Shown here piece by piece: positions 1-64,000 of a stretch of DNA of 64,000 nucleotides (positions are counted from its first letter, which is position 1; each line of letters opens with the position of its first letter). The notes beneath the pieces were generated by a model. It worked only from the letters and a program-made list of their open reading frames with translations, was not told the origin of the DNA and did not search any database. The translations under genes were made by a program, and so were the position numbers. The stretch spans positions 4,497,501-4,561,500 of the forward strand of contig NZ_AP023360.1 in assembly GCF_018326265.1 (NCBI RefSeq), given 5' to 3'. The DNA comes from Catellatospora sp. IY07-71. GTDB lineage: Bacteria; Actinomycetota; Actinomycetes; Mycobacteriales; Micromonosporaceae.

Positions 1-1
1 C

Positions 2-466
2 AGCGACCAGCCCGCCGACGTGGCCGCGACCGACGTCGCCGCGCTGGCCCGGCAGGTCTGCCGCAGCCGCGGCCTGCCCGCCGAGCTGGTCGTCGTCGCG
101 CCGGACGCCGGCTCGGCGTGGCAGGTGGACCGGCGCCGCATCGAGCAGGTGCTGGCCAATCTCGTCGACAACGCGCAGGCGCACGGCGGCGGGGCGGTCG
201 CCGTACGGGTCGGGCGGGACCGGGACGGGCACGTGCTGGAGGTAGACGACGAGGGCCCCGGCGTCGGCCCGGCCGACCGCGACGCGATCTTCGACCGGTT
301 CGTGCGCGGCCGCTCGGCCGGGGCGCGTGGCAACACCGAGGGCACCGGCCTCGGCCTGGCGCTGGTCGCCCAGCACGTGGCGGCGCACGGCGGCACGGTA
401 CGGGCGCTGGACCGGCCCGGCGGCGGGGCGCGGTTCCGGGTCGTACTGCCGCTGGAGGACGCATGA
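2..466 (+). CDS. Sensor histidine kinase, C-terminal part (5' end outside window)
   Basis: Only the ATP-binding half is present; the frame is open to the left edge. Visible HATPase_c motifs are the N box (LANLVDNAQAH, about residues 52-62 of the fragment), the G1 box DEGPGVG and the G2 box GTGLGLALV. The protein would autophosphorylate a histidine (in the missing part) and pass the phosphate to a response regulator, which is probably encoded upstream. Its stop overlaps the start of the following lipoprotein gene (ATGA), so the two are translationally coupled. Product is secure; the signal sensed is unknown. Confidence 0.9.
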   Translation, partial: SDQPADVAATDVAALARQVCRSRGLPAELVVVAPDAGSAWQVDRRRIEQVLANLVDNAQAHGGGAVAVRVGRDRDGHVLEVDDEGPGVGPADRDAIFDRFVRGRSAGARGNTEGTGLGLALVAQHVAAHGGTVRALDRPGGGARFRVVLPLEDA

Positions 467-1029
467 TCCGCACCGTCGCCGCCCTGGCCGTGGGCGGCCT
501 GCTGCTGGCGGGCCTGTCCGCGTGCGGGGTGCCCACCGAGGACAGCGCCCGGGTCATGGAGCAGACCGCCCCGGCCGCCCGGCGCAGCCCGGCCCCGGCC
601 GTGACCGCGACCGGCACCGTCGTCGAGCGCCTGTTCCTGGTCCACGACGGCCTGCTGGTGGCGGTCGAGCGCAAGGTGCCGACCCGGCCGGACGCGCAGC
701 AGCTCGTCGCCGACCTCATCGCCGGCCCCACCCCCGCCGAGCAGGACGCCGGGATCATCAGCGCGCTGCAGGGGGTCACCGCGATCAGCTCGGCCACCGA
801 CGCGGGCGGCTCGGCGACCGTGGAGCTGTCCACCGCGCTGGAGGGCACCGGCCGCGCGGACGACGTGCTGCCGTTCGCGCAGCTCGTGTGCACCCTGTCC
901 AGCCGCCAGGAGATCAGCCGGGTGGTGTTCACCCGGCAGGGCGCGCGCATCGGCGTGCCGCGCGAGGACGGCTCGCTCACCGAGGAGCCGCTGACCTGCG
1001 ACGACTACGCGGGCCTGGTCCGGCGCTGA
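463..1029 (+). CDS. GerMN-domain lipoprotein
   Basis: 188-residue protein with a lipoprotein signal peptide: a hydrophobic stretch ending in the lipobox LSAC (Cys about residue 20). The rest (VERLFLVHDGLLVAVERKV, then a segment with LIAGPTPAEQDAGIISAL) resembles the GerMN/sporulation-associated domain found in actinobacterial lipoproteins such as LpqB. It starts on ATG inside the stop of the histidine kinase gene, the usual kinase-lipoprotein arrangement, so it may modulate the sensor at the membrane. Domain assignment is from motif feel, not a search. Confidence 0.75.
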   Translation: MIRTVAALAVGGLLLAGLSACGVPTEDSARVMEQTAPAARRSPAPAVTATGTVVERLFLVHDGLLVAVERKVPTRPDAQQLVADLIAGPTPAEQDAGIISALQGVTAISSATDAGGSATVELSTALEGTGRADDVLPFAQLVCTLSSRQEISRVVFTRQGARIGVPREDGSLTEEPLTCDDYAGLVRR

Positions 1030-1198
1030 GCCGGGTCACGGCTCGATGAGACCGGCCCGGATGGCGCAGCGGGTCGGTTCGAGGCGGTCCCGCACGGCCT
1101 TTCGCATGCGTCCGCGCCGCCCCGAGACGGCAGTCCAACGGGTGCGTTAACCTCACCCGCCGCCTGGAGCGTTCAGGAGGTGGGAGGTTCACACACAC

Positions 1199-1720
1199 AT
1201 GCAACGACTCTGGGAACCGGCGCCGCCGGAGGGCTTCGCCCAGTTCGTCGCCGCGCGCTCGGATGCGCTGCTGCGGTCGGCCTGGCTGCTCACCGGCGAC
1301 GCCGGGCGGGCCGAGGACCTGCTGCAGACGGTCCTGACGGACCTGTGGCGGCGCTGGGCCTCGATCACCGACGGCGGGCAGCCGGAGGCGTACGCGCGTA
1401 AGGCGCTGTTCACCACGTACGTGTCCTGGTGGCGGCGGCGCTGGCGGGCGGAGATCCCCAGCGATCCGCCGGAGCGGCCGTCGGGCGGGGACACGGCGGG
1501 GGAGTCCGCCGACCGGGACGCGGTGCGGCGTGCGCTGGCCCGGCTGAGCAGGCAGCAGCGGGCGGTGGTGGTGCTGCGCTACGTCGAGGACCTGTCGGTG
1601 CAGCGCACCGCCGAGGTGCTCGGCTGCTCCGAGAACACGGTCAAGGTGCAGTCGCTGCGGGCGCTGCGGTCCTTGCGTACCGATCCGAACCTCGAACTGT
1701 TCGCCGCAGGGAGGCCGTGA
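1199..1720 (+). CDS. SigE-family RNA polymerase sigma-70 factor
   Basis: 173 residues, the normal size of the actinobacterial SigE-family ECF group. Region 2 lies in residues 10-50 (FAQFVAARSDALLRSAWLLT ... EDLLQTVLTDLWRRW). Region 4 lies near the C-terminus (LSRQQRAVVVLRYVEDLS, then a helix-turn-helix with GCSENTVKVQSLRALRSLR). ATG at 1199 is preceded by AGGAGG. The next gene starts 2 bp after the stop, so it is an operon with a membrane protein that probably controls or responds to this factor. Target promoters are not predictable here. Confidence 0.92.
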   Translation: MQRLWEPAPPEGFAQFVAARSDALLRSAWLLTGDAGRAEDLLQTVLTDLWRRWASITDGGQPEAYARKALFTTYVSWWRRRWRAEIPSDPPERPSGGDTAGESADRDAVRRALARLSRQQRAVVVLRYVEDLSVQRTAEVLGCSENTVKVQSLRALRSLRTDPNLELFAAGRP

Positions 1721-1721
1721 C

Positions 1722-2804
1722 ATGACATCCGAGGACGAGGACATCAAGCAGCTGCTGACCGGGGCCGTGCCCCCACTGGCCGCGCCCGAGGACCGGGTCG
1801 GCGCGGTGGCCCGGCGGGTCGGCCGCCAGCGGCGGCGCCTGCTCGCGGGCAGCACGTTCGCCGTGGTGCTGGCCGTGGGGCTGGGCTTCGGCGGGATACG
1901 GGCGCTCGGCGGGGGCACGACGACTGTGCCCGCGCTGGGAGCCTCCGTCGATCCGAGCCGCTGGGTCTCCTGCGAGAAGACGGCACCGGAGCAGGGTCTG
2001 CTGCGCTACCACCTGACGGCCGATGAGGCCGCGGAGCTGCCGCGCCTCGACGACGGCTTCGTCCCCGTCGCGGTCGTTCTCTGCGGGCAGGAGCAGCAGC
2101 GGCGGCCCGACGGCGGCGAGGACATGATGGGCGTCGAGCGGCGCGGCGAGGACGTGGCCGCCATCGTGGCCGCACTTCGCCTGCCGGATGAGCCCGCGGC
2201 GACGGAAGGCCCCTGCTTCGCGATGATCTCGGGTGCTCCGTGGCTGGCGGTCATCGACGCGGACGGGCGGTGGACCCGGCCGGGCATCCCTCTCGGGCGG
2301 TGCCGCGCGTCGCGGCAGGAGTTCACCCAGGCGCTGCGGGCACTGCAGACGACCACGGTGGCGACGTGGAGTATCAGGGAGGTCATCTCTGCCGAAGCCG
2401 CCGCGTCCGGGTGCAGCGAGAGCTATAAGGACGTGATCGCGATCCAAGACACGACCGAGTCGAGCCCGCGCTCGGGCACACCCAAGCCGTTTCCGTCCGG
2501 GCCGGTCCGGGTGTGTGTTTACGAGGTGGCGCAGGGCCGGGACGCCGTCGGTGAGTTCTCGCACGGGACGGTGCTGCCGGAGGACCGGCGGGGGGCGATC
2601 GAGCAGGCGCTGCTGGCGGCGGGGCCACCGAAGCCATGCAACGAGCACGCGAGCCGCTTCGCAGTGGTGCATTCTGTGAGCGGCTTCGACCCGCAGCACT
2701 ATGTGGAGCTCGGCGGCTGCCACCGGATCATGTCGACCGGCACCGGCGGTACTGTGTTCGCCCAGGGCGAGGCCGCGCTCGCTGAGTTGCTCGACAAGCC
2801 CTGA
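1722..2804 (+). CDS. Single-span membrane protein downstream of SigE-family factor
   Basis: 360 residues. A cytoplasmic N-terminus of about 40 residues with a basic cluster (RRVGRQRRR) is followed by one transmembrane helix (about 42-62) and a large extracellular domain with several cysteines (SCEK, LCGQ, PCFAM, CSESY, PCNEH, GGCHR). This topology behind a SigE-family sigma gene is common in actinomycetes and suggests an anti-sigma-like or co-regulated surface protein, but no zinc-binding anti-sigma motif (HxxxCxxC) is seen. Function is not assigned. Confidence 0.7.
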   Translation: MTSEDEDIKQLLTGAVPPLAAPEDRVGAVARRVGRQRRRLLAGSTFAVVLAVGLGFGGIRALGGGTTTVPALGASVDPSRWVSCEKTAPEQGLLRYHLTADEAAELPRLDDGFVPVAVVLCGQEQQRRPDGGEDMMGVERRGEDVAAIVAALRLPDEPAATEGPCFAMISGAPWLAVIDADGRWTRPGIPLGRCRASRQEFTQALRALQTTTVATWSIREVISAEAAASGCSESYKDVIAIQDTTESSPRSGTPKPFPSGPVRVCVYEVAQGRDAVGEFSHGTVLPEDRRGAIEQALLAAGPPKPCNEHASRFAVVHSVSGFDPQHYVELGGCHRIMSTGTGGTVFAQGEAALAELLDKP

Positions 2805-2819
2805 TTCACCGGGTTCCGA

Positions 2820-2852
2820 GCAGGGCGCCTTCAGCTGATGAAGGTGCCCTGC
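2820..2852. terminator. Bidirectional hairpin terminator
   Basis: A 14-bp stem with a single mismatch (GCAGGGCGCCTTCA / TGAAGGTGCCCTGC) and a 5-nt loop sits between two convergent genes, 16 bp after the stop at 2804 and 17 bp before the opposing stop at 2869. Its arm (GGGCRCCTTC) resembles the arms of the dispersed hairpins at 3746, 23983 and 40653. Confidence 0.8.
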
Positions 2853-2868
2853 CCGGCCGGGGCGCCGT

Positions 2869-3645
2869 TCAGCCGAGTGGCTCCGGGAACACCCAGGTGC
2901 CGAAGATCTCGCGGAGAACGAAGCCCAGCGCGGCGAGGGCGACCGACGCCGCGACGGCGATGAGAAGCCCCCTCAGGCCGCGGTGACGGCTGTCCACAGG
3001 AGGCTCGGACATCGGGACCGGCCGTGCCGACCATGGGCGTTCGACGGCCAGCCAGGCCAGCACACCCAAACCGAGGGGAACCCCCGTGGTGAGCCAGAAC
3101 CAGTACCACCGCGTGCCGAGGGCAGGCGCCGGCCCCCTGACGACGACGGCCAGGCAGATCAGGCCGATGAGCATCGGCAGGTAGCGGGAGGCCGGCCGTA
3201 TGTCGCCGTGCAGCGGCCGGGCGGTATCCAGCAGCGACGCCATCACCGCCGCGTGGATCGCCTCCGTCTGCGGGCGGGACGGCTCGGCACTGCCGCCGGC
3301 CAGGAGAAGTTCAGCCGGTGCGGCGTCGGCCACCGCGTAGTAGGTGCGCCCATCGTTCGTGCGCCAGGCGAACAGCGGGCCATTGTGGCCCCACGAGCGA
3401 AGTTCGGGCACCGTGCTCCACGAGGACAGGGTCGGCCGTTCCCACCTGTCGGCCCACTGGTAGACCGTCACCCGTCCAGCGGCGATGTCGGTGAGGGCTG
3501 CGTCGACCTCCGCCTGCCGCGGTGCCGACCACCACGCCGCCACCGCCCACAGGCACCATGCGCCGACCAGCGCGATACGCACCACCCGCCATGTTCCCCA
3601 GCCGCGCCACCTGTGGTGGCGGTGCTCACCCGTCGTCCCCGTCAT
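2869..3645 (-). CDS. Hypothetical multi-span membrane protein
   Basis: 258 residues from ATG at 3645. One N-terminal transmembrane helix (VVRIALVGAWCLWAVAAWW, residues about 19-38) is followed by an extracellular segment of about 110 residues (with WADRWERP, RTNDGRTYYAV), two hydrophobic helices (LPMLIGLICLAVVV; WFWLTTGVPLGLGVLAWL) and a C-terminal helix (GLLIAVAASVALAALGFVL). No catalytic motif is visible and I do not recognise the family. It was the gene immediately downstream of the lyase before the AICE inserted. Confidence 0.7.
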   Translation of the reverse strand: MTGTTGEHRHHRWRGWGTWRVVRIALVGAWCLWAVAAWWSAPRQAEVDAALTDIAAGRVTVYQWADRWERPTLSSWSTVPELRSWGHNGPLFAWRTNDGRTYYAVADAAPAELLLAGGSAEPSRPQTEAIHAAVMASLLDTARPLHGDIRPASRYLPMLIGLICLAVVVRGPAPALGTRWYWFWLTTGVPLGLGVLAWLAVERPWSARPVPMSEPPVDSRHRGLRGLLIAVAASVALAALGFVLREIFGTWVFPEPLG

Positions 3646-3745
3646 GCGCGGCATCCTCCCAGCGAATGCCGCCGACCGGAAGCGGCGACGGGTTCGTCCT
3701 GGGCGGCTTCGAACAGGAGAGCCCTGAGGCTGGGTGCTGGTTAAG

Positions 3746-3787
3746 AAGGGCACCTTCTTCTACGCATAGCGTTAAGAAGGTGCCCTT
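3746..3787. repeat. Dispersed 42-bp hairpin, copy A
   Basis: Perfect 14-bp arms AAGGGCACCTTCTT and its complement around a 14-nt loop. It lies 6 bp past the displaced stop codon of the lyase gene fragment, so it was probably the native terminator of that gene before the AICE inserted. Copy B at 40653-40694 is the exact reverse complement of this copy, loop included; copy C is at 23983-24024. Confidence 0.85.
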
Positions 3788-3792
3788 CCTTT

Positions 3793-3881
3793 CTAGCGGA
3801 GGTAGATGTTGGGGAGGGTGGGGGTGGTCATGCCGTCGCCGATGAAGAAGCTCGGGTGGGGCGGCTGGTTGTAGGCGGTGT
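3793..3881 (-). pseudogene. attL: stranded 3' end of the rhamnogalacturonan lyase gene
   Basis: Read on the minus strand this encodes the final residues of the PL11 lyase (AYNQPPHPSFFIGDGM, then TTPTLPNIYLR and a TAG stop at 3793-3795) with no gene body attached. It matches 20577-20665. Two blocks are identical, 3824-3852 (29 nt) and 3854-3881 (28 nt), separated by one mismatch. The 3' flank (3793-3823) differs at several positions, so it is the original chromosomal end, while the side right of the crossover belongs to the element. Confidence 0.9.
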
Positions 3882-3987
3882 CATATCGCCCGGTCAAAGT
3901 CGATGCCGGTCGGCACTAAGGAAACCGGCTTTGAGCTGGGAAATACCAGCATCGTTCGTCGTTGTTGGTCATCGCTGGTTGACGTCT

Positions 3988-4008
3988 GACGGCCTGGTGA
4001 CGGCCTGA
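3988..4008 (+). repeat. Candidate integrase arm site, left end
   Basis: Two GACGGCCTG units 11 bp apart. The same 21-bp arrangement, with one mismatch, occurs at 20531-20551 at the other end of the element, with a further inverted unit (CAGGCCGTC) at 20561-20569. Repeats flanking both attachment cores are what arm-type integrase or excisionase binding sites would look like; that role is inference. Confidence 0.5.
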
Positions 4009-4126
4009 CCGCCCGAGCACCCCATCGAACGTTGGCGGCAGCCCTCACCGGCTGTCGGCGGCCAGCCGAGTTTCCCCGAGTCCTTCAGGCCTGTTTTCCG
4101 CGAACCGCGCGAAGATCGCCACAGCA

Positions 4127-5230
4127 TCAGCTACCGGACGACGCGTCTGTGCCGCTTCCTGGTCTGTCGAGCGGTTGCCGCAACCAGGCCCCGATACGGT
4201 TCCAGAGACCAGCGTTTACCAGAAACGCCACCCCAAGGCCGGCGGCCGCCGCCGCGAGGCCGATGGCCGCCACCCCGGCCAGAACTTCACCGTCTATCAG
4301 AAGCACCACTCCGACGCCGACGAGCTCCACCCCGCCGCCGATGGCTGCCACCCCGCCCAGAAGCTCGGCGTCTATCAGAAACGCTACCCCGCCTGCGATG
4401 AGCGCCACTCCGGCGCCTATGGCTACCACCCCGGCTACCACCCCACCGTCTATCAGAAGCCCCACGCCGCCTGTGACAGCGGCCACGCCGCCCACGATGG
4501 CAGCTACCCCGGCTAGCACGTCATCCACATCATCGTGCACCCGCCGCAATGCCGCCCCTAAACAGACGGCCGCTACCCCGAAGCCGATGACCGCTACCCC
4601 GGTCAGCACCCCACCGCGCACCAGCAATGCCGCCCCTAAACAGACGGCCGCTACCCCGAGGCCGATGACCGCTACCCCGGTCAGCACCCCACCGCGCACC
4701 AGCAATGCCACCCCGAAGCCGACGATTGCCACCCCGAGGCCGATGACCGCTACCCCGGTCAGCGCCCCACCGCGCACCAGCGATGCCACCCCGGAGCCGA
4801 CGATTGCCACCCCGAAGCCGATGGCCGATGCGGCTGTGAAGACGTTCAGCGCGGTGGTGGGGCTGGTTGGTATCAGGGCTGCGGCGATCGTCGTAGCGGC
4901 GAACAATAGCGTCGCGTACAGTGCGACGGTGCGCGTGTCGGCTGTGGCGGCAATAATCGTGGCGGCCAGCGCGACTGCGGCCAGAGTGCGCGTGGCGTAT
5001 ACCACCCGGCGTTGCCTCGGCTCGTCGGCGGCCTGGTCCCGTAGCCACAAGGCAGTGAAAACCAGCGCTGTAACTGCGGCGGCGACAGCGAGGATCCGAA
5101 TGCCGCCTACGTCGCTGGAGATGTTGACCGTCAAACCTGCGGTAAAGGCGCTGAGTCCAGCTGCGATCCGGGCGTGCCACTCAGTGCGCGGTCGGGCTTG
5201 TGCCGTCGCGGGAGATTCAGATTGCCCCAT
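4127..5230 (-). CDS. Membrane protein of tandem 26-residue hydrophobic repeats
   Basis: 367 residues from ATG at 5230 (encoding MGQSESPATAQ). The first 130 residues hold about four transmembrane segments (HARIAAGLSAFTAGL, LAVAAAVTALVFTALWL, TLAAVALAATIIAATA, ALYATLLFAATTIAAALI). About eight repeats of about 26 residues follow, of the type AVIGLGVAIVGFGVALLVR plus GGVLTG; one carries a short charged insertion (RRVHDDVDD). At the DNA level the repeats are 78 bp and several are nearly identical around 4560-4800. The opposite strand is also open but gives a Pro/Thr-rich translation with no gene-like features. Family not recognised; it is cargo next to attL. A stem-loop upstream separates it from the structured region. 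Confidence 0.7.
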   Translation of the reverse strand: MGQSESPATAQARPRTEWHARIAAGLSAFTAGLTVNISSDVGGIRILAVAAAVTALVFTALWLRDQAADEPRQRRVVYATRTLAAVALAATIIAATADTRTVALYATLLFAATTIAAALIPTSPTTALNVFTAASAIGFGVAIVGSGVASLVRGGALTGVAVIGLGVAIVGFGVALLVRGGVLTGVAVIGLGVAAVCLGAALLVRGGVLTGVAVIGFGVAAVCLGAALRRVHDDVDDVLAGVAAIVGGVAAVTGGVGLLIDGGVVAGVVAIGAGVALIAGGVAFLIDAELLGGVAAIGGGVELVGVGVVLLIDGEVLAGVAAIGLAAAAAGLGVAFLVNAGLWNRIGAWLRQPLDRPGSGTDASSGS

Positions 5231-5341
5231 CCGCACATGATGTCGACCGACAGCAACCGCTACAACTCCCCGGTAACTGGAAACACCGCCGGAACCCGTC
5301 GTCGCCGCCGACCAAACTGCACCGACGCTGCATGATGCGAG

Positions 5342-5378
5342 AAGAAGCGCCGTCAAGCTAGCCTTGACGGCGCTTCTT
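5342..5378. terminator. Perfect 16-bp hairpin
   Basis: Arms AAGAAGCGCCGTCAAG (5342-5357) and its exact complement (5363-5378) with a 5-nt loop; the loop region is part of a GCTAGC palindrome. It lies 112 bp upstream of the repeat-protein start and next to a long structured non-coding stretch, and could insulate the two transcription units. Confidence 0.7.
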
Positions 5379-5457
5379 GCATTGCAGAGGAATCTCATCA
5401 ACGGGTCGGGGTGAGCTGCTCTCCTCGGCAGGGCAGGCTCTGGCCCGTCCCGGGGTT

Positions 5458-5522
5458 CCTGGCGGGGGCAAGGCTCGCCGAAGGCGACCGCGCTTGCGCG
5501 GCTTGGCCTTGCCCCCGCCAGG
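5458..5522. repeat. Inverted repeat, 17-bp perfect arms
   Basis: CCTGGCGGGGGCAAGGC at 5458-5474 pairs exactly with 5506-5522 across a 31-nt spacer that itself contains small dyads (CGCCGAAGGCG; CCGCGCTTGCGCGG). It is not next to a gene end, so it is more likely a structured RNA or DNA site than a terminator. Confidence 0.75.
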
Positions 5523-5755
5523 GTTCTCGGGTGCCCTTGTGGTGACCTGGTGAGGAGAGCGCCACTGCACTCTGAGGCGGGCCGGGGTGGCGGGGCAGCG
5601 CCCCGCGGTTTTCTCCACCCGGGGTCAGTCACTCTCCGCGCTGGCCGGCCACGACGGAGCGTAGTCCCCGGAGGGTGCGCCGGGCGGAGGCTCACGTTGC
5701 CCCCTGGTGTCGCCGACATGGCGGCCCGCTATTGGCCGCTCCCCGTTGCGCCAGT

Positions 5756-5821
5756 CCGGTCGGGCGGTTGCGTGGTCGGGCCGCTGAGCCTGCGGCGCGG
5801 CCCGACCACGCGCCCGACCGG
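5756..5821. repeat. Inverted repeat with about 25-bp stem
   Basis: The inner arms GCGTGGTCGGGCCGC (5770-5784) and 5797-5811 are perfect complements. The outer arms CCGGTCGGGCG (5756-5766) and 5811-5821 extend the stem past a 3-nt bulge. Loop is 12 nt. It is one of the strongest secondary structures in the window and has no adjacent gene. Confidence 0.8.
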
Positions 5822-6098
5822 CGGCGCAAGCGGCCCGTCAGGGCCGCCTTGAAGACGTACAGAAATTCATCACAGCATCGCTGCCGACGCCCGGTGTGCT
5901 GTCCCGGTAGATGCTTGACATCGGCGTCCCAGTACCTGCTTGACCAGTCGGCTGCTGTGCAACCACGCGAGTCACGGACGGCGCGAAAACCCTGCGGCCA
6001 CGTAGCAGTTACCCGAACAGCTGCACGCCCGGGTCTGCTGCACCGATAGGTGACATCAGAGATGGCTTGCCCTGTGGGCGGGCTGGAAGGATGTCGCT

Positions 6099-6407
6099 GT
6101 GCCAAAGCCCTACCCCCGAGAGTTCCGTGACGACGTCGTGCGGGTCGCGCAGACCCGCGATGCCGGCGTGACGGTCGAGCAGATCGCCAACGACTTCGGC
6201 GTGCACCCGATGACGTTGTTCAAGTGGATGCGCGCCGCCGACGTCGACGCCGGCACCAGACCCGGTGTGAGCAGCACCGAGTCCGCAGAGCTCCGGGAGG
6301 CGCGCAAGCGGATCAAGCTGCTGGAGCAGGAGAACGAGGTCCTGCGCCGGGCCGCGGCCTACCTGTCCCAGGCGCACCTGCCGGGAAAAGGATCTACCCG
6401 CTCGTGA
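6099..6407 (+). CDS. IS3-family transposase OrfA
   Basis: 102 residues, GTG start. An N-terminal helix-turn-helix (PREFRDDVVRVAQTRDAGVT, then VEQIANDFGVHPMTLFKWM) binds the IS ends, and a C-terminal leucine-zipper-like coil (ELREARKRIKLLEQENEVLR) allows multimerisation. An A-AAA-G slippery sequence at 6386-6390 lies near the end, where a -1 frameshift would fuse it to OrfB. Its TGA overlaps the GTG of OrfB. Confidence 0.9.
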   Translation: MPKPYPREFRDDVVRVAQTRDAGVTVEQIANDFGVHPMTLFKWMRAADVDAGTRPGVSSTESAELREARKRIKLLEQENEVLRRAAAYLSQAHLPGKGSTRS

Positions 6408-7264
6408 CAGATCTGGCCGCCGACAGCATCCCCGTCGCGGTGACGTGCCGGGTACTGAAGATCACCCGCCAGCACTACTACCGCTGGCTCGCCCGACCAG
6501 TCACCGACGCCGAGTACACCCAGGCGTGGCGAGCCAACGCCCTGCACGACGCCCACCGCGACGACCCCGAGTTCGGCTACCGGTTCCTGGCCGACGAAGC
6601 CGCCGCGGCCGGGCAGCCGATGGCCGACCGGACCGCATGGAAGATCTGCTCCGGCCACGGCTGGTTCAGCGCCTTCGCCCGCAAACGGCGCGGCAAGGGA
6701 CGCAAGGTCGGCCCACCGGTCCACGACGACCTCGTCCGGCGCGACTTCACCGCGCCCGGCCCGAACCGGCTGTGGCTTGCCGACATAACCGAACACCGCA
6801 CCGGCGAGGGCAAGCTCTACCTGTGCGCGATCAAGGACGCCTGGTCCAACCGGATCGTCGGCTACTCCATCGACTCGCGCATGAAGTCCCGCCTGGCCGT
6901 GACCGCGCTGCACAACGCCACCGCCCGCCGCGACGGCGTGGCCGGGTGCGTCGTGCACACCGACCGCGGGTCGCAATTTCGATCACGGAAGTTCGTCGCC
7001 GCACTGCACCGGCACCGCATGCGCGGCTCGATGGGGCGAGTCGGGGCGGCCGGGGACAACGCGGCCATGGAGTCGTTCTTCGGCCTGCTGCAGAACAACG
7101 TCCTGGACCGCCGCACCTGGGCCACCCGCGACCAACTCCGCACCGCGATCGTCACCTGGATCGAACGCACCTACCACCGACGCCGGAGGCAGCGCCCACT
7201 CGGCAAGTTGACCCCGATCGAGTTCGAGACAATCATGACCCCGTCGGCCAGTCAGGCCGCGTGA
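6404..7264 (+). CDS. IS3-family transposase OrfB (DDE integrase domain)
   Basis: 286 residues if started at GTG 6404; it can also be made as an OrfAB fusion through the slippery site at 6386-6390. It contains the HTH_21-like region (RVLKITRQHYYRWLARPV) and the rve catalytic core with acidic residues in LWLADIT, HTDRGSQ and AMESFFG, ending with the typical TYHRRRRQRPLG segment. All three catalytic acids are present and the frame is intact, so the element should be active. Confidence 0.92.
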   Translation: MTDLAADSIPVAVTCRVLKITRQHYYRWLARPVTDAEYTQAWRANALHDAHRDDPEFGYRFLADEAAAAGQPMADRTAWKICSGHGWFSAFARKRRGKGRKVGPPVHDDLVRRDFTAPGPNRLWLADITEHRTGEGKLYLCAIKDAWSNRIVGYSIDSRMKSRLAVTALHNATARRDGVAGCVVHTDRGSQFRSRKFVAALHRHRMRGSMGRVGAAGDNAAMESFFGLLQNNVLDRRTWATRDQLRTAIVTWIERTYHRRRRQRPLGKLTPIEFETIMTPSASQAA

Positions 7265-7273
7265 CTACACCTG

Positions 7274-7687
7274 TCACCTATCGGTGCAGCAGACCCACCC
7301 TGCGGCGAGCAGGTGCGTACGTAGCTCGGGATCGGCGTTGGGATGACGAGCGATTATGTGCAGGGAAGTTGACCACTTGACGCCATGCTTCTGCTCTTCA
7401 TCGGCGGCCAGTTCGGCCAGGGCGTGCGCCGGAGTGTTCGGATTGAGCAGCGCGTTCCACCGCACGAGTTCATCCTCGTCGGCCATAAGCCGTGCCAACG
7501 TAGCGCCCTCGGTTCGCGGATGTCTCGCGACATAGATCCGTACCGGGCGAACGTCGTCGACTGCGAGTTCTGCGAGTCGATCCGCAGGCACGGTGGGGTC
7601 TCTCGCTTCGAGCACGCGCCGGTAGCCGGCCATCCGCTCGTCTCGTGTTCGCGAGATGCGCCTGAGCCACGCAGCTGACCCTCTCAT
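7274..7687 (-). pseudogene. LRV/HEAT-like repeat protein, 3' end cut off by the IS3 element
   Basis: 137 residues from ATG at 7687. Leucine-rich-repeat-variant style units are clear: PADRLAELAVDDVRPVRIYV, then ATLARLMADEDELVRWNALL, then AHALAELAADEEQKHG and SLHIIARHPNADPELRTHL. The final residues (VCCTDR and stop) are encoded inside the terminal repeat of the IS3 element, so the natural C-terminus is gone. No matching remainder was recognised left of the IS at 5879-6030. How many residues are lost is unknown; such proteins are found in many actinomycetes without assigned function. Confidence 0.75.
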
Positions 7688-7790
7688 GGCGCGAGCGTAG
7701 ATCAAATGTCGAAGCAGCCGGTGGAACGGATCGGTCAAGCAGGAACTGGGACTAGACACGAACGCCGCCGCTTTGTGCTCCGGTAGATGC

Positions 7791-9289
7791 TTAATACGGC
7801 AGCCCAAGTTCGTGATGTAGCCGCCGGTCGATGATCACGGTTCGGCTCAGAGGGCGTGTAGCTGCGAAGACAGGAGCGGCCGCCACGTGATCATTGTCTG
7901 TTGTGGACAGGATCAACGATTCGGTGGCGGCCGTGGCTGCCAGGATAGACCCCGCCGCGTGGGCGGCTGAGTTCGAGGTGTGCTTCGCCAGGATCGCGCC
8001 GGCGTTCGCGCGGGTCGAGCCCCGGCGGCGGGCCCGCCGGTTCGTGCAGGCGCTGCTGGCGCCGCTGGAGTCACGGTCGTGCTGGCAGATCGCCGAGTAC
8101 GCCGGTGAGGCCAACCCGGGCGGTATGCAGCGGCTTCTCGCCTCGGCGGTGTGGGACGAGACGTGGGTACGAGCCCAGGTCCGCGACTACGTCCTGGCCG
8201 AGTTCGGCCCCGACGGGGTCCTGATCGTCGACGAGACCGGCGACGCGAAGAAGGGAACAGCCACCTGCGGAGTGCAGGAGCAATACACCGGCACCCTGGG
8301 CAAGGTCGACAACGCGCAGGTCAGCGTGCACCTGGCCTACGCCACCGCCGACCACGCCCGGGCGCTGATCGACTGCGCGCTGTACCTGCCCGCCAGTTGG
8401 ACCGACGACCCCGAACGCTGCGCCGCCGCGGGCGTGCCCGCCGACGTCGGGTTCGCGACCAAGCCCCAGCTGGCACTACGCATGATCGAGGACGCCCTCG
8501 ACGCCGGCGTGGCCGCCGGGTTCACCGCGGGCGACGAGGTCTACGGCAACGACCCGGTCCTGCGTGCCCGGCTGCGCAAGCGGCGCATGGGCTACGTCCT
8601 GGCCGTGCGCTGCGACACCGCCCTGACCCGCTGGGACCACCCGAACCACACGATCACCGCCAAGAAGGTGGCCGAGCACCTGCCCGCGCACGTGTGGCAG
8701 CGCTACCTGGCCGGCTGGGGCTCCAAAGGGCCGCGGTACTACGACTGGACCCGCGTCAAGATCGCGGAGACGGAGGCCGACGGCAGCGTCGGCGGGCACC
8801 ACTGGCTGCTGTTTCGCCGCAACCCGACCACCGGCGACACCGCCTACTACCGGTGCTGGAGCCCGGAGACGGTCGCGCTGCCCACCCTGACCAGGGTCGC
8901 CGGGCTGCGCTGGCCGATCGAGTCCTGCTTCCAGTTGGCCAAAGGCCAGACCGGCCTGGACCAGCACCAGGTCCGCACCTGGACGTCCTGGCACCGCTAC
9001 ACCACCCTCGTGCTGGTCGCGTTCGCGTTCCTCGCCGTCCTGGCCGCCCGCCAGCCACAACCCGCTCCGACCATCGACCCCGACCCGGACCGGCTGCCAC
9101 CGCTGTCGGCGGCAGAGATCCGCCGCCTGCTGCCATACGCATTCGCCATAGCCGATGCCAGCATGAGCGCGACGATCCGCAGCCTGGCCTGGCGACTCCG
9201 CCACCAAGCCCGATCACGCCACTACCACCACAAACGCCGAGCCACCGTCGACATCAGTCAATGATCACGAACTTGGGCTGCCGTATTAA
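7791..9289 (+). mobile_element. IS701-family insertion sequence with TTAA target duplication
   Basis: Inverted repeats starting TACGGCAGCCCAAGTTCGTG at 7795 and ending with the complement at 9285 are perfect over 22 bp. TTAA flanks both sides (7791-7794, 9286-9289). This fits the 4-bp YTAR target duplication known for the IS701 family. Clean ends and an intact transposase suggest a recent insertion. Confidence 0.9.
7903..9264 (+). CDS. IS701-family transposase
   Basis: 453 residues from the GTG that aligns with the usual MDRIN start. The DDE-type catalytic segments are present: VLIVDETGDAKKG (first Asp), FTAGDEVYGND (second Asp), and RWPIESCFQLAKGQTGLDQH (Glu), followed by the Y-H-T region (SWHRYTTLVLVAFAFL). 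Length and order match the family. It is complete, sits between intact inverted repeats and is unrelated to the AICE's transfer functions. Confidence 0.93.
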   Translation: MDRINDSVAAVAARIDPAAWAAEFEVCFARIAPAFARVEPRRRARRFVQALLAPLESRSCWQIAEYAGEANPGGMQRLLASAVWDETWVRAQVRDYVLAEFGPDGVLIVDETGDAKKGTATCGVQEQYTGTLGKVDNAQVSVHLAYATADHARALIDCALYLPASWTDDPERCAAAGVPADVGFATKPQLALRMIEDALDAGVAAGFTAGDEVYGNDPVLRARLRKRRMGYVLAVRCDTALTRWDHPNHTITAKKVAEHLPAHVWQRYLAGWGSKGPRYYDWTRVKIAETEADGSVGGHHWLLFRRNPTTGDTAYYRCWSPETVALPTLTRVAGLRWPIESCFQLAKGQTGLDQHQVRTWTSWHRYTTLVLVAFAFLAVLAARQPQPAPTIDPDPDRLPPLSAAEIRRLLPYAFAIADASMSATIRSLAWRLRHQARSRHYHHKRRATVDISQ

Positions 9290-9364
9290 CAGCCTCGGCG
9301 ATGCGACGGCGTGTATCTGCACGTCCTTTGCTTCAGCAAGACGCTGCACGGGCAGAATGGCGCC

Positions 9365-9748
9365 GTGCTACGCAGAAGGCAACGCAGGCAGCAAGCAGCG
9401 AGGCGGGCAGCGACAGATCTGCTCTCGAGCGCTCTGATCGAGATCCGCACGATGGCGTTTCTCCGGCAGGACCCGAGTGACCCGTCCGCCGACTACGTCG
9501 AGCGTATCCGCATGATCGCCGATGTCTGCGATGGCCTGCCCAACTCGCTTGGCTCCGATCGGTGGCGCACGGACATACCGCCGTTCCTCTACATGTGGCT
9601 GACCGCTTCCGAGCCGCAGCGTTCGTGGCTACGACAGCAATGGACACGAAGCGGCTATGACTTTAGCGATCTTGAGGCGCGTCCTAGCGGCGGTAACTGG
9701 ACCTTGGACGACGTCTTCCCCGATCAACGTCACCGGCACGACAGCTAG
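9365..9748 (+). CDS. Hypothetical protein
   Basis: 127 residues from GTG 9365. The N-terminus is basic (LRRRQRRQQAARRAA). The body has an aromatic-rich stretch (RWRTDIPPFLYMWLTASE) and ends DVFPDQRHRHDS. I recognise no domain. It is the first gene to the right of the IS701 copy and may have lost its original promoter to that insertion. Confidence 0.5.
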   Translation: MLRRRQRRQQAARRAATDLLSSALIEIRTMAFLRQDPSDPSADYVERIRMIADVCDGLPNSLGSDRWRTDIPPFLYMWLTASEPQRSWLRQQWTRSGYDFSDLEARPSGGNWTLDDVFPDQRHRHDS

Positions 9749-9842
9749 ATCATCAGCGAGGCAGTACCCGGGACCTGCCTGGCACTAATCCCTTGAGAGC
9801 GTGACGTACCGAACGCAGGCCACTTTCAGTAGGCTGCCCCGT

Positions 9843-10412
9843 GTGACCGTATCCGTCGAGCAGGCTCGGTTGACTGCTGCTTTCCTCTTGGAGGGGCCGC
9901 TACCCCGCCGGTGGAGCCATGTTCGCGCTGTCGGCACGAAGGCGGAGGCCATTGCCGGTGCCGTCGCCGAAGCAGACCGTGTCGTGCTCGCAGCGGCGGC
10001 CTGGCTGCACGATGTCGGCTACAGCCCGGATCTTGTTGACACCGGGTTTCACTCCCTCGACGGCGCTCGTTGGCTGCGTGCGAACGGTTTCGACGAGCGT
10101 GTGACGGCGCTGGTGGCTCATCACTCCTGTGCGTGGCTGGAGGCGGAGGAGCGGGGCCTGGGCGAGGTTCTCGCGGCCGAGTTCCCGCGCGAGGTCTCAT
10201 CGGTGGCCGACGGCTTGTGTTACTGCGATATGACCACCGGCCCCGATGGGCAGAGTCTCGATGTTCCGGCCCGGCTGGCTGAGATCCGCTCACGGTACGG
10301 CCCTGACGCCCTGGTCACTCGCTTCATCACCCGAGCCGAGCCGGACATTCTCGCGGCGGCGGAGCGAACGCAGACTCGACTGACCGCCGCCGGGATCGCT
10401 CAGCCGATATAG
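9843..10412 (+). CDS. HD-domain phosphohydrolase
   Basis: 189 residues from GTG 9843. HD superfamily metal ligands are visible in order: WSHVRAVG (His), [11 protein letters not shown] (the HD pair), [12 protein letters not shown] (His) and [12 protein letters not shown] (His), with [14 protein letters not shown] as the distal Asp. This is the metal-dependent phosphohydrolase pattern seen in small actinobacterial HD proteins, probably acting on nucleotides; the substrate is unknown. Its 3' end overlaps the convergent Nudix gene by 13 bp. It is cargo of the AICE. Confidence 0.85.
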
Positions 10413-10864
10413 GGCTGTGTTCGGTCATATCCGTGCTCGATCCGTAGGCGCGTTGACGGGTGGATTGCCAGCTCCTCCAGCTCGGCTCGCTCGACCCATC
10501 GAACGTCGCTCGATTCGGCGCTGGGTGTGGGTTCGCCTCCGAGATACTCGCCCCTCAGGCAGACGGAGAACTGCTGTCGGATCTCGCCGTCTGTGTAGGC
10601 CACGACGTGGTTCGGGTCGCTGTAGATGCCGACCAGGCCCACCACTTTGATCTGAACGCCGGTCTCTTCCAGCGTCTCTCGGACAGCTGTCTCGGCGAGG
10701 TACTCGCCGATCTCCTGACCTCCGCCCGGCAGGCTCCACAAGCCGTTGTCCGTGCGGCGGATGAGCAATACGCGGTCGCCGTCGCGGACGAAGGCAGTCG
10801 TGGCCACCACGATGCTGTTCGCCTTGGGAGCCTGGGGGTCGTAGTAGTGCTCGGTTCGTGCCAC
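10400..10864 (-). CDS. Nudix hydrolase of the AICE (Pif-like position)
   Basis: 154 residues. A complete Nudix box (G-x5-E-x7-RE-x2-EE-x-G) is visible as [20 protein letters not shown] then ETGV, about residues 47-70. It lies 4 bp downstream of the XRE-PLD regulator and forms an operon with it. In pSAM2 a Nudix protein (Pif) blocks redundant transfer into cells already carrying the element; the same role is likely here by position but is inference. A housekeeping nucleotide-cleaning function is the alternative. Confidence 0.85.
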
Positions 10865-10868
10865 GCTC

Positions 10869-11627
10869 CTAGCGTGCCACCTCTGCCGGCCATGCCGAGG
10901 AGGACGTCTCGCGCACCTTGTCGAAGCTCTCCAGGTAGGTGTCGAAGAGGTCGCCTCCAGCCAGCCGCCGGAGCTGCAGGACAGGCGCGTGTGGCGCTGG
11001 AAATCCGTAGACGTGGGTGTTGACCAGCATGTCGTCGTCGAAGCGGTAGATCGAGTTGTAGAGGGTCGTGTTGTGGAACCGGACGCTGATTCCGGGCACG
11101 TCTCGTACGCGCTCGTAGTACCGCATGACCTGCCTGATCTTGGCGGCCATGACGCCGTCTGTGCTCTCCTCCTTGCTGCGCAGATCGATCTCCGTGCTCG
11201 TTGGATCGCCGAGCAGGATTTCGATGGTCACACCAGCCGCCGCCTTTGCCTTCAGCGTCTCCACGAGCCGAGGGCGCTGCTCGACGAGGAACACCCCTGC
11301 GTAGACGAGGATGCCGATCCTCTCCTGCGCCTGGTCAAGCAGGCGGTGCCAGAGGTCATCGGGCACTGCGCTTCGCCTGGGGTGAAGTTGAACGACTTCT
11401 GATCGAGCGACCTGGGTGGCCCGCTCCGGCGACAGCGCCTCCGGCCACAGATACCGCTCCGACTCACCGAGCTGTACCGAGATCTCGCGGCGGTGACGAG
11501 GGTAGGGGGTCCGGTCCTGGGTCATCCACCGTTCTACCGTCTTGGGGTCGACACCGATCTTCTCGGCGAGTATCGCGGGGGTCAGCCCTTTGCGCATCAT
11601 GGCGTCTCGAAGCCGGTCGTTGCTCAC
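10869..11627 (-). CDS. XRE-type regulator with C-terminal PLD-like domain
   Basis: 252 residues from GTG 11627, chosen because GAGGAGGA lies just upstream. The N-terminal helix-turn-helix ([20 protein letters not shown], then [10 protein letters not shown]) is followed by a phospholipase-D-like fold ([44 protein letters not shown]). No canonical HxKxxxxD is visible, so the PLD part is probably a sensor. Such XRE-PLD proteins recur beside Nudix genes in AICEs. The gene is divergent from the transfer/replication operon, and a perfect 23-bp dyad precedes it, suggesting it represses both directions. Confidence 0.8.
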
Positions 11628-11639
11628 CGAATCCTCCTC

Positions 11640-11687
11640 GGACAACTAGGGACGTCTTGATTCTAATCAAGACGTCCCTAGTTGTCC
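11640..11687. promoter_or_regulatory. Perfect 23-bp palindrome between divergent AICE operons
   Basis: Arms 11640-11662 and 11665-11687 are exact complements separated by 2 nt; the inner part reads GGGACGTCTTGATT - CT - mirror. It lies immediately upstream of the ribosome binding site of the XRE-PLD gene and about 100 bp before the rightward operon. It is a good candidate operator for the XRE regulator or a shared promoter-control site. Confidence 0.75.
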
Positions 11688-11785
11688 AACAGCGCGGTTT
11701 ATCCGTCCCTGTCACTTCAGTGAGCCTGTACTCCATCGAGAGCGATCGTCCGTCGGGGACGTGCTCGATTCGAAGGAGGAGCAGC

Positions 11786-12112
11786 GTGAAGCTGTACGTG
11801 GACACCACCGGCAAGCAGTTCATGGTGTCGAAGGACGTCGAGCCGAAGGCCGACCAGAACGGCAACCAGCGTTCGGAGAAGGGTACGGGCCGCCTCATGT
11901 GGTCCACCCAGATCGTGGTCCAGGACGAGACCGGGGCGGAGGTGGTCACCATCACGACGGCGGGAGAGAAGCCGGACGTGAGGGTGGGCCAGTTCGTCGC
12001 CCCCGTCCAGTTGGAGGCGATGCCGTGGGTGAACGAGGGCAAGGACGGCAAGACCCGTAACGGCGTGGCTTTCCGCGCCGCCTCGCTGAAGGTCGCCGCG
12101 ACGGTCAAGTAG
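11786..12112 (+). CDS. SCO3933-like AICE regulatory protein
   Basis: 108 residues from GTG 11786 with GAAGGAGGAG just upstream. The arrangement, with an N-terminal strand (KLYVDTTGKQFMVSKDVEP), then QRSEKGTGRLMWSTQIVVQD, TGAEVVTITTAG and a C-terminal GVAFRAASLKVA, resembles the small SCO3933-type proteins that begin AICE transfer/replication operons. Its biochemical role is not established; a single-strand or transfer-accessory OB-like fold is conceivable. First gene of the rightward operon, facing the XRE-PLD operator. Confidence 0.6.
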   Translation: MKLYVDTTGKQFMVSKDVEPKADQNGNQRSEKGTGRLMWSTQIVVQDETGAEVVTITTAGEKPDVRVGQFVAPVQLEAMPWVNEGKDGKTRNGVAFRAASLKVAATVK

Positions 12113-12273
12113 CCGGTTGGGCGTCAACATCGTCTTGACTGGCCACAGTGTCCGTGGCGTGAACCTCCGGCGGCCTACGGCCCGCCCGTCTCGATTAGCC
12201 CGGGAATGGTTCTGACTCCTACATCCCCGGTCCGGTGAGCACCTTCCGGTGTGATCCATCCCCGCAAGTGCTG

Positions 12274-12357
12274 GCGCGGGGTCGGCCTGACTCCTACATC
12301 TACCGACCCCGTGCCCTCCACAAATCCAGCCCTACACAGGGAGGACCTGTCGTGTCT
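12274..12357 (+). repeat. 84-bp duplicated gene leader, copy 1
   Basis: Matches 12713-12796 at 81 of 84 positions. It contains a small hairpin (GGGGTCGG at 12278-12285 and CCGACCCC at 12303-12310), the ribosome binding site AGGGAGGA and the first codons of the downstream gene. A partial third trace (TGACTCCTACATC) occurs near 12215. Both full copies sit directly before a gene, so each gene has the same 5' leader. Confidence 0.85.
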
Positions 12358-12666
12358 GACGCCATCCACATCGACCTCGCACAGAGGTTCATCGGCCTTG
12401 CCTGGCACGTCAGCGGCGTCTGCCCGGCCAGCGTCTGCGTCTCCGAGATGATCCGCGTCCACGTGCAGGACGGGCAGCCTGTCCAGGTCCTCGACGCCAT
12501 CACCGACGAGGTCATCGTCACCGGCGTGCTGCTGGACAACACCGACGCGTCGTTCGACAACGCGATGCACGCCCTGGCCAACCACACGGGTCTGAGCGTC
12601 TTCGTGGAGGACTCGACCTCTGAGAACGACTACCCCGAGAACGTCTACTGCTACTGGCCCGCGTGA
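12352..12666 (+). CDS. Hypothetical AICE protein, paralogue of the 16017-16337 gene
   Basis: 104 residues from GTG 12352 behind AGGGAGGA. The centre (QVLDAITDEVIVTG, then ALANHTGLSVFVED) matches the protein at 16017-16337 (MVLDCASDEVIVTG, then LADFTGLPVRLTD), so the two are paralogues inside one element. No enzymatic motif is seen. The gene is preceded by leader copy 1. Confidence 0.65.
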   Translation: MSDAIHIDLAQRFIGLAWHVSGVCPASVCVSEMIRVHVQDGQPVQVLDAITDEVIVTGVLLDNTDASFDNAMHALANHTGLSVFVEDSTSENDYPENVYCYWPA

Positions 12667-12712
12667 TCAACGCACTGGGCCGGTGATCGCCTCCGGCGAC
12701 TCACCAGCGAAA

Positions 12713-12796
12713 GCGCGGGGTCGGCCTGACTCCTACATCTACCGACCCCGTGCCCTCCACAAATCCAGCCCCATACAGGGAGGACTTGTCGTGTCC
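12713..12796 (+). repeat. 84-bp duplicated gene leader, copy 2
   Basis: Near-identical to 12274-12357 (three substitutions, no gaps). It includes the same small hairpin (12717-12724 with 12742-12749), the ribosome binding site and the GTG start of the membrane protein at 12791. It may be a duplicated promoter or a shared post-transcriptional control element. Confidence 0.85.
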
Positions 12797-13738
12797 AACT
12801 CTAGCCGAGGCGGTGGCCTGTTCAGCCGCCGCAAGTCTCCGGCACAGGTGACGGTCCTTGAGGCCAAGGTTCACCACACTGCGGCGCGCAACGCCAAGGC
12901 GTCGCTGATCGTCGTGGGTCTCCTGGCCGCCGCCGTGGCGGTCGTCGTGCTCCTGGACCACCTGCACCCGTTCCTCGCGGTGTTCGCGGGCCTGCTGATC
13001 GGCGCTGTCGCCGGTGGGTTGGCCTGGGTCTCCGTCGTGGTGTGGCCGGTGGTCCGCAAGATCTGGTGGTGGACCCCGGTGATCGGCGCCCTCGGCCTGG
13101 TCGTCGGGTTCGCGTGGACCCTGGCGCGTCTGCCGCTGTGGGTCCGGCTGCTCGTCCTGGCCGCGCTCGCTGGCCTGGCCGCGCTGGGTTCGGTCCGGCG
13201 TACCGCGGTCGCGCTGTTCTGGTGCGTCACGGTCCGCCACCGCCTGCGTGAGGCGTTCGACGAGTTCATCACGGCCAACAAGTCCGGGTCGCTGCCGTTC
13301 ATCGGCTTCGCTGTGCCGACCCCGGTCGGTGAGCGGGTGTGGGTGTTGCTGCGTTCCGGGCTGTCGCTGCCGATTTTGGAAGCACGTCTGGACCAGCTCG
13401 CGGTCACGTGCTGGGCGTCTTCGGTCAAGGTCGTTCGTGCTCGCGAGGGCGGCAACGCCGCGTTCGTGCGTTTCGACATCAAGCGCCGTGAGGTGCTGAC
13501 CGCCGCCGTGGGCTCCCCGCTACCGCACCTGGTCGACCCCGACACGCCTTCGGTCGCTCGCCCGTCCGGGCCGGTGCCGACCGCCCTCAACCTGGGCGAC
13601 ATCCCCGCCGACACCGAACTGATCGGTACCTACACCCCGTCGTCGGCCCGCCCCACCAGGGCCAAGGCCCCCTCGGGCAACAGCCCGGCCGCAACGCCGG
13701 CCACGCCCGACACCGACGACGACAACGAGTGGATCTGA
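12791..13738 (+). CDS. AICE membrane protein, probable partner of the transfer ATPase
   Basis: 315 residues from GTG 12791. About four transmembrane segments lie in residues 35-140 (ASLIVVGLLAAAVAVVVLL, FLAVFAGLLIGAVAGGLAWV, VIGALGLVVGFAWTL, LLVLAALAGLAALG). A cytoplasmic region (VRHRLREAFDEFITANKSG) and a Thr/Pro/Ala-rich acidic tail ending DTDDDNEWI follow. The FtsK-type ATPase encoded next lacks membrane helices of its own, so this protein probably supplies the membrane anchor that single-chain TraB proteins have at their N-terminus. That partnership is inference. Confidence 0.7.
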   Translation: MSNSSRGGGLFSRRKSPAQVTVLEAKVHHTAARNAKASLIVVGLLAAAVAVVVLLDHLHPFLAVFAGLLIGAVAGGLAWVSVVVWPVVRKIWWWTPVIGALGLVVGFAWTLARLPLWVRLLVLAALAGLAALGSVRRTAVALFWCVTVRHRLREAFDEFITANKSGSLPFIGFAVPTPVGERVWVLLRSGLSLPILEARLDQLAVTCWASSVKVVRAREGGNAAFVRFDIKRREVLTAAVGSPLPHLVDPDTPSVARPSGPVPTALNLGDIPADTELIGTYTPSSARPTRAKAPSGNSPAATPATPDTDDDNEWI

Positions 13739-13797
13739 CCCGCCTACGGGGCCGTCGACCGTCGGCGGCCCCACCTCCCGGAAGGAGAGCACTTCAC

Positions 13798-14640
13798 ATG
13801 TCCACGCTCATGGCCGTCAAGGAGGCACCCGCTGTGCCGGTCGGTCCGTCGCTGAGCATCTACGACCCGATCTTCCTCGGGATCGACGAGTTCGGCGCCC
13901 ACGTCAACCTCGGGCTGATGGGCCGAAACCTGCTCGTCGGTGGTGAGCCCGGTGGCGGTAAGTCCGGGCTGCTCAACGCCATCTGCGCGCACGCCGCGCT
14001 GTCCACGGACTGCCGCCTGGTCCTGTTCGACGGCAAGCTGGTCGAGCTGGGCCAGTGGGAGGACTCCGCCGACGAGTTCGTCGGCTTCGACCCCGAACGG
14101 GCCATCAACGTCATGGCGCGCCTGTCGGCGCTGATGAACAACCGCTACACGTGGATGAAAGCCAAGGGCATCCGCAAGATCGACCCGAGCCACGGGCTCG
14201 AAGCGGTCCTGACCATCATCGACGAGTTCGCGCTCTACACCGCCACCTACGGCGACAAGAAGAGCCAGGAGCTGTTCACTGCGCTCATGCGCGACCTGGT
14301 CGCCCGTGGCCGTGCCTGCGGCATGCCCGTCGTCGCCGCGACCCAGCGCCCGTCGTTCGACATCATCCCCACCAGCCTGCGGGACCTGTTCGCCTACCGG
14401 TGCGCATTCCGGTGCACCACCGAGAGCAGCTCCGACGTCATCCTCGCTCACGGCTGGGCGGCCAAGGGCTACTGCGCCACGGCCATCCTGCCCACCAACC
14501 AGGGCGAGGCCCTGCTGCTGGCTGAGGGCGGCATCCCGCGCTCGATCAAGGGCAGCTTCCTCACCGACGACCAAATCAAGCAGATCGCCGACTACGCGGC
14601 GTGGATCCGCCGCCCCCACCGACTGGAGGACACCAAGTGA
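13798..14640 (+). CDS. FtsK/SpoIIIE-type DNA transfer ATPase (TraSA/TraB-like)
   Basis: 280 residues from ATG 13798 behind GAAGGAGAG. Walker A is GGEPGGGKS (about residues 48-56), Walker B is VLTIIDEFALY, and VAATQRPSFDIIP is the typical FtsK sensor segment. In AICEs this hexameric motor moves double-stranded DNA from donor to recipient mycelium. It is shorter than most TraB proteins and has no transmembrane segment or visible wHTH gamma domain; the membrane part may be the preceding protein. The next gene starts within its stop codon (GTGA). Confidence 0.88.
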   Translation: MSTLMAVKEAPAVPVGPSLSIYDPIFLGIDEFGAHVNLGLMGRNLLVGGEPGGGKSGLLNAICAHAALSTDCRLVLFDGKLVELGQWEDSADEFVGFDPERAINVMARLSALMNNRYTWMKAKGIRKIDPSHGLEAVLTIIDEFALYTATYGDKKSQELFTALMRDLVARGRACGMPVVAATQRPSFDIIPTSLRDLFAYRCAFRCTTESSSDVILAHGWAAKGYCATAILPTNQGEALLLAEGGIPRSIKGSFLTDDQIKQIADYAAWIRRPHRLEDTK

Positions 14641-14870
14641 TCAGGCCCGTGATCCGGTTCCTGTACGAGACCACCACCGGCAGGCCGTGGACCTCCACCA
14701 CCCGCCACGCCACCGCCGAGTTCGGCCCCAACCTCGCCGCCCGCTACGCCGCCGAGTGGGCGCACCTGTCCGACCACACCCTGAGCACCGCCGATCGGGC
14801 CGACCTCGTCGCCTACGCCGAGGCCATCCGCGCCCGCCGCACCCGGCAGCGCCCCGCGCTGCACCGATAG
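14637..14870 (+). CDS. Small hypothetical AICE protein
   Basis: 77 residues; the GTG overlaps the stop of the ATPase gene. The sequence is basic and helical toward the end (AEFGPNLAARYAAEWAHLSD, AEAIRARRTRQRP). No domain recognised. It belongs to the co-transcribed AICE block. Confidence 0.6.
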   Translation: MIRPVIRFLYETTTGRPWTSTTRHATAEFGPNLAARYAAEWAHLSDHTLSTADRADLVAYAEAIRARRTRQRPALHR

Positions 14871-14957
14871 CCCCGCCGAGACCGGCCACGCCGGCAAGCA
14901 ACGACCGGTCTCGACGGCCCACCACACATCCCGTTCCGAAGAAAGGACGTGGGTTCG

Positions 14958-15323
14958 ATGAACCCTACCCTCAACCCGGTCCGCCCGGCCGTAGACGCCC
15001 TCCCCGAGGCGATCGCCGCGCACCTGGACCTGCTCACCCGAGAGCCCGACACCCGTACCCGCAACCAGGTCGCCGCCGGGTGGCTGCGCTCCTGCCTGGA
15101 CCGCCTCGCCGCTGAGGTCACGACCGACTCCGGGCGTGACGAGATCGCCGACGCCCTGGCCATGCTGGCCGCCCTGCTGCAGGCCGACCGGGCCGACGCC
15201 CGCTGGACCTACGACCGCGCCGCCGTCGACCTGGACGACGAGCACGCCGACACCCCGGCCACCGTGCCGGACGGCATCGCCCTGTACCACGTGACGGCCA
15301 AGGGCTGGGAGCGCAAGCGATGA
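14958..15323 (+). CDS. Hypothetical AICE protein
   Basis: 121 residues from ATG 14958 behind GAAAGGA; an in-frame GTG at 14949 is too close to that site. Mostly helical: PAVDALPEAIAAHLDLLTRE, NQVAAGWLRSCLDRLAAEV, DEIADALAMLAALLQADR. Family not recognised. The stop overlaps the ATG of the next gene (ATGA). Confidence 0.6.
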   Translation: MNPTLNPVRPAVDALPEAIAAHLDLLTREPDTRTRNQVAAGWLRSCLDRLAAEVTTDSGRDEIADALAMLAALLQADRADARWTYDRAAVDLDDEHADTPATVPDGIALYHVTAKGWERKR

Positions 15324-15640
15324 CCCAGCCGACCGACACCGTCAAGAACACCGTCAAGGACACCTTGACGATCCCCGCCCAGCGCACCCGCACCCGTGGT
15401 GCGGTGGAGAACCGCGAGTTCGCGGCCTTCGCCCGACGCATCATCCGCGCCCACGCCCGCCGCGTCGCCTCCGGCGACGTCGAGGCCCTCACCGACCTGG
15501 TCGCCCTGTCGACCGCCGTGGACCAGGCCATCACCGACGCCGTGACCGGCCTCAAGGACTTCGGCTACTCCTGGACCGAGATCGCCAACCGAATCGGCAT
15601 CAGCAAGCAGGCCGCCCAGCAGCGCTGGGGGCAGAAGTGA
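15320..15640 (+). CDS. AICE helix-turn-helix protein
   Basis: 106 residues. A C-terminal helix-turn-helix (GYSWTEIANRIGISKQAAQQ, about residues 82-101) is the sigma-70-region-4/AsnC style motif common in small AICE proteins. The N-terminal half contains ARRIIRAHARRVASGDVEAL. Probably a DNA-binding regulator of element genes. It overlaps both neighbours by 4 bp. Confidence 0.75.
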   Translation: MTQPTDTVKNTVKDTLTIPAQRTRTRGAVENREFAAFARRIIRAHARRVASGDVEALTDLVALSTAVDQAITDAVTGLKDFGYSWTEIANRIGISKQAAQQRWGQK

Positions 15641-16020
15641 CCACCACCACCCGCCCCACCGGGGCCTTCTCCAAGTTCTACGACCCGACCGGCGCCCGCT
15701 ACGGGCTGCCCACCTACCCCTACTCCTGCGCCCCTGACGGGCTGGCCACCATCCGGCAGCTTCGCGCGGCCGGCCTTCGGGCCGGCGGACACGACCCGGT
15801 GGCCCAGATCCTCTGGCGCAACCCGCGCCACCCCCGCGTGGCCTACCTCTACCGCACCGACCTCGCGCTGCCCAAGCGCACCGCCACCCCGGCGCAGCTC
15901 ACCGCCATCGCCGCGGCTCTCACCGCCCGCCGCACCTGCTCCACCTGCCAGCAGGTGAAGCCCTACTACATCCCGACCCGCTACGGCCGCTGCCTCGACT
16001 GCCGTGGAGGCACCCGATGA
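15637..16020 (+). CDS. RRQRL-type zinc-binding AICE protein
   Basis: 127 residues from GTG 15637. It has the signature of the family: GLPTYPYSCAPDGLATIRQL then RAAGLRAGG, followed by AYLYRTDLALPKR and a C-terminal zinc site with CSTC and CLDC (about residues 104-123). These proteins are near-universal AICE components of unknown action. Overlaps both neighbours by 4 bp. Confidence 0.75.
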   Translation: MTTTTRPTGAFSKFYDPTGARYGLPTYPYSCAPDGLATIRQLRAAGLRAGGHDPVAQILWRNPRHPRVAYLYRTDLALPKRTATPAQLTAIAAALTARRTCSTCQQVKPYYIPTRYGRCLDCRGGTR

Positions 16021-16337
16021 GCGACACCATCCGCGTCGACATCGTCGACAAGAGCCCTGGCAACGGCGGCTGGCGCATCACCGGCACCTGCCCCGACCGG
16101 ATCTCCGCATCCGGTGGCCTGCACGTCTACGCCGGACGCACCGCCATGGTCTTGGACTGTGCCTCCGACGAGGTCATCGTCACCGGCCGGTCCCTGTCCG
16201 GCGTCCTGCAGAACCTCGCCGATTTCACCGGCCTGCCGGTCCGCCTCACCGACGAGGTCCACGGCCGGACCAACACCTTCCACCCCGCTACGGGGACCAC
16301 CCTGCCTGCCGACCTCAGGGAGGTTGACCATGTCTGA
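16017..16337 (+). CDS. Hypothetical AICE protein, paralogue of the 12352-12666 gene
   Basis: 106 residues. Shares SDEVIVTG and FTGLPV segments with the protein at 12352-12666 and has the same length class. ATG overlaps the preceding stop, and the 3' end overlaps the DUF2637 gene by 8 bp. No motif points to an activity. Confidence 0.6.
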   Translation: MSDTIRVDIVDKSPGNGGWRITGTCPDRISASGGLHVYAGRTAMVLDCASDEVIVTGRSLSGVLQNLADFTGLPVRLTDEVHGRTNTFHPATGTTLPADLREVDHV

Positions 16338-17145
16338 CATCCGCACCCGGGGCCGTGGCTGGGCCTACGCCGGGACCATCGTCGGCGGTGGGCTGTCCAT
16401 CGCCGCCAACCTCATGCACAGCTTCGTGCCCCCCGCCGACGCCCCCGAGGGCTGGACCCCCAAGGTCGGCGCGGTCGTGTTCTCGGTCTTCTGGCCGATC
16501 CTGCTGTTCATCGCCGTCGAGATCCTCGCCCGCGTCATCTGGCCCGAGGGCCGCTGGTACAAGGTGGCCCGCTTCGGCGGCATCCTGCCGGTCGCGATCG
16601 TCGCCGGATACGTGTCCTACCGGCACCTGTCAGCGCTGCTCGCCTCCTGGGGCGAGGAGACCGCAACCGTCTACGTCGGCCCGCTGGCCATCGACGGCCT
16701 CATGATCATGGCCACGGCCGCACTGCTGGTCATCGGCAACAACACCCGCACCACCGCCGACACCACGACCACCACCCCGGCCCCTGTCCCGGCTGCGCCG
16801 GTCACCCCGGCTCCGGCCACGGTCGCCAACACCGGCAGCGGTCACTCTCCGCGCCCGCCTGCCACAACCCAGCGTCACGACACCTCGGCCGGTGGGCCGG
16901 TCGTCATCGTGGACCCGGTCCTCGACGCCGAGCCGGTCACCGTACCGGCGCACCTGCTCACCACCGCCCGGTTCACCATGAACCAGTTCGCGGGCTCCAT
17001 CGGCCGTCCCATCAGTGCCGACGAGCTGGCGGCCTACATGAACGTCACCCCCGTCATGGCCCGGCTGATCCTGGCCGAACTCGGGGAGAACGTTCCGGCC
17101 ATCACCAGCGCCCACCTCAACGGCACCCCGGCAGGTGCCCGGTGA
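16330..17145 (+). CDS. DUF2637 membrane protein (AICE Spd-like)
   Basis: 271 residues from ATG 16330. The N-terminal half has four transmembrane helices (AGTIVGGGLSIAANLM, GAVVFSVFWPILLFIAVEIL, FGGILPVAIVAGYVSYRHL, PLAIDGLMIMATAALLVI), the DUF2637 pattern. A Thr/Pro/Ala linker (about 140-200) and a C-terminal cytoplasmic helical region with SADELAAYMNVTPVMARLIL follow. DUF2637 proteins are constant AICE members and are thought to help spread of the element within recipient mycelium; this is by analogy. Confidence 0.8.
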   Translation: MSDIRTRGRGWAYAGTIVGGGLSIAANLMHSFVPPADAPEGWTPKVGAVVFSVFWPILLFIAVEILARVIWPEGRWYKVARFGGILPVAIVAGYVSYRHLSALLASWGEETATVYVGPLAIDGLMIMATAALLVIGNNTRTTADTTTTTPAPVPAAPVTPAPATVANTGSGHSPRPPATTQRHDTSAGGPVVIVDPVLDAEPVTVPAHLLTTARFTMNQFAGSIGRPISADELAAYMNVTPVMARLILAELGENVPAITSAHLNGTPAGAR

Positions 17146-17405
17146 GCATCATCCGTGTCGAGGTGGATTACTACCGCCACACGTCCCCGGCCAACCCTGA
17201 GCCGCACGTGGTCGACACCCGCCAGAAGATCGCCGACGTGATCCCCGGTGGGGCCTGCCTCACCCCGGTCACCGTGCGATCCGGCGACACCACCCGCACC
17301 ATCGCCTGCGGAAGGCACGAACCGGCCTCGCGCCAGTGCCGCGCCTGCCGCGTCACCATCATCGAGGTCCGCACCAACGTCCACGACACCGGTGCGTACG
17401 CCTGA
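17142..17405 (+). CDS. Small AICE protein with Cys/His cluster
   Basis: 87 residues, GTG overlapping the previous stop. CGRHEPASRQCRACRV near residue 60 could bind a metal (C-x2-H ... C-x2-C). No known family recognised. Its TGA overlaps the ATG of the RepSA gene. Confidence 0.6.
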   Translation: MSIIRVEVDYYRHTSPANPEPHVVDTRQKIADVIPGGACLTPVTVRSGDTTRTIACGRHEPASRQCRACRVTIIEVRTNVHDTGAYA

Positions 17406-19141
17406 TGACGGCTTCGATGCTGGACGCCGCACCCCGACCCCTCATTACGGGCCGGGGTGCGGCCTCGAACACCGAAACCGGCCACCCCTCCACGGTCGGC
17501 AGCATCTTCCACACCGCTCTCCTCGACCGCACCTCGCAGGGCGACTACTTCGGCTGGCTGGAGCACATTCGCTCGGCCGCAGGCTGCACCCGCCCAGTCC
17601 GGCTCGCCGGGGAGCTACACACCGTGCACCGGCACGGCGACGCCGCGACCGTGCTGGACTCCAGCTCCACCGCGACGATGCCTGACGGCACGATCTACAA
17701 GGCCTGCGGCAACCGGCGCGCCTCGCTGTGCCCGTCCTGCGCCCGCACCTACCAAGCCGACGCCTACCAGCTCCTGCGCGCAGGGCTCGTCGGCGGTAAA
17801 GGCATCCCGGCCACCGTCGCCACCCACCCGGCCGTATTCGCCACGTTCACCGCACCGTCGTTCGGGCTGGTCCACCGCCGCGTGGTCAAACGCCACACCT
17901 GCACCGACCGGCGCCGCTGCGACTGCCGCCCCAAGCCCTGCCGCGCCCGCCGCCCGGCCGACGACGCCACCGACTGCGCCCACGGCACGCCCGTGGCCTG
18001 CTTCGCCCGCCATGACGCCGACGATCCCCGGCTCGGTCAGCCCTTCTGCCTCGACTGCTACGACCACGCCGCCCAGGTCGTGTGGAACCTGTACGCCGGT
18101 GAGCTGTGGCGGCGCACCAAGCAGGCCATCGACCGCGAACTTGCCAAGCTCGCCCGGCGGCTCGGCATCCCCCGCGTTCAGGTCGGCATCCACCCGGTCA
18201 CCGGGCATCGGATCACCAAACCGCCCGTGCACACCTCCTGCGGCAAGGTCGCCGAGTTCCAGACACGCGGCGCGGTCCACTTCCACGCCCTCATCCGCCT
18301 GGACGGCGTCGACGCCGACGACCCGGACGCCATCGCCGCGCCCGCGGCCGCGTTCACCGCCGCCGACCTCGACGCCGCGATCCGGGCCGCCGCCGCGTCC
18401 ATCGACTTCACCACCCCAGCACACCCCGACCAGCCCGCAGGCTGGCGCATCGCCTGGGGAGACCCGCGCAAGGGCATCGACGTGCGCCCGATCAACCTCG
18501 ACGGGGCCGAAGTCACCGACAGCATGGCCGCCGGATACCTGGCCAAGTACGCCACCAAATCCACGGAGGCGACCGGACACGCCTCCGTGCGGCTCACCGA
18601 CGAGACGATCGACTACTACGCCGACCCTGACGGCAGCCACGCCGCCCGCCTCGTCGCCGCCTGCTGGCGACTCGGCCGCCCCACCCACAAGCCGGTTCCG
18701 CTGGGGGACCGGCCTCGCCGTGGTGACGCTGTGCTCCCGCCGGCCACTACGGCGCGTGACATCAACGCCGAGAATCCCTACGCCGGGCTGCGCCGCTGGG
18801 CACACATGCTCGGCTTCGGCGGCCACTTCATGAGCAAGAGCCGCCGCTACTCGGTCACCTTCGGCCAACTGCGCGCCGTACGCACCGCCTACCGCCGCGC
18901 CGAGCTGCCCGACCACCCCGGCGCGCTCCAGATCGGCCACGACGACCAGGACCACGAAGACACCATCCTCGTCGTCGGCACCCTCGCCTTCGCCGGAGTC
19001 GGCTGGCACACCAGCGCAGACGCGCTGCTGGCCAACACCGCTGCCGCCATGGCCCGCGAACGAGCAGCCACCGGCCGCGAAGAGATCGCACACGAACTCG
19101 GCACCACCCCGCCCACCCCACACCCCTTGGAGCACCCATGA
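17405..19141 (+). CDS. repSA: RepSA-type replication initiator
   Basis: 578 residues from ATG 17405. Rolling-circle initiator of the pSAM2 RepSA family. Zinc-like cysteine clusters lie in the N-terminal half (KACGNRRASLCPSCARTYQ; CDCRPKPC). The HUH motif is AVHFHALIRLDG (about residues 293-304). The tyrosine-containing region is VTDSMAAGYLAKYATKSTE. It starts replication of the excised circle, which AICEs need before transfer. Starts inside the previous stop and ends inside the start of the excisionase gene, so rep, xis and int are co-expressed. Confidence 0.9.
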   Translation: MTASMLDAAPRPLITGRGAASNTETGHPSTVGSIFHTALLDRTSQGDYFGWLEHIRSAAGCTRPVRLAGELHTVHRHGDAATVLDSSSTATMPDGTIYKACGNRRASLCPSCARTYQADAYQLLRAGLVGGKGIPATVATHPAVFATFTAPSFGLVHRRVVKRHTCTDRRRCDCRPKPCRARRPADDATDCAHGTPVACFARHDADDPRLGQPFCLDCYDHAAQVVWNLYAGELWRRTKQAIDRELAKLARRLGIPRVQVGIHPVTGHRITKPPVHTSCGKVAEFQTRGAVHFHALIRLDGVDADDPDAIAAPAAAFTAADLDAAIRAAAASIDFTTPAHPDQPAGWRIAWGDPRKGIDVRPINLDGAEVTDSMAAGYLAKYATKSTEATGHASVRLTDETIDYYADPDGSHAARLVAACWRLGRPTHKPVPLGDRPRRGDAVLPPATTARDINAENPYAGLRRWAHMLGFGGHFMSKSRRYSVTFGQLRAVRTAYRRAELPDHPGALQIGHDDQDHEDTILVVGTLAFAGVGWHTSADALLANTAAAMARERAATGREEIAHELGTTPPTPHPLEHP

Positions 19142-19326
19142 GCAGCGCCACCACCCACCGCCTGTGGAGCGTCGACGACGTCTCCACGTACCTCGGCATC
19201 CCCGTGGAAACCCTCTACACCTGGCGCAAACGCCGCTACGGACCACCAGCCGCCCGCGTCGGTAAACACCTCCGCTACGACCCCGACGCCGTCCGCGCCT
19301 GGTTCACCGCCCAAACGACCGCCTGA
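19138..19326 (+). CDS. xis: Excisionase (MerR-type HTH)
   Basis: 62 residues. One winged helix-turn-helix of the MerR/excisionase type: LWSVDDVSTYLGIPVETLYT, then WRKRRYGPPAARVGKHLRYD, the standard AICE Xis pattern. It would bend attachment-site DNA and turn the integrase toward excision. It overlaps rep by 4 bp and lies 13 bp before int. Confidence 0.9.
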   Translation: MSSATTHRLWSVDDVSTYLGIPVETLYTWRKRRYGPPAARVGKHLRYDPDAVRAWFTAQTTA

Positions 19327-19339
19327 ACAGGAGAGACGA

Positions 19340-20551
19340 ATGGCACACATCGAGGACCGTTGGTACAAGACCGTCGTCGGCGACGACGGCAAGAAGAAGC
19401 GGGTCAAGACCGGCCTACACGGCAAGGGCCTGCGCTATCGGGTGCGATACGTGGCCCCGGATGGCCGTGAGCGGTCGCAGTCGTTCCCCGACCGAGAGAA
19501 GAAGCAGGCAGAAGACTTCCTGATCAAGATTGAGAACGACAAGCGAGCGCAAACCTACGTCGACCCTCACGCGGGTCGGATTTCGTTCCGGCAGTACGCC
19601 GAGCAGTGGCTGGCGACCGTCGCAGTCGACGAGTCGACGCGGGAGAACTACGGCTCGCGTCTGCGCAACCACATCCTGCCGTTCTTCGGCACGCGATCAC
19701 TAGCCTCGATCAAGCCGGAGATGGTGCGGCATTGGGACCGGGCGTCCGGCCTCGCCGTGGCGACCCGAGCGGTGAACTTCGCAATCCTGCAGGCGATCTT
19801 CAATGCTGCCATCGACGACGAGCGGATCGCGAAGAACCCGTGCGCTGCCAAGTCGGTGACTGCGCCCAAGCCGGAGCCGAGGACGGTCGTGCCGTGGACC
19901 GCCGGACAGGTCCTGGCAGTTCGCTCTGGACTGCTCGACCGGTACCGCTCGATGGTCGACGTGGCGGCTGGGTGCGGCGTCCGGCAGGGTGAGGCCTTCG
20001 GCCTCAGCATCGATGACCTGGACAACGACGCCGGGTGGTTGCACGTTCGCCGTCAGGTCAAGCGGGTGAAGCACCGGCTCGTGTTCGGCCTGCCCAAGAG
20101 CGACAAAGAACGCCGGGTGCCACTGCCGGCAAGAGTCAGCCAGGCGTTGAAGATGCACGTCGAGCAGTTTCCGCCGGTCGAAGTTACGTTGCCCTGGGAA
20201 GACCCGGACTCGACGAAACTCGTGACGGTTCCCCTGGTCTTCACCTCGCTACGCCCGTATGCGATCAACCGCAACTCGTTCGACCCCAAGCACTGGCATC
20301 GCGCGCTCCGGCACGCCGGGATCGCGCCGGGCCGTGACTCCGGCATGCATGCCCTGCGCCACTTCTACGCTTCGGTCCTCCTGGACGCGGGGGAGAACGT
20401 CAAGGCTCTGTCCGAGTACCTCGGCCACGCCAACGCGGCGTTCACGCTCCGGGTCTATGCCCACCTCATGCCGGGCAGTCAGGACCGTACTCGCCGCGCC
20501 ATCGATGAGATGTTCGGTGAGAACGGCCCTGACGGCCTGGCGACGGCCTGA
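19340..20551 (+). CDS. int: Tyrosine site-specific integrase
   Basis: 403 residues. N-terminal SAM-like/core-binding domain (FRQYAEQWLATVAVDESTRE, residues about 77-96), then the catalytic domain with Arg in GVRQGEAFGL, Lys/beta strand SDKERRVPL, HALRHFYAS (H-x2-R), GHANA and the nucleophile Tyr in TLRVYAHLMPG. All catalytic residues are present. It ends 26 bp from attR. The attachment site implied by the flanks is the 3' end of a pectin lyase gene rather than a tRNA. Its last codons form part of a terminator hairpin and an arm-like repeat. Confidence 0.95.
   Translation: MAHIEDRWYKTVVGDDGKKKRVKTGLHGKGLRYRVRYVAPDGRERSQSFPDREKKQAEDFLIKIENDKRAQTYVDPHAGRISFRQYAEQWLATVAVDESTRENYGSRLRNHILPFFGTRSLASIKPEMVRHWDRASGLAVATRAVNFAILQAIFNAAIDDERIAKNPCAAKSVTAPKPEPRTVVPWTAGQVLAVRSGLLDRYRSMVDVAAGCGVRQGEAFGLSIDDLDNDAGWLHVRRQVKRVKHRLVFGLPKSDKERRVPLPARVSQALKMHVEQFPPVEVTLPWEDPDSTKLVTVPLVFTSLRPYAINRNSFDPKHWHRALRHAGIAPGRDSGMHALRHFYASVLLDAGENVKALSEYLGHANAAFTLRVYAHLMPGSQDRTRRAIDEMFGENGPDGLATA
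20531..20551 (+). repeat. Candidate integrase arm site, right end
   Basis: Two GACGGCCTG units matching 3988-4008 at 20 of 21 positions, located in the last codons of int. An inverted unit follows at 20561-20569. See the left arm entry. Confidence 0.5.
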
Positions 20552-20570
20552 TCATGAAATCAGGCCGTCG
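20541..20570. terminator. Bidirectional hairpin between int and the lyase
   Basis: Perfect 12-bp stem CGACGGCCTGAT / ATCAGGCCGTCG with a 6-nt loop, covering the int stop codon. It lies 6 bp from the lyase stop at 20577, so the element brings both a replacement gene end and a replacement terminator for the disrupted host gene. Confidence 0.75.
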
Positions 20571-20576
20571 CGGAGA

Positions 20577-20665
20577 TCATCGGACGTAGATGTTGGGAGA
20601 GTTTGGCGTGGTCATGCCGTCGCCGATGAAGAAGCTGGGGTGGGGCGGCTGGTTGTAGGCGGTGT
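20577..20665 (-). other. attR: element-supplied 3' end of the lyase gene
   Basis: Same 89 bp as 3793-3881. It carries a different downstream part: TTPNSPNIYVR with stop TGA instead of TTPTLPNIYLR with stop TAG. Crossover must have occurred in one of the two identical blocks (20608-20636 or 20638-20665). Coding is uninterrupted across it, which is why the lyase remains full length. Confidence 0.9.
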
Positions 20666-22844
20666 TCTGCCAGGCGATCGCCACCCGGTACATCGGGTCG
20701 TGCATCAGGGTGTGGATGCGGCGGTCCGTGGTGTTGGTGGTGGCGTAGATACGCAGCGCGGTGTTGTCGCTGGTACGCCAGATCACCTCCTCGCGCCAGT
20801 CGCCGAACAGGTCGGCGGACAGGGCCGGGGTCGCCTTGGTGCCGTTGTTGGAGGCGACGCCGCTGGCGGTGAGCAGGCGGGTGTCGCCGCCGGTGCCGTA
20901 CTTGTCGATGCGGGTCTGGTCGAGCAGCTCCCGCACCGGGTCCCCGTCCCACCAGACCAGGAAGTTGATCGAGCTGGGTTCCCGGCCGAGCGAGGCCCCG
21001 TTGGCGGTGTTGCGCAGGGTGGTGTCCGAGGCGGACCAGGCTTCCGCGCCGGGGCTGCCGGCCCAGATGTCACCCGCGACGCCACGCCCGTTGTCGGCCC
21101 CGGAGGCGGTGCTCCACAGGATCTGGCCGGTGCGCGCGTCGGCCAGCCACGAGCCCGGCTGGCTGGTGCTCTCGCTGACCTTGAACACCTCGAGCCCGGC
21201 CCGGCTCGGGACCAGGTCGCCGACGTGCAGCGCGTCGCCGTGGCCGCGGCCGGTGTTCCACAGCGGCTGGCCGTTGTCGTTGATCGTCATCGCGCCGAAG
21301 ATGATCTCGTCGCGCCCGTCGGCGTCCACGTCGCCGATGGACAGCTGGTGGTTGCCCTGCCCGGCGTACTGGCTGCCCGCGCTGTTGGAGTCGAAGGTCC
21401 AGCGGCGGGTCAGGCTCCCGTTGCGGAAGTCCCAGGCCACGATGACGGTACGGGTGTAGTACCCGCGCGACATGATCAGGCTCGGCCGCGCCCCGTCGAG
21501 GTACGCCGTGCCCGCGAGGAACCGGTCGACCCGGTTGCCGTAGCTGTCGCCCCAGGACGAGACCGTGCCGCGCGGCGGCTCGTAGTTGACCGTGGACAGC
21601 GCCGCGCCGTTGAGGCCGTTGAACATGGTCAGGTACTCCGGGCCGGTGAGGATGTAGCCGGAGGAGTTGCGGTGGTCGGCGCTCGCGTTGCCGATGACCG
21701 TGCCGACGCCGTCGCGGGTCGCGTCGGCGGTCTTCATGGCGACCTCGGCGCGGCCGTCGCCGTCGTAGTCGTACACCTGGAACTGGGTGTAGTGCGCTCC
21801 GGCCCGGATGTTGCGGCCCAGGTCGATGCGCCACATGCGGGTGCCGTTGAGCCGGTACGCGTCGACGTAGACGTTGCCGGTGACCCCGGACTGCGAGTTG
21901 TCCTTGGCGTTGTCCGGGTCCCACTTGAGCACGATCTCGTACTGCCCGTCGCCGTCGAGGTCGCCGACCGACGCGTCGTTGGCGGAGTAGCCGCTCGCCG
22001 GAGCCGAGATCGGCACGTCGAGGTAGTTGCCGCCGGTGAAGCGCAGCGACGCCCCGGACGCGGCCTGCTCGACGCCGCCGACGACGGCCCGCACGGTGTA
22101 GGACGCGTCCGCGGCCGCGCCGTTGTCCAGGTAGTTCGTCGAGTTGGTGATGGGGGAGGCGGTCACCTTGGTGCCGCCCCGGTACAGGTTGAACCCGGTG
22201 CTGTAGGACTCGGTGCCCAGCAGCCGCCAGGACACCAGGTTGCCGCTGCCGGAGCGGACGCTGACCAGGCCCCGGTTCAGGTCCTCCATCTGCTTCGCGC
22301 CGGACGGCGGCGGCCCGGACGGGCTCGGCGACGGCGGCGCGGAGGGTGACGGGGAGGCCGACGGCGATGCCGAGGGCTGCGGTGACGCGCTGGCCGACGG
22401 CGACGGCGCGCCGGAGGTCGGCGCGGGGGCACCGGTGCAGGTGGTGCCGTTGAGCGCGAAGCTCGCCGGGGCCGGGTTCGATACGTCGTTCCAGCTGGCG
22501 TTGAAGCCGAACGCGGTGCTCGCGTTGGTCGCGATGGGCGCGTTGTAGCCGGCGTCGCGGACGGACACGGCCGCCCCCGACTGGGTGTGCGTGCCGTTCC
22601 ACAGCTGGCTGATGACCTGCCCGCCGGTGAAGCTCCAGGTCAGGGTCCAGCCGTTGACCGGGTCGCCGAGGTTGGTGATGGTGACGTTGGCGCCGAAGCC
22701 GCCGCCCCACTGGTTGGTGACGGCGTAGTCGACGCGGCAGCCCGCCGCGGCCTGGGCGCTGACCGCCGCGATCAGGCCGGCGGTCAGGGCGGTTGCGGTG
22801 GCGCCGGCGAGGATCGCCAGGCGCCGTCGGGTACGTGTGGGCAT
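20577..22844 (-). CDS. Rhamnogalacturonan endolyase, CBM2 + PL11
   Basis: 755 residues from ATG 22844. Signal peptide with twin Arg-rich start (MPTRTRRRLAILAG), cleaved after AQAAA. A CBM2 module (about residues 33-135: CRVDYAVTNQWGGGFGANVT, NGWTLTWSFTGGQ) binds cellulose or related fibres. A Pro/Ser/Ala linker follows. The PL11 catalytic beta-propeller (from about 190) carries calcium-binding DGDG loops (VGDLDGDGQYE, YDYDGDGRAE, IGDVDADGRDE) and ends AYNQPPHPSFFIGDGM. It cleaves the rhamnogalacturonan I backbone of pectin outside the cell. The last 28 codons overlap the AICE attachment site and the final few residues come from the element. Confidence 0.92.
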   Translation of the reverse strand: MPTRTRRRLAILAGATATALTAGLIAAVSAQAAAGCRVDYAVTNQWGGGFGANVTITNLGDPVNGWTLTWSFTGGQVISQLWNGTHTQSGAAVSVRDAGYNAPIATNASTAFGFNASWNDVSNPAPASFALNGTTCTGAPAPTSGAPSPSASASPQPSASPSASPSPSAPPSPSPSGPPPSGAKQMEDLNRGLVSVRSGSGNLVSWRLLGTESYSTGFNLYRGGTKVTASPITNSTNYLDNGAAADASYTVRAVVGGVEQAASGASLRFTGGNYLDVPISAPASGYSANDASVGDLDGDGQYEIVLKWDPDNAKDNSQSGVTGNVYVDAYRLNGTRMWRIDLGRNIRAGAHYTQFQVYDYDGDGRAEVAMKTADATRDGVGTVIGNASADHRNSSGYILTGPEYLTMFNGLNGAALSTVNYEPPRGTVSSWGDSYGNRVDRFLAGTAYLDGARPSLIMSRGYYTRTVIVAWDFRNGSLTRRWTFDSNSAGSQYAGQGNHQLSIGDVDADGRDEIIFGAMTINDNGQPLWNTGRGHGDALHVGDLVPSRAGLEVFKVSESTSQPGSWLADARTGQILWSTASGADNGRGVAGDIWAGSPGAEAWSASDTTLRNTANGASLGREPSSINFLVWWDGDPVRELLDQTRIDKYGTGGDTRLLTASGVASNNGTKATPALSADLFGDWREEVIWRTSDNTALRIYATTNTTDRRIHTLMHDPMYRVAIAWQNTAYNQPPHPSFFIGDGMTTPNSPNIYVR

Positions 22845-23001
22845 CTGTGTGCTCCCGAGAAAGGAGGGACGGAGATCGCGGCCGACCGGTCGATGCATGC
22901 CCGTGCATCCGGTTGGCGTGGTTCGCGGTAGCGTGCCCTGCTCCCGTGAGCGATGTTAGACCCGTCGATGAACCGTTTCAACCCGAGAAGCGGCCAGGCG
23001 G

Positions 23002-23799
23002 TCAGGCCGCCGCCACCCGGACCGTCACCGGCGCACCCCACCAGCCGTCACGCACGAACAGCGCGCCGTACCAGCCGGACTGCGCGGGCCGGAAGGTGAG
23101 CGTCACGGTCTGCGGCCGGTCGAGGTCGTAGAACGGCGTCGACGCGGACGCCACCGCCGTGCCGCGGGTCCGCGCCCAGGTCGCCGGATCGGTGGCGCTG
23201 CTGCCGAGCAGGTGCAGCGAACTGAACCCGCCGGTCGCGGTGAACGTGTATGTGGCCGTGTTCGACAGATACACGTCGCGGATGTCGACGGTCCAGTCGA
23301 GATAGCTCGCGCCGATGGGCTGGTCGACGGCCGGGGTGGAGGTCGACAGGGTGCGCCCGCCCGCGACGAACTGGACGTTGTACTTGACCGGGTTGGTGTT
23401 GCCGGAGTGGCTCAGCACCCGCGTCGCGTAGGCGCCGACGGGCAGGCGCCCGGAGTTGTTGTCGAAGGCGACCCAGTCGGCGGGGATGAAGTCGCCCTGC
23501 CGGCTCTCGCCCAGCAGGCATCCGTCCGGCCCGAACAGTGCGATGTCCGAGTCCCAGCCCTGCGAGCCGCGGGTGGCCACGACCGACCAGAAGTTGCTGC
23601 GCGTGGTCACACGATAGGTCGCGAGCTGCCATTTCAGCACCGCGCCCTCATCGTTGAGGGTCGCGCTGGTGGGCGCGAGACACGGCAGCGGCCCGGCGGA
23701 CGCGGCCGGTGGCCCGGCGGCGAGCGTGGTGGCGACGAGCGCGGCGCACGCCGCGGCGAGGCGTGACACGCGGTGGGTGGTGCGGGGCCGCTCTGCCAT
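23002..23799 (-). CDS. Secreted hypothetical protein
   Basis: 265 residues from ATG 23799 (GGAG 6 bp upstream; an in-frame ATG at 23811 has poor spacing). A signal peptide (RLAAACAALVATTLAAGPPA, then ASAG) is followed by a beta-rich body with two similar halves (DSDIALFGPDGCLLGES; YLDWTVDIRDVYLSNTATYT; SGWYGALFVRDGWWG). No catalytic motif. Could be an adhesin-like or pre-peptidase-C-like beta-sandwich protein; not assigned. Confidence 0.7.
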   Translation of the reverse strand: MAERPRTTHRVSRLAAACAALVATTLAAGPPAASAGPLPCLAPTSATLNDEGAVLKWQLATYRVTTRSNFWSVVATRGSQGWDSDIALFGPDGCLLGESRQGDFIPADWVAFDNNSGRLPVGAYATRVLSHSGNTNPVKYNVQFVAGGRTLSTSTPAVDQPIGASYLDWTVDIRDVYLSNTATYTFTATGGFSSLHLLGSSATDPATWARTRGTAVASASTPFYDLDRPQTVTLTFRPAQSGWYGALFVRDGWWGAPVTVRVAAA

Positions 23800-23982
23800 G
23801 GTGATCTCCATACCTCGTTCGGCGTGGACACCATGGTCCGGTCGCGGTGGACCCCGGCACAGCGAAGGTCGGCATCCGGACAGCCGCACCGTCGGTCCGC
23901 GCGCGGATACCGAATGGCACGGCTATCCGTCAATGGCGGGGATGCGGACAGCCCGACCGGGCAACCCTCTCCTGACGAAAGG

Positions 23983-24024
23983 AAGGGCACCTTCTTATCG
24001 TTTTCCGTAGTAGAAGGTGCCCTT
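23983..24024. repeat. Dispersed 42-bp hairpin, copy C
   Basis: Same arms as copy A (AAGGGCACCTTCTT, one mispair at the base of the loop) with a diverged 14-nt loop. Unlike copies A and B it lies between two divergently transcribed genes, so here it cannot be serving as an ordinary terminator of either neighbour. Confidence 0.8.
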
Positions 24025-24141
24025 CCTAACCTTTCCAGCTGCGGCCGGGCGGGGCGTGAGCCCTGTTCTGGCCGTTCGGCTGATCTGCGGCGTCTCAAGA
24101 TCGCATACCATCGCCCAGGCTACGACCTGGGAGGACTGGCG

Positions 24142-25014
24142 ATGCGGGGACGCCTTTTGGCCGGCACTGTGCTGGCCGCACTGCTGACGAATCTGGCGCT
24201 GGCGGGCTGCGCGCCCGGCCTGCCGTCGCAGGCGGACGGCAAGCTCGTCGACGACTGGGCCAAGATGGCCGCCGTCACGGGCTGGGAGCCGAAGGTGGGC
24301 GAGTGCCTCGGCGGCGCCCCGACGGAGGTGGCGATGCGCAGCGCGCCGATCGTCGACTGCGCGGAGACGCACTACGGCGAGGTCGTGCACGTGGGCACCG
24401 TCAAGACCGACAAGTACCCGGGCCCGGCGCAGAAGGCCGCGGCCCTGGCCGAGTGCGACGCCAAGGCCAAGGTCTACCTGGGCCGCCCGTGGGGCGAGGC
24501 CCGGCTGGAGCTGCGGGTGGCGTTCCCGCGCACCGGCACCTGGGAGAGCGGCGCCCGCTGGTTCCGCTGCGAGGTCGCCCAGATCAAGACCGCCGACGAC
24601 GACAGCAGCTTCACCACCCGCACGGGCAGCCTGAAGGGCGCCATCCCGGCCGCGCTGCTGGCCGGCTGCGTCTTCGTGCACAAGACCGGCGACGACATCT
24701 CCCAGATGGAGGACGTGCCGTGCAGCAAGGCGCACCACGCGGAGTATGTGGGCGTCTTCCGTGACACCGCCACCAGCCCGTACCCGACGTCCGACCGGCA
24801 GTGGAACCGCATCCACCGCGAGTGCGACAAGCTCACCGCCAAGTTCGTCGGCGTCAGCGTGAACCAGACGCTCTACTACGGCGGCATCGCCTCGGTCCGC
24901 GACAAGGACACCTGGGCGTCGGGCGACCACGCGGTGCGCTGCGCGATCTCGTTCGGCAAGAAGACCGTGAAGAAGTCGGTCCGCGGCAGCAAGGGCAAGG
25001 GCATCCCGCTCTGA
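24142..25014 (+). CDS. Septum-formation-family lipoprotein
   Basis: 290 residues from ATG 24142 (GGGAGGAC upstream). Signal peptide with lipobox LALAGC. Two similar domains of about 110 residues carry the cysteine pattern of the actinobacterial septum formation family: VGECLGG, VDCAETHYGEVVHVG, WFRCEV in the first and AGCVFVHK, VPCSKAHHAEYVGVF, VRCAI in the second. C-terminal tail is Lys-rich (KKTVKKSVRGSKGKG). Anchored to the outer face of the membrane; function in division is suggested only by the family name. Confidence 0.75.
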   Translation: MRGRLLAGTVLAALLTNLALAGCAPGLPSQADGKLVDDWAKMAAVTGWEPKVGECLGGAPTEVAMRSAPIVDCAETHYGEVVHVGTVKTDKYPGPAQKAAALAECDAKAKVYLGRPWGEARLELRVAFPRTGTWESGARWFRCEVAQIKTADDDSSFTTRTGSLKGAIPAALLAGCVFVHKTGDDISQMEDVPCSKAHHAEYVGVFRDTATSPYPTSDRQWNRIHRECDKLTAKFVGVSVNQTLYYGGIASVRDKDTWASGDHAVRCAISFGKKTVKKSVRGSKGKGIPL

Positions 25015-25035
25015 CCCGGTCGCCGTCCGGTGCCG

Positions 25036-26550
25036 TCACTGCCGGTCCGGTGGGTTGACCTCGAAGCCCTTCAGCTTCCCGGCCACCCCGTCGGACCGGC
25101 CTCCGCCGTATGTCGTGATCACGAGCGTCACGTTGGGCGGCATGGGCTGCCTGGCCGCGGCCGCCGCCTGCGCGTCGGCGATCGTCTGGCGCAGCTCGGC
25201 GATGTGCGGGACGTCGTCGTAGCGGGACCCGGCGATCTCCTGCGACACCTTGCCGAGGTTCGTGGCGAGGTTGTCCGTGAGGGCGGTAGAGCTGGTGACC
25301 GGCCGCTCGCTGCGCAGGTTCTTGTTGTCGACGAGGTGCACCTCCAGCTTGCCCCCCTCGGCCTTGAACGCGATCGCGTCGATGCCGGGCGCGTTCCAGC
25401 GGTGGCCCGCCTGGCCGCTGGGGCCGTCCAGCAGGTTCCAGCCCTTGCTGCCGTACGCGAAGGCCATGCTCTGCTCGCCGAGCACGCCGCGGGGCTCGGT
25501 CGGCGCGGTGCGGTACTCACCCGGCTGCGGCGTCGCCGTGGGCTCCCGGAAGACGAAGCCGGGCAGTTCCGCCGGCGCCGCGCGCTCGCCCGGCGCCTTC
25601 GCCCCGCGGGGCGGTTCGACCAGCCCGATCTCGGGACCGCGCGGGGTCGCCCGCGCCGCCTCGTGCCGGGCGCGCTGCTCGTAGACGTGCGGCACGGCCG
25701 CGCCCGCCATGTCGGTCACCAGGCTCGCGATCCGGCCGGCGGCGTACGCGCGCTGGTCGTCCAGGCCCATCCACTTGCTGATGGAGACGGTCAGCGGTGA
25801 CTCGGCGACGGCCGCCATCCGCTCCTGCCGCTCGTGCCGCGCCGCGTCCTCCTTGGTGCCCATCCGGCCCGTGCCATCCATGACCAGCTGCTCCTGACTG
25901 CCGTGGGGGACAGCGTGACGCCCGGTGCTGTCGAGGAAACCGCCCACCTTGTTGATCTGGTCGCCGGTCAGGCCGCGTGCCTTCAGCCCGTCCGGGTCGT
26001 CGCGGATCTGCCGGGCGAGCTGGTCGAGCCGGTCCTGCGGCACGTAGCGGCCCTCGGGAATATTCAGCGCCTTGTGGATGGCCTGGTCGACGGCGGGCGT
26101 CGGCTGTCGGTCGCGCGGGTCGTCGCCCAGCCGGGCGAACGCCAGGATGGTCGAGGCGGTCGGCATGTCCTTGCCGATCTGCATCGCCGCGTCGGGATGC
26201 TCGCGCAGGTAGGCACGGAAGTCGTTGACGGCGTTGCGGCTCATCCCGGCCGCGTCGCACGCCCCGCGGACCTGCTCCACGGTCAGCCGCGGCTCGGCGG
26301 GCCGGGCCGCCGCGTCGGGCGGGAGCACGTTCCGGATCCCCTTGTCGGCCAGCGCGGCGGACAGGTCGGCGCGGGCCTGCCCGATCGGCTTCGCCCCGTC
26401 GACCCGGGCCCAGCTCGGATCGGGCTGCTTGGCCGCGTCCGCGGCGCGGTTCTGCTCGTTGCGGTTGTTCCAGGCCGAGCTGTCGGGCGGTGGGACCGGC
26501 GGTGGCTTCTGCGCGGGGTTGTCGGCGGGGCGGCGAGGTACCTCATTCAC
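25036..26550 (-). CDS. Probable effector/toxin-like protein with PD-(D/E)xK-type C-terminus
   Basis: 504 residues from GTG 26550. The N-terminus is Pro-rich (NPAQKPPPVPPPDSSAW), the middle is helical and charged, and the C-terminal 120 residues look like a restriction-endonuclease fold: WNAPGIDAIAF, then LEVHLVDNKNL 17 residues on (D ... D-x-K). The same arrangement occurs in nuclease toxins of polymorphic systems. No signal peptide. Start overlaps the end of the HerA-like ATPase gene by 8 bp, so they are co-translated. The nuclease call is inference from two motif segments; alternative is a structural partner of the ATPase. Confidence 0.6.
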   Translation of the reverse strand: MNEVPRRPADNPAQKPPPVPPPDSSAWNNRNEQNRAADAAKQPDPSWARVDGAKPIGQARADLSAALADKGIRNVLPPDAAARPAEPRLTVEQVRGACDAAGMSRNAVNDFRAYLREHPDAAMQIGKDMPTASTILAFARLGDDPRDRQPTPAVDQAIHKALNIPEGRYVPQDRLDQLARQIRDDPDGLKARGLTGDQINKVGGFLDSTGRHAVPHGSQEQLVMDGTGRMGTKEDAARHERQERMAAVAESPLTVSISKWMGLDDQRAYAAGRIASLVTDMAGAAVPHVYEQRARHEAARATPRGPEIGLVEPPRGAKAPGERAAPAELPGFVFREPTATPQPGEYRTAPTEPRGVLGEQSMAFAYGSKGWNLLDGPSGQAGHRWNAPGIDAIAFKAEGGKLEVHLVDNKNLRSERPVTSSTALTDNLATNLGKVSQEIAGSRYDDVPHIAELRQTIADAQAAAAARQPMPPNVTLVITTYGGGRSDGVAGKLKGFEVNPPDRQ

Positions 26551-29488
26551 GGTGCTCTCCCTGGGTGGCCGGTGCGGGATCGGTGGCGCCGGGCTGATCG
26601 CCGGGCGGTGCGGCGGGGCCTCGGCCGGACAGCAGGTCGGGCAGCCATGCCGCGTCCAGCAGCACGGGCAGCGCCAGCTCGACGTGCCGGGTCCAGGCGG
26701 GGTCGGTGCGGGTCGCGCCGAGCGCGGTCTCCAGCGCGCTGGGCCGCAGCGCCCCGTACGCCACCAGGTCGCACGCGGCCACGTCGGCGTGCGCCAGGTC
26801 GCGCAGCGCGATCACGGCCGCGCGCTGCTCGCGGCGGGTCTCGCCGGGGATGCGGCGGCCGGTGTCGCGCTCCCAGGCGCCCGTGCGCGGATCGCGCGGC
26901 CCGTCGGCCGGCCCCTCCTCCAGGTACGCCTTGATGCCGACCCACCGGTACACGGCGGCCAGGTGCGCGTAGTCGTCGGCGGCGCACAGCCCGGCCACGG
27001 GTGTGCCGGTCAGCGCCGCCCGCAGCGCGTCCACGCAGTGACCGGCCAGGCCGTCGGGCGAGTGTCCCGGTCGCAGCGCGGCGGTGCGCACGGCTACCGC
27101 GCCGTCCACCGCGTGCGAGATGGCGCAGTCGACCTCCCGGGTCGGTTCGACGGCGAGCTGGAGCAGCTGATCCGGGTGGGCGGAGGGCGGCCGGTGCCCG
27201 GCCAGGTGCGCCACCACCACGGCCTCGGCCCACAGGGTGAGCCACGGGTGCCGGCGCAGCAGGCGCTGCGCCGTGCGCATGTCCAGCAGCGTGCAGGCCC
27301 GCGCGTGGCACTCCTGGCCGCAGGTCGGCGAGCGCCGCCCGGACAGCAGCGCCGCCGGGCCGGTGGTGTCGTGCGGGCGCTCCTCGACGTCGCTGCCGTC
27401 GGCCAGGCTCACCAGCAGCGGCCGGTCCATGCCGTCGGCGAACACCGCGGCCCGGCCGGGGGGCAGGCTGACGATCTGGCGGGACTGGTCCTCGTCGACG
27501 TTCATGGTGGCGCCGACGCTCTCCCGGTCGTCGGCGGCGGGCAGCCGGTGCACGATCTTCAGCGCGGTGTTCTTGACGACGTCGACGGCCAGCTTGCTCG
27601 GGATCTGCTCGACCACGATCAGGCCCTCGCCGTACGCGCGCACCTCGGCGAGCAGGGACGCGAACGCCTCGACGGCGTGCCGGGCGGGTCCGGCCGCGCC
27701 GGGTTCGGTGCGCCGCAGCAGCCGGTGCGCCTCCTCGATCACGGTGAGGTGGCTCAGCGGCATGCGACGCCCTCCGGCCTGCTTCGCCAGCACCCGCAGG
27801 TGCTCGGTGAGCCGCAGCAGGACCGCGCCGATGAAGAACGCCTTGTCCGCGTCGTCGCCGACGTCCTCGATCTCCATCACCACGTTGCGGGCGCGCAGCA
27901 GCGCGAAGTCCAGCGGGTGGCCGCCCTCGAAGAACCGGCCGGTGGTGCCCAGGCGCAGGCTGCCCAGCCGCACCTTGATGAAGCCGCGCACGTTGTCGGT
28001 GACCTCGCGGCCGTAGCCGATCTCGTCCACCACCGACTCGGCGACGCGCTGCAGGTCGCCGAGGGTGGGGTAGCGGGGCTCCGGGCCGGGGTGGGCGGGC
28101 GCGCCCAGGGTCAGGTCCCAGCCCAGCTCCTCGTAGCTGCGGGTGAGCGCGGCGGCGAGGAGCTGCGGGAACGGCTCCTGCGCCTCGAACGCGGCCAGGA
28201 ACAGCGAGCGCACCAGGTCCACATGGGTCTGCAGCGGGAAGTCCGGCGCCGGCCGCAGCGGGTTGAACCCGGCGGGCACGCCGCCCGGCTCGCCCGGCTT
28301 GAGCACGAGCACCTCGCCGCCCAGCTCGGCCAGCCGGGCCGCCATGCGGGCGTACTCGGCCTTGGCCGGTTCGATGACCAGCCAGGGCAGGCCCGCCCGG
28401 GTCGCCTCGGTGAGCAGGTGGCGTACGGTCTGCGACTTGCCCGCGCCGGTCGCGCCGCACACGAAGGTGTGCCGGTTGAGCACGTCGCGGGGCACCGTCA
28501 GCTCCCCGGCGGGCTGTCCGCCCTCGTCCAGCACCTGCCCGACGCCGATGCCGGGCCCCTCCCGCCGCTCCGCGGTGACGTCGAACGTGTGCGGCTCGAC
28601 CAGGTGCAGGCCGGGCATCTCCCGGCGCGGCGGCCGGGTCAGCGCGGCGAGCAGCTCGGTGCCCGCGGTGAACCCGGCTCCGGCGCGTACCGCCCCGGCG
28701 AGCAGCGCGGCGGGTCCGGCCGGGGCGAGGGTGTACGGCAGCCCGTCCAGCTCGGCCGCCGCGCACAGCAGACCCGCGACCGCCGCCGCGGCCGGCTCGC
28801 CGACCCCGCCGGCCAGCACCTGGATGTGCCATGCCCCGCCGTGCTGGGCGCGGCTCAGCTCGCGGTGGCGGGCCTGCGCGCGTTCCAGCTGGATGCGTTT
28901 CTCCTCGCCCACCTCGCCGCGGGTCAGCGGCAGGATGCCCGCGACGAGCCGGTCGAGTTCCTGCTTCACCTCGGCGGGCGGCAGCGGCCGGGCCAGCACC
29001 AGCCAGCCGAACGATCCCGGCAGGTGCCCGACGTGCTGGTCGAACGAGCCGCGGCGCAGCTGCGGGCGCTCCCGCGCCGAGTCCGCCGGGGCCCACAGCG
29101 CGTCCGGCCACGCCGCGCACGGCACCCAGTGCGGGAGCAGGCCCAGCAGGACGTCCAGCTCCGCCGGGGCGAGCCGGGCCGCCTCCGCGCCGGGCGGGAA
29201 CAGCACGGGGTGCGCCCGGCCGGAGCCGGTGCCCGGCGGCGCGCCGGTCGCGGGCGGGAAGCCGGGCCGCCCGCCGAGCACCACGTGCAGCCGGGGATCG
29301 TGCGGCACCCGCAGCCACGCCGTCGCGAGCCGCGCGTCCGGCCCGGCCGCCAGCAGCGTGGGGTGGGCGCCCGCCAGCGAGGCGGCGAGCGGGCCCAGCT
29401 CATCGCGGCGGCCCTCGGCGTCGTCGCGGCGCTCGCGCGGCGGGCGGGGCAGCCGGGTCAGCCGGTGCAGGTCGAAGTCGCCGAACAC
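26543..29488 (-). CDS. HerA/VirB4-like ATPase
   Basis: 981 residues from GTG 29488. An N-terminal region of about 330 residues without known motifs is followed by a DUF87/HerA ATPase core. Walker A is CGATGAGKS (about 345-352), a CATP-like WLVIEPAKAEY segment follows, Walker B is LTVIEEAH (about 580), and VEQIPSKLAVDVVKNTALKI is the distal motif typical of HerA and bacterial conjugation ATPases. A Cys-containing insert (CGQECHARACTLL) and a helical C-terminus follow. No membrane segments. It lies 4 bp after the membrane NTPase gene. Likely a hexameric motor; cargo (DNA or protein) is unknown. Confidence 0.82.
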   Translation of the reverse strand: MFGDFDLHRLTRLPRPPRERRDDAEGRRDELGPLAASLAGAHPTLLAAGPDARLATAWLRVPHDPRLHVVLGGRPGFPPATGAPPGTGSGRAHPVLFPPGAEAARLAPAELDVLLGLLPHWVPCAAWPDALWAPADSARERPQLRRGSFDQHVGHLPGSFGWLVLARPLPPAEVKQELDRLVAGILPLTRGEVGEEKRIQLERAQARHRELSRAQHGGAWHIQVLAGGVGEPAAAAVAGLLCAAAELDGLPYTLAPAGPAALLAGAVRAGAGFTAGTELLAALTRPPRREMPGLHLVEPHTFDVTAERREGPGIGVGQVLDEGGQPAGELTVPRDVLNRHTFVCGATGAGKSQTVRHLLTEATRAGLPWLVIEPAKAEYARMAARLAELGGEVLVLKPGEPGGVPAGFNPLRPAPDFPLQTHVDLVRSLFLAAFEAQEPFPQLLAAALTRSYEELGWDLTLGAPAHPGPEPRYPTLGDLQRVAESVVDEIGYGREVTDNVRGFIKVRLGSLRLGTTGRFFEGGHPLDFALLRARNVVMEIEDVGDDADKAFFIGAVLLRLTEHLRVLAKQAGGRRMPLSHLTVIEEAHRLLRRTEPGAAGPARHAVEAFASLLAEVRAYGEGLIVVEQIPSKLAVDVVKNTALKIVHRLPAADDRESVGATMNVDEDQSRQIVSLPPGRAAVFADGMDRPLLVSLADGSDVEERPHDTTGPAALLSGRRSPTCGQECHARACTLLDMRTAQRLLRRHPWLTLWAEAVVVAHLAGHRPPSAHPDQLLQLAVEPTREVDCAISHAVDGAVAVRTAALRPGHSPDGLAGHCVDALRAALTGTPVAGLCAADDYAHLAAVYRWVGIKAYLEEGPADGPRDPRTGAWERDTGRRIPGETRREQRAAVIALRDLAHADVAACDLVAYGALRPSALETALGATRTDPAWTRHVELALPVLLDAAWLPDLLSGRGPAAPPGDQPGATDPAPATQGEHRE

Positions 29489-29492
29489 GTCG

Positions 29493-31706
29493 TCACCGTG
29501 CCTTCGGCGCGAGGGAGACCCGGTCCAGCAGGCAGATGCCCGGGTTGCTGTCGGCGAGCACCACCTGCCGCCCGTGGCCGGAGTTGTCCACCAGGAAGAA
29601 CGCCGTCTCCGGCAGGTTGAGGACCTCCTGCGGGTCGACGGTGAACTCGTACACCCGCTGCGAGCTGGTCGAGGTGCTGATGCTCTCGCCGGCCGACCAG
29701 TTGCGGGTGCCGGTCCACACGTGACCGCGTGAGTCCGACAGCCCCGTGTCCTTGCCGGGACGCCCGCCGGACCGGCGGCTGGTGTTGTCGCTGTGGCCGG
29801 TGTTGGCCGCGAAGCTGTCGCCGCCGCCGTCCGAGAACGACCGGCCCACCTGCCGGGTGACCGCGTGCAGCACGAATCGGTGCTCGCGCCCGATGAACTC
29901 GGCGGCGACCGCCGCGTCGCGGTGGTTGTACATCTTCATCAGGCACACCACGCCGCCCGTGCCCGCGGTCCGCTCCAGGTCGCCCTGCGGCTGGTCGATC
30001 ATGAGCAGCAGCCGTACGCCGGCCGACCGGGCCTGGCTGGACAGCCGCTGCAGCGCCGCAGCGCCGAGGTGGTCCGCGCCCGCCACGATGAGGAACCCGG
30101 TCAGCCGCCCGTCGGCCATGGCCCGCTCGGCGAGCTGCACCAGCAGCCGGTCGACCAGATGTTTGCGCTCGTCGTGGCCGCCCGCCGTGGACACGATGGT
30201 GACCTGGTCGGATGACCACAGGGTGCCGCCCCCGCCGGTCGCGGGCGCGAGCCGGTCGAGCATGGCCAGCTGCGACTGGAGCAGCATCAGCTGCCGGGCG
30301 CTCCAGTCGCCCCGGTCGAGTTCGCCGACCTGCCCGACCAGCACGCCGACCTCGTCGGCGGTGAGCAGGTCCGGAGCCGGGTTCTGCCGCAGCACCTGCA
30401 CCGCCGCGGCCAGCCGGGCGAAGGTGAGGCGGGCGCCGAGCGCGGCGGCGGCCCGGCCGAGCGCGTCCACGGTGAACGCCCACTCCTGCCGATGGTCGCC
30501 CTGCTCCTGGTTGCGCAGCGCGTCGGCGAGCGTCTGCGCCACCTCAGCGGACCGCAGCCCGTGCAGCAGGTCCAGGCCGGGCACACCGTCGGCGCGCAGG
30601 TCGGTGAGCCGGGCCCCGCGGCCCGCCGACCGGGTCACCTGGGCCAGGTTGCCGCCGACGTCCTGGCCGGTCAGGTCCAGCACGGTGAGCCGCTGGTCCT
30701 TGGCGACCAGGGACGCGCCGAGCGTGGTGAGCAGGCTGGCCCAGCCGTTGCGGTGCGGGTCGCCGCCGAACACGTCGATGCGGGTCGGCTCGGACAGCGG
30801 GTGCACCGGATACCACAGCGGCCCCGCCGCGCGGCGGGTCGCCTCCCGCGCGGCCTGCGCCTCCGCCTCGCGCAGCCGGCGTACGGCGTCGTTCCAGCCC
30901 CGCTCGGCCTGCCGGTGCCGGTCCAGCTCGGACTTCCGGTAGGCGAGGTAGGGCTGCTCGAAGTCGGCGATGGCGCGGGTGGCGTAACGCAGGCCGCCGA
31001 TCGCGTTGGACAGCCCCGCCAGGATCATCACGCCCGCCAGCACCGCCACGGCCAGCGCGACCTTGCGCCCGTCGTCGCCCAGGTCGTCGAGCGTGTCCTG
31101 GATCGGCTCCTGGTACGCGGTGTACGCCACCGCCAGGAAGGCCAGCGCGCACAGCCGGAGGACCAGCTTGGACCGGGCCTTGGCGCGGGCGGCGCGCAGC
31201 GCGGAGCTGTCCGGCCGGGGCGGCTCCTGCCACAGCGGCCGCTCGCCGGGCTCGGGCAGCTCCGGTTCGGCCGCCACGGCCACCTCGGCGGCCTGCCAGC
31301 CCCACCGCGCCGGGATGGTCATCAGCCGCTGCGCCAGCTCCTGCGACCAGTACGGCGCGTCAGCGGGGGCGCCCGCGGGCCGGTAGGCCGTCGTGGTCCC
31401 CGCCCCGCCGGCCGACCCGGTCGTGGTGCGGGCCGTGCCCGGCGAGGTGCGGGGCGGTCCGGACGAGGCCGCGGAGGTCCCGGCGCCCGCGGCGGATGCC
31501 GCGCGGCTCCCGCTGCCGCGGGCGTCGCGGTGCCGCTTGGCCGCGGCGTACCCGGCGGCACGCGCCCCCGCCTGGTCCGCGCCCGTGGCCGCGGCGGCGG
31601 CGGCGGCGACGGCCGCCTCGATCTCCGCGCCGTCGCCGCTGACCAGCGCGTCCGAGAAGTGGCGCAGCCAGGCCGCGCGATCGTTGGTCCACTGCTGACC
31701 GGTCAC
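29493..31706 (-). CDS. Membrane-anchored coupling-protein-like NTPase with degenerate P-loop
   Basis: 737 residues from GTG 31706. An Ala/Gly/Ser-rich N-terminus (residues 1-115) is followed by two transmembrane helices (LVLRLCALAFLAVAYTAY; VALAVAVLAGVMILAGL) and an FtsK/TraD-like domain beginning RIDVFGGDPHRNGWASLL. This occupies the Walker A position but has no Lys. LTGFLIVAGADHLG occupies the Walker B position. The C-terminal segment, Ser/Gly-rich with RVYEFTVDPQEVLNLPETAF, is typical of type IV coupling proteins. First gene of the three-gene operon; probably the membrane platform for the HerA-like motor. Confidence 0.7.
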   Translation of the reverse strand: MTGQQWTNDRAAWLRHFSDALVSGDGAEIEAAVAAAAAAATGADQAGARAAGYAAAKRHRDARGSGSRAASAAGAGTSAASSGPPRTSPGTARTTTGSAGGAGTTTAYRPAGAPADAPYWSQELAQRLMTIPARWGWQAAEVAVAAEPELPEPGERPLWQEPPRPDSSALRAARAKARSKLVLRLCALAFLAVAYTAYQEPIQDTLDDLGDDGRKVALAVAVLAGVMILAGLSNAIGGLRYATRAIADFEQPYLAYRKSELDRHRQAERGWNDAVRRLREAEAQAAREATRRAAGPLWYPVHPLSEPTRIDVFGGDPHRNGWASLLTTLGASLVAKDQRLTVLDLTGQDVGGNLAQVTRSAGRGARLTDLRADGVPGLDLLHGLRSAEVAQTLADALRNQEQGDHRQEWAFTVDALGRAAAALGARLTFARLAAAVQVLRQNPAPDLLTADEVGVLVGQVGELDRGDWSARQLMLLQSQLAMLDRLAPATGGGGTLWSSDQVTIVSTAGGHDERKHLVDRLLVQLAERAMADGRLTGFLIVAGADHLGAAALQRLSSQARSAGVRLLLMIDQPQGDLERTAGTGGVVCLMKMYNHRDAAVAAEFIGREHRFVLHAVTRQVGRSFSDGGGDSFAANTGHSDNTSRRSGGRPGKDTGLSDSRGHVWTGTRNWSAGESISTSTSSQRVYEFTVDPQEVLNLPETAFFLVDNSGHGRQVVLADSNPGICLLDRVSLAPKAR

Positions 31707-31822
31707 CTCGTGCCACCTTCCCCGGGGCGGCGGTCACCGGCCCCGACAGGGGAGAGGAGGCGGCGGGCGGCCGCTGGATACATCGCCGGGGACCCGCCGG
31801 CGTGGACGGTCCCCGGTGCCGG

Positions 31823-32572
31823 TCAGGGCAACAGCATCCGGGACAGCCGCCGGGACGCGATCCAGCCGCCGGCCAGGCCCATCACCAGCAGGTATCCCAC
31901 CGCGACGAGCATGCCGGGCCCGAGCCGCCCCGTGGTGAGCCCGCGCAGCAGCTCGATGCTCTGGTAGAGCGGGAGCGCGGCGACCACCGGCCGCAGCACC
32001 TCCGGGTACACCGACAGCGGGTAGAACGTGGTCGCGAACAGGAACATCGGCAGCATCACCAGCTGCAGGTACTGCTGGTGGTGGAACTCGCGGATGACGG
32101 TGATCGCGGCCATGCCCGCGGCCGAGAAGGCGTACGCGATCAGCACGCAGGCGGGCAGTGCGAGCAGCGCCCACCACGAGCGCACCATCCCGAACCCCGC
32201 GATCACGACGAGGAAGCAGGCCGCGGACAGGGTGCCGCGCAGCACCGACGCGGCGATCTCGCCGTACGTGATGTCGCGCACCGTCAGCGGCGTGGTGACG
32301 ATCGCGTCGTAGAAGCGCTCGAAGCGCAGCCGCCACCACACCGACCCGGTGGTCTCGCTGATCGCGCTGTTCATGGCCGAGGTGGCCAGCAGCGCCGGGG
32401 CGACGAACGCCGCGTACGTCGCCGAGCCGCCCTCGATGAGCTGCCCGATGCCGACGCCGATGGACATCAGGTAGAGGAACGGCTCGAAGACCCCGTTGAC
32501 GGCGAGGTTCCACGGGCGGCCCTTGCGCAGCACCCACAGGTGCCGCAGGACGATCAGGTGTGCTGCGGGCAT
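31823..32572 (-). CDS. ABC-2 type transporter permease
   Basis: 249 residues from ATG 32572. Six transmembrane helices and the ABC-2 pattern (NGVFEPFLYLMSIGVGIGQL; TTGSVWWRLRFERFYDAIVT, then TPLTVRDI). Works with the second permease (32584-33372) and the ATPase (33372-34325), with which it forms an operon separated by only 11 bp and an overlap. Substrate unknown; a DrrAB-like drug or lipid exporter is likely. Confidence 0.88.
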   Translation of the reverse strand: MPAAHLIVLRHLWVLRKGRPWNLAVNGVFEPFLYLMSIGVGIGQLIEGGSATYAAFVAPALLATSAMNSAISETTGSVWWRLRFERFYDAIVTTPLTVRDITYGEIAASVLRGTLSAACFLVVIAGFGMVRSWWALLALPACVLIAYAFSAAGMAAITVIREFHHQQYLQLVMLPMFLFATTFYPLSVYPEVLRPVVAALPLYQSIELLRGLTTGRLGPGMLVAVGYLLVMGLAGGWIASRRLSRMLLP

Positions 32573-32583
32573 CACGGCCCCTC

Positions 32584-33371
32584 TCACGGGCGCAGGTGGC
32601 GGCGGAAGTTGCGCCGGGCCACGAGGTAGCCCGCGAGCGCCATGACGGACAGGTAGACGACGTGCCCGAGGCTGCCCGCCCAGGTGGCGGTGCCGAGGGT
32701 GAGCGTGCGGCACAGCTGCACGCCGTGCCACAGCGGCGTGAGCGCGACCAGGTGCCGCAGCGCCTCCGGCAGCTGGGCGGTGGCGAAGAACGTGCCGGAG
32801 AACAGGTACAGCGGCATCACCACCCACTTGAACAGCGTCTGCACGGGGCGTACGTCGGGCAGCGTCACCGCCCACGCGGTCACCGGCATGGCGAAGGCGA
32901 ACCCGGTGAGCGTCGCGGCGGGCAGCGCCAGCAGGGCCAGCGGCGACGCCGCCACCCCGAACGCGAACATCACCGCGCAGAACGCGGCCGCGCCGATGGC
33001 GACCTTGACGGCCATGAACAGCGCGTGCCCGTGCAGCACGTCGACCGGTTCGAGCGGCGTCGCCACCGCGACCGGGTAGGCCCGGCCGGGCATGCGGTGG
33101 TAGCTGACCGGGAACGCCGACTCGATCATGCCGTTCTGCATCGACGCGGCGGCGAGCATGCCGGGGGCGAAGAACGCCAGGTAGCTCACCCCGCCCAGGG
33201 TGGCGTTGCCGGAACCGACCAGGGTGCCCAGCCCGGCGCCGATCGCGACCAGGAACAGCAGCGGGTTGGCCACGCTGATGACGATGGTGCCCTTCCAGTT
33301 GCGCCGGTAGTGCAGCCAGAGATAGCGGTAGAAGCGCAGGGCCATGCCCGGCGCGACGGCGGTGGTCGTCA

Positions 33372-33372
<1 letters not shown>
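32584..33372 (-). CDS. ABC-2 type transporter permease
   Basis: 262 residues from ATG 33372, overlapping the ATPase stop (ATGA). Six hydrophobic helices and the same ABC-2 features (ANPLLFLVAIGAGLGTLVG; GMIESAFPVSYHRMPGRAYP, then VAVATPLEPVDV). The two permeases are similar enough to form a heterodimer. Confidence 0.88.
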
Positions 33373-34325
<953 letters not shown>

Positions 34326-34410
34326 GGCCGCCAGCGTATGAACTGGACGACACGTCCGCAAGAAATATACTTCCGTGCGGCCTCCGCTTGCACAGTTCCG
34401 CAAACCAGTG

Positions 34411-35418
34411 TCAGGGTATGAGCACCGCCGCGCCCTCCACCCGGTCCGCGGCCAGGTCCGCCAGCGCCTCGTCCGCCCGGTCCAGGGGGTACGGCGTCAC
34501 CGTCACCGCCAGCGGGTGCGCCGCGGCCAGCGCCAGGAACTCCCGGCCGTCGTCGCGGGTGTTCGCCGCGACGCTGCGCAGCTGCCGCTCCTGGAACAGG
34601 TGCCGCTGGTAGTTCAGCACCGGGATGTCGCTGAGATGGATGCCCGCCACCGCGAGCGTGCCGCCCCGGTCCAATGCCGACAGCGCCGGCGGCACCAGGT
34701 CGCCCACGGGCGCGAACAGGATCGCCGCGTCCAGCGCCGCCGGCGGCCGCTCGTCCGCCCCGCCCGCCCACGCCGCGCCGAGGCGCAGCCCCAGCTCGCG
34801 TGCTTCGGCCGAGCGGGTCATCACGTACACGGTCGCGCCCTGGGCGAGGGCGACCTGCGCGGTCAGGTGCGCCGAGGCGCCGAAGCCGTAGATGCCCAGG
34901 CGGCCCCCGGGCGGCAGCTCGGCCCGGCGCAGCGCGCGGTAGCCGATGATGCCCGCGCACAGCAGCGGTGCCAGGTGCGCGTCGTCGTAGCCCGCGGGCA
35001 GCCGGTAGGCGTAGGCGGCCGGGACCACGGCGTACTCGGCGTAGCCGCCGTCGGCGTCCCAGCCCGTGTAACGGGAGGCCGGGCAGAGGTTCTCCTGGCC
35101 GCGTCGGCAGTACACGCAGGTCCCGTCGGTGTGGCGCAGCCAGGCGATGCCCACGCGCTCGCCGGCGGCCCATCCGCTCACCCGCTCGCCGAGGGCGGTG
35201 ACCTCGCCGACCACCTCGTGCCCCGGGATCACCGGGCTGCGGTGCGGCAGCAGATCCCCTTCCGCCACGTGCAGGTCGGTGCGGCACACCGCGCAGGCGC
35301 GTACGCGTACCAGCAGCTCGTCCGGGGCGGGCGCGGGCACCGCCCGCCGCACCGCCCGCAGCGGCCGCCCCGCGATCGGCCCCGGCCGCGCCACCTCCCA
35401 CGCCGCCATCGTCTCCAC
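34411..35418 (-). CDS. Zinc-dependent alcohol dehydrogenase
   Basis: 335 residues from ATG 35418 (ATG 35409 also possible). Catalytic zinc ligands are in CAVCRTDLH and PGHEVVGEV; the NAD-binding glycine motif is YGFGASAHL. The structural zinc loop reads [17 protein letters not shown]: three of the four usual cysteines are present but the first is Asp. Members of this group oxidise or reduce small alcohols and aldehydes with NAD(P)H. It is transcribed away from the HHH/kinase pair. Confidence 0.88.
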
Positions 35419-35446
35419 GCCACCATCATCGCCCCGCCCCGGCCAC

Positions 35447-35521
35447 GATCATCCGACTTGCCAGGCATACGGGCGAAAACGCGGTCAAGATACGCCCATG
35501 TGCCTGGCAAGTCGGATGATC
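35447..35521. repeat. Long inverted repeat between divergent genes
   Basis: Perfect 21-bp arms (GATCATCCGACTTGCCAGGC plus A) at 35447-35467 and 35501-35521, with an inner partial extension (GGGCG with CGCCC) and an A-rich loop. It sits in the 124-bp gap between the dehydrogenase and the HHH-protein gene. Too long for a normal operator; it looks like a dispersed intergenic element or a structured 5' region. Confidence 0.85.
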
Positions 35522-35542
35522 TCGCGGGTTAGCATCGGGTGC

Positions 35543-35749
35543 GTGACCGACGACGACGCTCTCCCCCGCGGCATCGGCAGCCCCGCCACCCGTGCGTTCG
35601 CCCAGGCCGGATACACCAGACTCGCGCAGTTCCCCGCGCTGAGCGCGCAAGAGCTGCTCAAGCTGCACGGCGTAGGGCCGAAGGCGATCCGCGTGCTGCG
35701 CGAGACGCTGGCGGCGCGCGGGCAGACCTTCGCCGACGAGCGGGAGTGA
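35543..35749 (+). CDS. Small helix-hairpin-helix DNA-binding protein
   Basis: 68 residues from GTG 35543. It contains one HhH-like unit (LSAQELLKLHGVGPKAIRVL, residues 33-52) preceded by GSPATRAFAQAGYTRLAQFP. This type occurs alone in many actinomycetes and in topoisomerase/polymerase C-termini, so DNA binding is likely. The kinase-fold gene follows 2 bp after its stop. Confidence 0.75.
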   Translation: MTDDDALPRGIGSPATRAFAQAGYTRLAQFPALSAQELLKLHGVGPKAIRVLRETLAARGQTFADERE

Positions 35750-35751
35750 CC

Positions 35752-36855
35752 ATGGGCGCCACGGACCTCCGCCCGGACGGCGGGGGAGACGACGTCCTGT
35801 CCGGACGGGACCCGCGTCTCACACGGCATCGCCTGGTCGGTGCGGAGCTGGCGCGGCTCGGCGACGCCGAGCTGACGGCGCGGCTGGCCGCGGCCGGGAC
35901 CGCCGCCACCAGCATCGGCGGGACCACCTGCGCGCTGGAGGTCGGCGGGGTCCGCGTGTTCGTGAAGCGCATCCCGCTCACCGACCTGGAGCTGCGGCCC
36001 GAGCATGTCCGCAGCACCGCGAACCTGTTCGACCTGCCCCCGCACTGCCAGTACGGCGTCGGCTCGCCCGGCTTCGGCGCGTGGCGCGAGCTGCAGGCGA
36101 GTCTCATGGGCACGGCCGCGGTGGTCGCCGGTGGCACGGCGGTGTTCCCGCTGCTGCACCACTGGCGGGTGCTGCCGGGGCCGCCGCCGTCGCGGTCCGT
36201 CGACGTCGACGCGGAGACGGCATTCTGGGGCGGCGCCTCGGGCGTGCGGCGGCGGCTGAAGGCGCTGGCTGCGGCCTCGGGCACCCTCGTGCTGTGCCTG
36301 GAGCACGTGCCGCACCGGCTCGACGAGTGGCTGGCCGGGCCGGTCGCGGCGGGCGGGGAGGAGCTGCTCGCCGCGTGCCGGATGCTGGAGCGCGGCCTGC
36401 TGGACGCGGTGACCGGGCTGCGGGCGGCGGGCCTGCACCACTTCGACGCGCACCTGGGCAACCTGCTGACCGACGGCGTCGAGGTCTACCTCGGTGACCT
36501 TGGCCTGGCCGTGTCGGACCGCTTCGAGCTGTCCGAGGCGGAGCGGGCGTTCCTGGAGCGCAACGAGACGCACGACGCGGCGTACGCGCGCATGCGGCTG
36601 GTGAACTGGCTGGTGCAGTGGGTGGCCGGGGTGGCCGTGCCGGACGAGGGCGGCCCGGTCGAGCGCGACGCCTACGTGCGCCGCTGCGCCGCGGGCGCGG
36701 CCCCGGCAGGTGTCCCGGCGGAGGTCGCGGACATGATCAGCCGGTACGCGCCGGTCGCGGCCGAGCTGAACGACTTCTACTGGCAGCTGTTCGCCGGGGT
36801 GACGGCGACGCCGTACCCGGCCGACCGGATCGCCGCGCTCCTGAAGGCAGAGTAA
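35752..36855 (+). CDS. Kinase-fold protein (aminoglycoside-phosphotransferase/Ser-Thr-kinase-like)
   Basis: 367 residues from ATG 35752. The catalytic loop HHFDAHLGNLLTDG (H-x-D ... N) and the metal-binding YLGDLGLAV (D-x-G) are clear, as is an N-lobe Lys strand (VRVFVKRIPLTD). There is no standard Gly-rich loop. It probably phosphorylates a small molecule or a protein; the operon partner is the HhH protein. Confidence 0.72.
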   Translation: MGATDLRPDGGGDDVLSGRDPRLTRHRLVGAELARLGDAELTARLAAAGTAATSIGGTTCALEVGGVRVFVKRIPLTDLELRPEHVRSTANLFDLPPHCQYGVGSPGFGAWRELQASLMGTAAVVAGGTAVFPLLHHWRVLPGPPPSRSVDVDAETAFWGGASGVRRRLKALAAASGTLVLCLEHVPHRLDEWLAGPVAAGGEELLAACRMLERGLLDAVTGLRAAGLHHFDAHLGNLLTDGVEVYLGDLGLAVSDRFELSEAERAFLERNETHDAAYARMRLVNWLVQWVAGVAVPDEGGPVERDAYVRRCAAGAAPAGVPAEVADMISRYAPVAAELNDFYWQLFAGVTATPYPADRIAALLKAE

Positions 36856-36940
36856 GCGATCTATGTAGGACTCTTTCAGTATACAAACGATGTTGGTTGA
36901 ATAGTTTCACGCAATCCCCCTGACCCCCCGTGGAGGGAAC

Positions 36941-37906
36941 GTGAAACTCCCCCTTGCCCTGCGCTCGGCGAGCGCGGGGCTGGCCGCGGCCGCCCTGATC
37001 CTGCTCGGGCCCGCCGCACCGGCCGCCGCCGCGACCACCGTCGTGGACAACGCCGGCGCCTTCACCGCCAGCGCCAACTGGGGCACCTCGGCCTGGTCGG
37101 CGCAGCGCTACGGCGCGGACTACCGGTTCGCCACCCCGAACACCACGGCCAGCGACGCCGCCTGGTTCAGCGCGACGATCGCCACCGCCGGGGCGCACAC
37201 CGTCGAGGTCTGGTATCCGGCCGACGCCGGCTACAACGACGCCACCCCGTTCGTCGTGGCCACCGCCGCCGGCAACCAGACGATCGTGGTCAACCAGCGC
37301 GCCAACGGCGGCCGCTGGGTCAGCCTCGGTACGTTCAACCTGGCCGCGGGCACCCGCAACGTGGTCGGCGTGAGCCGCTGGACCAACGGCACCGGGTACG
37401 TGGTCGCCGACGCCGTACGCCTCACCTCGACGAGCGGCGGCTCCGCGTTCTCCCTGCCGCTGGCCAAGAGCGCGCTGCCGCGCAGCGAGTACGACGACCC
37501 GCACCACGACTACCCGGCGATCGACCTGCCGGTCGGCACCGGCACCCCGGCGTACGCGGTGCGCTCCGGCACCGTCGTGATCATCGACGACGCGTCCTGC
37601 GGCCGGGGCGTCAACCTGACCGGCGCGGACGGCAACGTCTACACGTACTGCCACTTCTCGGCGTGGTCGGTGGCCGACGGGGCGACCGTCGTGCCCGGAC
37701 AGCAGCTCGGCCTCACCGGCAACACGGGCAACTCGACCGGCCCGCACCTGCACTTCGGCATCCGCACCGGCAGCACCCGCCGCTGCCCGCAGAACTTCCT
37801 GCTGGCGCTCTACGACGGCCTCACCCCGCCGGCCGCGACCAGCCTGCCCACCACCGGCTGCTTCTACACCAGCCTCGCCGGGGCGAAGGAGCAGCCGCTC
37901 GGCTGA
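36941..37906 (+). CDS. Secreted M23-family metallopeptidase with Golvesin-like domain
   Basis: 321 residues, GTG 36941 behind GGAGGGAA. Signal peptide to about residue 31 (PAAPAAAA). The first domain (residues about 32-165: FTASANWGTSAWSAQRYGAD, TIATAGAHTVEVWYPADAGY) resembles Golvesin/xly-type carbohydrate-binding domains. The M23 domain holds the zinc ligands HHDYPAID (H-x3-D) and HLHFG. It would cleave peptidoglycan cross-links or other proteins in the medium. Confidence 0.88.
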   Translation: MKLPLALRSASAGLAAAALILLGPAAPAAAATTVVDNAGAFTASANWGTSAWSAQRYGADYRFATPNTTASDAAWFSATIATAGAHTVEVWYPADAGYNDATPFVVATAAGNQTIVVNQRANGGRWVSLGTFNLAAGTRNVVGVSRWTNGTGYVVADAVRLTSTSGGSAFSLPLAKSALPRSEYDDPHHDYPAIDLPVGTGTPAYAVRSGTVVIIDDASCGRGVNLTGADGNVYTYCHFSAWSVADGATVVPGQQLGLTGNTGNSTGPHLHFGIRTGSTRRCPQNFLLALYDGLTPPAATSLPTTGCFYTSLAGAKEQPLG

Positions 37907-38220
37907 CCTCTGCCCAGTCCGGCCCAGGTCCCGTCGCCCCGTGCGGCGGGACCTTCGTTCTGGGCACCCGAAGCCACTGCAGTGCAACAGATTGCAATGT
38001 AGGCGGCGAGAAGCTCGGGTGTTGCCATCGGATTTTGGAAATGTTTCCGTCGACATCTTGCCGCCGCTGTTGCGTGGGCATAGGGTTTTGCCAATCCCCG
38101 CCCCGGGGACGCGGTCCCGCTCACCGCCCGTTCGCTGCCGGACATCCGATGTCCGGCGACGGAGGGTGTCTCGCTCCCATGCCACGCCACCCTCCGGCTG
38201 TGCACGAAAGGGAGTGCGTC
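37907..38220. promoter_or_regulatory. Intergenic region with two dyads upstream of the GH71/99-like gene
   Basis: No gene seen in 314 bp. CACTGCAGTG (37976-37985, perfect palindrome) is overlapped by TGCAA-CAGA-TTGCA (37983-37996), the look of a LacI-family operator. The region to 38200 is less GC-rich than the surroundings (TTTTGGAAATGTTTCC near 38031), as expected for a promoter. A carbohydrate-responsive control is a guess. Confidence 0.35.
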
Positions 38221-40614
38221 ATGGCAGTAACCCGGCGGAGGTTCGTCGCCTCCGTGGCGTCCGGGTCCGCGCTGGCCGCCACCGGCGGCGCCGTCGCGGG
38301 AGCCCTCACGGCGGCGAGCCCGGCCGCCGCGGCCAGCCCGCCCGGCGACGTCGTCGGCAAGATCTCGGTCGGCTACCAGGGCTGGTTCGCCGCCATCGGC
38401 GACGGCGCGCCGATCAACGGCTGGTGGCACTGGAGCAACAACTGGGGGCAGCCGCCCTCGCCGAGCAACAACGCGATCGTGTCCTGGCCGGACATGCGCG
38501 ACTACCCGGCGCAATACCAGACGGCGTACGCCAACCTGGGCAGCGGCCAGCCCGCGAAGCTGTTCTCGTCCTACGACCAGTCCACGGTGAACCTGCACTT
38601 CCAGTGGATGCAGCAGCACGGCTGCGACACGGCCGCGCTGCAGCGGTTCAACCCGTTCGGCGGCGAAGGCCCGACGCGCGACGCGATGGCGGCCAAGGTG
38701 CGCACCGCCGCCGAGGCGTACGGGCGCAAGTTCTACATCATGTACGACGTCACCAACTGGACCAACATGCAGTCGGAGCTGAAGACCGACTGGACCACCA
38801 AGATGTCGGCGTACACCGCCTCGCCCGCGTACGCGCGCCAGAACGGCAAGCCGGTGGTGTGCATCTGGGGCTTCGGCTTCAACGACCCGGGCCGCCCGTT
38901 CGCGCCCGCGCCGTGCCTGGAGGTCGTCAACTGGTTCAAGGCCCAGGGTTGCTACGTCATCGGCGGCGTGCCCACCTACTGGCGGCAGGGCATCAACGAC
39001 TCCCGGTCCGGCTTCTTCGACGTGTACACGGCGTTCAACATGATCTCGCCGTGGATGGTGGGGCGCACCGGCGACCTCAACGGGCTGGACTGGTTCTACA
39101 CCAACGTCAACGTGCCCGACCAGGCCGAGTGCAACAACCGGGGCATCGACTACCAGCCCTGCGTGATGCCCGGCGACCTGTCCTCGCACCACCGCTACCA
39201 CGGCGACTTCTACTGGCGGCACCTGTACAACATGATCCGCGTCGGCGCGCAGGGCCTCTACGTCTCGATGTTCGACGAGTACAACGAGGGCAACCAGATC
39301 GCCAAGACCGCCGAGAACGCCTCCCAGGTGCCCACGAACTCCGGCATCGTCACCCTCGACGAGGACGGCACGGTCTGCTCGTCCGACTACTACCTGCGCA
39401 TCACCGCCGACGGCGGGAGGATGCTCAAGGGACAGATCCCGCTCACGGCCGTGCGGCCGACGCAGCCGGTCGTCGGGGGGCAGCCGCCGATCGACACCAA
39501 TCTGGCGCTGAACAAGCCCACCTCGGCGAGCAGCGTCAACGGCGGCTTCGGCACCGGCAGCGCCGTCGACGGCAACCAGGGCTCGTATTGGGAGAGCGCC
39601 AACAACGCCTTCCCGCAGTGGCTGCAGGTGGACCTCGGCGCGGCGGCCACCGTCAGCCGGGTGGTGCTCAAACTGCCCACCGGCTGGGGCGCCCGCACCC
39701 AGACGCTGTCCGTGCAGGGCAGCACCAACGGCTCGACGTTCAGCACGCTGGCCGCCTCGGCCGGGCGGGTGTTCGACCCGGCGCAGGCCAACACCGTCAC
39801 CATCACCTTCCCGGCGGCGAGCGCGCGGTACGTGCGCCTCGACGTCACCGGCAACACCGGTTGGCCGGCCGCGCAGTGCGCGTCGTTCGAGGTGTACGGC
39901 ACCGCGCCGCAGGGCGACACCCAGGCCCCGAGCGCGCCGGGCAACCTGACCGTCACCGGCCAGACCGGCAGCAGCGTCTCGCTGTCCTGGCAGGCGGCCA
40001 CCGACAACACCGGCGTCACCGGCTACCAGGTGCGCCAGGCGGGCAACGTGGTCGCGGGCGCGACCGGCACGGCGTACACGGTGACCGGGCTGAGCCCGTC
40101 GACCACGTACAGCTTCACCGTCACCGCGCAGGACGCGGCGGGCAACACGTCGGCGCCGTCCAACACCGTCTCGGCCACCACCAGCGCGGCCCCCGCGTCC
40201 AACCTGGCCCGCAACAAGCCCGCCACCGCCAGCAGCTACAACCAGAACTACGTTCCGGCCAACACGGTCGACGGCAACGCCGACACGTACTGGGAGAGCG
40301 CCAACAACGCCTTCCCGCAGTGGCTGCAGGTGGACCTCGGCGCGGCCGCCACGATCAGCCGCATCGTGCTCAAGCTGCCGCCGCCCGCGGCCTGGGGCCC
40401 GCGCACGCAGACCCTGTCCGTGCAGGGCAGCGCCAACGGCTCCACGTTCAGCACGATCGTCGGCTCGGCCGGCTACACCTTCAACCCGGCCTCGGGCAAC
40501 AGCGTCACCATCACCTTCCCGGCCACCTCCACCCGCCACGTCCGGCTCAACTTCACCGCCAACACCGGCTGGCCCGCGGCCCAGGTGTCGGAGTTCGAGA
40601 TCTGGGCCTCCTGA
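38221..40614 (+). CDS. Secreted GH71/99-like glycoside hydrolase with F5/8C-FN3-F5/8C modules
   Basis: 797 residues from ATG 38221. A Tat signal (TRRRFVASVASGSALAATGG) precedes the catalytic domain (about 45-410), which begins VGYQGWFAAIGDGAPINGWW and ends with the SMFDEYNEGNQIAKT segment holding candidate catalytic acids. It is followed by an F5/8 type C (CBM32-like) module (about 425-560), an FN3 domain (SAPGNLTVTGQTGSSVSLSW) and a second F5/8C module. The two F5/8C copies share a 56-bp exact DNA segment. Probably degrades plant or microbial glycans with the lyase and GH3 enzymes. Confidence 0.8.
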   Translation: MAVTRRRFVASVASGSALAATGGAVAGALTAASPAAAASPPGDVVGKISVGYQGWFAAIGDGAPINGWWHWSNNWGQPPSPSNNAIVSWPDMRDYPAQYQTAYANLGSGQPAKLFSSYDQSTVNLHFQWMQQHGCDTAALQRFNPFGGEGPTRDAMAAKVRTAAEAYGRKFYIMYDVTNWTNMQSELKTDWTTKMSAYTASPAYARQNGKPVVCIWGFGFNDPGRPFAPAPCLEVVNWFKAQGCYVIGGVPTYWRQGINDSRSGFFDVYTAFNMISPWMVGRTGDLNGLDWFYTNVNVPDQAECNNRGIDYQPCVMPGDLSSHHRYHGDFYWRHLYNMIRVGAQGLYVSMFDEYNEGNQIAKTAENASQVPTNSGIVTLDEDGTVCSSDYYLRITADGGRMLKGQIPLTAVRPTQPVVGGQPPIDTNLALNKPTSASSVNGGFGTGSAVDGNQGSYWESANNAFPQWLQVDLGAAATVSRVVLKLPTGWGARTQTLSVQGSTNGSTFSTLAASAGRVFDPAQANTVTITFPAASARYVRLDVTGNTGWPAAQCASFEVYGTAPQGDTQAPSAPGNLTVTGQTGSSVSLSWQAATDNTGVTGYQVRQAGNVVAGATGTAYTVTGLSPSTTYSFTVTAQDAAGNTSAPSNTVSATTSAAPASNLARNKPATASSYNQNYVPANTVDGNADTYWESANNAFPQWLQVDLGAAATISRIVLKLPPPAAWGPRTQTLSVQGSANGSTFSTIVGSAGYTFNPASGNSVTITFPATSTRHVRLNFTANTGWPAAQVSEFEIWAS

Positions 40615-40652
40615 CCCTGCGGTCCGCCACGCCGAGGCGCCCCGCGGAAAGG

Positions 40653-40694
40653 AAGGGCACCTTCTTAACGCTATGCGTAGAAGAAGGTGCCCTT
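40653..40694. repeat. Dispersed 42-bp hairpin, copy B
   Basis: Exact reverse complement of copy A (3746-3787), including the 14-nt loop. It lies 39 bp after the stop of the GH71/99-like gene and fits a terminator there. Confidence 0.85.
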
Positions 40695-40967
40695 TTCTAC
40701 ATCGGTTGACATTCATGTGAGGCAGATCACTTCCCGGCTGGCGGGCTCACGTGTTGCTTGTCGGCGGCTGACCGCCCCGTGTTTGATCTCGGCGGCTCTT
40801 GCCTGATGCATCGATGTCCATATTGAAGTCGCGTCTTGCATCCAAATTGCACCGACCCACCGGGACGATGGGCCCGCTGCTGATCGACTACCGTGCCTCT
40901 CCAATACGCGGCGAGTAGTGGCGTTCCCGGTGGCGGGACGGTCGCGCCGCATCGGGGGAGTGGAGCG
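40695..40967. promoter_or_regulatory. Upstream region of the RHS gene
   Basis: No gene seen. It contains a TTGACA at 40707-40712 but no clear -10 partner at the right distance, and AT-richer patches (ATATTGAAGTC near 40820, CCAAATTGCACC near 40845). Probably carries the RHS promoter. Confidence 0.3.
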
Positions 40968-43900
40968 ATGGTGCGAGCACACGGTATGGGCAGACCGACG
41001 TCGACTTGGTGGCGTGGTGGCACCGTACGCGGAGGCGGTCTTCGGCTGGTCGCCCAGGCGACCGCTTTGGCCGCCGCGACTTACGGGCTGTTTATCCCGG
41101 CGCCGGCCGCGGCTGCGGCGCAGGCGCCGCAACAGGTCACCCAGTCGTTGCGAAACGTTGCGGTGGGTGCCGGTTCGGTGGCTCGGCCGCAGGCGGGTCG
41201 GCAGACGGCTGAGCACCGGCCGGGTGTGGCCACGTGGCCGGCGGCGGGCGTCACGACGCTCGACCTGCCGCAGGGCAGAGCGCGGCTGTCGGGTCTCGCG
41301 GCGCGAGTGGACGGTCCGCTGCCCGTGCCTGCTCCGCGGATGAAAGCGGGCGCCGCCCCGGTATGGCTGGCCGCGTCGGCGACAACGAGCCCGGCACGGA
41401 TGATCGTCGAGGTGCTGGATCGGGAGCAGGCGGTTGCGGCCGGCCGCGATCTGCTGGTGCGCCTCACCCCGGTCGGAACTGCGGCCATTGGTGCTGAAGT
41501 GCGGCTGTCGGTCGACATCACCGGCTTCAGGGCCGCTTACGGCGCTGGCTGGTCGGACCGGCTGCGCCTTAAGACATTGCCGGCGGGCTGCGACCGGGCG
41601 GTGCAGGCGCGGTGCGCGGCGCAGCCGTTGGCCACCACGCGGACCGGTGACACGCTGACGGCACAGGTGCCTGTCGGCGGTGCGGCGACGGTGGTCGCGC
41701 TGTCGGCAGACACCGATTCGGCCGCCGGTGCCGGTGACTTCTCCGCAACGTCGCTCCAGCCGTCGTCCACCTGGACCGCGGGCACCAGCGGCGGAGCCTT
41801 CTCCTGGTCGTATGGGCTGCGGGTGCCGCCGTCGCTGGGCGGCCCCGGGCCAGGCGTGACGCTGAACTACAACTCACAGTCGGTCGACGGCCGGACCGCG
41901 GCGACGAACAGCCAGCCCTCCTGGGTCGGGGAGGGCTTCGACTGGGATCCGGGCTTCATCGAACGGCGCTTCATCTCCTGCAGCGACGACATGTCCGGTT
42001 CGCCGAACAACACCACGAAGACCGGAGACATGTGCTGGCGTGGCAACAACGCCACCATGTCGCTGAAGGGCGACTCCACCGAGCTGTTCTACAACGCGAG
42101 CCAGGGGCTGTGGCACGGGCGCAGCGAGGAAGGCTCGAAGATCGAACTGAAGACCGGGGCGGTCAACGGTGACGGCGGAGACCCCGGTGACACGGGCGAA
42201 TACTGGGTTCTGACCAGCACGGACGGCACCAAGTACTACTTCGGTCTCAACCGCCTGCAGGGCTGGACCGCGGGCAAGCCTGAGACGAACTCGGTGCAGA
42301 CGGTGCCGGTGTACGGCAACCACTCCACTGACCCCTGCAATGAGAGCGCCTTCGCGGACTCGGACTGTATGCAGGCCTACCGCTGGAACCTGGACTATGT
42401 CGTCGACCCGCACGGCAACACCATGTCGCTCTGGTGGGGGCGCGACGCCAACAGCTACGGCGAGCGCATGTCCGAGACGACACTGCGCAGCTACACCCGC
42501 GACGCCTACCTGGACCGCATCGACTACGGCACCCACCAGCGGACGCTCGTCAACGGGGTCAAGACGGACACGGTCTTCACCGCCAAGCCCGTTCCGATGC
42601 GCGTCGACTTCACGACCGGGGACCGGTGCCTGACCAACTGCACGACGCACAGCGACAACTGGGCTGACACCCCGTGGGATCTGGCTTGCACCTCGTCGCC
42701 TTGCGACAACCACTCACCGAGCTTCTGGTCGAGTCGTCGGCTCCAGCAGATCCAAACGGAGATCTGGGACGCGGGCACCACGCAGATGGTGCCGGTCGAG
42801 CGATGGACGCTCACGCACAGCTACCCCGATCCCGGCGACGGAACACGAGCCGGGATGTGGCTGCAGAAGATCGCGCACGCCGGTGTCTTCGGTGGCGGCA
42901 ACGTCACCGTCCCGGACATCACGTTCGACCCGGTGATGCTCCCCAACCGGGTGGACACCGCCCTGCAGAACGGCCTGCGGCCGATGAACTGGGCCCGGAT
43001 GGCCGCGATCACCACCGAGACCGGCGGCGTCATCGGCGTGACGTACAAGCCGACGGAGTGCGCACGCGGATCGCTGCCCACGGCCCACACCAACACGAAA
43101 CGCTGCTATCCGGTGCGCTGGGCGCCCGAGGACCTGGGCGGCACCCCCGGCCAGGAGATCACCGACTGGTTCCACAAGTACGTCGTGCACGAGGTGGCAG
43201 AGAGCGACACGGTACTGCAGGGTGCCGCGGCGAGCACCTCCAAGGTCACCCGGTACGAGTACATAGGCGGGGCGGCCTGGCGTTACGCGGAGGACACGGC
43301 CTTCACCAAGGACAAGTACCGCACCTGGAACCAGTGGCGTGGCTACGAGACGGTGCAGACCTACCTCGGCGTCGGCGCGGACCAGACACGTACGGACACC
43401 CGCTTCTTCCGCGGTATGCACGGCGATAAGGCCTCGCCGACCGGCGGCACGGACACGGTGACCGTCACCGACAGCAAGGGTTTGTACGCCGCGGCGTACC
43501 CGGGCCAGACGGTTCACGACCACGACGAGTTCGCTGGGCACACGCTCGAGACGATCACCTACGACTCACCCGCGGGCAGCCCGCTCGCCGGCACCGTCGA
43601 GAAACCGTGGCGTTCGGATCCGCCGACGGCGTCCCAGACCGTCGACGGTCAGACGACATACGCACGTTTCACCAACGTCTCGGACTCATGGGCGTGGACA
43701 CGGCTCGACGGCGGGCGCCCAGACCGGGTCACCCGCACGGCTCAGGAGTTCGACGCCATCGGTATGCCGGTGAAGGTGACGGACTTCGGCGACCTCGCCG
43801 AAACCGGTGACGAACAGTGCACCGTGACCGATTACGCCCGCAACACGTCGGCGTACCTCATGGTGCATCAGTCCCGTGTCCGCCGGTGGGCTCTGACCTG

Positions 43901-46900
43901 TGCCGACGCGCTCACCCCGAACCGCCAGTTCACCGCCGCGGAGATCATCGACGAGGTCCGCACCTCCTATGACGACCAGGCTTGGGGCGCCGCGCCGACG
44001 ATCGGCGAGGCCACCCGGACCGAGCAGCTCAAGGACTGGGTGAACAACGCATTCGTGCCGCTGACGGTCCAGCGGACGGCGTACGACGACTACGGCCGGG
44101 TCACCGAGCTATGGGACGTGGACGGCAAGCAGACCACGACGTCGTACACCCCGTCCGCGGACGGGCCGGTCACCGCGAACACGGTCGTCGGACCGCACGG
44201 CCTCATCACCACGACCACGACGGTGCAGCCGGCGTGGGGTGCGGTGACCGCTGAGGTCGACACCACGAACAACCGGCGTACGGATGTCACCTACGACGCG
44301 ATGGGCCGTGTGGAGAAGGTGTGGCGGCCGGGCCGGTCCAAGTCGCTGCACGCCAACACGCCCTCGTCCTGGTTCGTCTACAACCTGCGGAACAACGCGC
44401 CGTCAGTGGTGGAGACGCGACAGCTCGGACCCAACGGCGCGCTGATCAGTACCTTCACCTTCTACGACGGTCTGATGCGTCCACGTCAGACGCAAAGCGT
44501 CAAGGCCGACGGCGCCGTGGGCGCATTGATCACCGACACCTTCTACAACAGCGCCGGCCGGGAATGGCGGGAATTCGGGCCCTACCCGGTGGCCACCGCC
44601 CCGTCGGCCGTCTTCTCGCCGCATCCGGCCAGCGACTTCGAGAACATCGAGGTCTGGACGAAGACGGAGTACGACGGAGCCGGCCGGCCGGTGGAACTGG
44701 TCCAGTTCACCAAACTCGACGAGCTGTGGCGGACGTCGACCCGCTACCCGTCGGGTGACCGCACCGAGACCATTCCGCCCGCGGGTGGTTCCACGGTGTC
44801 CCGGGTGACCGACGCCAAGGGCCGGGTGACGCAGCTCTGGCAGCATCACGGCGCGAGCACCGCCTCCCCGTACGACCTCACGACCTACGACTACGACGCC
44901 AAGGGCAGGCTGGCGACGGTCGTCAACGCCGAGCCGGCCACCTGGACGTACGAGTACGACATCCGGGGCCGTCAGTACCGGGTGACCGACCCCGACGAGG
45001 GGGTGACGGTCAGCACCTTCGACGACGCCGGGCGCACCCTGACGATCACCGACGGCCGGGTTCCGGCCGTCACCCTGCACTACACCTACGATCAGCACGG
45101 CCGGAAGACAGGCCTCTACCAGGGCAGCGTCACTCCGGCCAACCGCCGCGCCAAGTGGGAGTACGACGGCCTGGCCAACGCCAAGGGCATGCTGACGTCG
45201 TCGACCCGGTACGTCGGCGGGGAGAGCGGTGCCGCGTACACCTCGCGGATCACCGGGCTCTCCGCCTTCGGTAAGCCGTCCCAGCAGACCATCACCATTC
45301 CCAGCGCGGAAGGTGATCTGCTCGCCGGGGACTACGTGTACGACTTCGGGTACAAGGCGAACGGCGAGCCGGCCACCACCCGGCTGCCTGCCATCGGCGA
45401 CACGGCCCGCAGCCTCGGCTGGGAGACGCTGACCACGGCTTACACCGCGACCGGCAAGCCGTACTCGCTCAGCACCGGAGCGACGTCGTGGCTGGTGACG
45501 GGGACGACCTACACCGAGTACGGCGAGCTCGGCGTGATCACCTTGCGGGACGGGACCACCAATCCGCAGGCACAGGTCGGCCACTACTACGACGAGCGAA
45601 CCCGTCGGCTGAGCCGGACGCTGGTCACCCGGGACACCGCGCCGACGGTTGTGTCGGACCTCCATTTCGACTACGACGACGCCGGCGGTATCACGCAGAT
45701 CGAAGAGAAGTCCGCGGTCGCCGGCGCGGAGACGCAGTGCTTCGCGCACGACCACCTCGACCGGCTGCGGGAGGCGTGGACGCTCGCCTCGGGCGCCTGC
45801 GGAGCCGTGCCGACCAGCACCGCCGTGCTCGGCGGGGCCGAGAAGTACTGGATCAGCTGGACCGTCGGCGCCGGCGGCAACCGGACCCAGCAGGTTCAGC
45901 ACAAGAGCACCGGCGACGTCACCACCAAGTACGTCTACCCTGCCACCGGGTCCCCGCAGCCGCACACGATGCGCCGTACCACCGACGGGGCTGATGCGAC
46001 CAAGGGCAACTACACGTACGACGCGATCGGCAACACGCTCTGCCGACCGGCCGGGACATCGCTGAACAACTGCTCCACCGGTGCCGGCAGCCAGATGCTC
46101 ACCTGGGACGCCGAGGGCAAGCTGGCCACGCTCGCCGACAGCACCGGCACCACCAGCTTCGTTTACGACGCCGATGGCAACCGGCTGCTGCGCAAGGATC
46201 CAGCCGGCACCACGCTCTACCTGCCCGGCCAGGAGTTCCGGGTCAACAAGACAGGCGACACGGTCATCTCGTGCGTCCGTTACTACACCTGGGCGGACAA
46301 GAACATCGCCCAGCGGGTCACCGACGGGTCGGTCACCGACAGGCTGACCTGGATGGTGGCCGACCGGCAGAACACCAGCAACATCACCATCGCCGCCACC
46401 GGGACCCAGGCCGTGGCGATCCGCAGACAGGACCCGTACGGAAACCCGCGTGGCGGGACCACCGGCACCTGGCCCTCGGGTCTGGACCGGGGCTACGTCG
46501 GCGGGACGCTCGACAACACCGGCCTGACCCATCTGGGCGCGCGGGAGTACGACCCGACGATCGGCCGGTTCCTGACGGTCGACCCGCTCGTCGACGTCGA
46601 AGACCCGCAGCAGATGAACGGGTACAGCTACGCCAACAACAGCCCGATCCTCTCGTCGGATCCGGACGGCCTGATCCCCTGTGATGACGACAGCTGCGGC
46701 GGTCGTGTCAAGGTGGCGATGCCCATCCTGGTCGACCCGCCCGTCTGCCGCCGACGCTGCACTCCCTCCTACACCAGGATCTCCAGGCCTCGGCTCGACT
46801 GGAAGAACATCAACTTCGCGTCCCACGACCCGGCGTTCGCGATGCGCTGGTTCGCTCATGCGGCCGACCGCATCGAGGACTATCTCGAACACCGAACGGG

Positions 46901-47459
46901 CTGGCGCCGAGCCGACCACACCATCGCGCTGGCGGCTGTGGAGGTGAGGATCGACGGCAAGCTCAAGACGAGAATGGTGGCTTTCGTCAGTTCCAAGCGG
47001 GTGAACCAGGACCTCATCGATGCGCTGAACGACGCCGGAGTGATCGCCTACCAGGCCAAACCGGGCACCGGCGCCACCGGCAAGGGCCACGCCGAGGCCG
47101 CCGCCGCGGCCTTCGGCGCTGACACGCGTGCCCAGCGCCAGGATCTCGGCGGCGAGATCGCGACCGTGCGAGCATTCGTGATGTCCGTGAAAGCATGCAA
47201 GGACGGAAAGTGCGACCAGGATGCGAACAAGTTCCTGCGCGGTCGGGGCCGTATCAAGAACGGATCCTTCGGCTTCATCGGCGGCCGTTCGCTGGACACG
47301 GACGAGATGGACGACATCCAGGACCTCATGCCCGACATCGAGAGGCGGCCGTTCAAGTATGTCTCGAAGCTCATCAGCCAGGGCTTCGGCCGCGGCACCG
47401 GTCGAGGGCCGCAACCCCTGCCCGCCATGGCCGACTTCGACGGCATCTCAGGAGATTGA
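40968..47459 (+). CDS. Secreted RHS/YD-repeat polymorphic toxin with deaminase-like C-terminus
   Basis: 2163 residues from ATG 40968 (GGGGGAG upstream). Sec signal peptide (LVAQATALAAATYGLFIPAP). An N-terminal SpvB-like/YD region is followed by a long run of YD repeats (YDYDAKGRLATV, YEYDIRGRQYRV, YTYDQHGRKTGL) and the RHS core end (REYDPTIGRFLTVDPLV, about residue 1860). The C-terminal 250 residues are unrelated to RHS. They contain HTIALAAVEVRIDG strands, GKGHAEAAAAAFGAD (the H-A-E of deaminase folds, about 2040) and ACKDGKC (about 2077), a C-x4-C variant of the usual C-x2-C. Likely released as a toxin; a small gene follows 3 bp after the stop. Confidence 0.85.
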   Translation: MVRAHGMGRPTSTWWRGGTVRGGGLRLVAQATALAAATYGLFIPAPAAAAAQAPQQVTQSLRNVAVGAGSVARPQAGRQTAEHRPGVATWPAAGVTTLDLPQGRARLSGLAARVDGPLPVPAPRMKAGAAPVWLAASATTSPARMIVEVLDREQAVAAGRDLLVRLTPVGTAAIGAEVRLSVDITGFRAAYGAGWSDRLRLKTLPAGCDRAVQARCAAQPLATTRTGDTLTAQVPVGGAATVVALSADTDSAAGAGDFSATSLQPSSTWTAGTSGGAFSWSYGLRVPPSLGGPGPGVTLNYNSQSVDGRTAATNSQPSWVGEGFDWDPGFIERRFISCSDDMSGSPNNTTKTGDMCWRGNNATMSLKGDSTELFYNASQGLWHGRSEEGSKIELKTGAVNGDGGDPGDTGEYWVLTSTDGTKYYFGLNRLQGWTAGKPETNSVQTVPVYGNHSTDPCNESAFADSDCMQAYRWNLDYVVDPHGNTMSLWWGRDANSYGERMSETTLRSYTRDAYLDRIDYGTHQRTLVNGVKTDTVFTAKPVPMRVDFTTGDRCLTNCTTHSDNWADTPWDLACTSSPCDNHSPSFWSSRRLQQIQTEIWDAGTTQMVPVERWTLTHSYPDPGDGTRAGMWLQKIAHAGVFGGGNVTVPDITFDPVMLPNRVDTALQNGLRPMNWARMAAITTETGGVIGVTYKPTECARGSLPTAHTNTKRCYPVRWAPEDLGGTPGQEITDWFHKYVVHEVAESDTVLQGAAASTSKVTRYEYIGGAAWRYAEDTAFTKDKYRTWNQWRGYETVQTYLGVGADQTRTDTRFFRGMHGDKASPTGGTDTVTVTDSKGLYAAAYPGQTVHDHDEFAGHTLETITYDSPAGSPLAGTVEKPWRSDPPTASQTVDGQTTYARFTNVSDSWAWTRLDGGRPDRVTRTAQEFDAIGMPVKVTDFGDLAETGDEQCTVTDYARNTSAYLMVHQSRVRRWALTCADALTPNRQFTAAEIIDEVRTSYDDQAWGAAPTIGEATRTEQLKDWVNNAFVPLTVQRTAYDDYGRVTELWDVDGKQTTTSYTPSADGPVTANTVVGPHGLITTTTTVQPAWGAVTAEVDTTNNRRTDVTYDAMGRVEKVWRPGRSKSLHANTPSSWFVYNLRNNAPSVVETRQLGPNGALISTFTFYDGLMRPRQTQSVKADGAVGALITDTFYNSAGREWREFGPYPVATAPSAVFSPHPASDFENIEVWTKTEYDGAGRPVELVQFTKLDELWRTSTRYPSGDRTETIPPAGGSTVSRVTDAKGRVTQLWQHHGASTASPYDLTTYDYDAKGRLATVVNAEPATWTYEYDIRGRQYRVTDPDEGVTVSTFDDAGRTLTITDGRVPAVTLHYTYDQHGRKTGLYQGSVTPANRRAKWEYDGLANAKGMLTSSTRYVGGESGAAYTSRITGLSAFGKPSQQTITIPSAEGDLLAGDYVYDFGYKANGEPATTRLPAIGDTARSLGWETLTTAYTATGKPYSLSTGATSWLVTGTTYTEYGELGVITLRDGTTNPQAQVGHYYDERTRRLSRTLVTRDTAPTVVSDLHFDYDDAGGITQIEEKSAVAGAETQCFAHDHLDRLREAWTLASGACGAVPTSTAVLGGAEKYWISWTVGAGGNRTQQVQHKSTGDVTTKYVYPATGSPQPHTMRRTTDGADATKGNYTYDAIGNTLCRPAGTSLNNCSTGAGSQMLTWDAEGKLATLADSTGTTSFVYDADGNRLLRKDPAGTTLYLPGQEFRVNKTGDTVISCVRYYTWADKNIAQRVTDGSVTDRLTWMVADRQNTSNITIAATGTQAVAIRRQDPYGNPRGGTTGTWPSGLDRGYVGGTLDNTGLTHLGAREYDPTIGRFLTVDPLVDVEDPQQMNGYSYANNSPILSSDPDGLIPCDDDSCGGRVKVAMPILVDPPVCRRRCTPSYTRISRPRLDWKNINFASHDPAFAMRWFAHAADRIEDYLEHRTGWRRADHTIALAAVEVRIDGKLKTRMVAFVSSKRVNQDLIDALNDAGVIAYQAKPGTGATGKGHAEAAAAAFGADTRAQRQDLGGEIATVRAFVMSVKACKDGKCDQDANKFLRGRGRIKNGSFGFIGGRSLDTDEMDDIQDLMPDIERRPFKYVSKLISQGFGRGTGRGPQPLPAMADFDGISGD

Positions 47460-47462
47460 CGG

Positions 47463-48053
47463 ATGAAACTCGACAAGCTACGCCGGTCGGTCATCGACTC
47501 GCTACGGGAACTGCCCTACCGCGGATATCTGGTGGCCGTCGGCGCGCTGTGCGCGGAACTCGCCGACCTCCATGCCGCTCGGGACACCGCGGAGGGGCGG
47601 GCGCTGGCCGGACGGACACTGGCGGTCCTGGCGGCGGCTGCCCAGACCTCGCCCGACGCGGTCCGGGCCGAGGCGCGCGAGGTGCTGCTCGACTGGCTCG
47701 GGCTGATGGGCCTGTCCCTCGATGATCCAGGCGATGACCTCGAGCTCCCCGACCTGCCGGTCGGGCCGGGTCCGGACGAGCTGTGGTGCGCCCTTCGCGA
47801 CGTGTCCGGGGAGCTGGCCGGCGAACTCGACCGGTACGAGACCGCCACCATGATGCAAGCCGCGCTGGCGGCCGCCGACGGTGACGGGGAGAGCGACGAA
47901 CGTCTCTCCATCACCGAAGGCAGAGTGGCGGACGAGCGCCGGCTGGGCGTTCAGTACATGGTCAAAGCCCTGGACGCCGTGGCACTGATCGCCGCGGACG
48001 CGTCAGGTTCCCGCACGGCATCCGAGGTACGGGCGGCGGTCTTCGGCCGATGA
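47463..48053 (+). CDS. Putative immunity protein for the RHS toxin
   Basis: 196 residues, starting 3 bp after the toxin stop. Almost all helical (RRSVIDSLRELPYRGYLVAV, RTLAVLAAAAQTSPDAVRAE, QYMVKALDAVALIAADA) and acidic in the middle (LDDPGDDLELPDLP). No signal peptide, so it stays in the cytoplasm. Family not recognised. Position directly behind a polymorphic toxin is the main evidence for the immunity role. Confidence 0.65.
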   Translation: MKLDKLRRSVIDSLRELPYRGYLVAVGALCAELADLHAARDTAEGRALAGRTLAVLAAAAQTSPDAVRAEAREVLLDWLGLMGLSLDDPGDDLELPDLPVGPGPDELWCALRDVSGELAGELDRYETATMMQAALAAADGDGESDERLSITEGRVADERRLGVQYMVKALDAVALIAADASGSRTASEVRAAVFGR

Positions 48054-48222
48054 ACCGCGGCAGGGCGCCCTCGGCACGCCGGGGGCGCCCTGCCGCGTCC
48101 GGCGAAGGATCTCCTTCGCCGTCCTTGGTGGGAAGGTGCTCGTCTGGGCGGCGAGCAGACGCGACATCGTGCTGTCCGCGGCAGGACAGCACGACGGCCG
48201 CCCGCGTGCGACCCTGGTCGCG

Positions 48223-49398
48223 ATGCGACCGCTCACCCTTTTCCGCGCCGCACTGCCGCTGCTTGCGGTGGCCGGGCTGAGCCTTGCCGGGCCGCCCGTG
48301 GTGGCAGTCGCTGCAGCCGCGCCAGCCGATCTGGGCACGCCGACGGTGCGCAGCCGGACCGTCGAGGTCGGACCGTGGCGGGTCCCGACGACCCACACCG
48401 TTTCCTGCGCACCCGGCGAGCAGTTGCTCAGCGGCGGCCACGGGGGCGCCGACCCGCGTCTCCGGATCCTCGGCAGCCGCCCCGCCGACCAGCAGGGTCT
48501 GCCCGTCACCGGCGGAACGCAGCCCCGCGGCTGGACCGTGGAGGTGCTCGACGAGCGCGGCACCGCCAGCACGCTCCGCATCAGCGCCCTATGCGTGGCC
48601 GGCGGCGAGCTGACGGCGTCGGCGTTCGCCAGTGCCCCGGCGGACGGTGCGGCGACCCCGCCGCAGGCCCAGTGCCCGTCCGGCATGGTGCGCTCCGGTG
48701 GCGGGTTCGCGGCGCAGTGGCACACCCGCTTCGGCGCGGCCGTGGTGACCGGCAGCAGCCCGGCCGGTGAGCGCGGCTGGGCCGTCAACGCGGGCCTCTC
48801 CCGGGGCCAGGAGCCGCTGCGGGCGACCGGCTGGATCACCACGTACGCCGTGTGCCTCACCGGGCCGGTGCGGCCGGTCGCCGTCGAGGACGTCGAGTTC
48901 GGCCTGGATACTCTGGCGCGCAAGTGCGTGCCCGGGATCGTCTCGGCCGTCTGCCTGGTGCCGCGCCTCGGCATCGCCACGGCGCACTGCCCGCCCGGCT
49001 CGCTGACCACGGGCGGCGGCTTCCAGCTCGTCGGCCCCGCGCCGCTGCGCGAGTACGCGCTGCTGGAGCACGGGCCGTCCGGGTACGCGACCTGGACGGT
49101 GCGGGTCAGCGCGTACACCACCGACGCCGCACCCGCGCCGATGCGCCTCACCCCGGTCTGCCTGTTCCCCGTCGCCACCCCGGACGCGCCGATCAGCGAC
49201 CTGCTCCCCGACCGCGGCGCCGACCGCAACCGGGCGCTGACCATCGGCGGCCTGCTCACGCTGCTGCTGCTCGCCTTGCTCGCCGTGCTCGCGCTGCGCC
49301 GGGGGCGACGGCGGCCCGCGCCCACGGGCGGGATCGAGGTCGTGGTGCGCACCGTACGCACCCGCTACCGCACCGACCAGTACCGGGAGGACGCGTGA
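48223..49398 (+). CDS. Secreted single-span surface protein
   Basis: 391 residues from ATG 48223. Signal peptide to about residue 32. The body has at least two related modules with Cys-x6-Gly-GGxF features (CAPGEQLLSGGHGGAD, CPSGMVRSGGGFAAQW, CPPGSLTTGGGFQLVG). A C-terminal transmembrane helix (LLTLLLLALLAVLAL) and basic tail (RRGRRR) anchor it facing outward. The next gene overlaps by 4 bp. Function unknown. Confidence 0.7.
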   Translation: MRPLTLFRAALPLLAVAGLSLAGPPVVAVAAAAPADLGTPTVRSRTVEVGPWRVPTTHTVSCAPGEQLLSGGHGGADPRLRILGSRPADQQGLPVTGGTQPRGWTVEVLDERGTASTLRISALCVAGGELTASAFASAPADGAATPPQAQCPSGMVRSGGGFAAQWHTRFGAAVVTGSSPAGERGWAVNAGLSRGQEPLRATGWITTYAVCLTGPVRPVAVEDVEFGLDTLARKCVPGIVSAVCLVPRLGIATAHCPPGSLTTGGGFQLVGPAPLREYALLEHGPSGYATWTVRVSAYTTDAAPAPMRLTPVCLFPVATPDAPISDLLPDRGADRNRALTIGGLLTLLLLALLAVLALRRGRRRPAPTGGIEVVVRTVRTRYRTDQYREDA

Positions 49399-50027
49399 CC
49401 ACCGTCCGCGACATCCTGTTCGGCGAGCTGCTGCCCGGCGAGGCCGGTGCGGCCGCCCGCGAGATCGAGCAGGCGGCCGAACGGCTGGCCGGGGCGGGCG
49501 TCGTCGGCGAGGGGCCGCAGGCACCCCCGCTCGCGCTGGCCCGCGCGGTGCTGGCGAAGGTGACCGAGCTGCTGGACATGGAGGTCAGTGACCTGCTGGT
49601 CGGCGCGTGGCGCACCCGGTCGGCGCTGCTGGCCGCCGCGCGGGAGACGCACGCCCAGCCCGGCCTGCGGCGCGAGGTGGGCATCCGCGGCTTCACCATG
49701 CCGTGGGAGTACGAGGCCGACGTGGACGTGGTCGTCGACGGCCGGACGGTGAGCACGCTGACCGCCGCGGTGACCCTGCGGCTCACGGTCACCGCACTGG
49801 CGGCGGTGGTCGAGGCGGGCCGGCTGACGGCGCTGACCGCGGGCGACGCGGTGGCCCACGGCGAGTTGCGGGTCCGCTGCTCCGCGCCGGAGGCCGAGCA
49901 CACCGTCGTCGAGCGCGAGCGCCCCGTCGATCTGCACCGCGAGCTGCGCCTCGGCGGCGGCGGGGTGGCGCTGATCGACGAGGCCCGCGCCGCCGAGGAG
50001 CCGTCCGGGACGGCCCGGCCTCAGTAG
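49395..50027 (+). CDS. Hypothetical cytoplasmic protein
   Basis: 210 residues from GTG 49395, overlapping the previous stop (GTGA). Helical N-terminal half, with WRTRSALLAAARETHA in the middle, then a beta region (WEYEADVDVVVDGRTVSTLT). No recognised family. Coupled to the surface protein gene. Its 3' end overlaps the convergent DinB gene by 7 bp. Confidence 0.6.
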   Translation: MTTVRDILFGELLPGEAGAAAREIEQAAERLAGAGVVGEGPQAPPLALARAVLAKVTELLDMEVSDLLVGAWRTRSALLAAARETHAQPGLRREVGIRGFTMPWEYEADVDVVVDGRTVSTLTAAVTLRLTVTALAAVVEAGRLTALTAGDAVAHGELRVRCSAPEAEHTVVERERPVDLHRELRLGGGGVALIDEARAAEEPSGTARPQ

Positions 50028-50533
50028 TAGCCGGTCTCGCCGTCGAGGATCTCGCGGATGGTGTCGAGGTGGCCGAGGTGCCGGGCGGTCTCCTCGATCA
50101 TGTGGATGATCATCCAGCGCAGGTTGGCCCGCGCCGAGGTGAAGTCGGGGTGTCGGCCGGTGTCGTCCAGCGAGTGCGCGGCGATGATCTCGTTGGACCG
50201 GGCGCAGGCCTGCTCGTACTCGTCGAGCAGCTCGGACAGCGGGCGGCCGGCCACCTTGAAGTCGAGATCCTCCTCGCTCTGGTCGAACGGCGGCGAGTCC
50301 GCGGCCCCGCCCAGGAACAGCACCTCGAACCAGCAGTGCTCGGTCCAGCGCAGATGTGACACGAGGCCAGCCACGGTCATCAGCGGCGAGGACGGCAGGA
50401 CGGCGCGGTGCGCGTCCGCGTCGGACAGGCCCTCGCACTTGTAGCGCACGATCGCGCGCTGCATGTCGTACCAGCCCATCAGGGCCGTGCGCTCGTCGGC
50501 GTCGAAGGGAGGGCGTACGCGGGGGATGCTCAT
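50021..50533 (-). CDS. DinB-family (DUF664-like) protein
   Basis: 170 residues from ATG 50533. The four-helix DinB fold is indicated by metal-ligand histidines in GLVSHLRWTEHCWFEVLFLG and MIIHMIEETARHLGHLDTIR. In actinomycetes these proteins resemble mycothiol-dependent enzymes; the reaction is unknown. Confidence 0.85.
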   Translation of the reverse strand: MSIPRVRPPFDADERTALMGWYDMQRAIVRYKCEGLSDADAHRAVLPSSPLMTVAGLVSHLRWTEHCWFEVLFLGGAADSPPFDQSEEDLDFKVAGRPLSELLDEYEQACARSNEIIAAHSLDDTGRHPDFTSARANLRWMIIHMIEETARHLGHLDTIREILDGETGYY

Positions 50534-50653
50534 GAGGGCCGACGCTAGCCCTGGGGGGCACGCCCCCGCAGCGGGTTTTCCGCCCCGGCCGCGTCGGCGG
50601 CGCCGCATCGGGTCAGGCTGGCGGAGTGCCATCGCGTACGGCAGCATGATCAC

Positions 50654-51553
50654 GTGACCGGATCGGATGCTCAGACGACGACCAGGGTGGGCGCGGTGTT
50701 CGTGCCGCAGCTGCCGCCGGAGCGGCTGCGGGCGGTGGCGCAGGCCGCCGACGAGGCCGGGCTCGACGAGCTGTGGCTGTGGGAGGACTGCTTCCTGGAG
50801 AGCGGCATCACGACGGCCGTCGCGGCGCTGGCCTGGACGCAGCGGCTGACCGTGGGCGTGGGGCTGCTGCCGGTGCCGCTGCGCAACGTCGCCATCACCG
50901 CGATGGAGCTGGCCACCGTGCACCGGCTGTTCCCGGGCCGGGCCCGCATCGCCGTCGGGCACGGCGTGCAGGACTGGATGGGCCAGGTCGGCGCGCGCGC
51001 CGAGTCACCGCTCACCCTGCTGCGCGAGCACCTGACCGCGCTGCGGGCCCTGCTGTCCGGGCAGTGCGTCACCGCCTCGGGCCGGTACGTGAAGCTGGAC
51101 GGCGTCGCGCTGGACTGGCCGCCGCCGGCCGTGCCCGAGCTGCTGTCCGGCGCGACGGGCGACCACACGCTGCGCCTGGCCGGCGAACTGGCCGACGGCA
51201 CCATCCTCACCGGCGGCAGCACCGTCGCGCAGGTACGCCGGGCGCGCGGGCTGATCGACGAGGGCCGGGCCCGCGCCGGGCGCACCGACCCGCACCGCAT
51301 CGTGGTGTACCTGCACTGCGCGACCGGTCCCGACGCCGCGTCCCGGATGGAGGCCGAGCGGGTGCGCTGGGGATACGACACCATGGACGGCCACGGCGTG
51401 GCCGGGGGCGCCGAGGCGGTGGCGGACGCGGTGCGCGCCTGGGCGGCGGCAGGCGCCGACACGGTCGTGCTGCAACCCACCCCGGACGACCCCGACCCGG
51501 AGGGTTTCATGACGTTCGCCGCCCAGGAGGTCGCCCCCCTGGTCCGCGCCTGA
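50654..51553 (+). CDS. LLM-class (luciferase-like, F420/flavin) oxidoreductase
   Basis: 299 residues from GTG 50654. TIM-barrel features of the bacterial luciferase family: VGVGLLPVPLRNVAITAMEL, RIAVGHGVQDWMGQVGA, PELLSGATGDHTLRLAGELA, ADGTILTGGSTVAQVRRA. Probably uses F420 or FMN; the substrate is not evident. Monocistronic. Confidence 0.88.
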   Translation: MTGSDAQTTTRVGAVFVPQLPPERLRAVAQAADEAGLDELWLWEDCFLESGITTAVAALAWTQRLTVGVGLLPVPLRNVAITAMELATVHRLFPGRARIAVGHGVQDWMGQVGARAESPLTLLREHLTALRALLSGQCVTASGRYVKLDGVALDWPPPAVPELLSGATGDHTLRLAGELADGTILTGGSTVAQVRRARGLIDEGRARAGRTDPHRIVVYLHCATGPDAASRMEAERVRWGYDTMDGHGVAGGAEAVADAVRAWAAAGADTVVLQPTPDDPDPEGFMTFAAQEVAPLVRA

Positions 51554-51611
51554 CCACGGTCACGGTCGAAGCCCCGTCACGGCCAAGCTGTGGGTTGCCG
51601 GTCGCGGCGTT

Positions 51612-51700
51612 GATCGCGAGTTCGTGTCATGATCTGCACTCCAGCCGCAGACCAGGACACGAGACCGTGATCATCGAGCGGAACCGCGCGATCATCGCGC
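51612..51700. repeat. Imperfect intergenic inverted repeats
   Basis: GATCGCGAGTTCGTGTC (51612-51628) pairs with 51656-51672 at 13 of 17 positions. GCGCGAT-C-ATCGCGC at 51686-51700 is a perfect small palindrome 42 bp before the FUSC gene start. The first may be a diverged dispersed element, the second a promoter operator. Confidence 0.5.
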
Positions 51701-51742
51701 GAACCGGCCGCGCGGGGCCGCGATTCAGGGGACGCTGATGGC

Positions 51743-54013
51743 GTGACCGAGCGCGGGGACCGGCCGCCGCCGCAGGTGGGCCATACCACCGGTCCGCCGG
51801 GCGGGGCGCCGGGCGGACCCGGCCGGGTCACCCGCCAGGCCGTGGCCGAGCCCTGGTGGCGCAGGTTGTGGTCCCGGCAGGCGCTGGTACGCGCCGTGCG
51901 GGCCGCCGTGCTGGTCCCGGCCGTGTTCGCCTTCTGCCTGCTGGTGCTGCGGCTGCCGCAGGTGGCGACCTTCGCGGCGTTCGGCGGCTTCGCGAGCCTG
52001 GTGCTCGCCTCGTTCGGCGGGACCCGGCGCGACCGGGCCGTGGCGCACCTGATGCTGACCGCGGCAGGCGCGGCGCTGATCGTGATCGGCACGCTGGTCA
52101 GCTCCTCCGTGGTCGCCGCGACCGTGGCCACCGCACTGGTCGCGTTCACCTCGTACTTCGCCGCGGTGATCGGGCCCAACGACGCCTCCGGCGCGGCCGC
52201 GGCGATGCTGCCGTACATGCTGGCCGCCTCGGCGGCGGCCCCGGCGCACGTCATCGGACCGCGGGTGAGCGGCTGGGTGCTGGCCACGGTCGTGGGCGGG
52301 ATCGCCGTGGTGCTCACCGCGCCCCGCTCGGCCGGCCGCGAGCTGCGCCAGGCCACGGCGACGCTGGCGAGCGGGCTGGCCGACCTGCTGGAGGCCGGAG
52401 GGCGGCGGGCCGCCCTGCCCGAGTTGCGGGCGGCGGTGTCCGGTGCCACGCATCAGATGATGGCGCTGTTCGTGTCGGCGCCATACCGGCCGAGTGGCCT
52501 GGTCATCGCCGACCAGGCGATGGCGGGCGCGGTCAGCCAGCTGGAGTGGTGCAAGGGCCTGGTCGCCGACGGCATCGAACGCTGCGGCGACCTGCGCGAC
52601 GCGCCGCCGACCCAGCGCGCCCCGCTGGAGGCGTCGGCGCGGGTGCTGCGGCAGGCCGCGGCGGTGCTGCGCGGCGAGGCGGTCGACCCGGACCTGGTCG
52701 CGCTGGAGCAGGCCCGGGTGGACAGCGTGGCGCAGCTGACCCGGCCCGGCCGCGGCGAGGCGGACGACATGGAGCTGGTCGTCGCCTTCTACGGCCAGAC
52801 GACCGCCACCTGCGTGCACTCCTTCGCCACGGACGTGCTCATCGCCACCCGGGGCGCCGACCCGCTCACCGCGGGCAGCAGCCTGCGCCGCTGGTACGGC
52901 CTGGCCAGGCCGGACCGCCCGCCGCTGGCCCGGCTGGTCACCCTGGCCGGCGTGGCGGGCATCGTGCTGCGCAACGCCAACCTGCGCTCGGTGTGGTTCG
53001 TCAACGCCCTGCGCGGCGCGCTGGCGCTGTCCGTCGCCGTGATGATCGTGCAGCTCAGCGACGTGCGCAGCGGGTTCTGGGTGCTGCTGGGCGCGTTGAG
53101 CGTGCTGCGCACCAGCGCCGCGTCCACCGGCACCATGGCGGTCAAGGCGATCCTCGGCACCGCGGCCGGGGTGGCGGTCGGTGCGGCGCTGCTGCCGGCG
53201 CTGGGCAGATCGCCGGAGGCGCACTGGGCGGCGCTGGTGGTGGCGGTGTTCGTGGTCGCGTACGCCCCGGGCGTGCTGCCGGACGTCGCCGGGCAGGCGG
53301 CGTTCACCGTTGTGATCCTGGTGCTCTACAACATCCTCGCGCCCACCGGCTGGACGCTCGGCCTGATCAGGCTCCAGGACGTGGTGATCGGCTGCTCTGT
53401 CAGCCTGGTCGCGGGCCTGCTGGTGTGGCCGCGCGGCGCGGGCGACCTGGTCCGTGACGACGTCGCCGAGCTGTTCCGCGACGGCGGCGTACGCCTGTCC
53501 GAAGCCGTCTCCTGGTCACTGGGGCTGCGCCCGATACCGCCCGCCCCCGCACAGCGCGCCGCCGGAGCCGGCTTCCGCCTCGAGGACGCGCTGCGCGGCT
53601 ACCTCGCCGAACCGGGCTCGAAACGGATGAACCGGCAGGACCTCTGGCGCCTCGTCATCGCCGGCGTCCGCCTCCGCCTCACCGCCGACGCCCTCGACGA
53701 CCTCACCCCGCGCGACGCCTCACCGGACCCGAACTGCGACGCCCTGGTCCGCCACGCCGACGCGCTCGCCGCCTTCTACGCGAGCCTGGCCGACCAGCTC
53801 GGCCGCCCCACCGGTCCGATGCCGCCGCCGCTGACCCCACCCGCGCCGGACCGCAGCGAGGTCTCCGGCGCCCTGCCCGGCGGCACCGCGCCGCAGCGCC
53901 TCCGCCGCCGCTGGGTCGGCGAGCACCTGCGCCACCTGGAACTCCACCTCGCCGACCTGGTGGTCCCCGCCCAGGCGCTGGCCGTGCAACGCCGTCGTCC
54001 CTGGTGGCGCTGA
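51743..54013 (+). CDS. FUSC-family membrane transporter
   Basis: 756 residues from GTG 51743. Two halves, each with a bundle of hydrophobic helices: residues about 50-200 (VLVPAVFAFCLLVLRLP, LIVIGTLVSSSVVAATVATA) and about 410-560 (ALRGALALSVAVMIVQL, GFWVLLGALSVLRTSAASTG, then FTVVILVLYNILAPTGW). This is the fusaric-acid-resistance-like arrangement. Probably exports aromatic acids or toxic compounds. No operon partner. Confidence 0.85.
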   Translation: MTERGDRPPPQVGHTTGPPGGAPGGPGRVTRQAVAEPWWRRLWSRQALVRAVRAAVLVPAVFAFCLLVLRLPQVATFAAFGGFASLVLASFGGTRRDRAVAHLMLTAAGAALIVIGTLVSSSVVAATVATALVAFTSYFAAVIGPNDASGAAAAMLPYMLAASAAAPAHVIGPRVSGWVLATVVGGIAVVLTAPRSAGRELRQATATLASGLADLLEAGGRRAALPELRAAVSGATHQMMALFVSAPYRPSGLVIADQAMAGAVSQLEWCKGLVADGIERCGDLRDAPPTQRAPLEASARVLRQAAAVLRGEAVDPDLVALEQARVDSVAQLTRPGRGEADDMELVVAFYGQTTATCVHSFATDVLIATRGADPLTAGSSLRRWYGLARPDRPPLARLVTLAGVAGIVLRNANLRSVWFVNALRGALALSVAVMIVQLSDVRSGFWVLLGALSVLRTSAASTGTMAVKAILGTAAGVAVGAALLPALGRSPEAHWAALVVAVFVVAYAPGVLPDVAGQAAFTVVILVLYNILAPTGWTLGLIRLQDVVIGCSVSLVAGLLVWPRGAGDLVRDDVAELFRDGGVRLSEAVSWSLGLRPIPPAPAQRAAGAGFRLEDALRGYLAEPGSKRMNRQDLWRLVIAGVRLRLTADALDDLTPRDASPDPNCDALVRHADALAAFYASLADQLGRPTGPMPPPLTPPAPDRSEVSGALPGGTAPQRLRRRWVGEHLRHLELHLADLVVPAQALAVQRRRPWWR

Positions 54014-54067
54014 GCGCGCGGCGTCCGCCGAGGTCGCCCGCGACCGGCCGGAACCGGCGGGCTCTCG

Positions 54068-54163
54068 TCACGGCAGCAGGAGGTATCCGATCGCGACGGC
54101 CGCGAACAGCATGGTCGTCATCGTCGCGACCGCGAGGCGGGCGCGTGGGCTCAACGTCGTCAT
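54068..54163 (-). CDS. 31-residue single-span membrane peptide
   Basis: ATG at 54163 with an excellent ribosome binding site (GGAGGAGATGTG immediately upstream), then one hydrophobic helix (LAVATMTTMLFAAVAIGYLL) and a short basic start (SPRARLA). Too short for normal gene finders. The ribosome binding site and helix support a real small membrane protein. Confidence 0.6.
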   Translation of the reverse strand: MTTLSPRARLAVATMTTMLFAAVAIGYLLLP

Positions 54164-54617
54164 CACATCTCCTCCAGACGGCTGTACGGGTGCTCGCACC
54201 CGGTAAACGCCGCTGGGCACCTCGACGGCGCGCGCCGGTCCGGACGGCGTCCTGCCCCATGCTGCGCCGTTCGTGGTAAGCCGAACCGTCGGCCGTGCCA
54301 CGGCCAGACGTGCGTCCGGTGAACAGGCCGTGCGGAGCACGCTTACGCGGTCCCAGGCAATCCATTTCGGGTGACGAGGGGGCCACCCCGGCGGCGGCCC
54401 GCCGCGTATGAACCGGTGACGGCAACGTCCGGCTTCAGCGCCGAAGCGGACACCCGCCGCGAATTCTGTTACATCCTGCATTCACCTGCGGCGCATTATG
54501 TTTCAGGATTTCGTTGACACCGCAGCGCGGGCCGTGTTGGCTGGCGGGTGCTCATGGCCGCGAGAGGGGCACTCGCGGCCGTTTCCCATGCCACTCGACC
54601 CCTTCGGGAGAGGCTTG
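54164..54617. promoter_or_regulatory. Long intergenic region upstream of the GH3 gene
   Basis: No gene seen in about 450 bp. The part near 54465-54520 is AT-richer (GAATTCTGTTACATCCTG, TTATGTTTCAGG) and contains TTGACA at 54514-54519. A perfect 9-bp stem (GGCCGCGAG / CTCGCGGCC, 54556-54580, 7-nt loop) lies 37 bp before the GH3 start and may be an operator or a leader hairpin. Confidence 0.4.
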
Positions 54618-56519
54618 ATGACGACGACCGTGTCCGCCCCGCCGACCGCCCCCGCGCCGCCCCCGCCGCGCCGCCCCCGCCGCTGGCTGATCGCCGCCGG
54701 GCTGACTCTGGTGCTGCTCGCCGCGGGCGGCGTCTACTGGTTCACCCGCGATGACGGGCAGACCGGAGCGTTCGACCCAGACGCGCCCTATCTGGACGCC
54801 TCCCGCCCGGTCGCCGAGCGCGTCGACGACCTGCTCGGCCGGATGACCCTGGACGAGAAGCTGGGCCAGATGACGCAGGCCGAGCGCAAGGAGGTCGGCG
54901 CGGGGGAGATCACCTCGTACGCCCTGGGCTCCCTGCTGTCCGGCGGCGGCTCCGTGCCGTCCGACAACACGCCGCAGGGCTGGGCCGACATGTACGACGC
55001 GTTCCAGGCCGAGGCCATGGCCACCCGGCTGCGCATCCCGATGATCTACGGGGTGGACGCGGTGCACGGCCACAACAACGTCAAGGGCGCCACCATCTTC
55101 CCGCACAACATCGGCCTGGGCGCCACCCGCGACCCCGGGCTGGTCCGCCGTATCGGCGAGGCTGTCGCGATCGAGGTGACCGCGACCGGGCTGGACTGGG
55201 ACTTCGCGCCATGCCTGTGCGTGGCCCGGGACATCCGCTGGGGCCGCACCTACGAGTCGTTCGGCGAGGACCCGGAGCTGGCCTCGGCGATGACCACCAT
55301 CGTGACCGGCCTGCAGGGAGAGCAGCTCGGCGGCCCGAACTCAGTGCTCGCCACCGCCAAGCATTACATCGGCGACGGCGGCACGAACGGCGGCAAGGAC
55401 CAGGGCGACGCGCAGCTGTCCGAGGAGGAGCTGCGGAAGGTCCACCTGCCGCCGTTCCAGGCCGCGGTCAAGGCCGGCGTCGGCTCGGTGATGATCTCGT
55501 TCAGCTCGTTCAACGGCGTGAAGCTGCACGGCCACCGGCAGCTGATCACCGACGTGCTCAAGGGCGAGCTGGGCTTCACCGGGTTCGTCGTCTCCGACTG
55601 GAACGCCATCGACCAGATCGACGGCGTACGCGACGTGTTCACGCCCGAAGAAGTCAGCGCTGCGGTCAACGCGGGCATCGACATGGTCATGGTGCCCGAG
55701 CGCTGGCGTGAGTTCATCAGCGTGCTGCGCGACGAGGTCAACGCGGGCAGGGTGCCGCTGGACCGGATCGACGACGCGAACCGCCGCATCCTGACCAAGA
55801 AGTTCGAGCTGGGCATGTTCGAGCACCCGATGGCCGACCGCGCACAGTTCGACAAGGTCGGCGCACCGGCTCACCGCGAGCTGGCCCGCCAGGCGGTACG
55901 CCAGTCGCAGGTGCTGCTCAAGAACGACGGCGGCATCCTGCCGCTGAAGAAGGACGCCAAGATCTTCGTGGCCGGGCGCAACGCCGACGACATCGGCAAC
56001 CAGTCCGGCGGCTGGACGCTGACCTGGCAGGGCCAGTCCGGACCGATCACCGACGGCACCACCGTCCTGCAGGGCATCAGGGACGCCGTCGGCACCTCCG
56101 GCAAGGTCACCTTCAGCGCGGACGGCACCGGCGTGCCCGCCGACACCGACGTGGCCGTCGCAGTGATCGGCGAGACCCCCTACGCGGAGTACGAGGGCGA
56201 CCGCCCCGACGGCGTGACCCTGGCCCAGACCGACCTGGACACCCTCACCGAGCTGCGCAAGTCCGGCAAGCCCGTGGTCGTGGTCCTCGTCTCCGGCCGC
56301 CCCGTCGACGTCACCGCCCACCTCCCGCAGTGGCGCGCCCTCCTGGCCGCCTGGCTCCCCGGCACCGAGGGCGCCGGCGTGGCCGACGTCCTCTTCGGCT
56401 CCCACAAACCCACCGGCAAACTCCCCATGTCCTGGCCCGCCACCCCCGACCAGGAACCCGTCAACCACGGCGACCCCAAAACCCCCCTCTTCCCCTACGG
56501 CTTCGGCCTCACCTACTGA
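54618..56519 (+). CDS. GH3 family beta-glucosidase, membrane-anchored
   Basis: 633 residues from ATG 54618. A Pro-rich N-terminus is followed by one transmembrane helix (RWLIAAGLTLVLLAAGGVYW) that acts as signal anchor. Catalytic domain 1 has the family motifs IPMIYGVDAVHGHNNV, ATAKHYIGDGGTNGG and the nucleophile Asp in GFVVSDWNAID. Domain 2 follows (RQSQVLLKNDGGILPLKK) and the C-terminus PLFPYGFGLTY is typical. Hydrolyses terminal beta-glucosides from oligosaccharides outside the membrane. Confidence 0.93.
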   Translation: MTTTVSAPPTAPAPPPPRRPRRWLIAAGLTLVLLAAGGVYWFTRDDGQTGAFDPDAPYLDASRPVAERVDDLLGRMTLDEKLGQMTQAERKEVGAGEITSYALGSLLSGGGSVPSDNTPQGWADMYDAFQAEAMATRLRIPMIYGVDAVHGHNNVKGATIFPHNIGLGATRDPGLVRRIGEAVAIEVTATGLDWDFAPCLCVARDIRWGRTYESFGEDPELASAMTTIVTGLQGEQLGGPNSVLATAKHYIGDGGTNGGKDQGDAQLSEEELRKVHLPPFQAAVKAGVGSVMISFSSFNGVKLHGHRQLITDVLKGELGFTGFVVSDWNAIDQIDGVRDVFTPEEVSAAVNAGIDMVMVPERWREFISVLRDEVNAGRVPLDRIDDANRRILTKKFELGMFEHPMADRAQFDKVGAPAHRELARQAVRQSQVLLKNDGGILPLKKDAKIFVAGRNADDIGNQSGGWTLTWQGQSGPITDGTTVLQGIRDAVGTSGKVTFSADGTGVPADTDVAVAVIGETPYAEYEGDRPDGVTLAQTDLDTLTELRKSGKPVVVVLVSGRPVDVTAHLPQWRALLAAWLPGTEGAGVADVLFGSHKPTGKLPMSWPATPDQEPVNHGDPKTPLFPYGFGLTY

Positions 56520-56533
56520 CCCCCCCACCCCGG

Positions 56534-56602
56534 CGATCTTGCGTGGACTGTGGGTACGACACGCGCTAATCGGGCGTATCGTCAACAGTTCGCGCAAGAT
56601 CG
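56534..56602. repeat. Long imperfect inverted repeat overlapping the AI-2E transporter 3' end
   Basis: CGATCTTGCG (56534-56543) pairs with CGCAAGATCG (56593-56602), and the similarity continues inward (GGACTGT with ACAGTT, TACGAC with GTATCG) to a loop of about 10 nt near 56566. The stop codon of the transporter falls in the loop, so the right arm is translated as its last residues. Confidence 0.75.
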
Positions 56603-57639
56603 TCGGGATCTTCGCCGTCGGGCAGGGCCGGGCTGGGTGGGGGAGCTCGGAGGAGCTGGGCGGTGTGCTGGATTATCGCGGCGACGGGGGCGGCGATCAT
56701 GACGCCGATGATGCCCGCGAGCAGGCCGCCCACGACGGTGGCGAGCAGGATGGTCAGCGGGCGCATGCGCAGCGCGGCGCCGTACGCGAAGGGCTGGAGC
56801 AGCGTCTGCAGCGTGCCGTTGGCCAGGAACACCACGATCGTCATGACCAGTGCGGTCTTCGCGCCGCCCGAGGCCAGCGCGATGAGCACGGCGAACGCCC
56901 CCGCCACCCAGGCCCCCAGGTAGGGCACGTAGTTGCCGAGCAGCGTGATGATCAGCAGCGTGCCGATCAGCGGCACGCCGAGCGCCAGCGCACCGAGCCC
57001 GACCACGGCGGCGTTGAACGCCCCGAGCAGCGTCAGGCCCACCACGTAGCCGCGGATGATCCGGCCGACCTGGTCCATCCAGGCGCGTCCGAGCGGGATC
57101 CACGGCTCCGCTCCGCGGGCCATCCGCGGCCCGTCCTTGAGCGTGAAGAACGTGGTGAACAGGAACACGAACAGGCCGACGAACAGGCTCGCCGTGGTGC
57201 CCGCGAGGTTGCCGAGCGCCGGGCCGATCCCGGAGAGCAGCGTCGAGCTGCGGTCGTCCAGCGAGTCGCGGGCCGACTCGGCGAGCGAGCCCTGCAGGCC
57301 TCTCGACTCCAGCCAGGCGTGCAGGTCCGCCACGGCCTTGTTCATCGCCGCGGTCAGCTCGCTCCACTGGCTGGCCAGGCCGGTGACCACCAGCCACACC
57401 ACGAGGATGCCCAGGGAGATCAGCAGCAGCACGCCCAGCCCGGCGCCGAGGCCGCGCCGGAGCCCACGGCGGGCCAGCGCCTCCACCCCGGGGGACAGCG
57501 CCAGGGACACGCACAGCGCCGCCAGCAGCGCGATGACCAGGGGCTTGAGCAGCAGCATCACGAAGACGCCGATGGCGACGGCGACGGCGATGCCCACCAT
57601 CGCCCACGCCTTCGACCCGGCCGTCCGGAGTGCGTCCAT
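56566..57639 (-). CDS. AI-2E family transporter (YdgG/TqsA-like)
   Basis: 357 residues from ATG 57639. Eight hydrophobic helices in the family order, starting AWAMVGIAVAVAIGVFVMLL and including VGLFVFLFTTFFTLKDGPRM, TLLIITLLGNYVPYLGAWVA and LLATVVGGLLAGIIGVMIAA. These are general small-molecule or ion transporters. The C-terminal DDLARTVDDTPD is encoded by the inverted repeat described separately and is probably not conserved. Confidence 0.9.
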   Translation of the reverse strand: MDALRTAGSKAWAMVGIAVAVAIGVFVMLLLKPLVIALLAALCVSLALSPGVEALARRGLRRGLGAGLGVLLLISLGILVVWLVVTGLASQWSELTAAMNKAVADLHAWLESRGLQGSLAESARDSLDDRSSTLLSGIGPALGNLAGTTASLFVGLFVFLFTTFFTLKDGPRMARGAEPWIPLGRAWMDQVGRIIRGYVVGLTLLGAFNAAVVGLGALALGVPLIGTLLIITLLGNYVPYLGAWVAGAFAVLIALASGGAKTALVMTIVVFLANGTLQTLLQPFAYGAALRMRPLTILLATVVGGLLAGIIGVMIAAPVAAIIQHTAQLLRAPPPSPALPDGEDPDDLARTVDDTPD

Positions 57640-57747
57640 CAGCTCCGCCTTGTCCCTTTAGATCACATTTCATGTTAGGGGACGGGTGGGCCGTTCCGGG
57701 CGATAAGCAGCTGCGACGGGCCACCGCGGGCGGCTACCGTGCGGGCC

Positions 57748-58707
57748 GTGCATGCCCTCTTCGAACCCCCGGTATCCCAGCGGCTCCGCCAGGCGCGGCA
57801 CGTGCTCATCGCGGGCGCGGGCGGCGGCTTCGACGTGTACGCCGGGCTGCCGCTCGCGTTCGCGCTGCGCAACGCGGGCACGCGGGTCACCCTGGCGAGC
57901 TTCGCCGTCAGCGAGCTCGGGCAGCTCGGTCCCGGCGCCTGGCGGCGCACCGGCCTGGCCGCGGTGCGCCCGGACAGTCCGGGCAACGACCGCTACTTTC
58001 CCGAGCGCACGCTCGCCCGATGGCTGGCCGGGCAGGGCCATGATCCCGTCGTGTACGCCTTCGCGCGCACCGGCGTCCGCCCGCTGCGTGCCGCCTACCG
58101 GGCACTGATCGAGTCGCTGGGGATCGACGCGGTGGTGCTCGCCGACGGCGGCACCGACATCCTCATGCGCGGCGACGAGGCCGGGCTCGGCACGCCGGAG
58201 GAGGACATGACCAGCCTCGCCGCCGTCGCCGGCCTCGACGTCCCGGTCAAGCTCGTGGTCAGCCTGGGCTTCGGCATCGACGCCCACCACGGCGTATGCC
58301 ACGCGCACGTGCTGGAGAACCTCGCCGCGCTGCAGCGTGCCGGGGCGTACCTGGGCGCCTTCTCCATTCCGCCGGGCAGCGCGGAGGCGCGCGCCTACGT
58401 GGACGCGGTCGCACACGCGGCGCGGGAGACCCCGCTGCACGCCAGCATCGTGAACACGCAGGTCGCGGCGGCGCTGCGCGGCGAGTTCGGCGACGTGCAC
58501 AGCACCGGCCGCACGGCGGGCACCGAGCTGTTCGTCAACCCGTTGATGGCGATGTACTTCACCGCCGACCTGGACGGGCTGGCCCGGCACGTGCACTATC
58601 TGGACGGCCTGGAGCGGACCCGGACCCCGATGGAGGTGGCGCTGGTCATCGAGGAGTATCGCGACGGCCTGGAGCGCACCCGGGCCCGGCGGCCCCTTCC
58701 GCACTGA
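57748..58707 (+). CDS. DUF1152 protein
   Basis: 319 residues if started at GTG 57748; an in-frame GTG lies at 57739, and no strong ribosome binding site decides between them. Rossmann-like start (HVLIAGAGGGFDVYAGLPLA), then VVLADGGTDILMRGDEAGLG and MTSLAAVAGLDV, the order seen in DUF1152 proteins. Biochemical role unknown. Confidence 0.8.
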   Translation: MHALFEPPVSQRLRQARHVLIAGAGGGFDVYAGLPLAFALRNAGTRVTLASFAVSELGQLGPGAWRRTGLAAVRPDSPGNDRYFPERTLARWLAGQGHDPVVYAFARTGVRPLRAAYRALIESLGIDAVVLADGGTDILMRGDEAGLGTPEEDMTSLAAVAGLDVPVKLVVSLGFGIDAHHGVCHAHVLENLAALQRAGAYLGAFSIPPGSAEARAYVDAVAHAARETPLHASIVNTQVAAALRGEFGDVHSTGRTAGTELFVNPLMAMYFTADLDGLARHVHYLDGLERTRTPMEVALVIEEYRDGLERTRARRPLPH

Positions 58708-58744
58708 GCGGGCGCTTGACCTCAAGCCGGGTTGAGCCGCCAGC

Positions 58745-59158
58745 ATGGACCGCATGACGATCGACCCACGGGCGCACCTGCGGCTGGCGCGCCCGTCGCG
58801 TGACCTGGCCGCCGCCGAGCACTTCTACACCGCCGGGCTCGGGCTGCACGTGCTCTGGCGCGCCACCGCGCAGGCCCCGGGCGAGCACGACCTGGTGATG
58901 GTCGGGCTGCCCGGGGCCGCGTGGCACCTGGAGCTGGTCGGCGGCGCGCAGCTCGCCGCGCCGCCGGCGCCGACGGAGCAGGACCTGCTCGTGCTCTACC
59001 TGGCCGGGCCGGTGGGCGACGCGCTGGTCGCCCGCCTGGTGGGGGCCGGTGGGCGGCGGGTGCCGCAGGGCCCGTACTGGGACCGCTGGGGCGTCACCGT
59101 CGCCGACCCCGACGGCTACCGCGTGGTGCTGTCCACCCGCGCCTGGTCCAACGGCTGA
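58745..59158 (+). CDS. VOC-family (glyoxalase/bleomycin-resistance-like) protein
   Basis: 137 residues (ATG 58745, or 58754). One vicinal-oxygen-chelate repeat pair: LARPSRDLAAAEHFYTAGLG near the start and VADPDGYRVVLSTRAW near the end, with the metal ligands expected at His/Glu positions (WHLELVG). Probably a small-molecule isomerase or binding protein. Its 3' end overlaps the convergent DUF4386 gene by 43 bp. Confidence 0.85.
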   Translation: MDRMTIDPRAHLRLARPSRDLAAAEHFYTAGLGLHVLWRATAQAPGEHDLVMVGLPGAAWHLELVGGAQLAAPPAPTEQDLLVLYLAGPVGDALVARLVGAGGRRVPQGPYWDRWGVTVADPDGYRVVLSTRAWSNG

Positions 59159-59814
59159 CCGGTGCGGCGGACGCCGACGATCAGCAGGTACAGCAGCAGG
59201 CTGAACTCGGCCAGGCTGGTCGGCACCGAGACCACCGTGCGGACCGTCTCCGGCAGGCCGGGCGCCGCGACGAACAGCAGCGGATCGGCCAGCCAGGTGA
59301 CCACGCCGGCGAGCACCAGCACGCCCAGCGCCGTCGGGAACAGCGCCGAACGCATGGCGACGTAGGCCATGGGCAGCAGCCACAGCCCGAACAGGACGCC
59401 GCCGAGCACGTACCCGTGGTGGTGCAGGTCGAGCAGGAGCAGCGCCAGCCCGCTGTCGTACGCCGGATCGGTGGCGACCAGCAGCGCACCGGCGTGGAAC
59501 ACCAGGTTGGCCAGGATGGCCGTGGCGCCGCCCGTGACGAGCACCAGCAGGGCGGTCGCCGCGCGCCGGTGCGTCTCGTGCAGCAGCCGGTGCAGGGTGA
59601 GGCCGAGCAGGATGAACGCGATCGCCATGAGCAGGTCGGCGGCCAGGCCGAGGCGGAACAGCGTCTCGTCGGCGGTGATGTTCGCGGCGGTGGCGGCGGC
59701 GTCGCCGGGCACCCGGACGCGGTCGCGTACGAACAGCTCGGCGAAGCCGCCGAACACGGCCACCGCGAGGTAGCACAGCCCGGCGAGGCGGCCGAGCGTC
59801 TTGGGATCGGACAT
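59116..59814 (-). CDS. DUF4386 membrane protein
   Basis: 232 residues from ATG 59814. Six hydrophobic helices (LAGLCYLAVAVFGGFAELFV, LLMAIAFILLGLTLHRLLHE, TALLVLVTGGATAILANLVF, GVLFGLWLLPMAYVAMRS, ALGVLVLAGVVTWLADPLLF, LLLYLLIVGVRRT). Matches the DUF4386 layout. Function unknown. Confidence 0.85.
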   Translation of the reverse strand: MSDPKTLGRLAGLCYLAVAVFGGFAELFVRDRVRVPGDAAATAANITADETLFRLGLAADLLMAIAFILLGLTLHRLLHETHRRAATALLVLVTGGATAILANLVFHAGALLVATDPAYDSGLALLLLDLHHHGYVLGGVLFGLWLLPMAYVAMRSALFPTALGVLVLAGVVTWLADPLLFVAAPGLPETVRTVVSVPTSLAEFSLLLYLLIVGVRRTGQPLDQARVDSTTR

Positions 59815-59897
59815 GGCGTCTCCTAAGCCCGTCTGCGGGCACGGTGAGGGAAGGCCGCGTGCTCGCGCACACGAACCGGGAGAAGAGGGTGAGCTGC

Positions 59898-60119
59898 CTA
59901 GCCGGCGTCGGGGTACTGGAACACGTCGTCCAGCGGCACCCCGAAGACGCGGGCGATCTGGAACGCCATCTCCAGCGACGGCGAGTATCTGCCCTGCTCG
60001 ATGGCGATCACGGTCTGGCGGGTGACGCCGAGCCGCTCGGCCAGCGCGGCCTGGGTCATGTCGTCGTGCCGGGCGCGCAGGGCGCGGATCGAGTTGGTGA
60101 CCCGGGTGGGCTTAACCAT
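59898..60119 (-). CDS. Small XRE-family regulator
   Basis: 73 residues. Helix-turn-helix TQAALAERLGVTRQTVIAIE (residues about 21-40) with the usual GRYSPSLEMAFQIARVFGVP region, the length and pattern of the Cro/XRE group that pairs with a small membrane protein. It overlaps the membrane protein gene by 8 bp. Twin dyads at 60631 and 60677 are its likely operators, giving autoregulation. Confidence 0.9.
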   Translation of the reverse strand: MVKPTRVTNSIRALRARHDDMTQAALAERLGVTRQTVIAIEQGRYSPSLEMAFQIARVFGVPLDDVFQYPDAG

Positions 60120-60582
60120 GGAACCCCCCGCGGTAGGCGCGGATCTTCACGACCGCACCCCAGGTGGTGCCGACGGCGCCGATGAGGAACAGCGCGTTGC
60201 CGATCCAGAACTGGTCGGCCCGCAGCATCGCGAGCACCAGCACCGCCACCGCGCCGAACCCCGTGATCGCCTGGGCGATGCGGTCGCCGTGCCGGTTGAT
60301 GTCGCGGTCGCGGACGTCCGTCTCCATCCTGGCCTCGCGGGAGACGATCGCCGACATGATCGCCGAGATGATCGAGCCGATGATCGTGGCGACGATGACG
60401 GCGCCGATCGACCAGAGCATCGGCCCGGCCCAGGCGACCTCGCGGGCGGGCTGGCGCAGCAGCCGGGGGATCACCACGGCGAGATACCCCAGCGTGCTGA
60501 CCGGCACGAGGATCGCGGCCAGCCAGGTGTTGCGCTCCTCGAACGTCATGGGCACGCGATCGGAGTCGGCCTCGGGGGTCAT
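60112..60582 (-). CDS. Membrane protein co-transcribed with the XRE regulator
   Basis: 156 residues. Four hydrophobic helices (LAAILVPVSTLGYLAVVIP, PMLWSIGAVIVATIIGSIIS, ITGFGAVAVLVLAMLRAD, IGNALFLIGAVGTTWGAVV). Such XRE-plus-membrane-protein pairs are common; the mechanism is unknown. First gene of the pair; promoter and operators lie directly upstream. Confidence 0.8.
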   Translation of the reverse strand: MTPEADSDRVPMTFEERNTWLAAILVPVSTLGYLAVVIPRLLRQPAREVAWAGPMLWSIGAVIVATIIGSIISAIMSAIVSREARMETDVRDRDINRHGDRIAQAITGFGAVAVLVLAMLRADQFWIGNALFLIGAVGTTWGAVVKIRAYRGGFHG

Positions 60583-60630
60583 GACGGCATCCTCTCGCGC
60601 GGGGCGGGCGGCGGATCACGCACCCGCCCA

Positions 60631-60694
60631 TGTAAAGAATTGTTGACACTCTGACGGTAGGCCGCCCGCCGGGCCATGTCAAGAATTGTTTACA
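60631..60694. promoter_or_regulatory. Twin operator sites for the XRE pair
   Basis: TGTAAAGAATTGTTGACA at 60631-60648 and TGTCAAGAATTGTTTACA at 60677-60694, 46 bp apart, agree at 16 of 18 positions and are each approximate palindromes. They lie 49 and 95 bp upstream of the membrane-protein/XRE operon. The second overlaps the 3' end of the phosphodiesterase gene. These are the most AT-rich bases in the area. Confidence 0.7.
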
Positions 60695-61202
60695 CGCGTG
60701 CGGGCAGCTGGTGCAGTTCGACCACGCTGAGCAGGCCGTTCGCGACCGTCGCGGTCAGGAAGGTGTGGTACGGCCGCCGTCGCCGGTCCGTCGGCGAGCC
60801 GGGATTGAGCAGCCGCAGGCCGTTCGGGGCCATGGTGTCCCAGGGGATGTGCGAGTGGCCGAAGACCAGCACGTCCGTGTCCGGGAAGGACGCCGCGCAG
60901 CGAGCCTCCCGGCCGCTCGCCGGGCCGGTCTCGTGCACCACCGCCAGCCGCAGCCCGTCCAGCTCGGCGCGCGCGACCTCCGGCAGCCGGGCGCGCAGGG
61001 CGGGGCCGTCGTTGTTGCCGTACACGCCGATCAGCCGGCGGGCGCGGGCCTCCAGCGCGTCGAGCAGCGCCACGTCGACCCAGTCCCCGGCGTGCACCAC
61101 CACGTCCGCGCCGTCCACCGCCGCCCACAGCGGCGCGGGCAGATCCCCGGCCCGTTTCGGCACGTGCGTGTCCGCCATGATCACCAGTCGCACGGCCTTC
61201 AC
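60690..61202 (-). CDS. YfcE/MJ0936-type metallophosphodiesterase
   Basis: 170 residues. Calcineurin-like motifs are complete: MADTHVPK (D-x-H), VVHAGDWVD (G-D), GVYGNNDGP (G-N-x-D), VVHETG and FGHSHIPWD (G-H-x-H). It probably hydrolyses phosphodiesters in the cytoplasm; the natural substrate is unknown. Its end overlaps operator 2 of the following operon. Confidence 0.9.
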   Translation of the reverse strand: MKAVRLVIMADTHVPKRAGDLPAPLWAAVDGADVVVHAGDWVDVALLDALEARARRLIGVYGNNDGPALRARLPEVARAELDGLRLAVVHETGPASGREARCAASFPDTDVLVFGHSHIPWDTMAPNGLRLLNPGSPTDRRRRPYHTFLTATVANGLLSVVELHQLPARV

Positions 61203-61217
61203 GCTACGCGTCCCGGG

Positions 61218-62114
61218 TCAGGCGGGCGCGAGGTACGCGGCGGTGGCGGTGCGGACGGCGGCGATGCAGGCCGACACCGCGGGATGACCGCCGGAGCCGC
61301 GACGGTACGCGAGCCGGGTGCGCCGGCGCGAGGGCAGCGGCACCAGCCGCACGCCGGGCGGCGCCTGCACCGCGCCGAGCTGCGGCACCAGGGCCACCCC
61401 CTGCCCGGCCGCGACCAGGGCGAGCACGGCGGTGAAGTCGTCGGCGTGATGGCGCACCCGGGGCTGGTAGCCGGCCGCCTGGCAGGTCCGCAGCGCCACG
61501 GTGTGGCACAGGGTGCCCGGCGTGCCCACGATCCAGGCGCTGTGCTCCACCGCGCCGACGGGGTCGTCGCCCGCCGGGTGCTCGGCGGGCAGCGCGAGGA
61601 AGACCGTCTCGTCGAGCAGCGGCTCCGACTCCACGGTCGGATCGGGCGTGACCGGCGCGAGGTCGTAGTCGTGCAGCAGCGCCACGTCCAGGCGGCGTTC
61701 GCGCAGCGCGTCGGGCATGTGCACCGGGTCCAGCTCGGTGACCATCAGGTCGAGGGCCGGGTGCTCGCGGCCCAGCGCGACCAGCGCGGCGGGCAGCAGG
61801 GTGCGCACCGCGGTCGGGAACGCGCCGATCCGGACGGTGCCCTGCAGGCCGCTGCGCGCGGCGGCCAGTGTCGCCGTCGCCGCCTCCAGCGCGGCCAGCA
61901 CCGTCTCGGCGTGCCGGACCAGCGCGGTGCCCGCCGGGGTGAGGGTGACGCCCCGTCCGGTGCGCTCCAGCAGCGGCACGCCCGCCTCCCGCTGCAACGT
62001 CGCGAGCTGCTGCGACACGGCGGAGGGGGAGTAGCTGTGGGCCTGCGCGACGGCGGCGATGGTGCCCAGCCGGGCCAGGTCGCGCAGCAGGCGCAGGCGG
62101 CGTACGTCAAGCAT
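61218..62114 (-). CDS. LysR-family transcriptional regulator
   Basis: 298 residues. The N-terminal winged helix-turn-helix (LRLLRDLARLGTIAAVAQAH, then SYSPSAVSQQLATLQREAGV) and linker helix precede the LysR effector domain (GTVRIGAFPTAVRTLLPAAL). Divergent from the DapA-like gene with 71 bp between starts, so it probably controls that gene. Confidence 0.9.
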   Translation of the reverse strand: MLDVRRLRLLRDLARLGTIAAVAQAHSYSPSAVSQQLATLQREAGVPLLERTGRGVTLTPAGTALVRHAETVLAALEAATATLAAARSGLQGTVRIGAFPTAVRTLLPAALVALGREHPALDLMVTELDPVHMPDALRERRLDVALLHDYDLAPVTPDPTVESEPLLDETVFLALPAEHPAGDDPVGAVEHSAWIVGTPGTLCHTVALRTCQAAGYQPRVRHHADDFTAVLALVAAGQGVALVPQLGAVQAPPGVRLVPLPSRRRTRLAYRRGSGGHPAVSACIAAVRTATAAYLAPA

Positions 62115-62185
62115 CAGCTCAGCTTACGGATCACATCAGAAACCGGAGCTGGTCCTTCCGGATCAGACCCGGCAGCATCGGTGGC
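62115..62185. promoter_or_regulatory. Divergent promoter region, LysR regulator and DapA-like gene
   Basis: 71 bp between the two starts. GGATCACATCAG and GGATCAGACCCG form an imperfect direct repeat, and TCCTTCCGGATC gives a short dyad; such sites could bind the LysR protein. No -35/-10 pair is clear. Confidence 0.35.
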
Positions 62186-63058
62186 ATGACGACACTGCAC
62201 GGGCTCTGGATCCCGCTGGTCACCCCGTTCGACACCGACGGCCGCGTGGCGCACGGCGCGCTGGAGCGGCTGGCCCACGACAGCCTCGACGCGGGCGCGA
62301 CCGGGCTGGTCGCCCTCGGCAGCACCGGCGAGCCGGGCGCGCTGACCGAACCGGAGAAGCAGGCCGTCGTGGCGACCGTCGCGCGGGTGTGCCGGGAGCG
62401 GTCGGCGCCGCTGATCGTCGGCGCGACCACGGCCGAGGCGCTGGCCGCGCTCGCGGAGGTGCCGGAGGTGACCGCGTCGCTGACCGTGGTGCCGCCGTTC
62501 GTCCGGCCCGGGGAGGCAGCCGTGGTGGCCCACTTCGCGCGGCTGGCCGCGGCGAGCCCGGTGCCGCTGGTCGTGTACGACATCCCGTACCGCACCGGGC
62601 AGTACCTGTCCGTGTCGGCGCTGCGGCAGCTGGCCGCCCTGCCGAACGTGGCCGGGGTGAAGTACGCCGCGGGCGGCCTCAACGAGGACACGATCGCGCT
62701 GCTGGCCGAACCGCTGCCTGGGTTCGCGGTGCTCGGCGGCGACGACGTGTTCATCTCCCCGCTGCTGGCGCTGGGCGCGCACGGCGGCATCCTCGCCTCC
62801 GCGCACCTGGCGACAGCGCAGTTCGCACAGCTCGTCACCGCCTGGCGGGACGGGTACGTGGCGCGCGCCCGCGGGCTCGGGCACCGGCTCGCGCCGCTGT
62901 CGCAGGCCCTGTTCGCCGAGCCCAACCCCACCGTGATCAAGGCCGCGCTGCACGCGCAGGGCCGCATCCCGACCCCCGCGGTGCGCCCGCCGCTGCTGGA
63001 GGCGCACCCCGACAGCACCGAGGTCGCGCTCAAGCGCCTCGCCGACATCGGCGGCTGA
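62186..63058 (+). CDS. Dihydrodipicolinate synthase family protein (class I aldolase)
   Basis: 290 residues. TIM-barrel DHDPS/NAL features: LWIPLVTPFDTDGRV, GLVALGSTGEPGALTEPEKQ (the G-S-T-G-E loop), the Tyr of VYDIPYRTG and the Schiff-base Lys of NVAGVKYAAGG. It could be a true DapA or a sugar-acid aldolase; location beside its own LysR regulator and away from lysine genes favours a catabolic aldolase. Confidence 0.88.
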   Translation: MTTLHGLWIPLVTPFDTDGRVAHGALERLAHDSLDAGATGLVALGSTGEPGALTEPEKQAVVATVARVCRERSAPLIVGATTAEALAALAEVPEVTASLTVVPPFVRPGEAAVVAHFARLAAASPVPLVVYDIPYRTGQYLSVSALRQLAALPNVAGVKYAAGGLNEDTIALLAEPLPGFAVLGGDDVFISPLLALGAHGGILASAHLATAQFAQLVTAWRDGYVARARGLGHRLAPLSQALFAEPNPTVIKAALHAQGRIPTPAVRPPLLEAHPDSTEVALKRLADIGG

Positions 63059-63128
63059 CCCCGGCCCCGCTCCGCGTTCACCTCACCCGGCCGCTGATGC
63101 GACCGGGTCGTGGCGCGCCCGCTCCCGG

Positions 63129-63566
63129 TCAGCGGGTGCCGAACTGCCACTCCAGGCCGGGGATCTGCGCGGCGGCCGCGGCCATGATCGCCTCGATCTC
63201 GGCGGACTCGACCGTGCTCGGCACCGTCGCGACGGCGAACTGCCGCTGCGGCGGCGCCTCGACGTAGCCGCCGACCGACTCGAACGCCTTGGCCAGCCAG
63301 GCCAGCGCGTGCTCGTCCAGCGCCGGGTCGGCGTACACCTGCACGCAGTCGTTCGGGCCGCGGCGCACCACCTGGAAGCCGCTCGCCTGCATCACCAGGA
63401 CGTCCCCGGCGGCGGCGCCGGTGACCACGCCGGGGCTGCCGAGCAGCTCGACGAGCCCGCCGGGCAGCTGCCGCGCGGGCAGCACCTCGGTGATCAGCTC
63501 GCCGTCGGGCTCGACGGCGGTGAGGCGGATGTGGCCGTACGAGTCGTCGGCGTCGTGCTCGGTCAT
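63129..63566 (-). CDS. DUF4265-like protein
   Basis: 145 residues from ATG 63566. Beta-rich N-terminus (HIRLTAVEPDGELITEVLPA) then VTGAAAGDVLVMQASGFQVV and a helical end (EAIMAAAAAQIPGLEWQFG). The layout resembles DUF4265, often immunity-like or of unknown function. Family call is tentative. Confidence 0.5.
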   Translation of the reverse strand: MTEHDADDSYGHIRLTAVEPDGELITEVLPARQLPGGLVELLGSPGVVTGAAAGDVLVMQASGFQVVRRGPNDCVQVYADPALDEHALAWLAKAFESVGGYVEAPPQRQFAVATVPSTVESAEIEAIMAAAAAQIPGLEWQFGTR

Positions 63567-63716
63567 GGCGGGGATCATGCCAGCCGCCCCCGGTCCGGCG
63601 GAAGCACCCCCGCCCGGCTCCCACGGCGGCCACCTGCGGCACAACCCTGTCACAACCCCGCGACAGCCGCGCCCGCGTACCCCTGTGGGCAGTCGAGGTT
63701 CGAAAGGAAGGTCGTG

Positions 63717-64000
63717 ATGAGACGGATCCCCCTGGCACTCGCCGCGGTGCTGCTGTGCGGCAGCGCGGTGGCGCTGTCCGTGCCCGCGCAGGCGGCGGGC
63801 ACCCCCGAGGACACGGCGATCGCCCGTGCGCTGGACGCCATCAAGCGAAACCCGGAGGCGGTACGCACCGCCGACGGCGACCGGTACGAGGTGTGGAAGG
63901 CGAACGTCACCGAGACCGGCGCCGCCCACGTCCGCTTCACCCGGCTCTTCAAGGGCCTGCCCGTCACCGGCGGCGACTTCGTCGTGCACCTCACCCCCGA
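63717..64000 (+). CDS. Secreted M4-type metallopeptidase, N-terminal part (runs off window)
   Basis: ATG 63717 behind GAAAGGAAGG. Signal peptide (LALAAVLLCGSAVALSVPAQ, then AAG) followed by the propeptide (VRFTRLFKGLPVTGGDFVVH), the FTP-like beginning of thermolysin/fungalysin precursors. The catalytic HExxH domain would lie beyond the right edge. Extracellular protease is likely; M4 versus M36 cannot be decided from this part. Confidence 0.7.
   Translation, partial: MRRIPLALAAVLLCGSAVALSVPAQAAGTPEDTAIARALDAIKRNPEAVRTADGDRYEVWKANVTETGAAHVRFTRLFKGLPVTGGDFVVHLTP

Follow-up and report, generated by a model that had tools for sequence, protein, structure and literature searches.

Some prophages and genomic islands, such as e14 and P21 in icd, rebuild the end of the protein gene they enter. 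In actinomycete integrative and conjugative elements (AICEs), the usual target is the 3' end of a tRNA gene. PMC9513070 nevertheless places 14 of 51 AICE insertions in protein genes, e.g. rlmN and a glycosyltransferase gene, and PMC3218068 describes the pSLS integrase subfamily as the exception to tRNA targeting among AICEs with tyrosine integrases. An earlier note on the DNA studied here had called a pectinase gene target unusual; protein-gene targets as such are not new for AICEs. Among the matches listed, no open-access title or abstract describes an AICE inserted in PL11 or rnpB, which is not proof of absence. Here, we analysed a stretch of 64 kb (hereafter the window) in which a pSAM2-like AICE has, very probably, integrated in the 3' end of a PL11 lyase gene, bringing a substitute tail and hairpin and displacing the native ones.

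Profile searches matched the AICE core claimed by the earlier note, i.e. an integrase, an excisionase-like HTH protein, RepSA and an FtsK-type ATPase. The tyrosine integrase gene (int; 19340..20551, + strand) is an open frame of 403 aa (Pfam Phage_integrase, 5.4e-18) and, as is characteristic of AICEs, adjoins an att border, with the int stop at 20551 and attR beginning at 20581. The excisionase-like protein (19138..19326, +) matches HTH_17 at 2.1e-11 and reaches 21.8 bits with the TIGR01764 excisionase model, the cut-off of which is 28.8. The replication gene expected of an AICE is a RepSA initiator (17336..19141, +), matched by PF20199 at 2.4e-139 and by the NCBIfam RepSA model at 1.9e-100, under that model's own cut-off. 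The equally expected transfer gene encodes an FtsK/SpoIIIE ATPase (TraB-like; 13729..14640, +) matching PF01580 (FtsK_SpoIIIE; 1.7e-13, 51 bits vs a cut-off of 24), while its plasmid_TraB score is far under cut-off. The element further carries genes for a DUF2637 protein (16114..17145, +; PF10935, 1.4e-6), a NUDIX protein as candidate conjugal-immunity gene (10400..10864, −; PF00293, 1.3e-19), an HD-domain protein (9801..10412, +; PF01966, 2e-9) and a candidate HTH regulator (10869..11645, −; HTH_31 under cut-off). Two insertions that the earlier note had not named lie inside it, one of the IS3 family (6031..7296, +) with 25-bp and one of the IS701 family (7791..9289, +) with 26-bp perfect terminal inverted repeats.

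Direct repeats flank the element as attL and attR, another AICE trait. The copies, at 3797-3881 and 20581-20665, are 85 nt long, 91% identical and 16,784 bp apart from start to start; identical blocks of 29 and 28 nt are separated by one mismatch, and the remaining mismatches are on the stop-codon side. Both blocks and the spacing agree with what had been noted earlier, as do the C-termini TTPTLPNIYLR of the left copy and TTPNSPNIYVR of the right copy, which closes the open 773-aa lyase. The right copy is attR (20581..20665, −), with the host at the gene's 5' side and the element at the 3' side, and the left copy is attL (3793..3881, −), in which an element arm is followed by the displaced native end TTPTLPNIYLR and a stop. 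Because the copies share homology well past a recombination core, the crossover is not placeable to the base, and it presumably fell in either the 29-nt or the 28-nt block. Just inside the borders, the paired motif GACGGCCTG-NN-GACGGCCTG occurs as one exact copy each, forming putative arm-type repeats on the left (GACGGCCTGGTGACGGCCTG; 3988..4007, +) and on the right (GACGGCCTGGCGACGGCCTG; 20531..20550, +), the latter overlapping the last codons of int. With up to three mismatches permitted, the window holds no match besides these two (expected, 0.48 matches), and 8 of 100 shuffles gave two matches at the same tolerance. A degenerate form adjoins int in 12 of 25 integrase homologues scanned, a raw count without a chance control, and the same border arrangement in relatives was counted toward the repeat being non-chance. 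The paired motifs may be integrase binding sites.

The lyase gene (20577..22898, −) encodes a PL11 rhamnogalacturonan lyase of 773 aa with an N-terminal CBM2; its RGL11 catalytic domain is recognized by Pfam RGL11_C (8.8e-242), and RGI_lyase and CBM_2 match as well. The same genome holds a second, divergent PL11 gene. Beyond attL, a terminator-like hairpin (3736..3797, −; RNA fold −37.8 kcal/mol, z −7.9) was displaced together with the native lyase end, and a flanking host open frame follows (2869..3753, −), of which 2869-3645 is homologous to a gene of sister genome G002 (90% over 238 aa). Between the convergent int and lyase genes lies a 13-bp perfect inverted repeat in the sequence (20540..20571, no strand assigned), which is likely a shared int/lyase terminator brought by the element; folding of 20545-20590, which includes part of it, gave z scores of −3.3 (lyase strand) and −2.4 (int strand). 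No tRNA gene 3' end, the usual AICE target, serves as the site in the window. The possibility that the real target is a tRNA gene or another RNA gene was rejected, as Rfam at gathering thresholds matches nothing in the 64 kb, and the one tRNA called by ARAGORN, a tRNA-Ala at 21646-21738, was taken as false, as it sits inside the lyase gene, ~1 kb from attR.

Ten other genomes of the genus (G001-G010) allow the native and the substitute end to be told apart. In the lyase tree, the window and G002 are sisters (support 100/100), and attL with its hairpin matches the intact lyase end and hairpin of G002 at 99.3% identity (142 bp). The core of the window's lyase is nearest to G002 (95.5%), whereas its tail is nearest to G004 (84.0%) and only 33.1% identical to G002. 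Joining both flanks in silico restores an intact 773-aa lyase, and the joined query (600 nt before the join and 400 nt after) aligns unbroken through the stop codon and hairpin with G002 (701 nt, 94.4%), G006 (698 nt, 91.5%) and G007 (697 nt, 90.1%), in which a hairpin of the same family stands straight behind the stop of a lyase without an int remnant. Alignments with the other lyases, int-bearing ones included, stop at the stop codon (query 639-652), leaving the hairpin unreached. Hairpin presence alone says little, since this hairpin occurs as a dispersed repeat in the genus; polarity is decided because the intact end of G002 matches the left copy while the window's present tail differs. 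The comparison with G002 thus bears out the core of the earlier note and supports the left copy as the displaced native end and the right copy as an element-borne substitute, from which the lyase would have received its last codons. The reverse polarity, with a native right copy and an element-borne left copy, is very improbable: NSPNIYVR-type ends do occur in G003 and G004 too, but both of these lyases have int remnants behind the stop, the three remnant-free lyases carry the left copy's hairpin, and in the window the gene body groups with G002 while the tail does not. Uninserted lyases followed by the 2869-3645 gene had been proposed as a check; lyases with the native hairpin were indeed found (G002, G006 and G007), but no such neighbour turned up in the 13.7 kb (G006) and 11.4 kb (G007) downstream of the lyase, and in G002 its homologue comes after a second partial lyase end, so the neighbourhood varies.

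A C-terminal integrase remnant lies just past the lyase stop in six of the ten other genomes (G004, G010, G001, G003, G005 and G009; E 7e-5 to 3e-25), with a weak seventh in G008 (E 0.037), starting ~30 nt past the stop (64 nt in G005). A single ancient insertion in the genus ancestor, followed by clean loss in G002, G006 and G007, would explain remnants at the same place in six or seven genomes, and precise excision would restore the native end and hairpin. Such a history remains unlikely, as the sister lyases of the window and G002 are in opposite states and the displaced end is still 99.3% identical, which makes the window's insertion look recent. Additional int remnants in G003 (E 2.5e-4), G010 (weak, 0.17) and G004, where one accompanies a second lyase end on another contig (E 0.002), hint at repeated arrivals. 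Several observations were counted against the preferred reading of an AICE insertion with a tail swap: a lyase-end copy was not found beside the second remnants of G003 and G010, nor a second lyase end on the same contig in int-bearing relatives; the lyase-linked integrases of relatives are C-terminal remnants only; and the lyase end of G002 is itself duplicated, with the native end and hairpin followed by 1.8 kb containing two ORFs and a transposase-like fragment and then by the second partial end. That the repeat stems from ordinary duplication or homologous recombination of lyase paralogues, with the AICE a bystander, is extremely improbable even though the genome holds a divergent paralogue, because the paralogue locus matches the 58-nt block with 22 mismatches at best, and because what the repeat encloses is an AICE that has the paired motifs close to each of its ends, on the inner side, and int beside attR.

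Under the preferred reading, a pSAM2-like AICE with RepSA replication and FtsK-type transfer would have entered the last part of the lyase gene by tyrosine recombination. Its attP would hold a close copy of the conserved stretch coding for NTAYNQPPHPSFFIGDGM and, behind it, codons for a different C-terminus with their stop and a new hairpin common to the convergent int. Through integration, the native final codons and their hairpin would have come to lie 16.8 kb off, at attL, while the lyase gene received the element's own end at attR, and because of this joining the 773-aa reading frame stays open. The hairpins presumably terminate transcription, the lyase may still be expressed and active, and the element may still excise.

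PL11 genes are common in the family, being detected at E 1e-180 in 231 of 300 sampled genomes. In other genera, 70 PL11 loci yielded no integrase remnant at E up to 1; they form a non-random set (30 best-scoring and 40 hand-picked across genera) with at least 1.48 kb read past each stop. As the gene is common in the family but unoccupied at these 70 loci, the link of the element's spread to pectin-degrading hosts that the earlier note had proposed is unproven. At these 70 loci, the 58-nt attB block finds its best match with 2-20 mismatches, and at the 11 lyase loci of the other genus genomes with 2-6; sequence divergence alone may therefore restrict the element's range.

Homologous integrases (34-63% identical) are situated at the 3' ends of rnpB, yajQ, metH, nadD and other genes, a DUF4253 gene being also among the protein-coding targets; nusG, glnA and an AsnC-like gene are also neighbours, though a duplicated end is not proven for them. 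None of the homologues was seen abutting a tRNA gene at the junctions scanned (limited flanks), an arrangement that the earlier note had named as evidence against its reading. The closest full-length homologues are at most 63% identical and none is beside a lyase, which was also counted against the main reading. PL11-dedicated homologues are unsupported outside the genus, as among 34 loci with ~1.5 kb flanks a lyase was present only in the window's genome. The integrase tree comprises 26 homologues, and its count of target changes includes, as a separate class, the 8 without a known target. The chances are about even that this integrase group repeatedly switched among conserved-gene 3' ends (PL11, yajQ, metH, nadD, DUF4253, RNase P RNA) via a captured gene end, with PL11 the habitual landing site in the genus, where insertion and decay keep exchanging lyase tail and terminator between species. 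The findings suggest that AICE surveys based on tRNA neighbours would miss the group and that rnpB and several protein-coding genes are targets of its relatives, which makes such switching testable.

Compared with known systems, the element resembles e14 and P21 in icd in bringing a substitute coding end, and differs in element type and target. It shares with pSAM2-type AICEs the xis-int pair next to att with repSA before it, an FtsK-type transfer gene, a NUDIX gene and border direct repeats; unlike them, it sits at the 3' end of a protein-coding gene and not in a tRNA gene. Its paired motifs differ from the pACPL and pSAM2 arm-type repeats given in PMC3364876. As in the protein-gene AICEs of PMC9513070, insertion is site-specific and decayed relatives with partial integrases occupy the same site; the target gene is another one, and here a sister genome lets the native end, the substitute end and the displaced hairpin be told apart. 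A non-tRNA target is also shared with the pSLS subfamily as described in PMC3218068. While AICE insertion in a protein gene was already known, the PL11 target is new and the evidence of a tail swap is unusually clear. The landing sites known for AICEs thereby come to include the gene of a carbohydrate-active enzyme, and inserted and uninserted sister genomes form a clean natural experiment that reveals the native and the element-brought gene end.

A direct repeat of 85 bp (3797-3881 and 20581-20665; 91% identity; spacing 16,784 bp) occurs in the window (G000:C1:4497501-4561500), a piece of an 8.6-Mb genome on a single contig, and includes two fully identical blocks, one of 29 bp and one of 28 bp, in agreement with the earlier note. 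Genes of an actinomycete integrative and conjugative element (AICE) lie between the copies and encode an FtsK/SpoIIIE ATPase, a DUF2637 protein, RepSA, an excisionase-like HTH protein and a tyrosine integrase; a NUDIX gene and an HD-domain gene are also present. The left part carries IS3-type and IS701-type elements with perfect terminal repeats, neither of which interrupts these genes. Near the left repeat copy, a 149-nt unit is present in six imperfect versions (4212-4840), most of them spaced by 78 nt, and the long open frames there, 4032-5240 (plus strand) and 4127-5719 (minus strand), gave no Pfam match. At the start of a minus-strand HTH frame, two perfectly inverted 23-bp arms flank a 2-nt centre (11640-11687), forming what is likely an operator or promoter-region palindrome. 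Two 94-nt stretches (12274-12367 and 12713-12806; 91% identity) each lead into a GTG, a possible open-frame start.

The right-hand gene is a CBM2-PL11 lyase of 773 aa, and the repeat spans the codons for NTAYNQPPHPSFFIGDGM and the final residues of the lyase. This block is conserved, with NTAYNQPPHP in 66 and NTAYNQPPHPSFF in 42 of the 70 PL11 loci of other genera; at the DNA level, the best match to its 58-nt block in these loci had 2-20 mismatches. The earlier note read the arrangement as an AICE in the 3' end of a PL11 lyase gene with the end restored, and both this reading and the underlying observation are right. Among the 12 lyase genes compared, the window's counted, the nearest is that of G002 from the genus sample (95.5% over 1,410 nt, att region left out), and the two are sisters in the tree (support 100/100). 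The intact G002 lyase has STPTLPNIYLR as its C-terminus and a hairpin behind the gene, and this end with its hairpin matches the left copy and hairpin of the window at 99.3% identity across 142 bp; a hairpin of the same family lies directly 3' of the lyase gene end in G006 and G007. When the two flanks were joined in silico, a full 773-aa lyase resulted, which aligns unbroken to G002, G006 and G007 across the stop codon and hairpin, whereas alignments to the remaining genus lyases (seven followed by an integrase remnant, which is weak in one case, and the paralogue G009b, which lacks one) stop at the stop codon. The window's current tail has 33.1% identity to the G002 tail and 84.0% to that of G004, but the G004 lyase core (88.2%) is less similar to the window's than that of G002; the tail therefore belongs with the element and not with the gene.

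PL11 was present in all 11 genomes of the genus sample. With tblastn, integrase C-terminal remnants past the lyase stop were detected at E values of 7e-5 or below in G004 (85%), G009a, G003, G010, G001 and G005; the match in G008 was weak (E 0.037), and none was detected in G006, G007 or at the paralogue G009b. The remnants are convergent with the lyase and start about 30 nt past the stop (64 nt in G005). G003 has a second remnant (E 2.5e-4) after another 4.6 kb and G010 a weak second one (E 0.17), with no adjoining lyase-end copy found for either; G004 has a second lyase end with an integrase remnant (E 0.002) on a different contig. In G002, a second, partial lyase end is located 1.8 kb past the lyase, and behind it comes a homologue of the 2869-3645 gene of the window. 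The order at this locus (L060) is lyase with native end and hairpin, two ORFs, second hairpin, transposase-like fragment and partial second lyase end, a rearrangement. Outside the genus, none of 70 PL11 loci had an integrase match (pooled, E up to 1); two matches in a smaller set of 40 loci (E 0.58 and 0.86), away from the gene end, are due to chance. Because the window and G002 are in opposite states, at least one insertion at the lyase is recent.

The closest integrase homologues outside the own genome share 57-63% identity (121 genomes, own counted), and a scan of named genomes gave 10 loci with a top identity of 60%. AICE-type relatives target the 3' end of RNase P RNA, duplicating the final bases of rnpB; the repeat extends into rnpB at L080, L085, L096 and L098 (Rfam and repeats), and an rnpB-like end sequence occurs at four further integrase loci (L007, L009, L014, L078). 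Both repeat copies of L085 lie within about 4 kb, and this element is therefore short or decayed. Protein-coding targets with repeats include a DUF520 gene (L076), which we take to be yajQ and whose end resembles the sequence next to three other Micromonospora integrases (L070, L071, L077); a CTP_transf_like gene, presumably nadD (L022/L099); and, at L015/L092, a DUF4253 gene with 20 bases identical. metH is a target by Pfam at L016, with short repeats at L094 (same place) and L093. Two Pfam-matched genes, presumably nusG and glnA, and a third that we label AsnC-like are neighbours only. ARAGORN found no tRNA at an integrase junction in 27 loci, the far borders often lying beyond the stretch; tRNA-Trp lies 1.3 kb past the integrase in L072 and tRNA-Tyr upstream of yajQ in L076. 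A call within the own lyase was taken as false.

On a 27-row tree, with eight rows of unknown target treated as one class, the target labels require 14 changes, the minimum being 9; shuffles averaged 16.4 and came out as low in 12/200 cases. The rnpB label alone requires seven changes, no fewer than in shuffles, with at least five forced by well-supported branches; the yajQ rows form one supported group, as do the metH rows. Targets have probably switched often, although the count is soft. No firmly placed nearest relative of the window's integrase was found in this tree. The proposed link between spread of the element and pectin-degrading hosts is unsupported. Separately, L088-L091 (G059:C1:3894000-3968000) is a tandem pile-up of related elements, with three equal-score integrase copies and two broken ones over about 65 kb at a spacing of about 16 kb; behind one of the copies, the sequence is similar to the rnpB end.

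Exact matches to GACGGCCTG-NN-GACGGCCTG occur twice in 64 kb, one just inside each border, and no others appear with up to three mismatches (0.48 expected; two reached in 8/100 shuffles). The right-hand pair codes for the integrase's last residues, and, among 25 homologues scanned, 12 have a degenerate motif next to the integrase gene, a figure without a chance control. We infer that these pairs are arm sites. A perfect 13-bp inverted repeat between integrase and lyase (20540-20571) could act as a terminator for both convergent genes, and a stretch that includes part of it folds more stably than shuffled sequence (z -3.3 on the lyase strand, -2.4 on the integrase strand). The hairpin at 3736-3797, with GAAGGGCACCTTC-N-GAAGGTGCCCTTC arms, belongs to a dispersed family with 184 exact-arm copies in the genome (reversed control 0), nearly all of those listed being 44 nt with a variable inner stem. 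It was found in 11/11 genus genomes (1 to 192 copies each) and in 0/50 genomes of other genera, and no Rfam family matched it within the window.

According to two reports, tRNA 3' ends are used by most known AICEs (PMC3364876) and by the vast majority of those with tyrosine integrases, the pSLS subfamily being the exception (PMC3218068). PMC9513070 gives insertion sites in 36 tRNA genes, 14 protein-coding genes and one intergenic region, and describes accretion and decay at a shared site, along with partial integrases there. No AICE at PL11 or rnpB was found by title or abstract in the literature searched. The kind of insertion is already known; as far as searched, what is new is the target, the evidence on native versus substitute ends and the recurrence within the genus.
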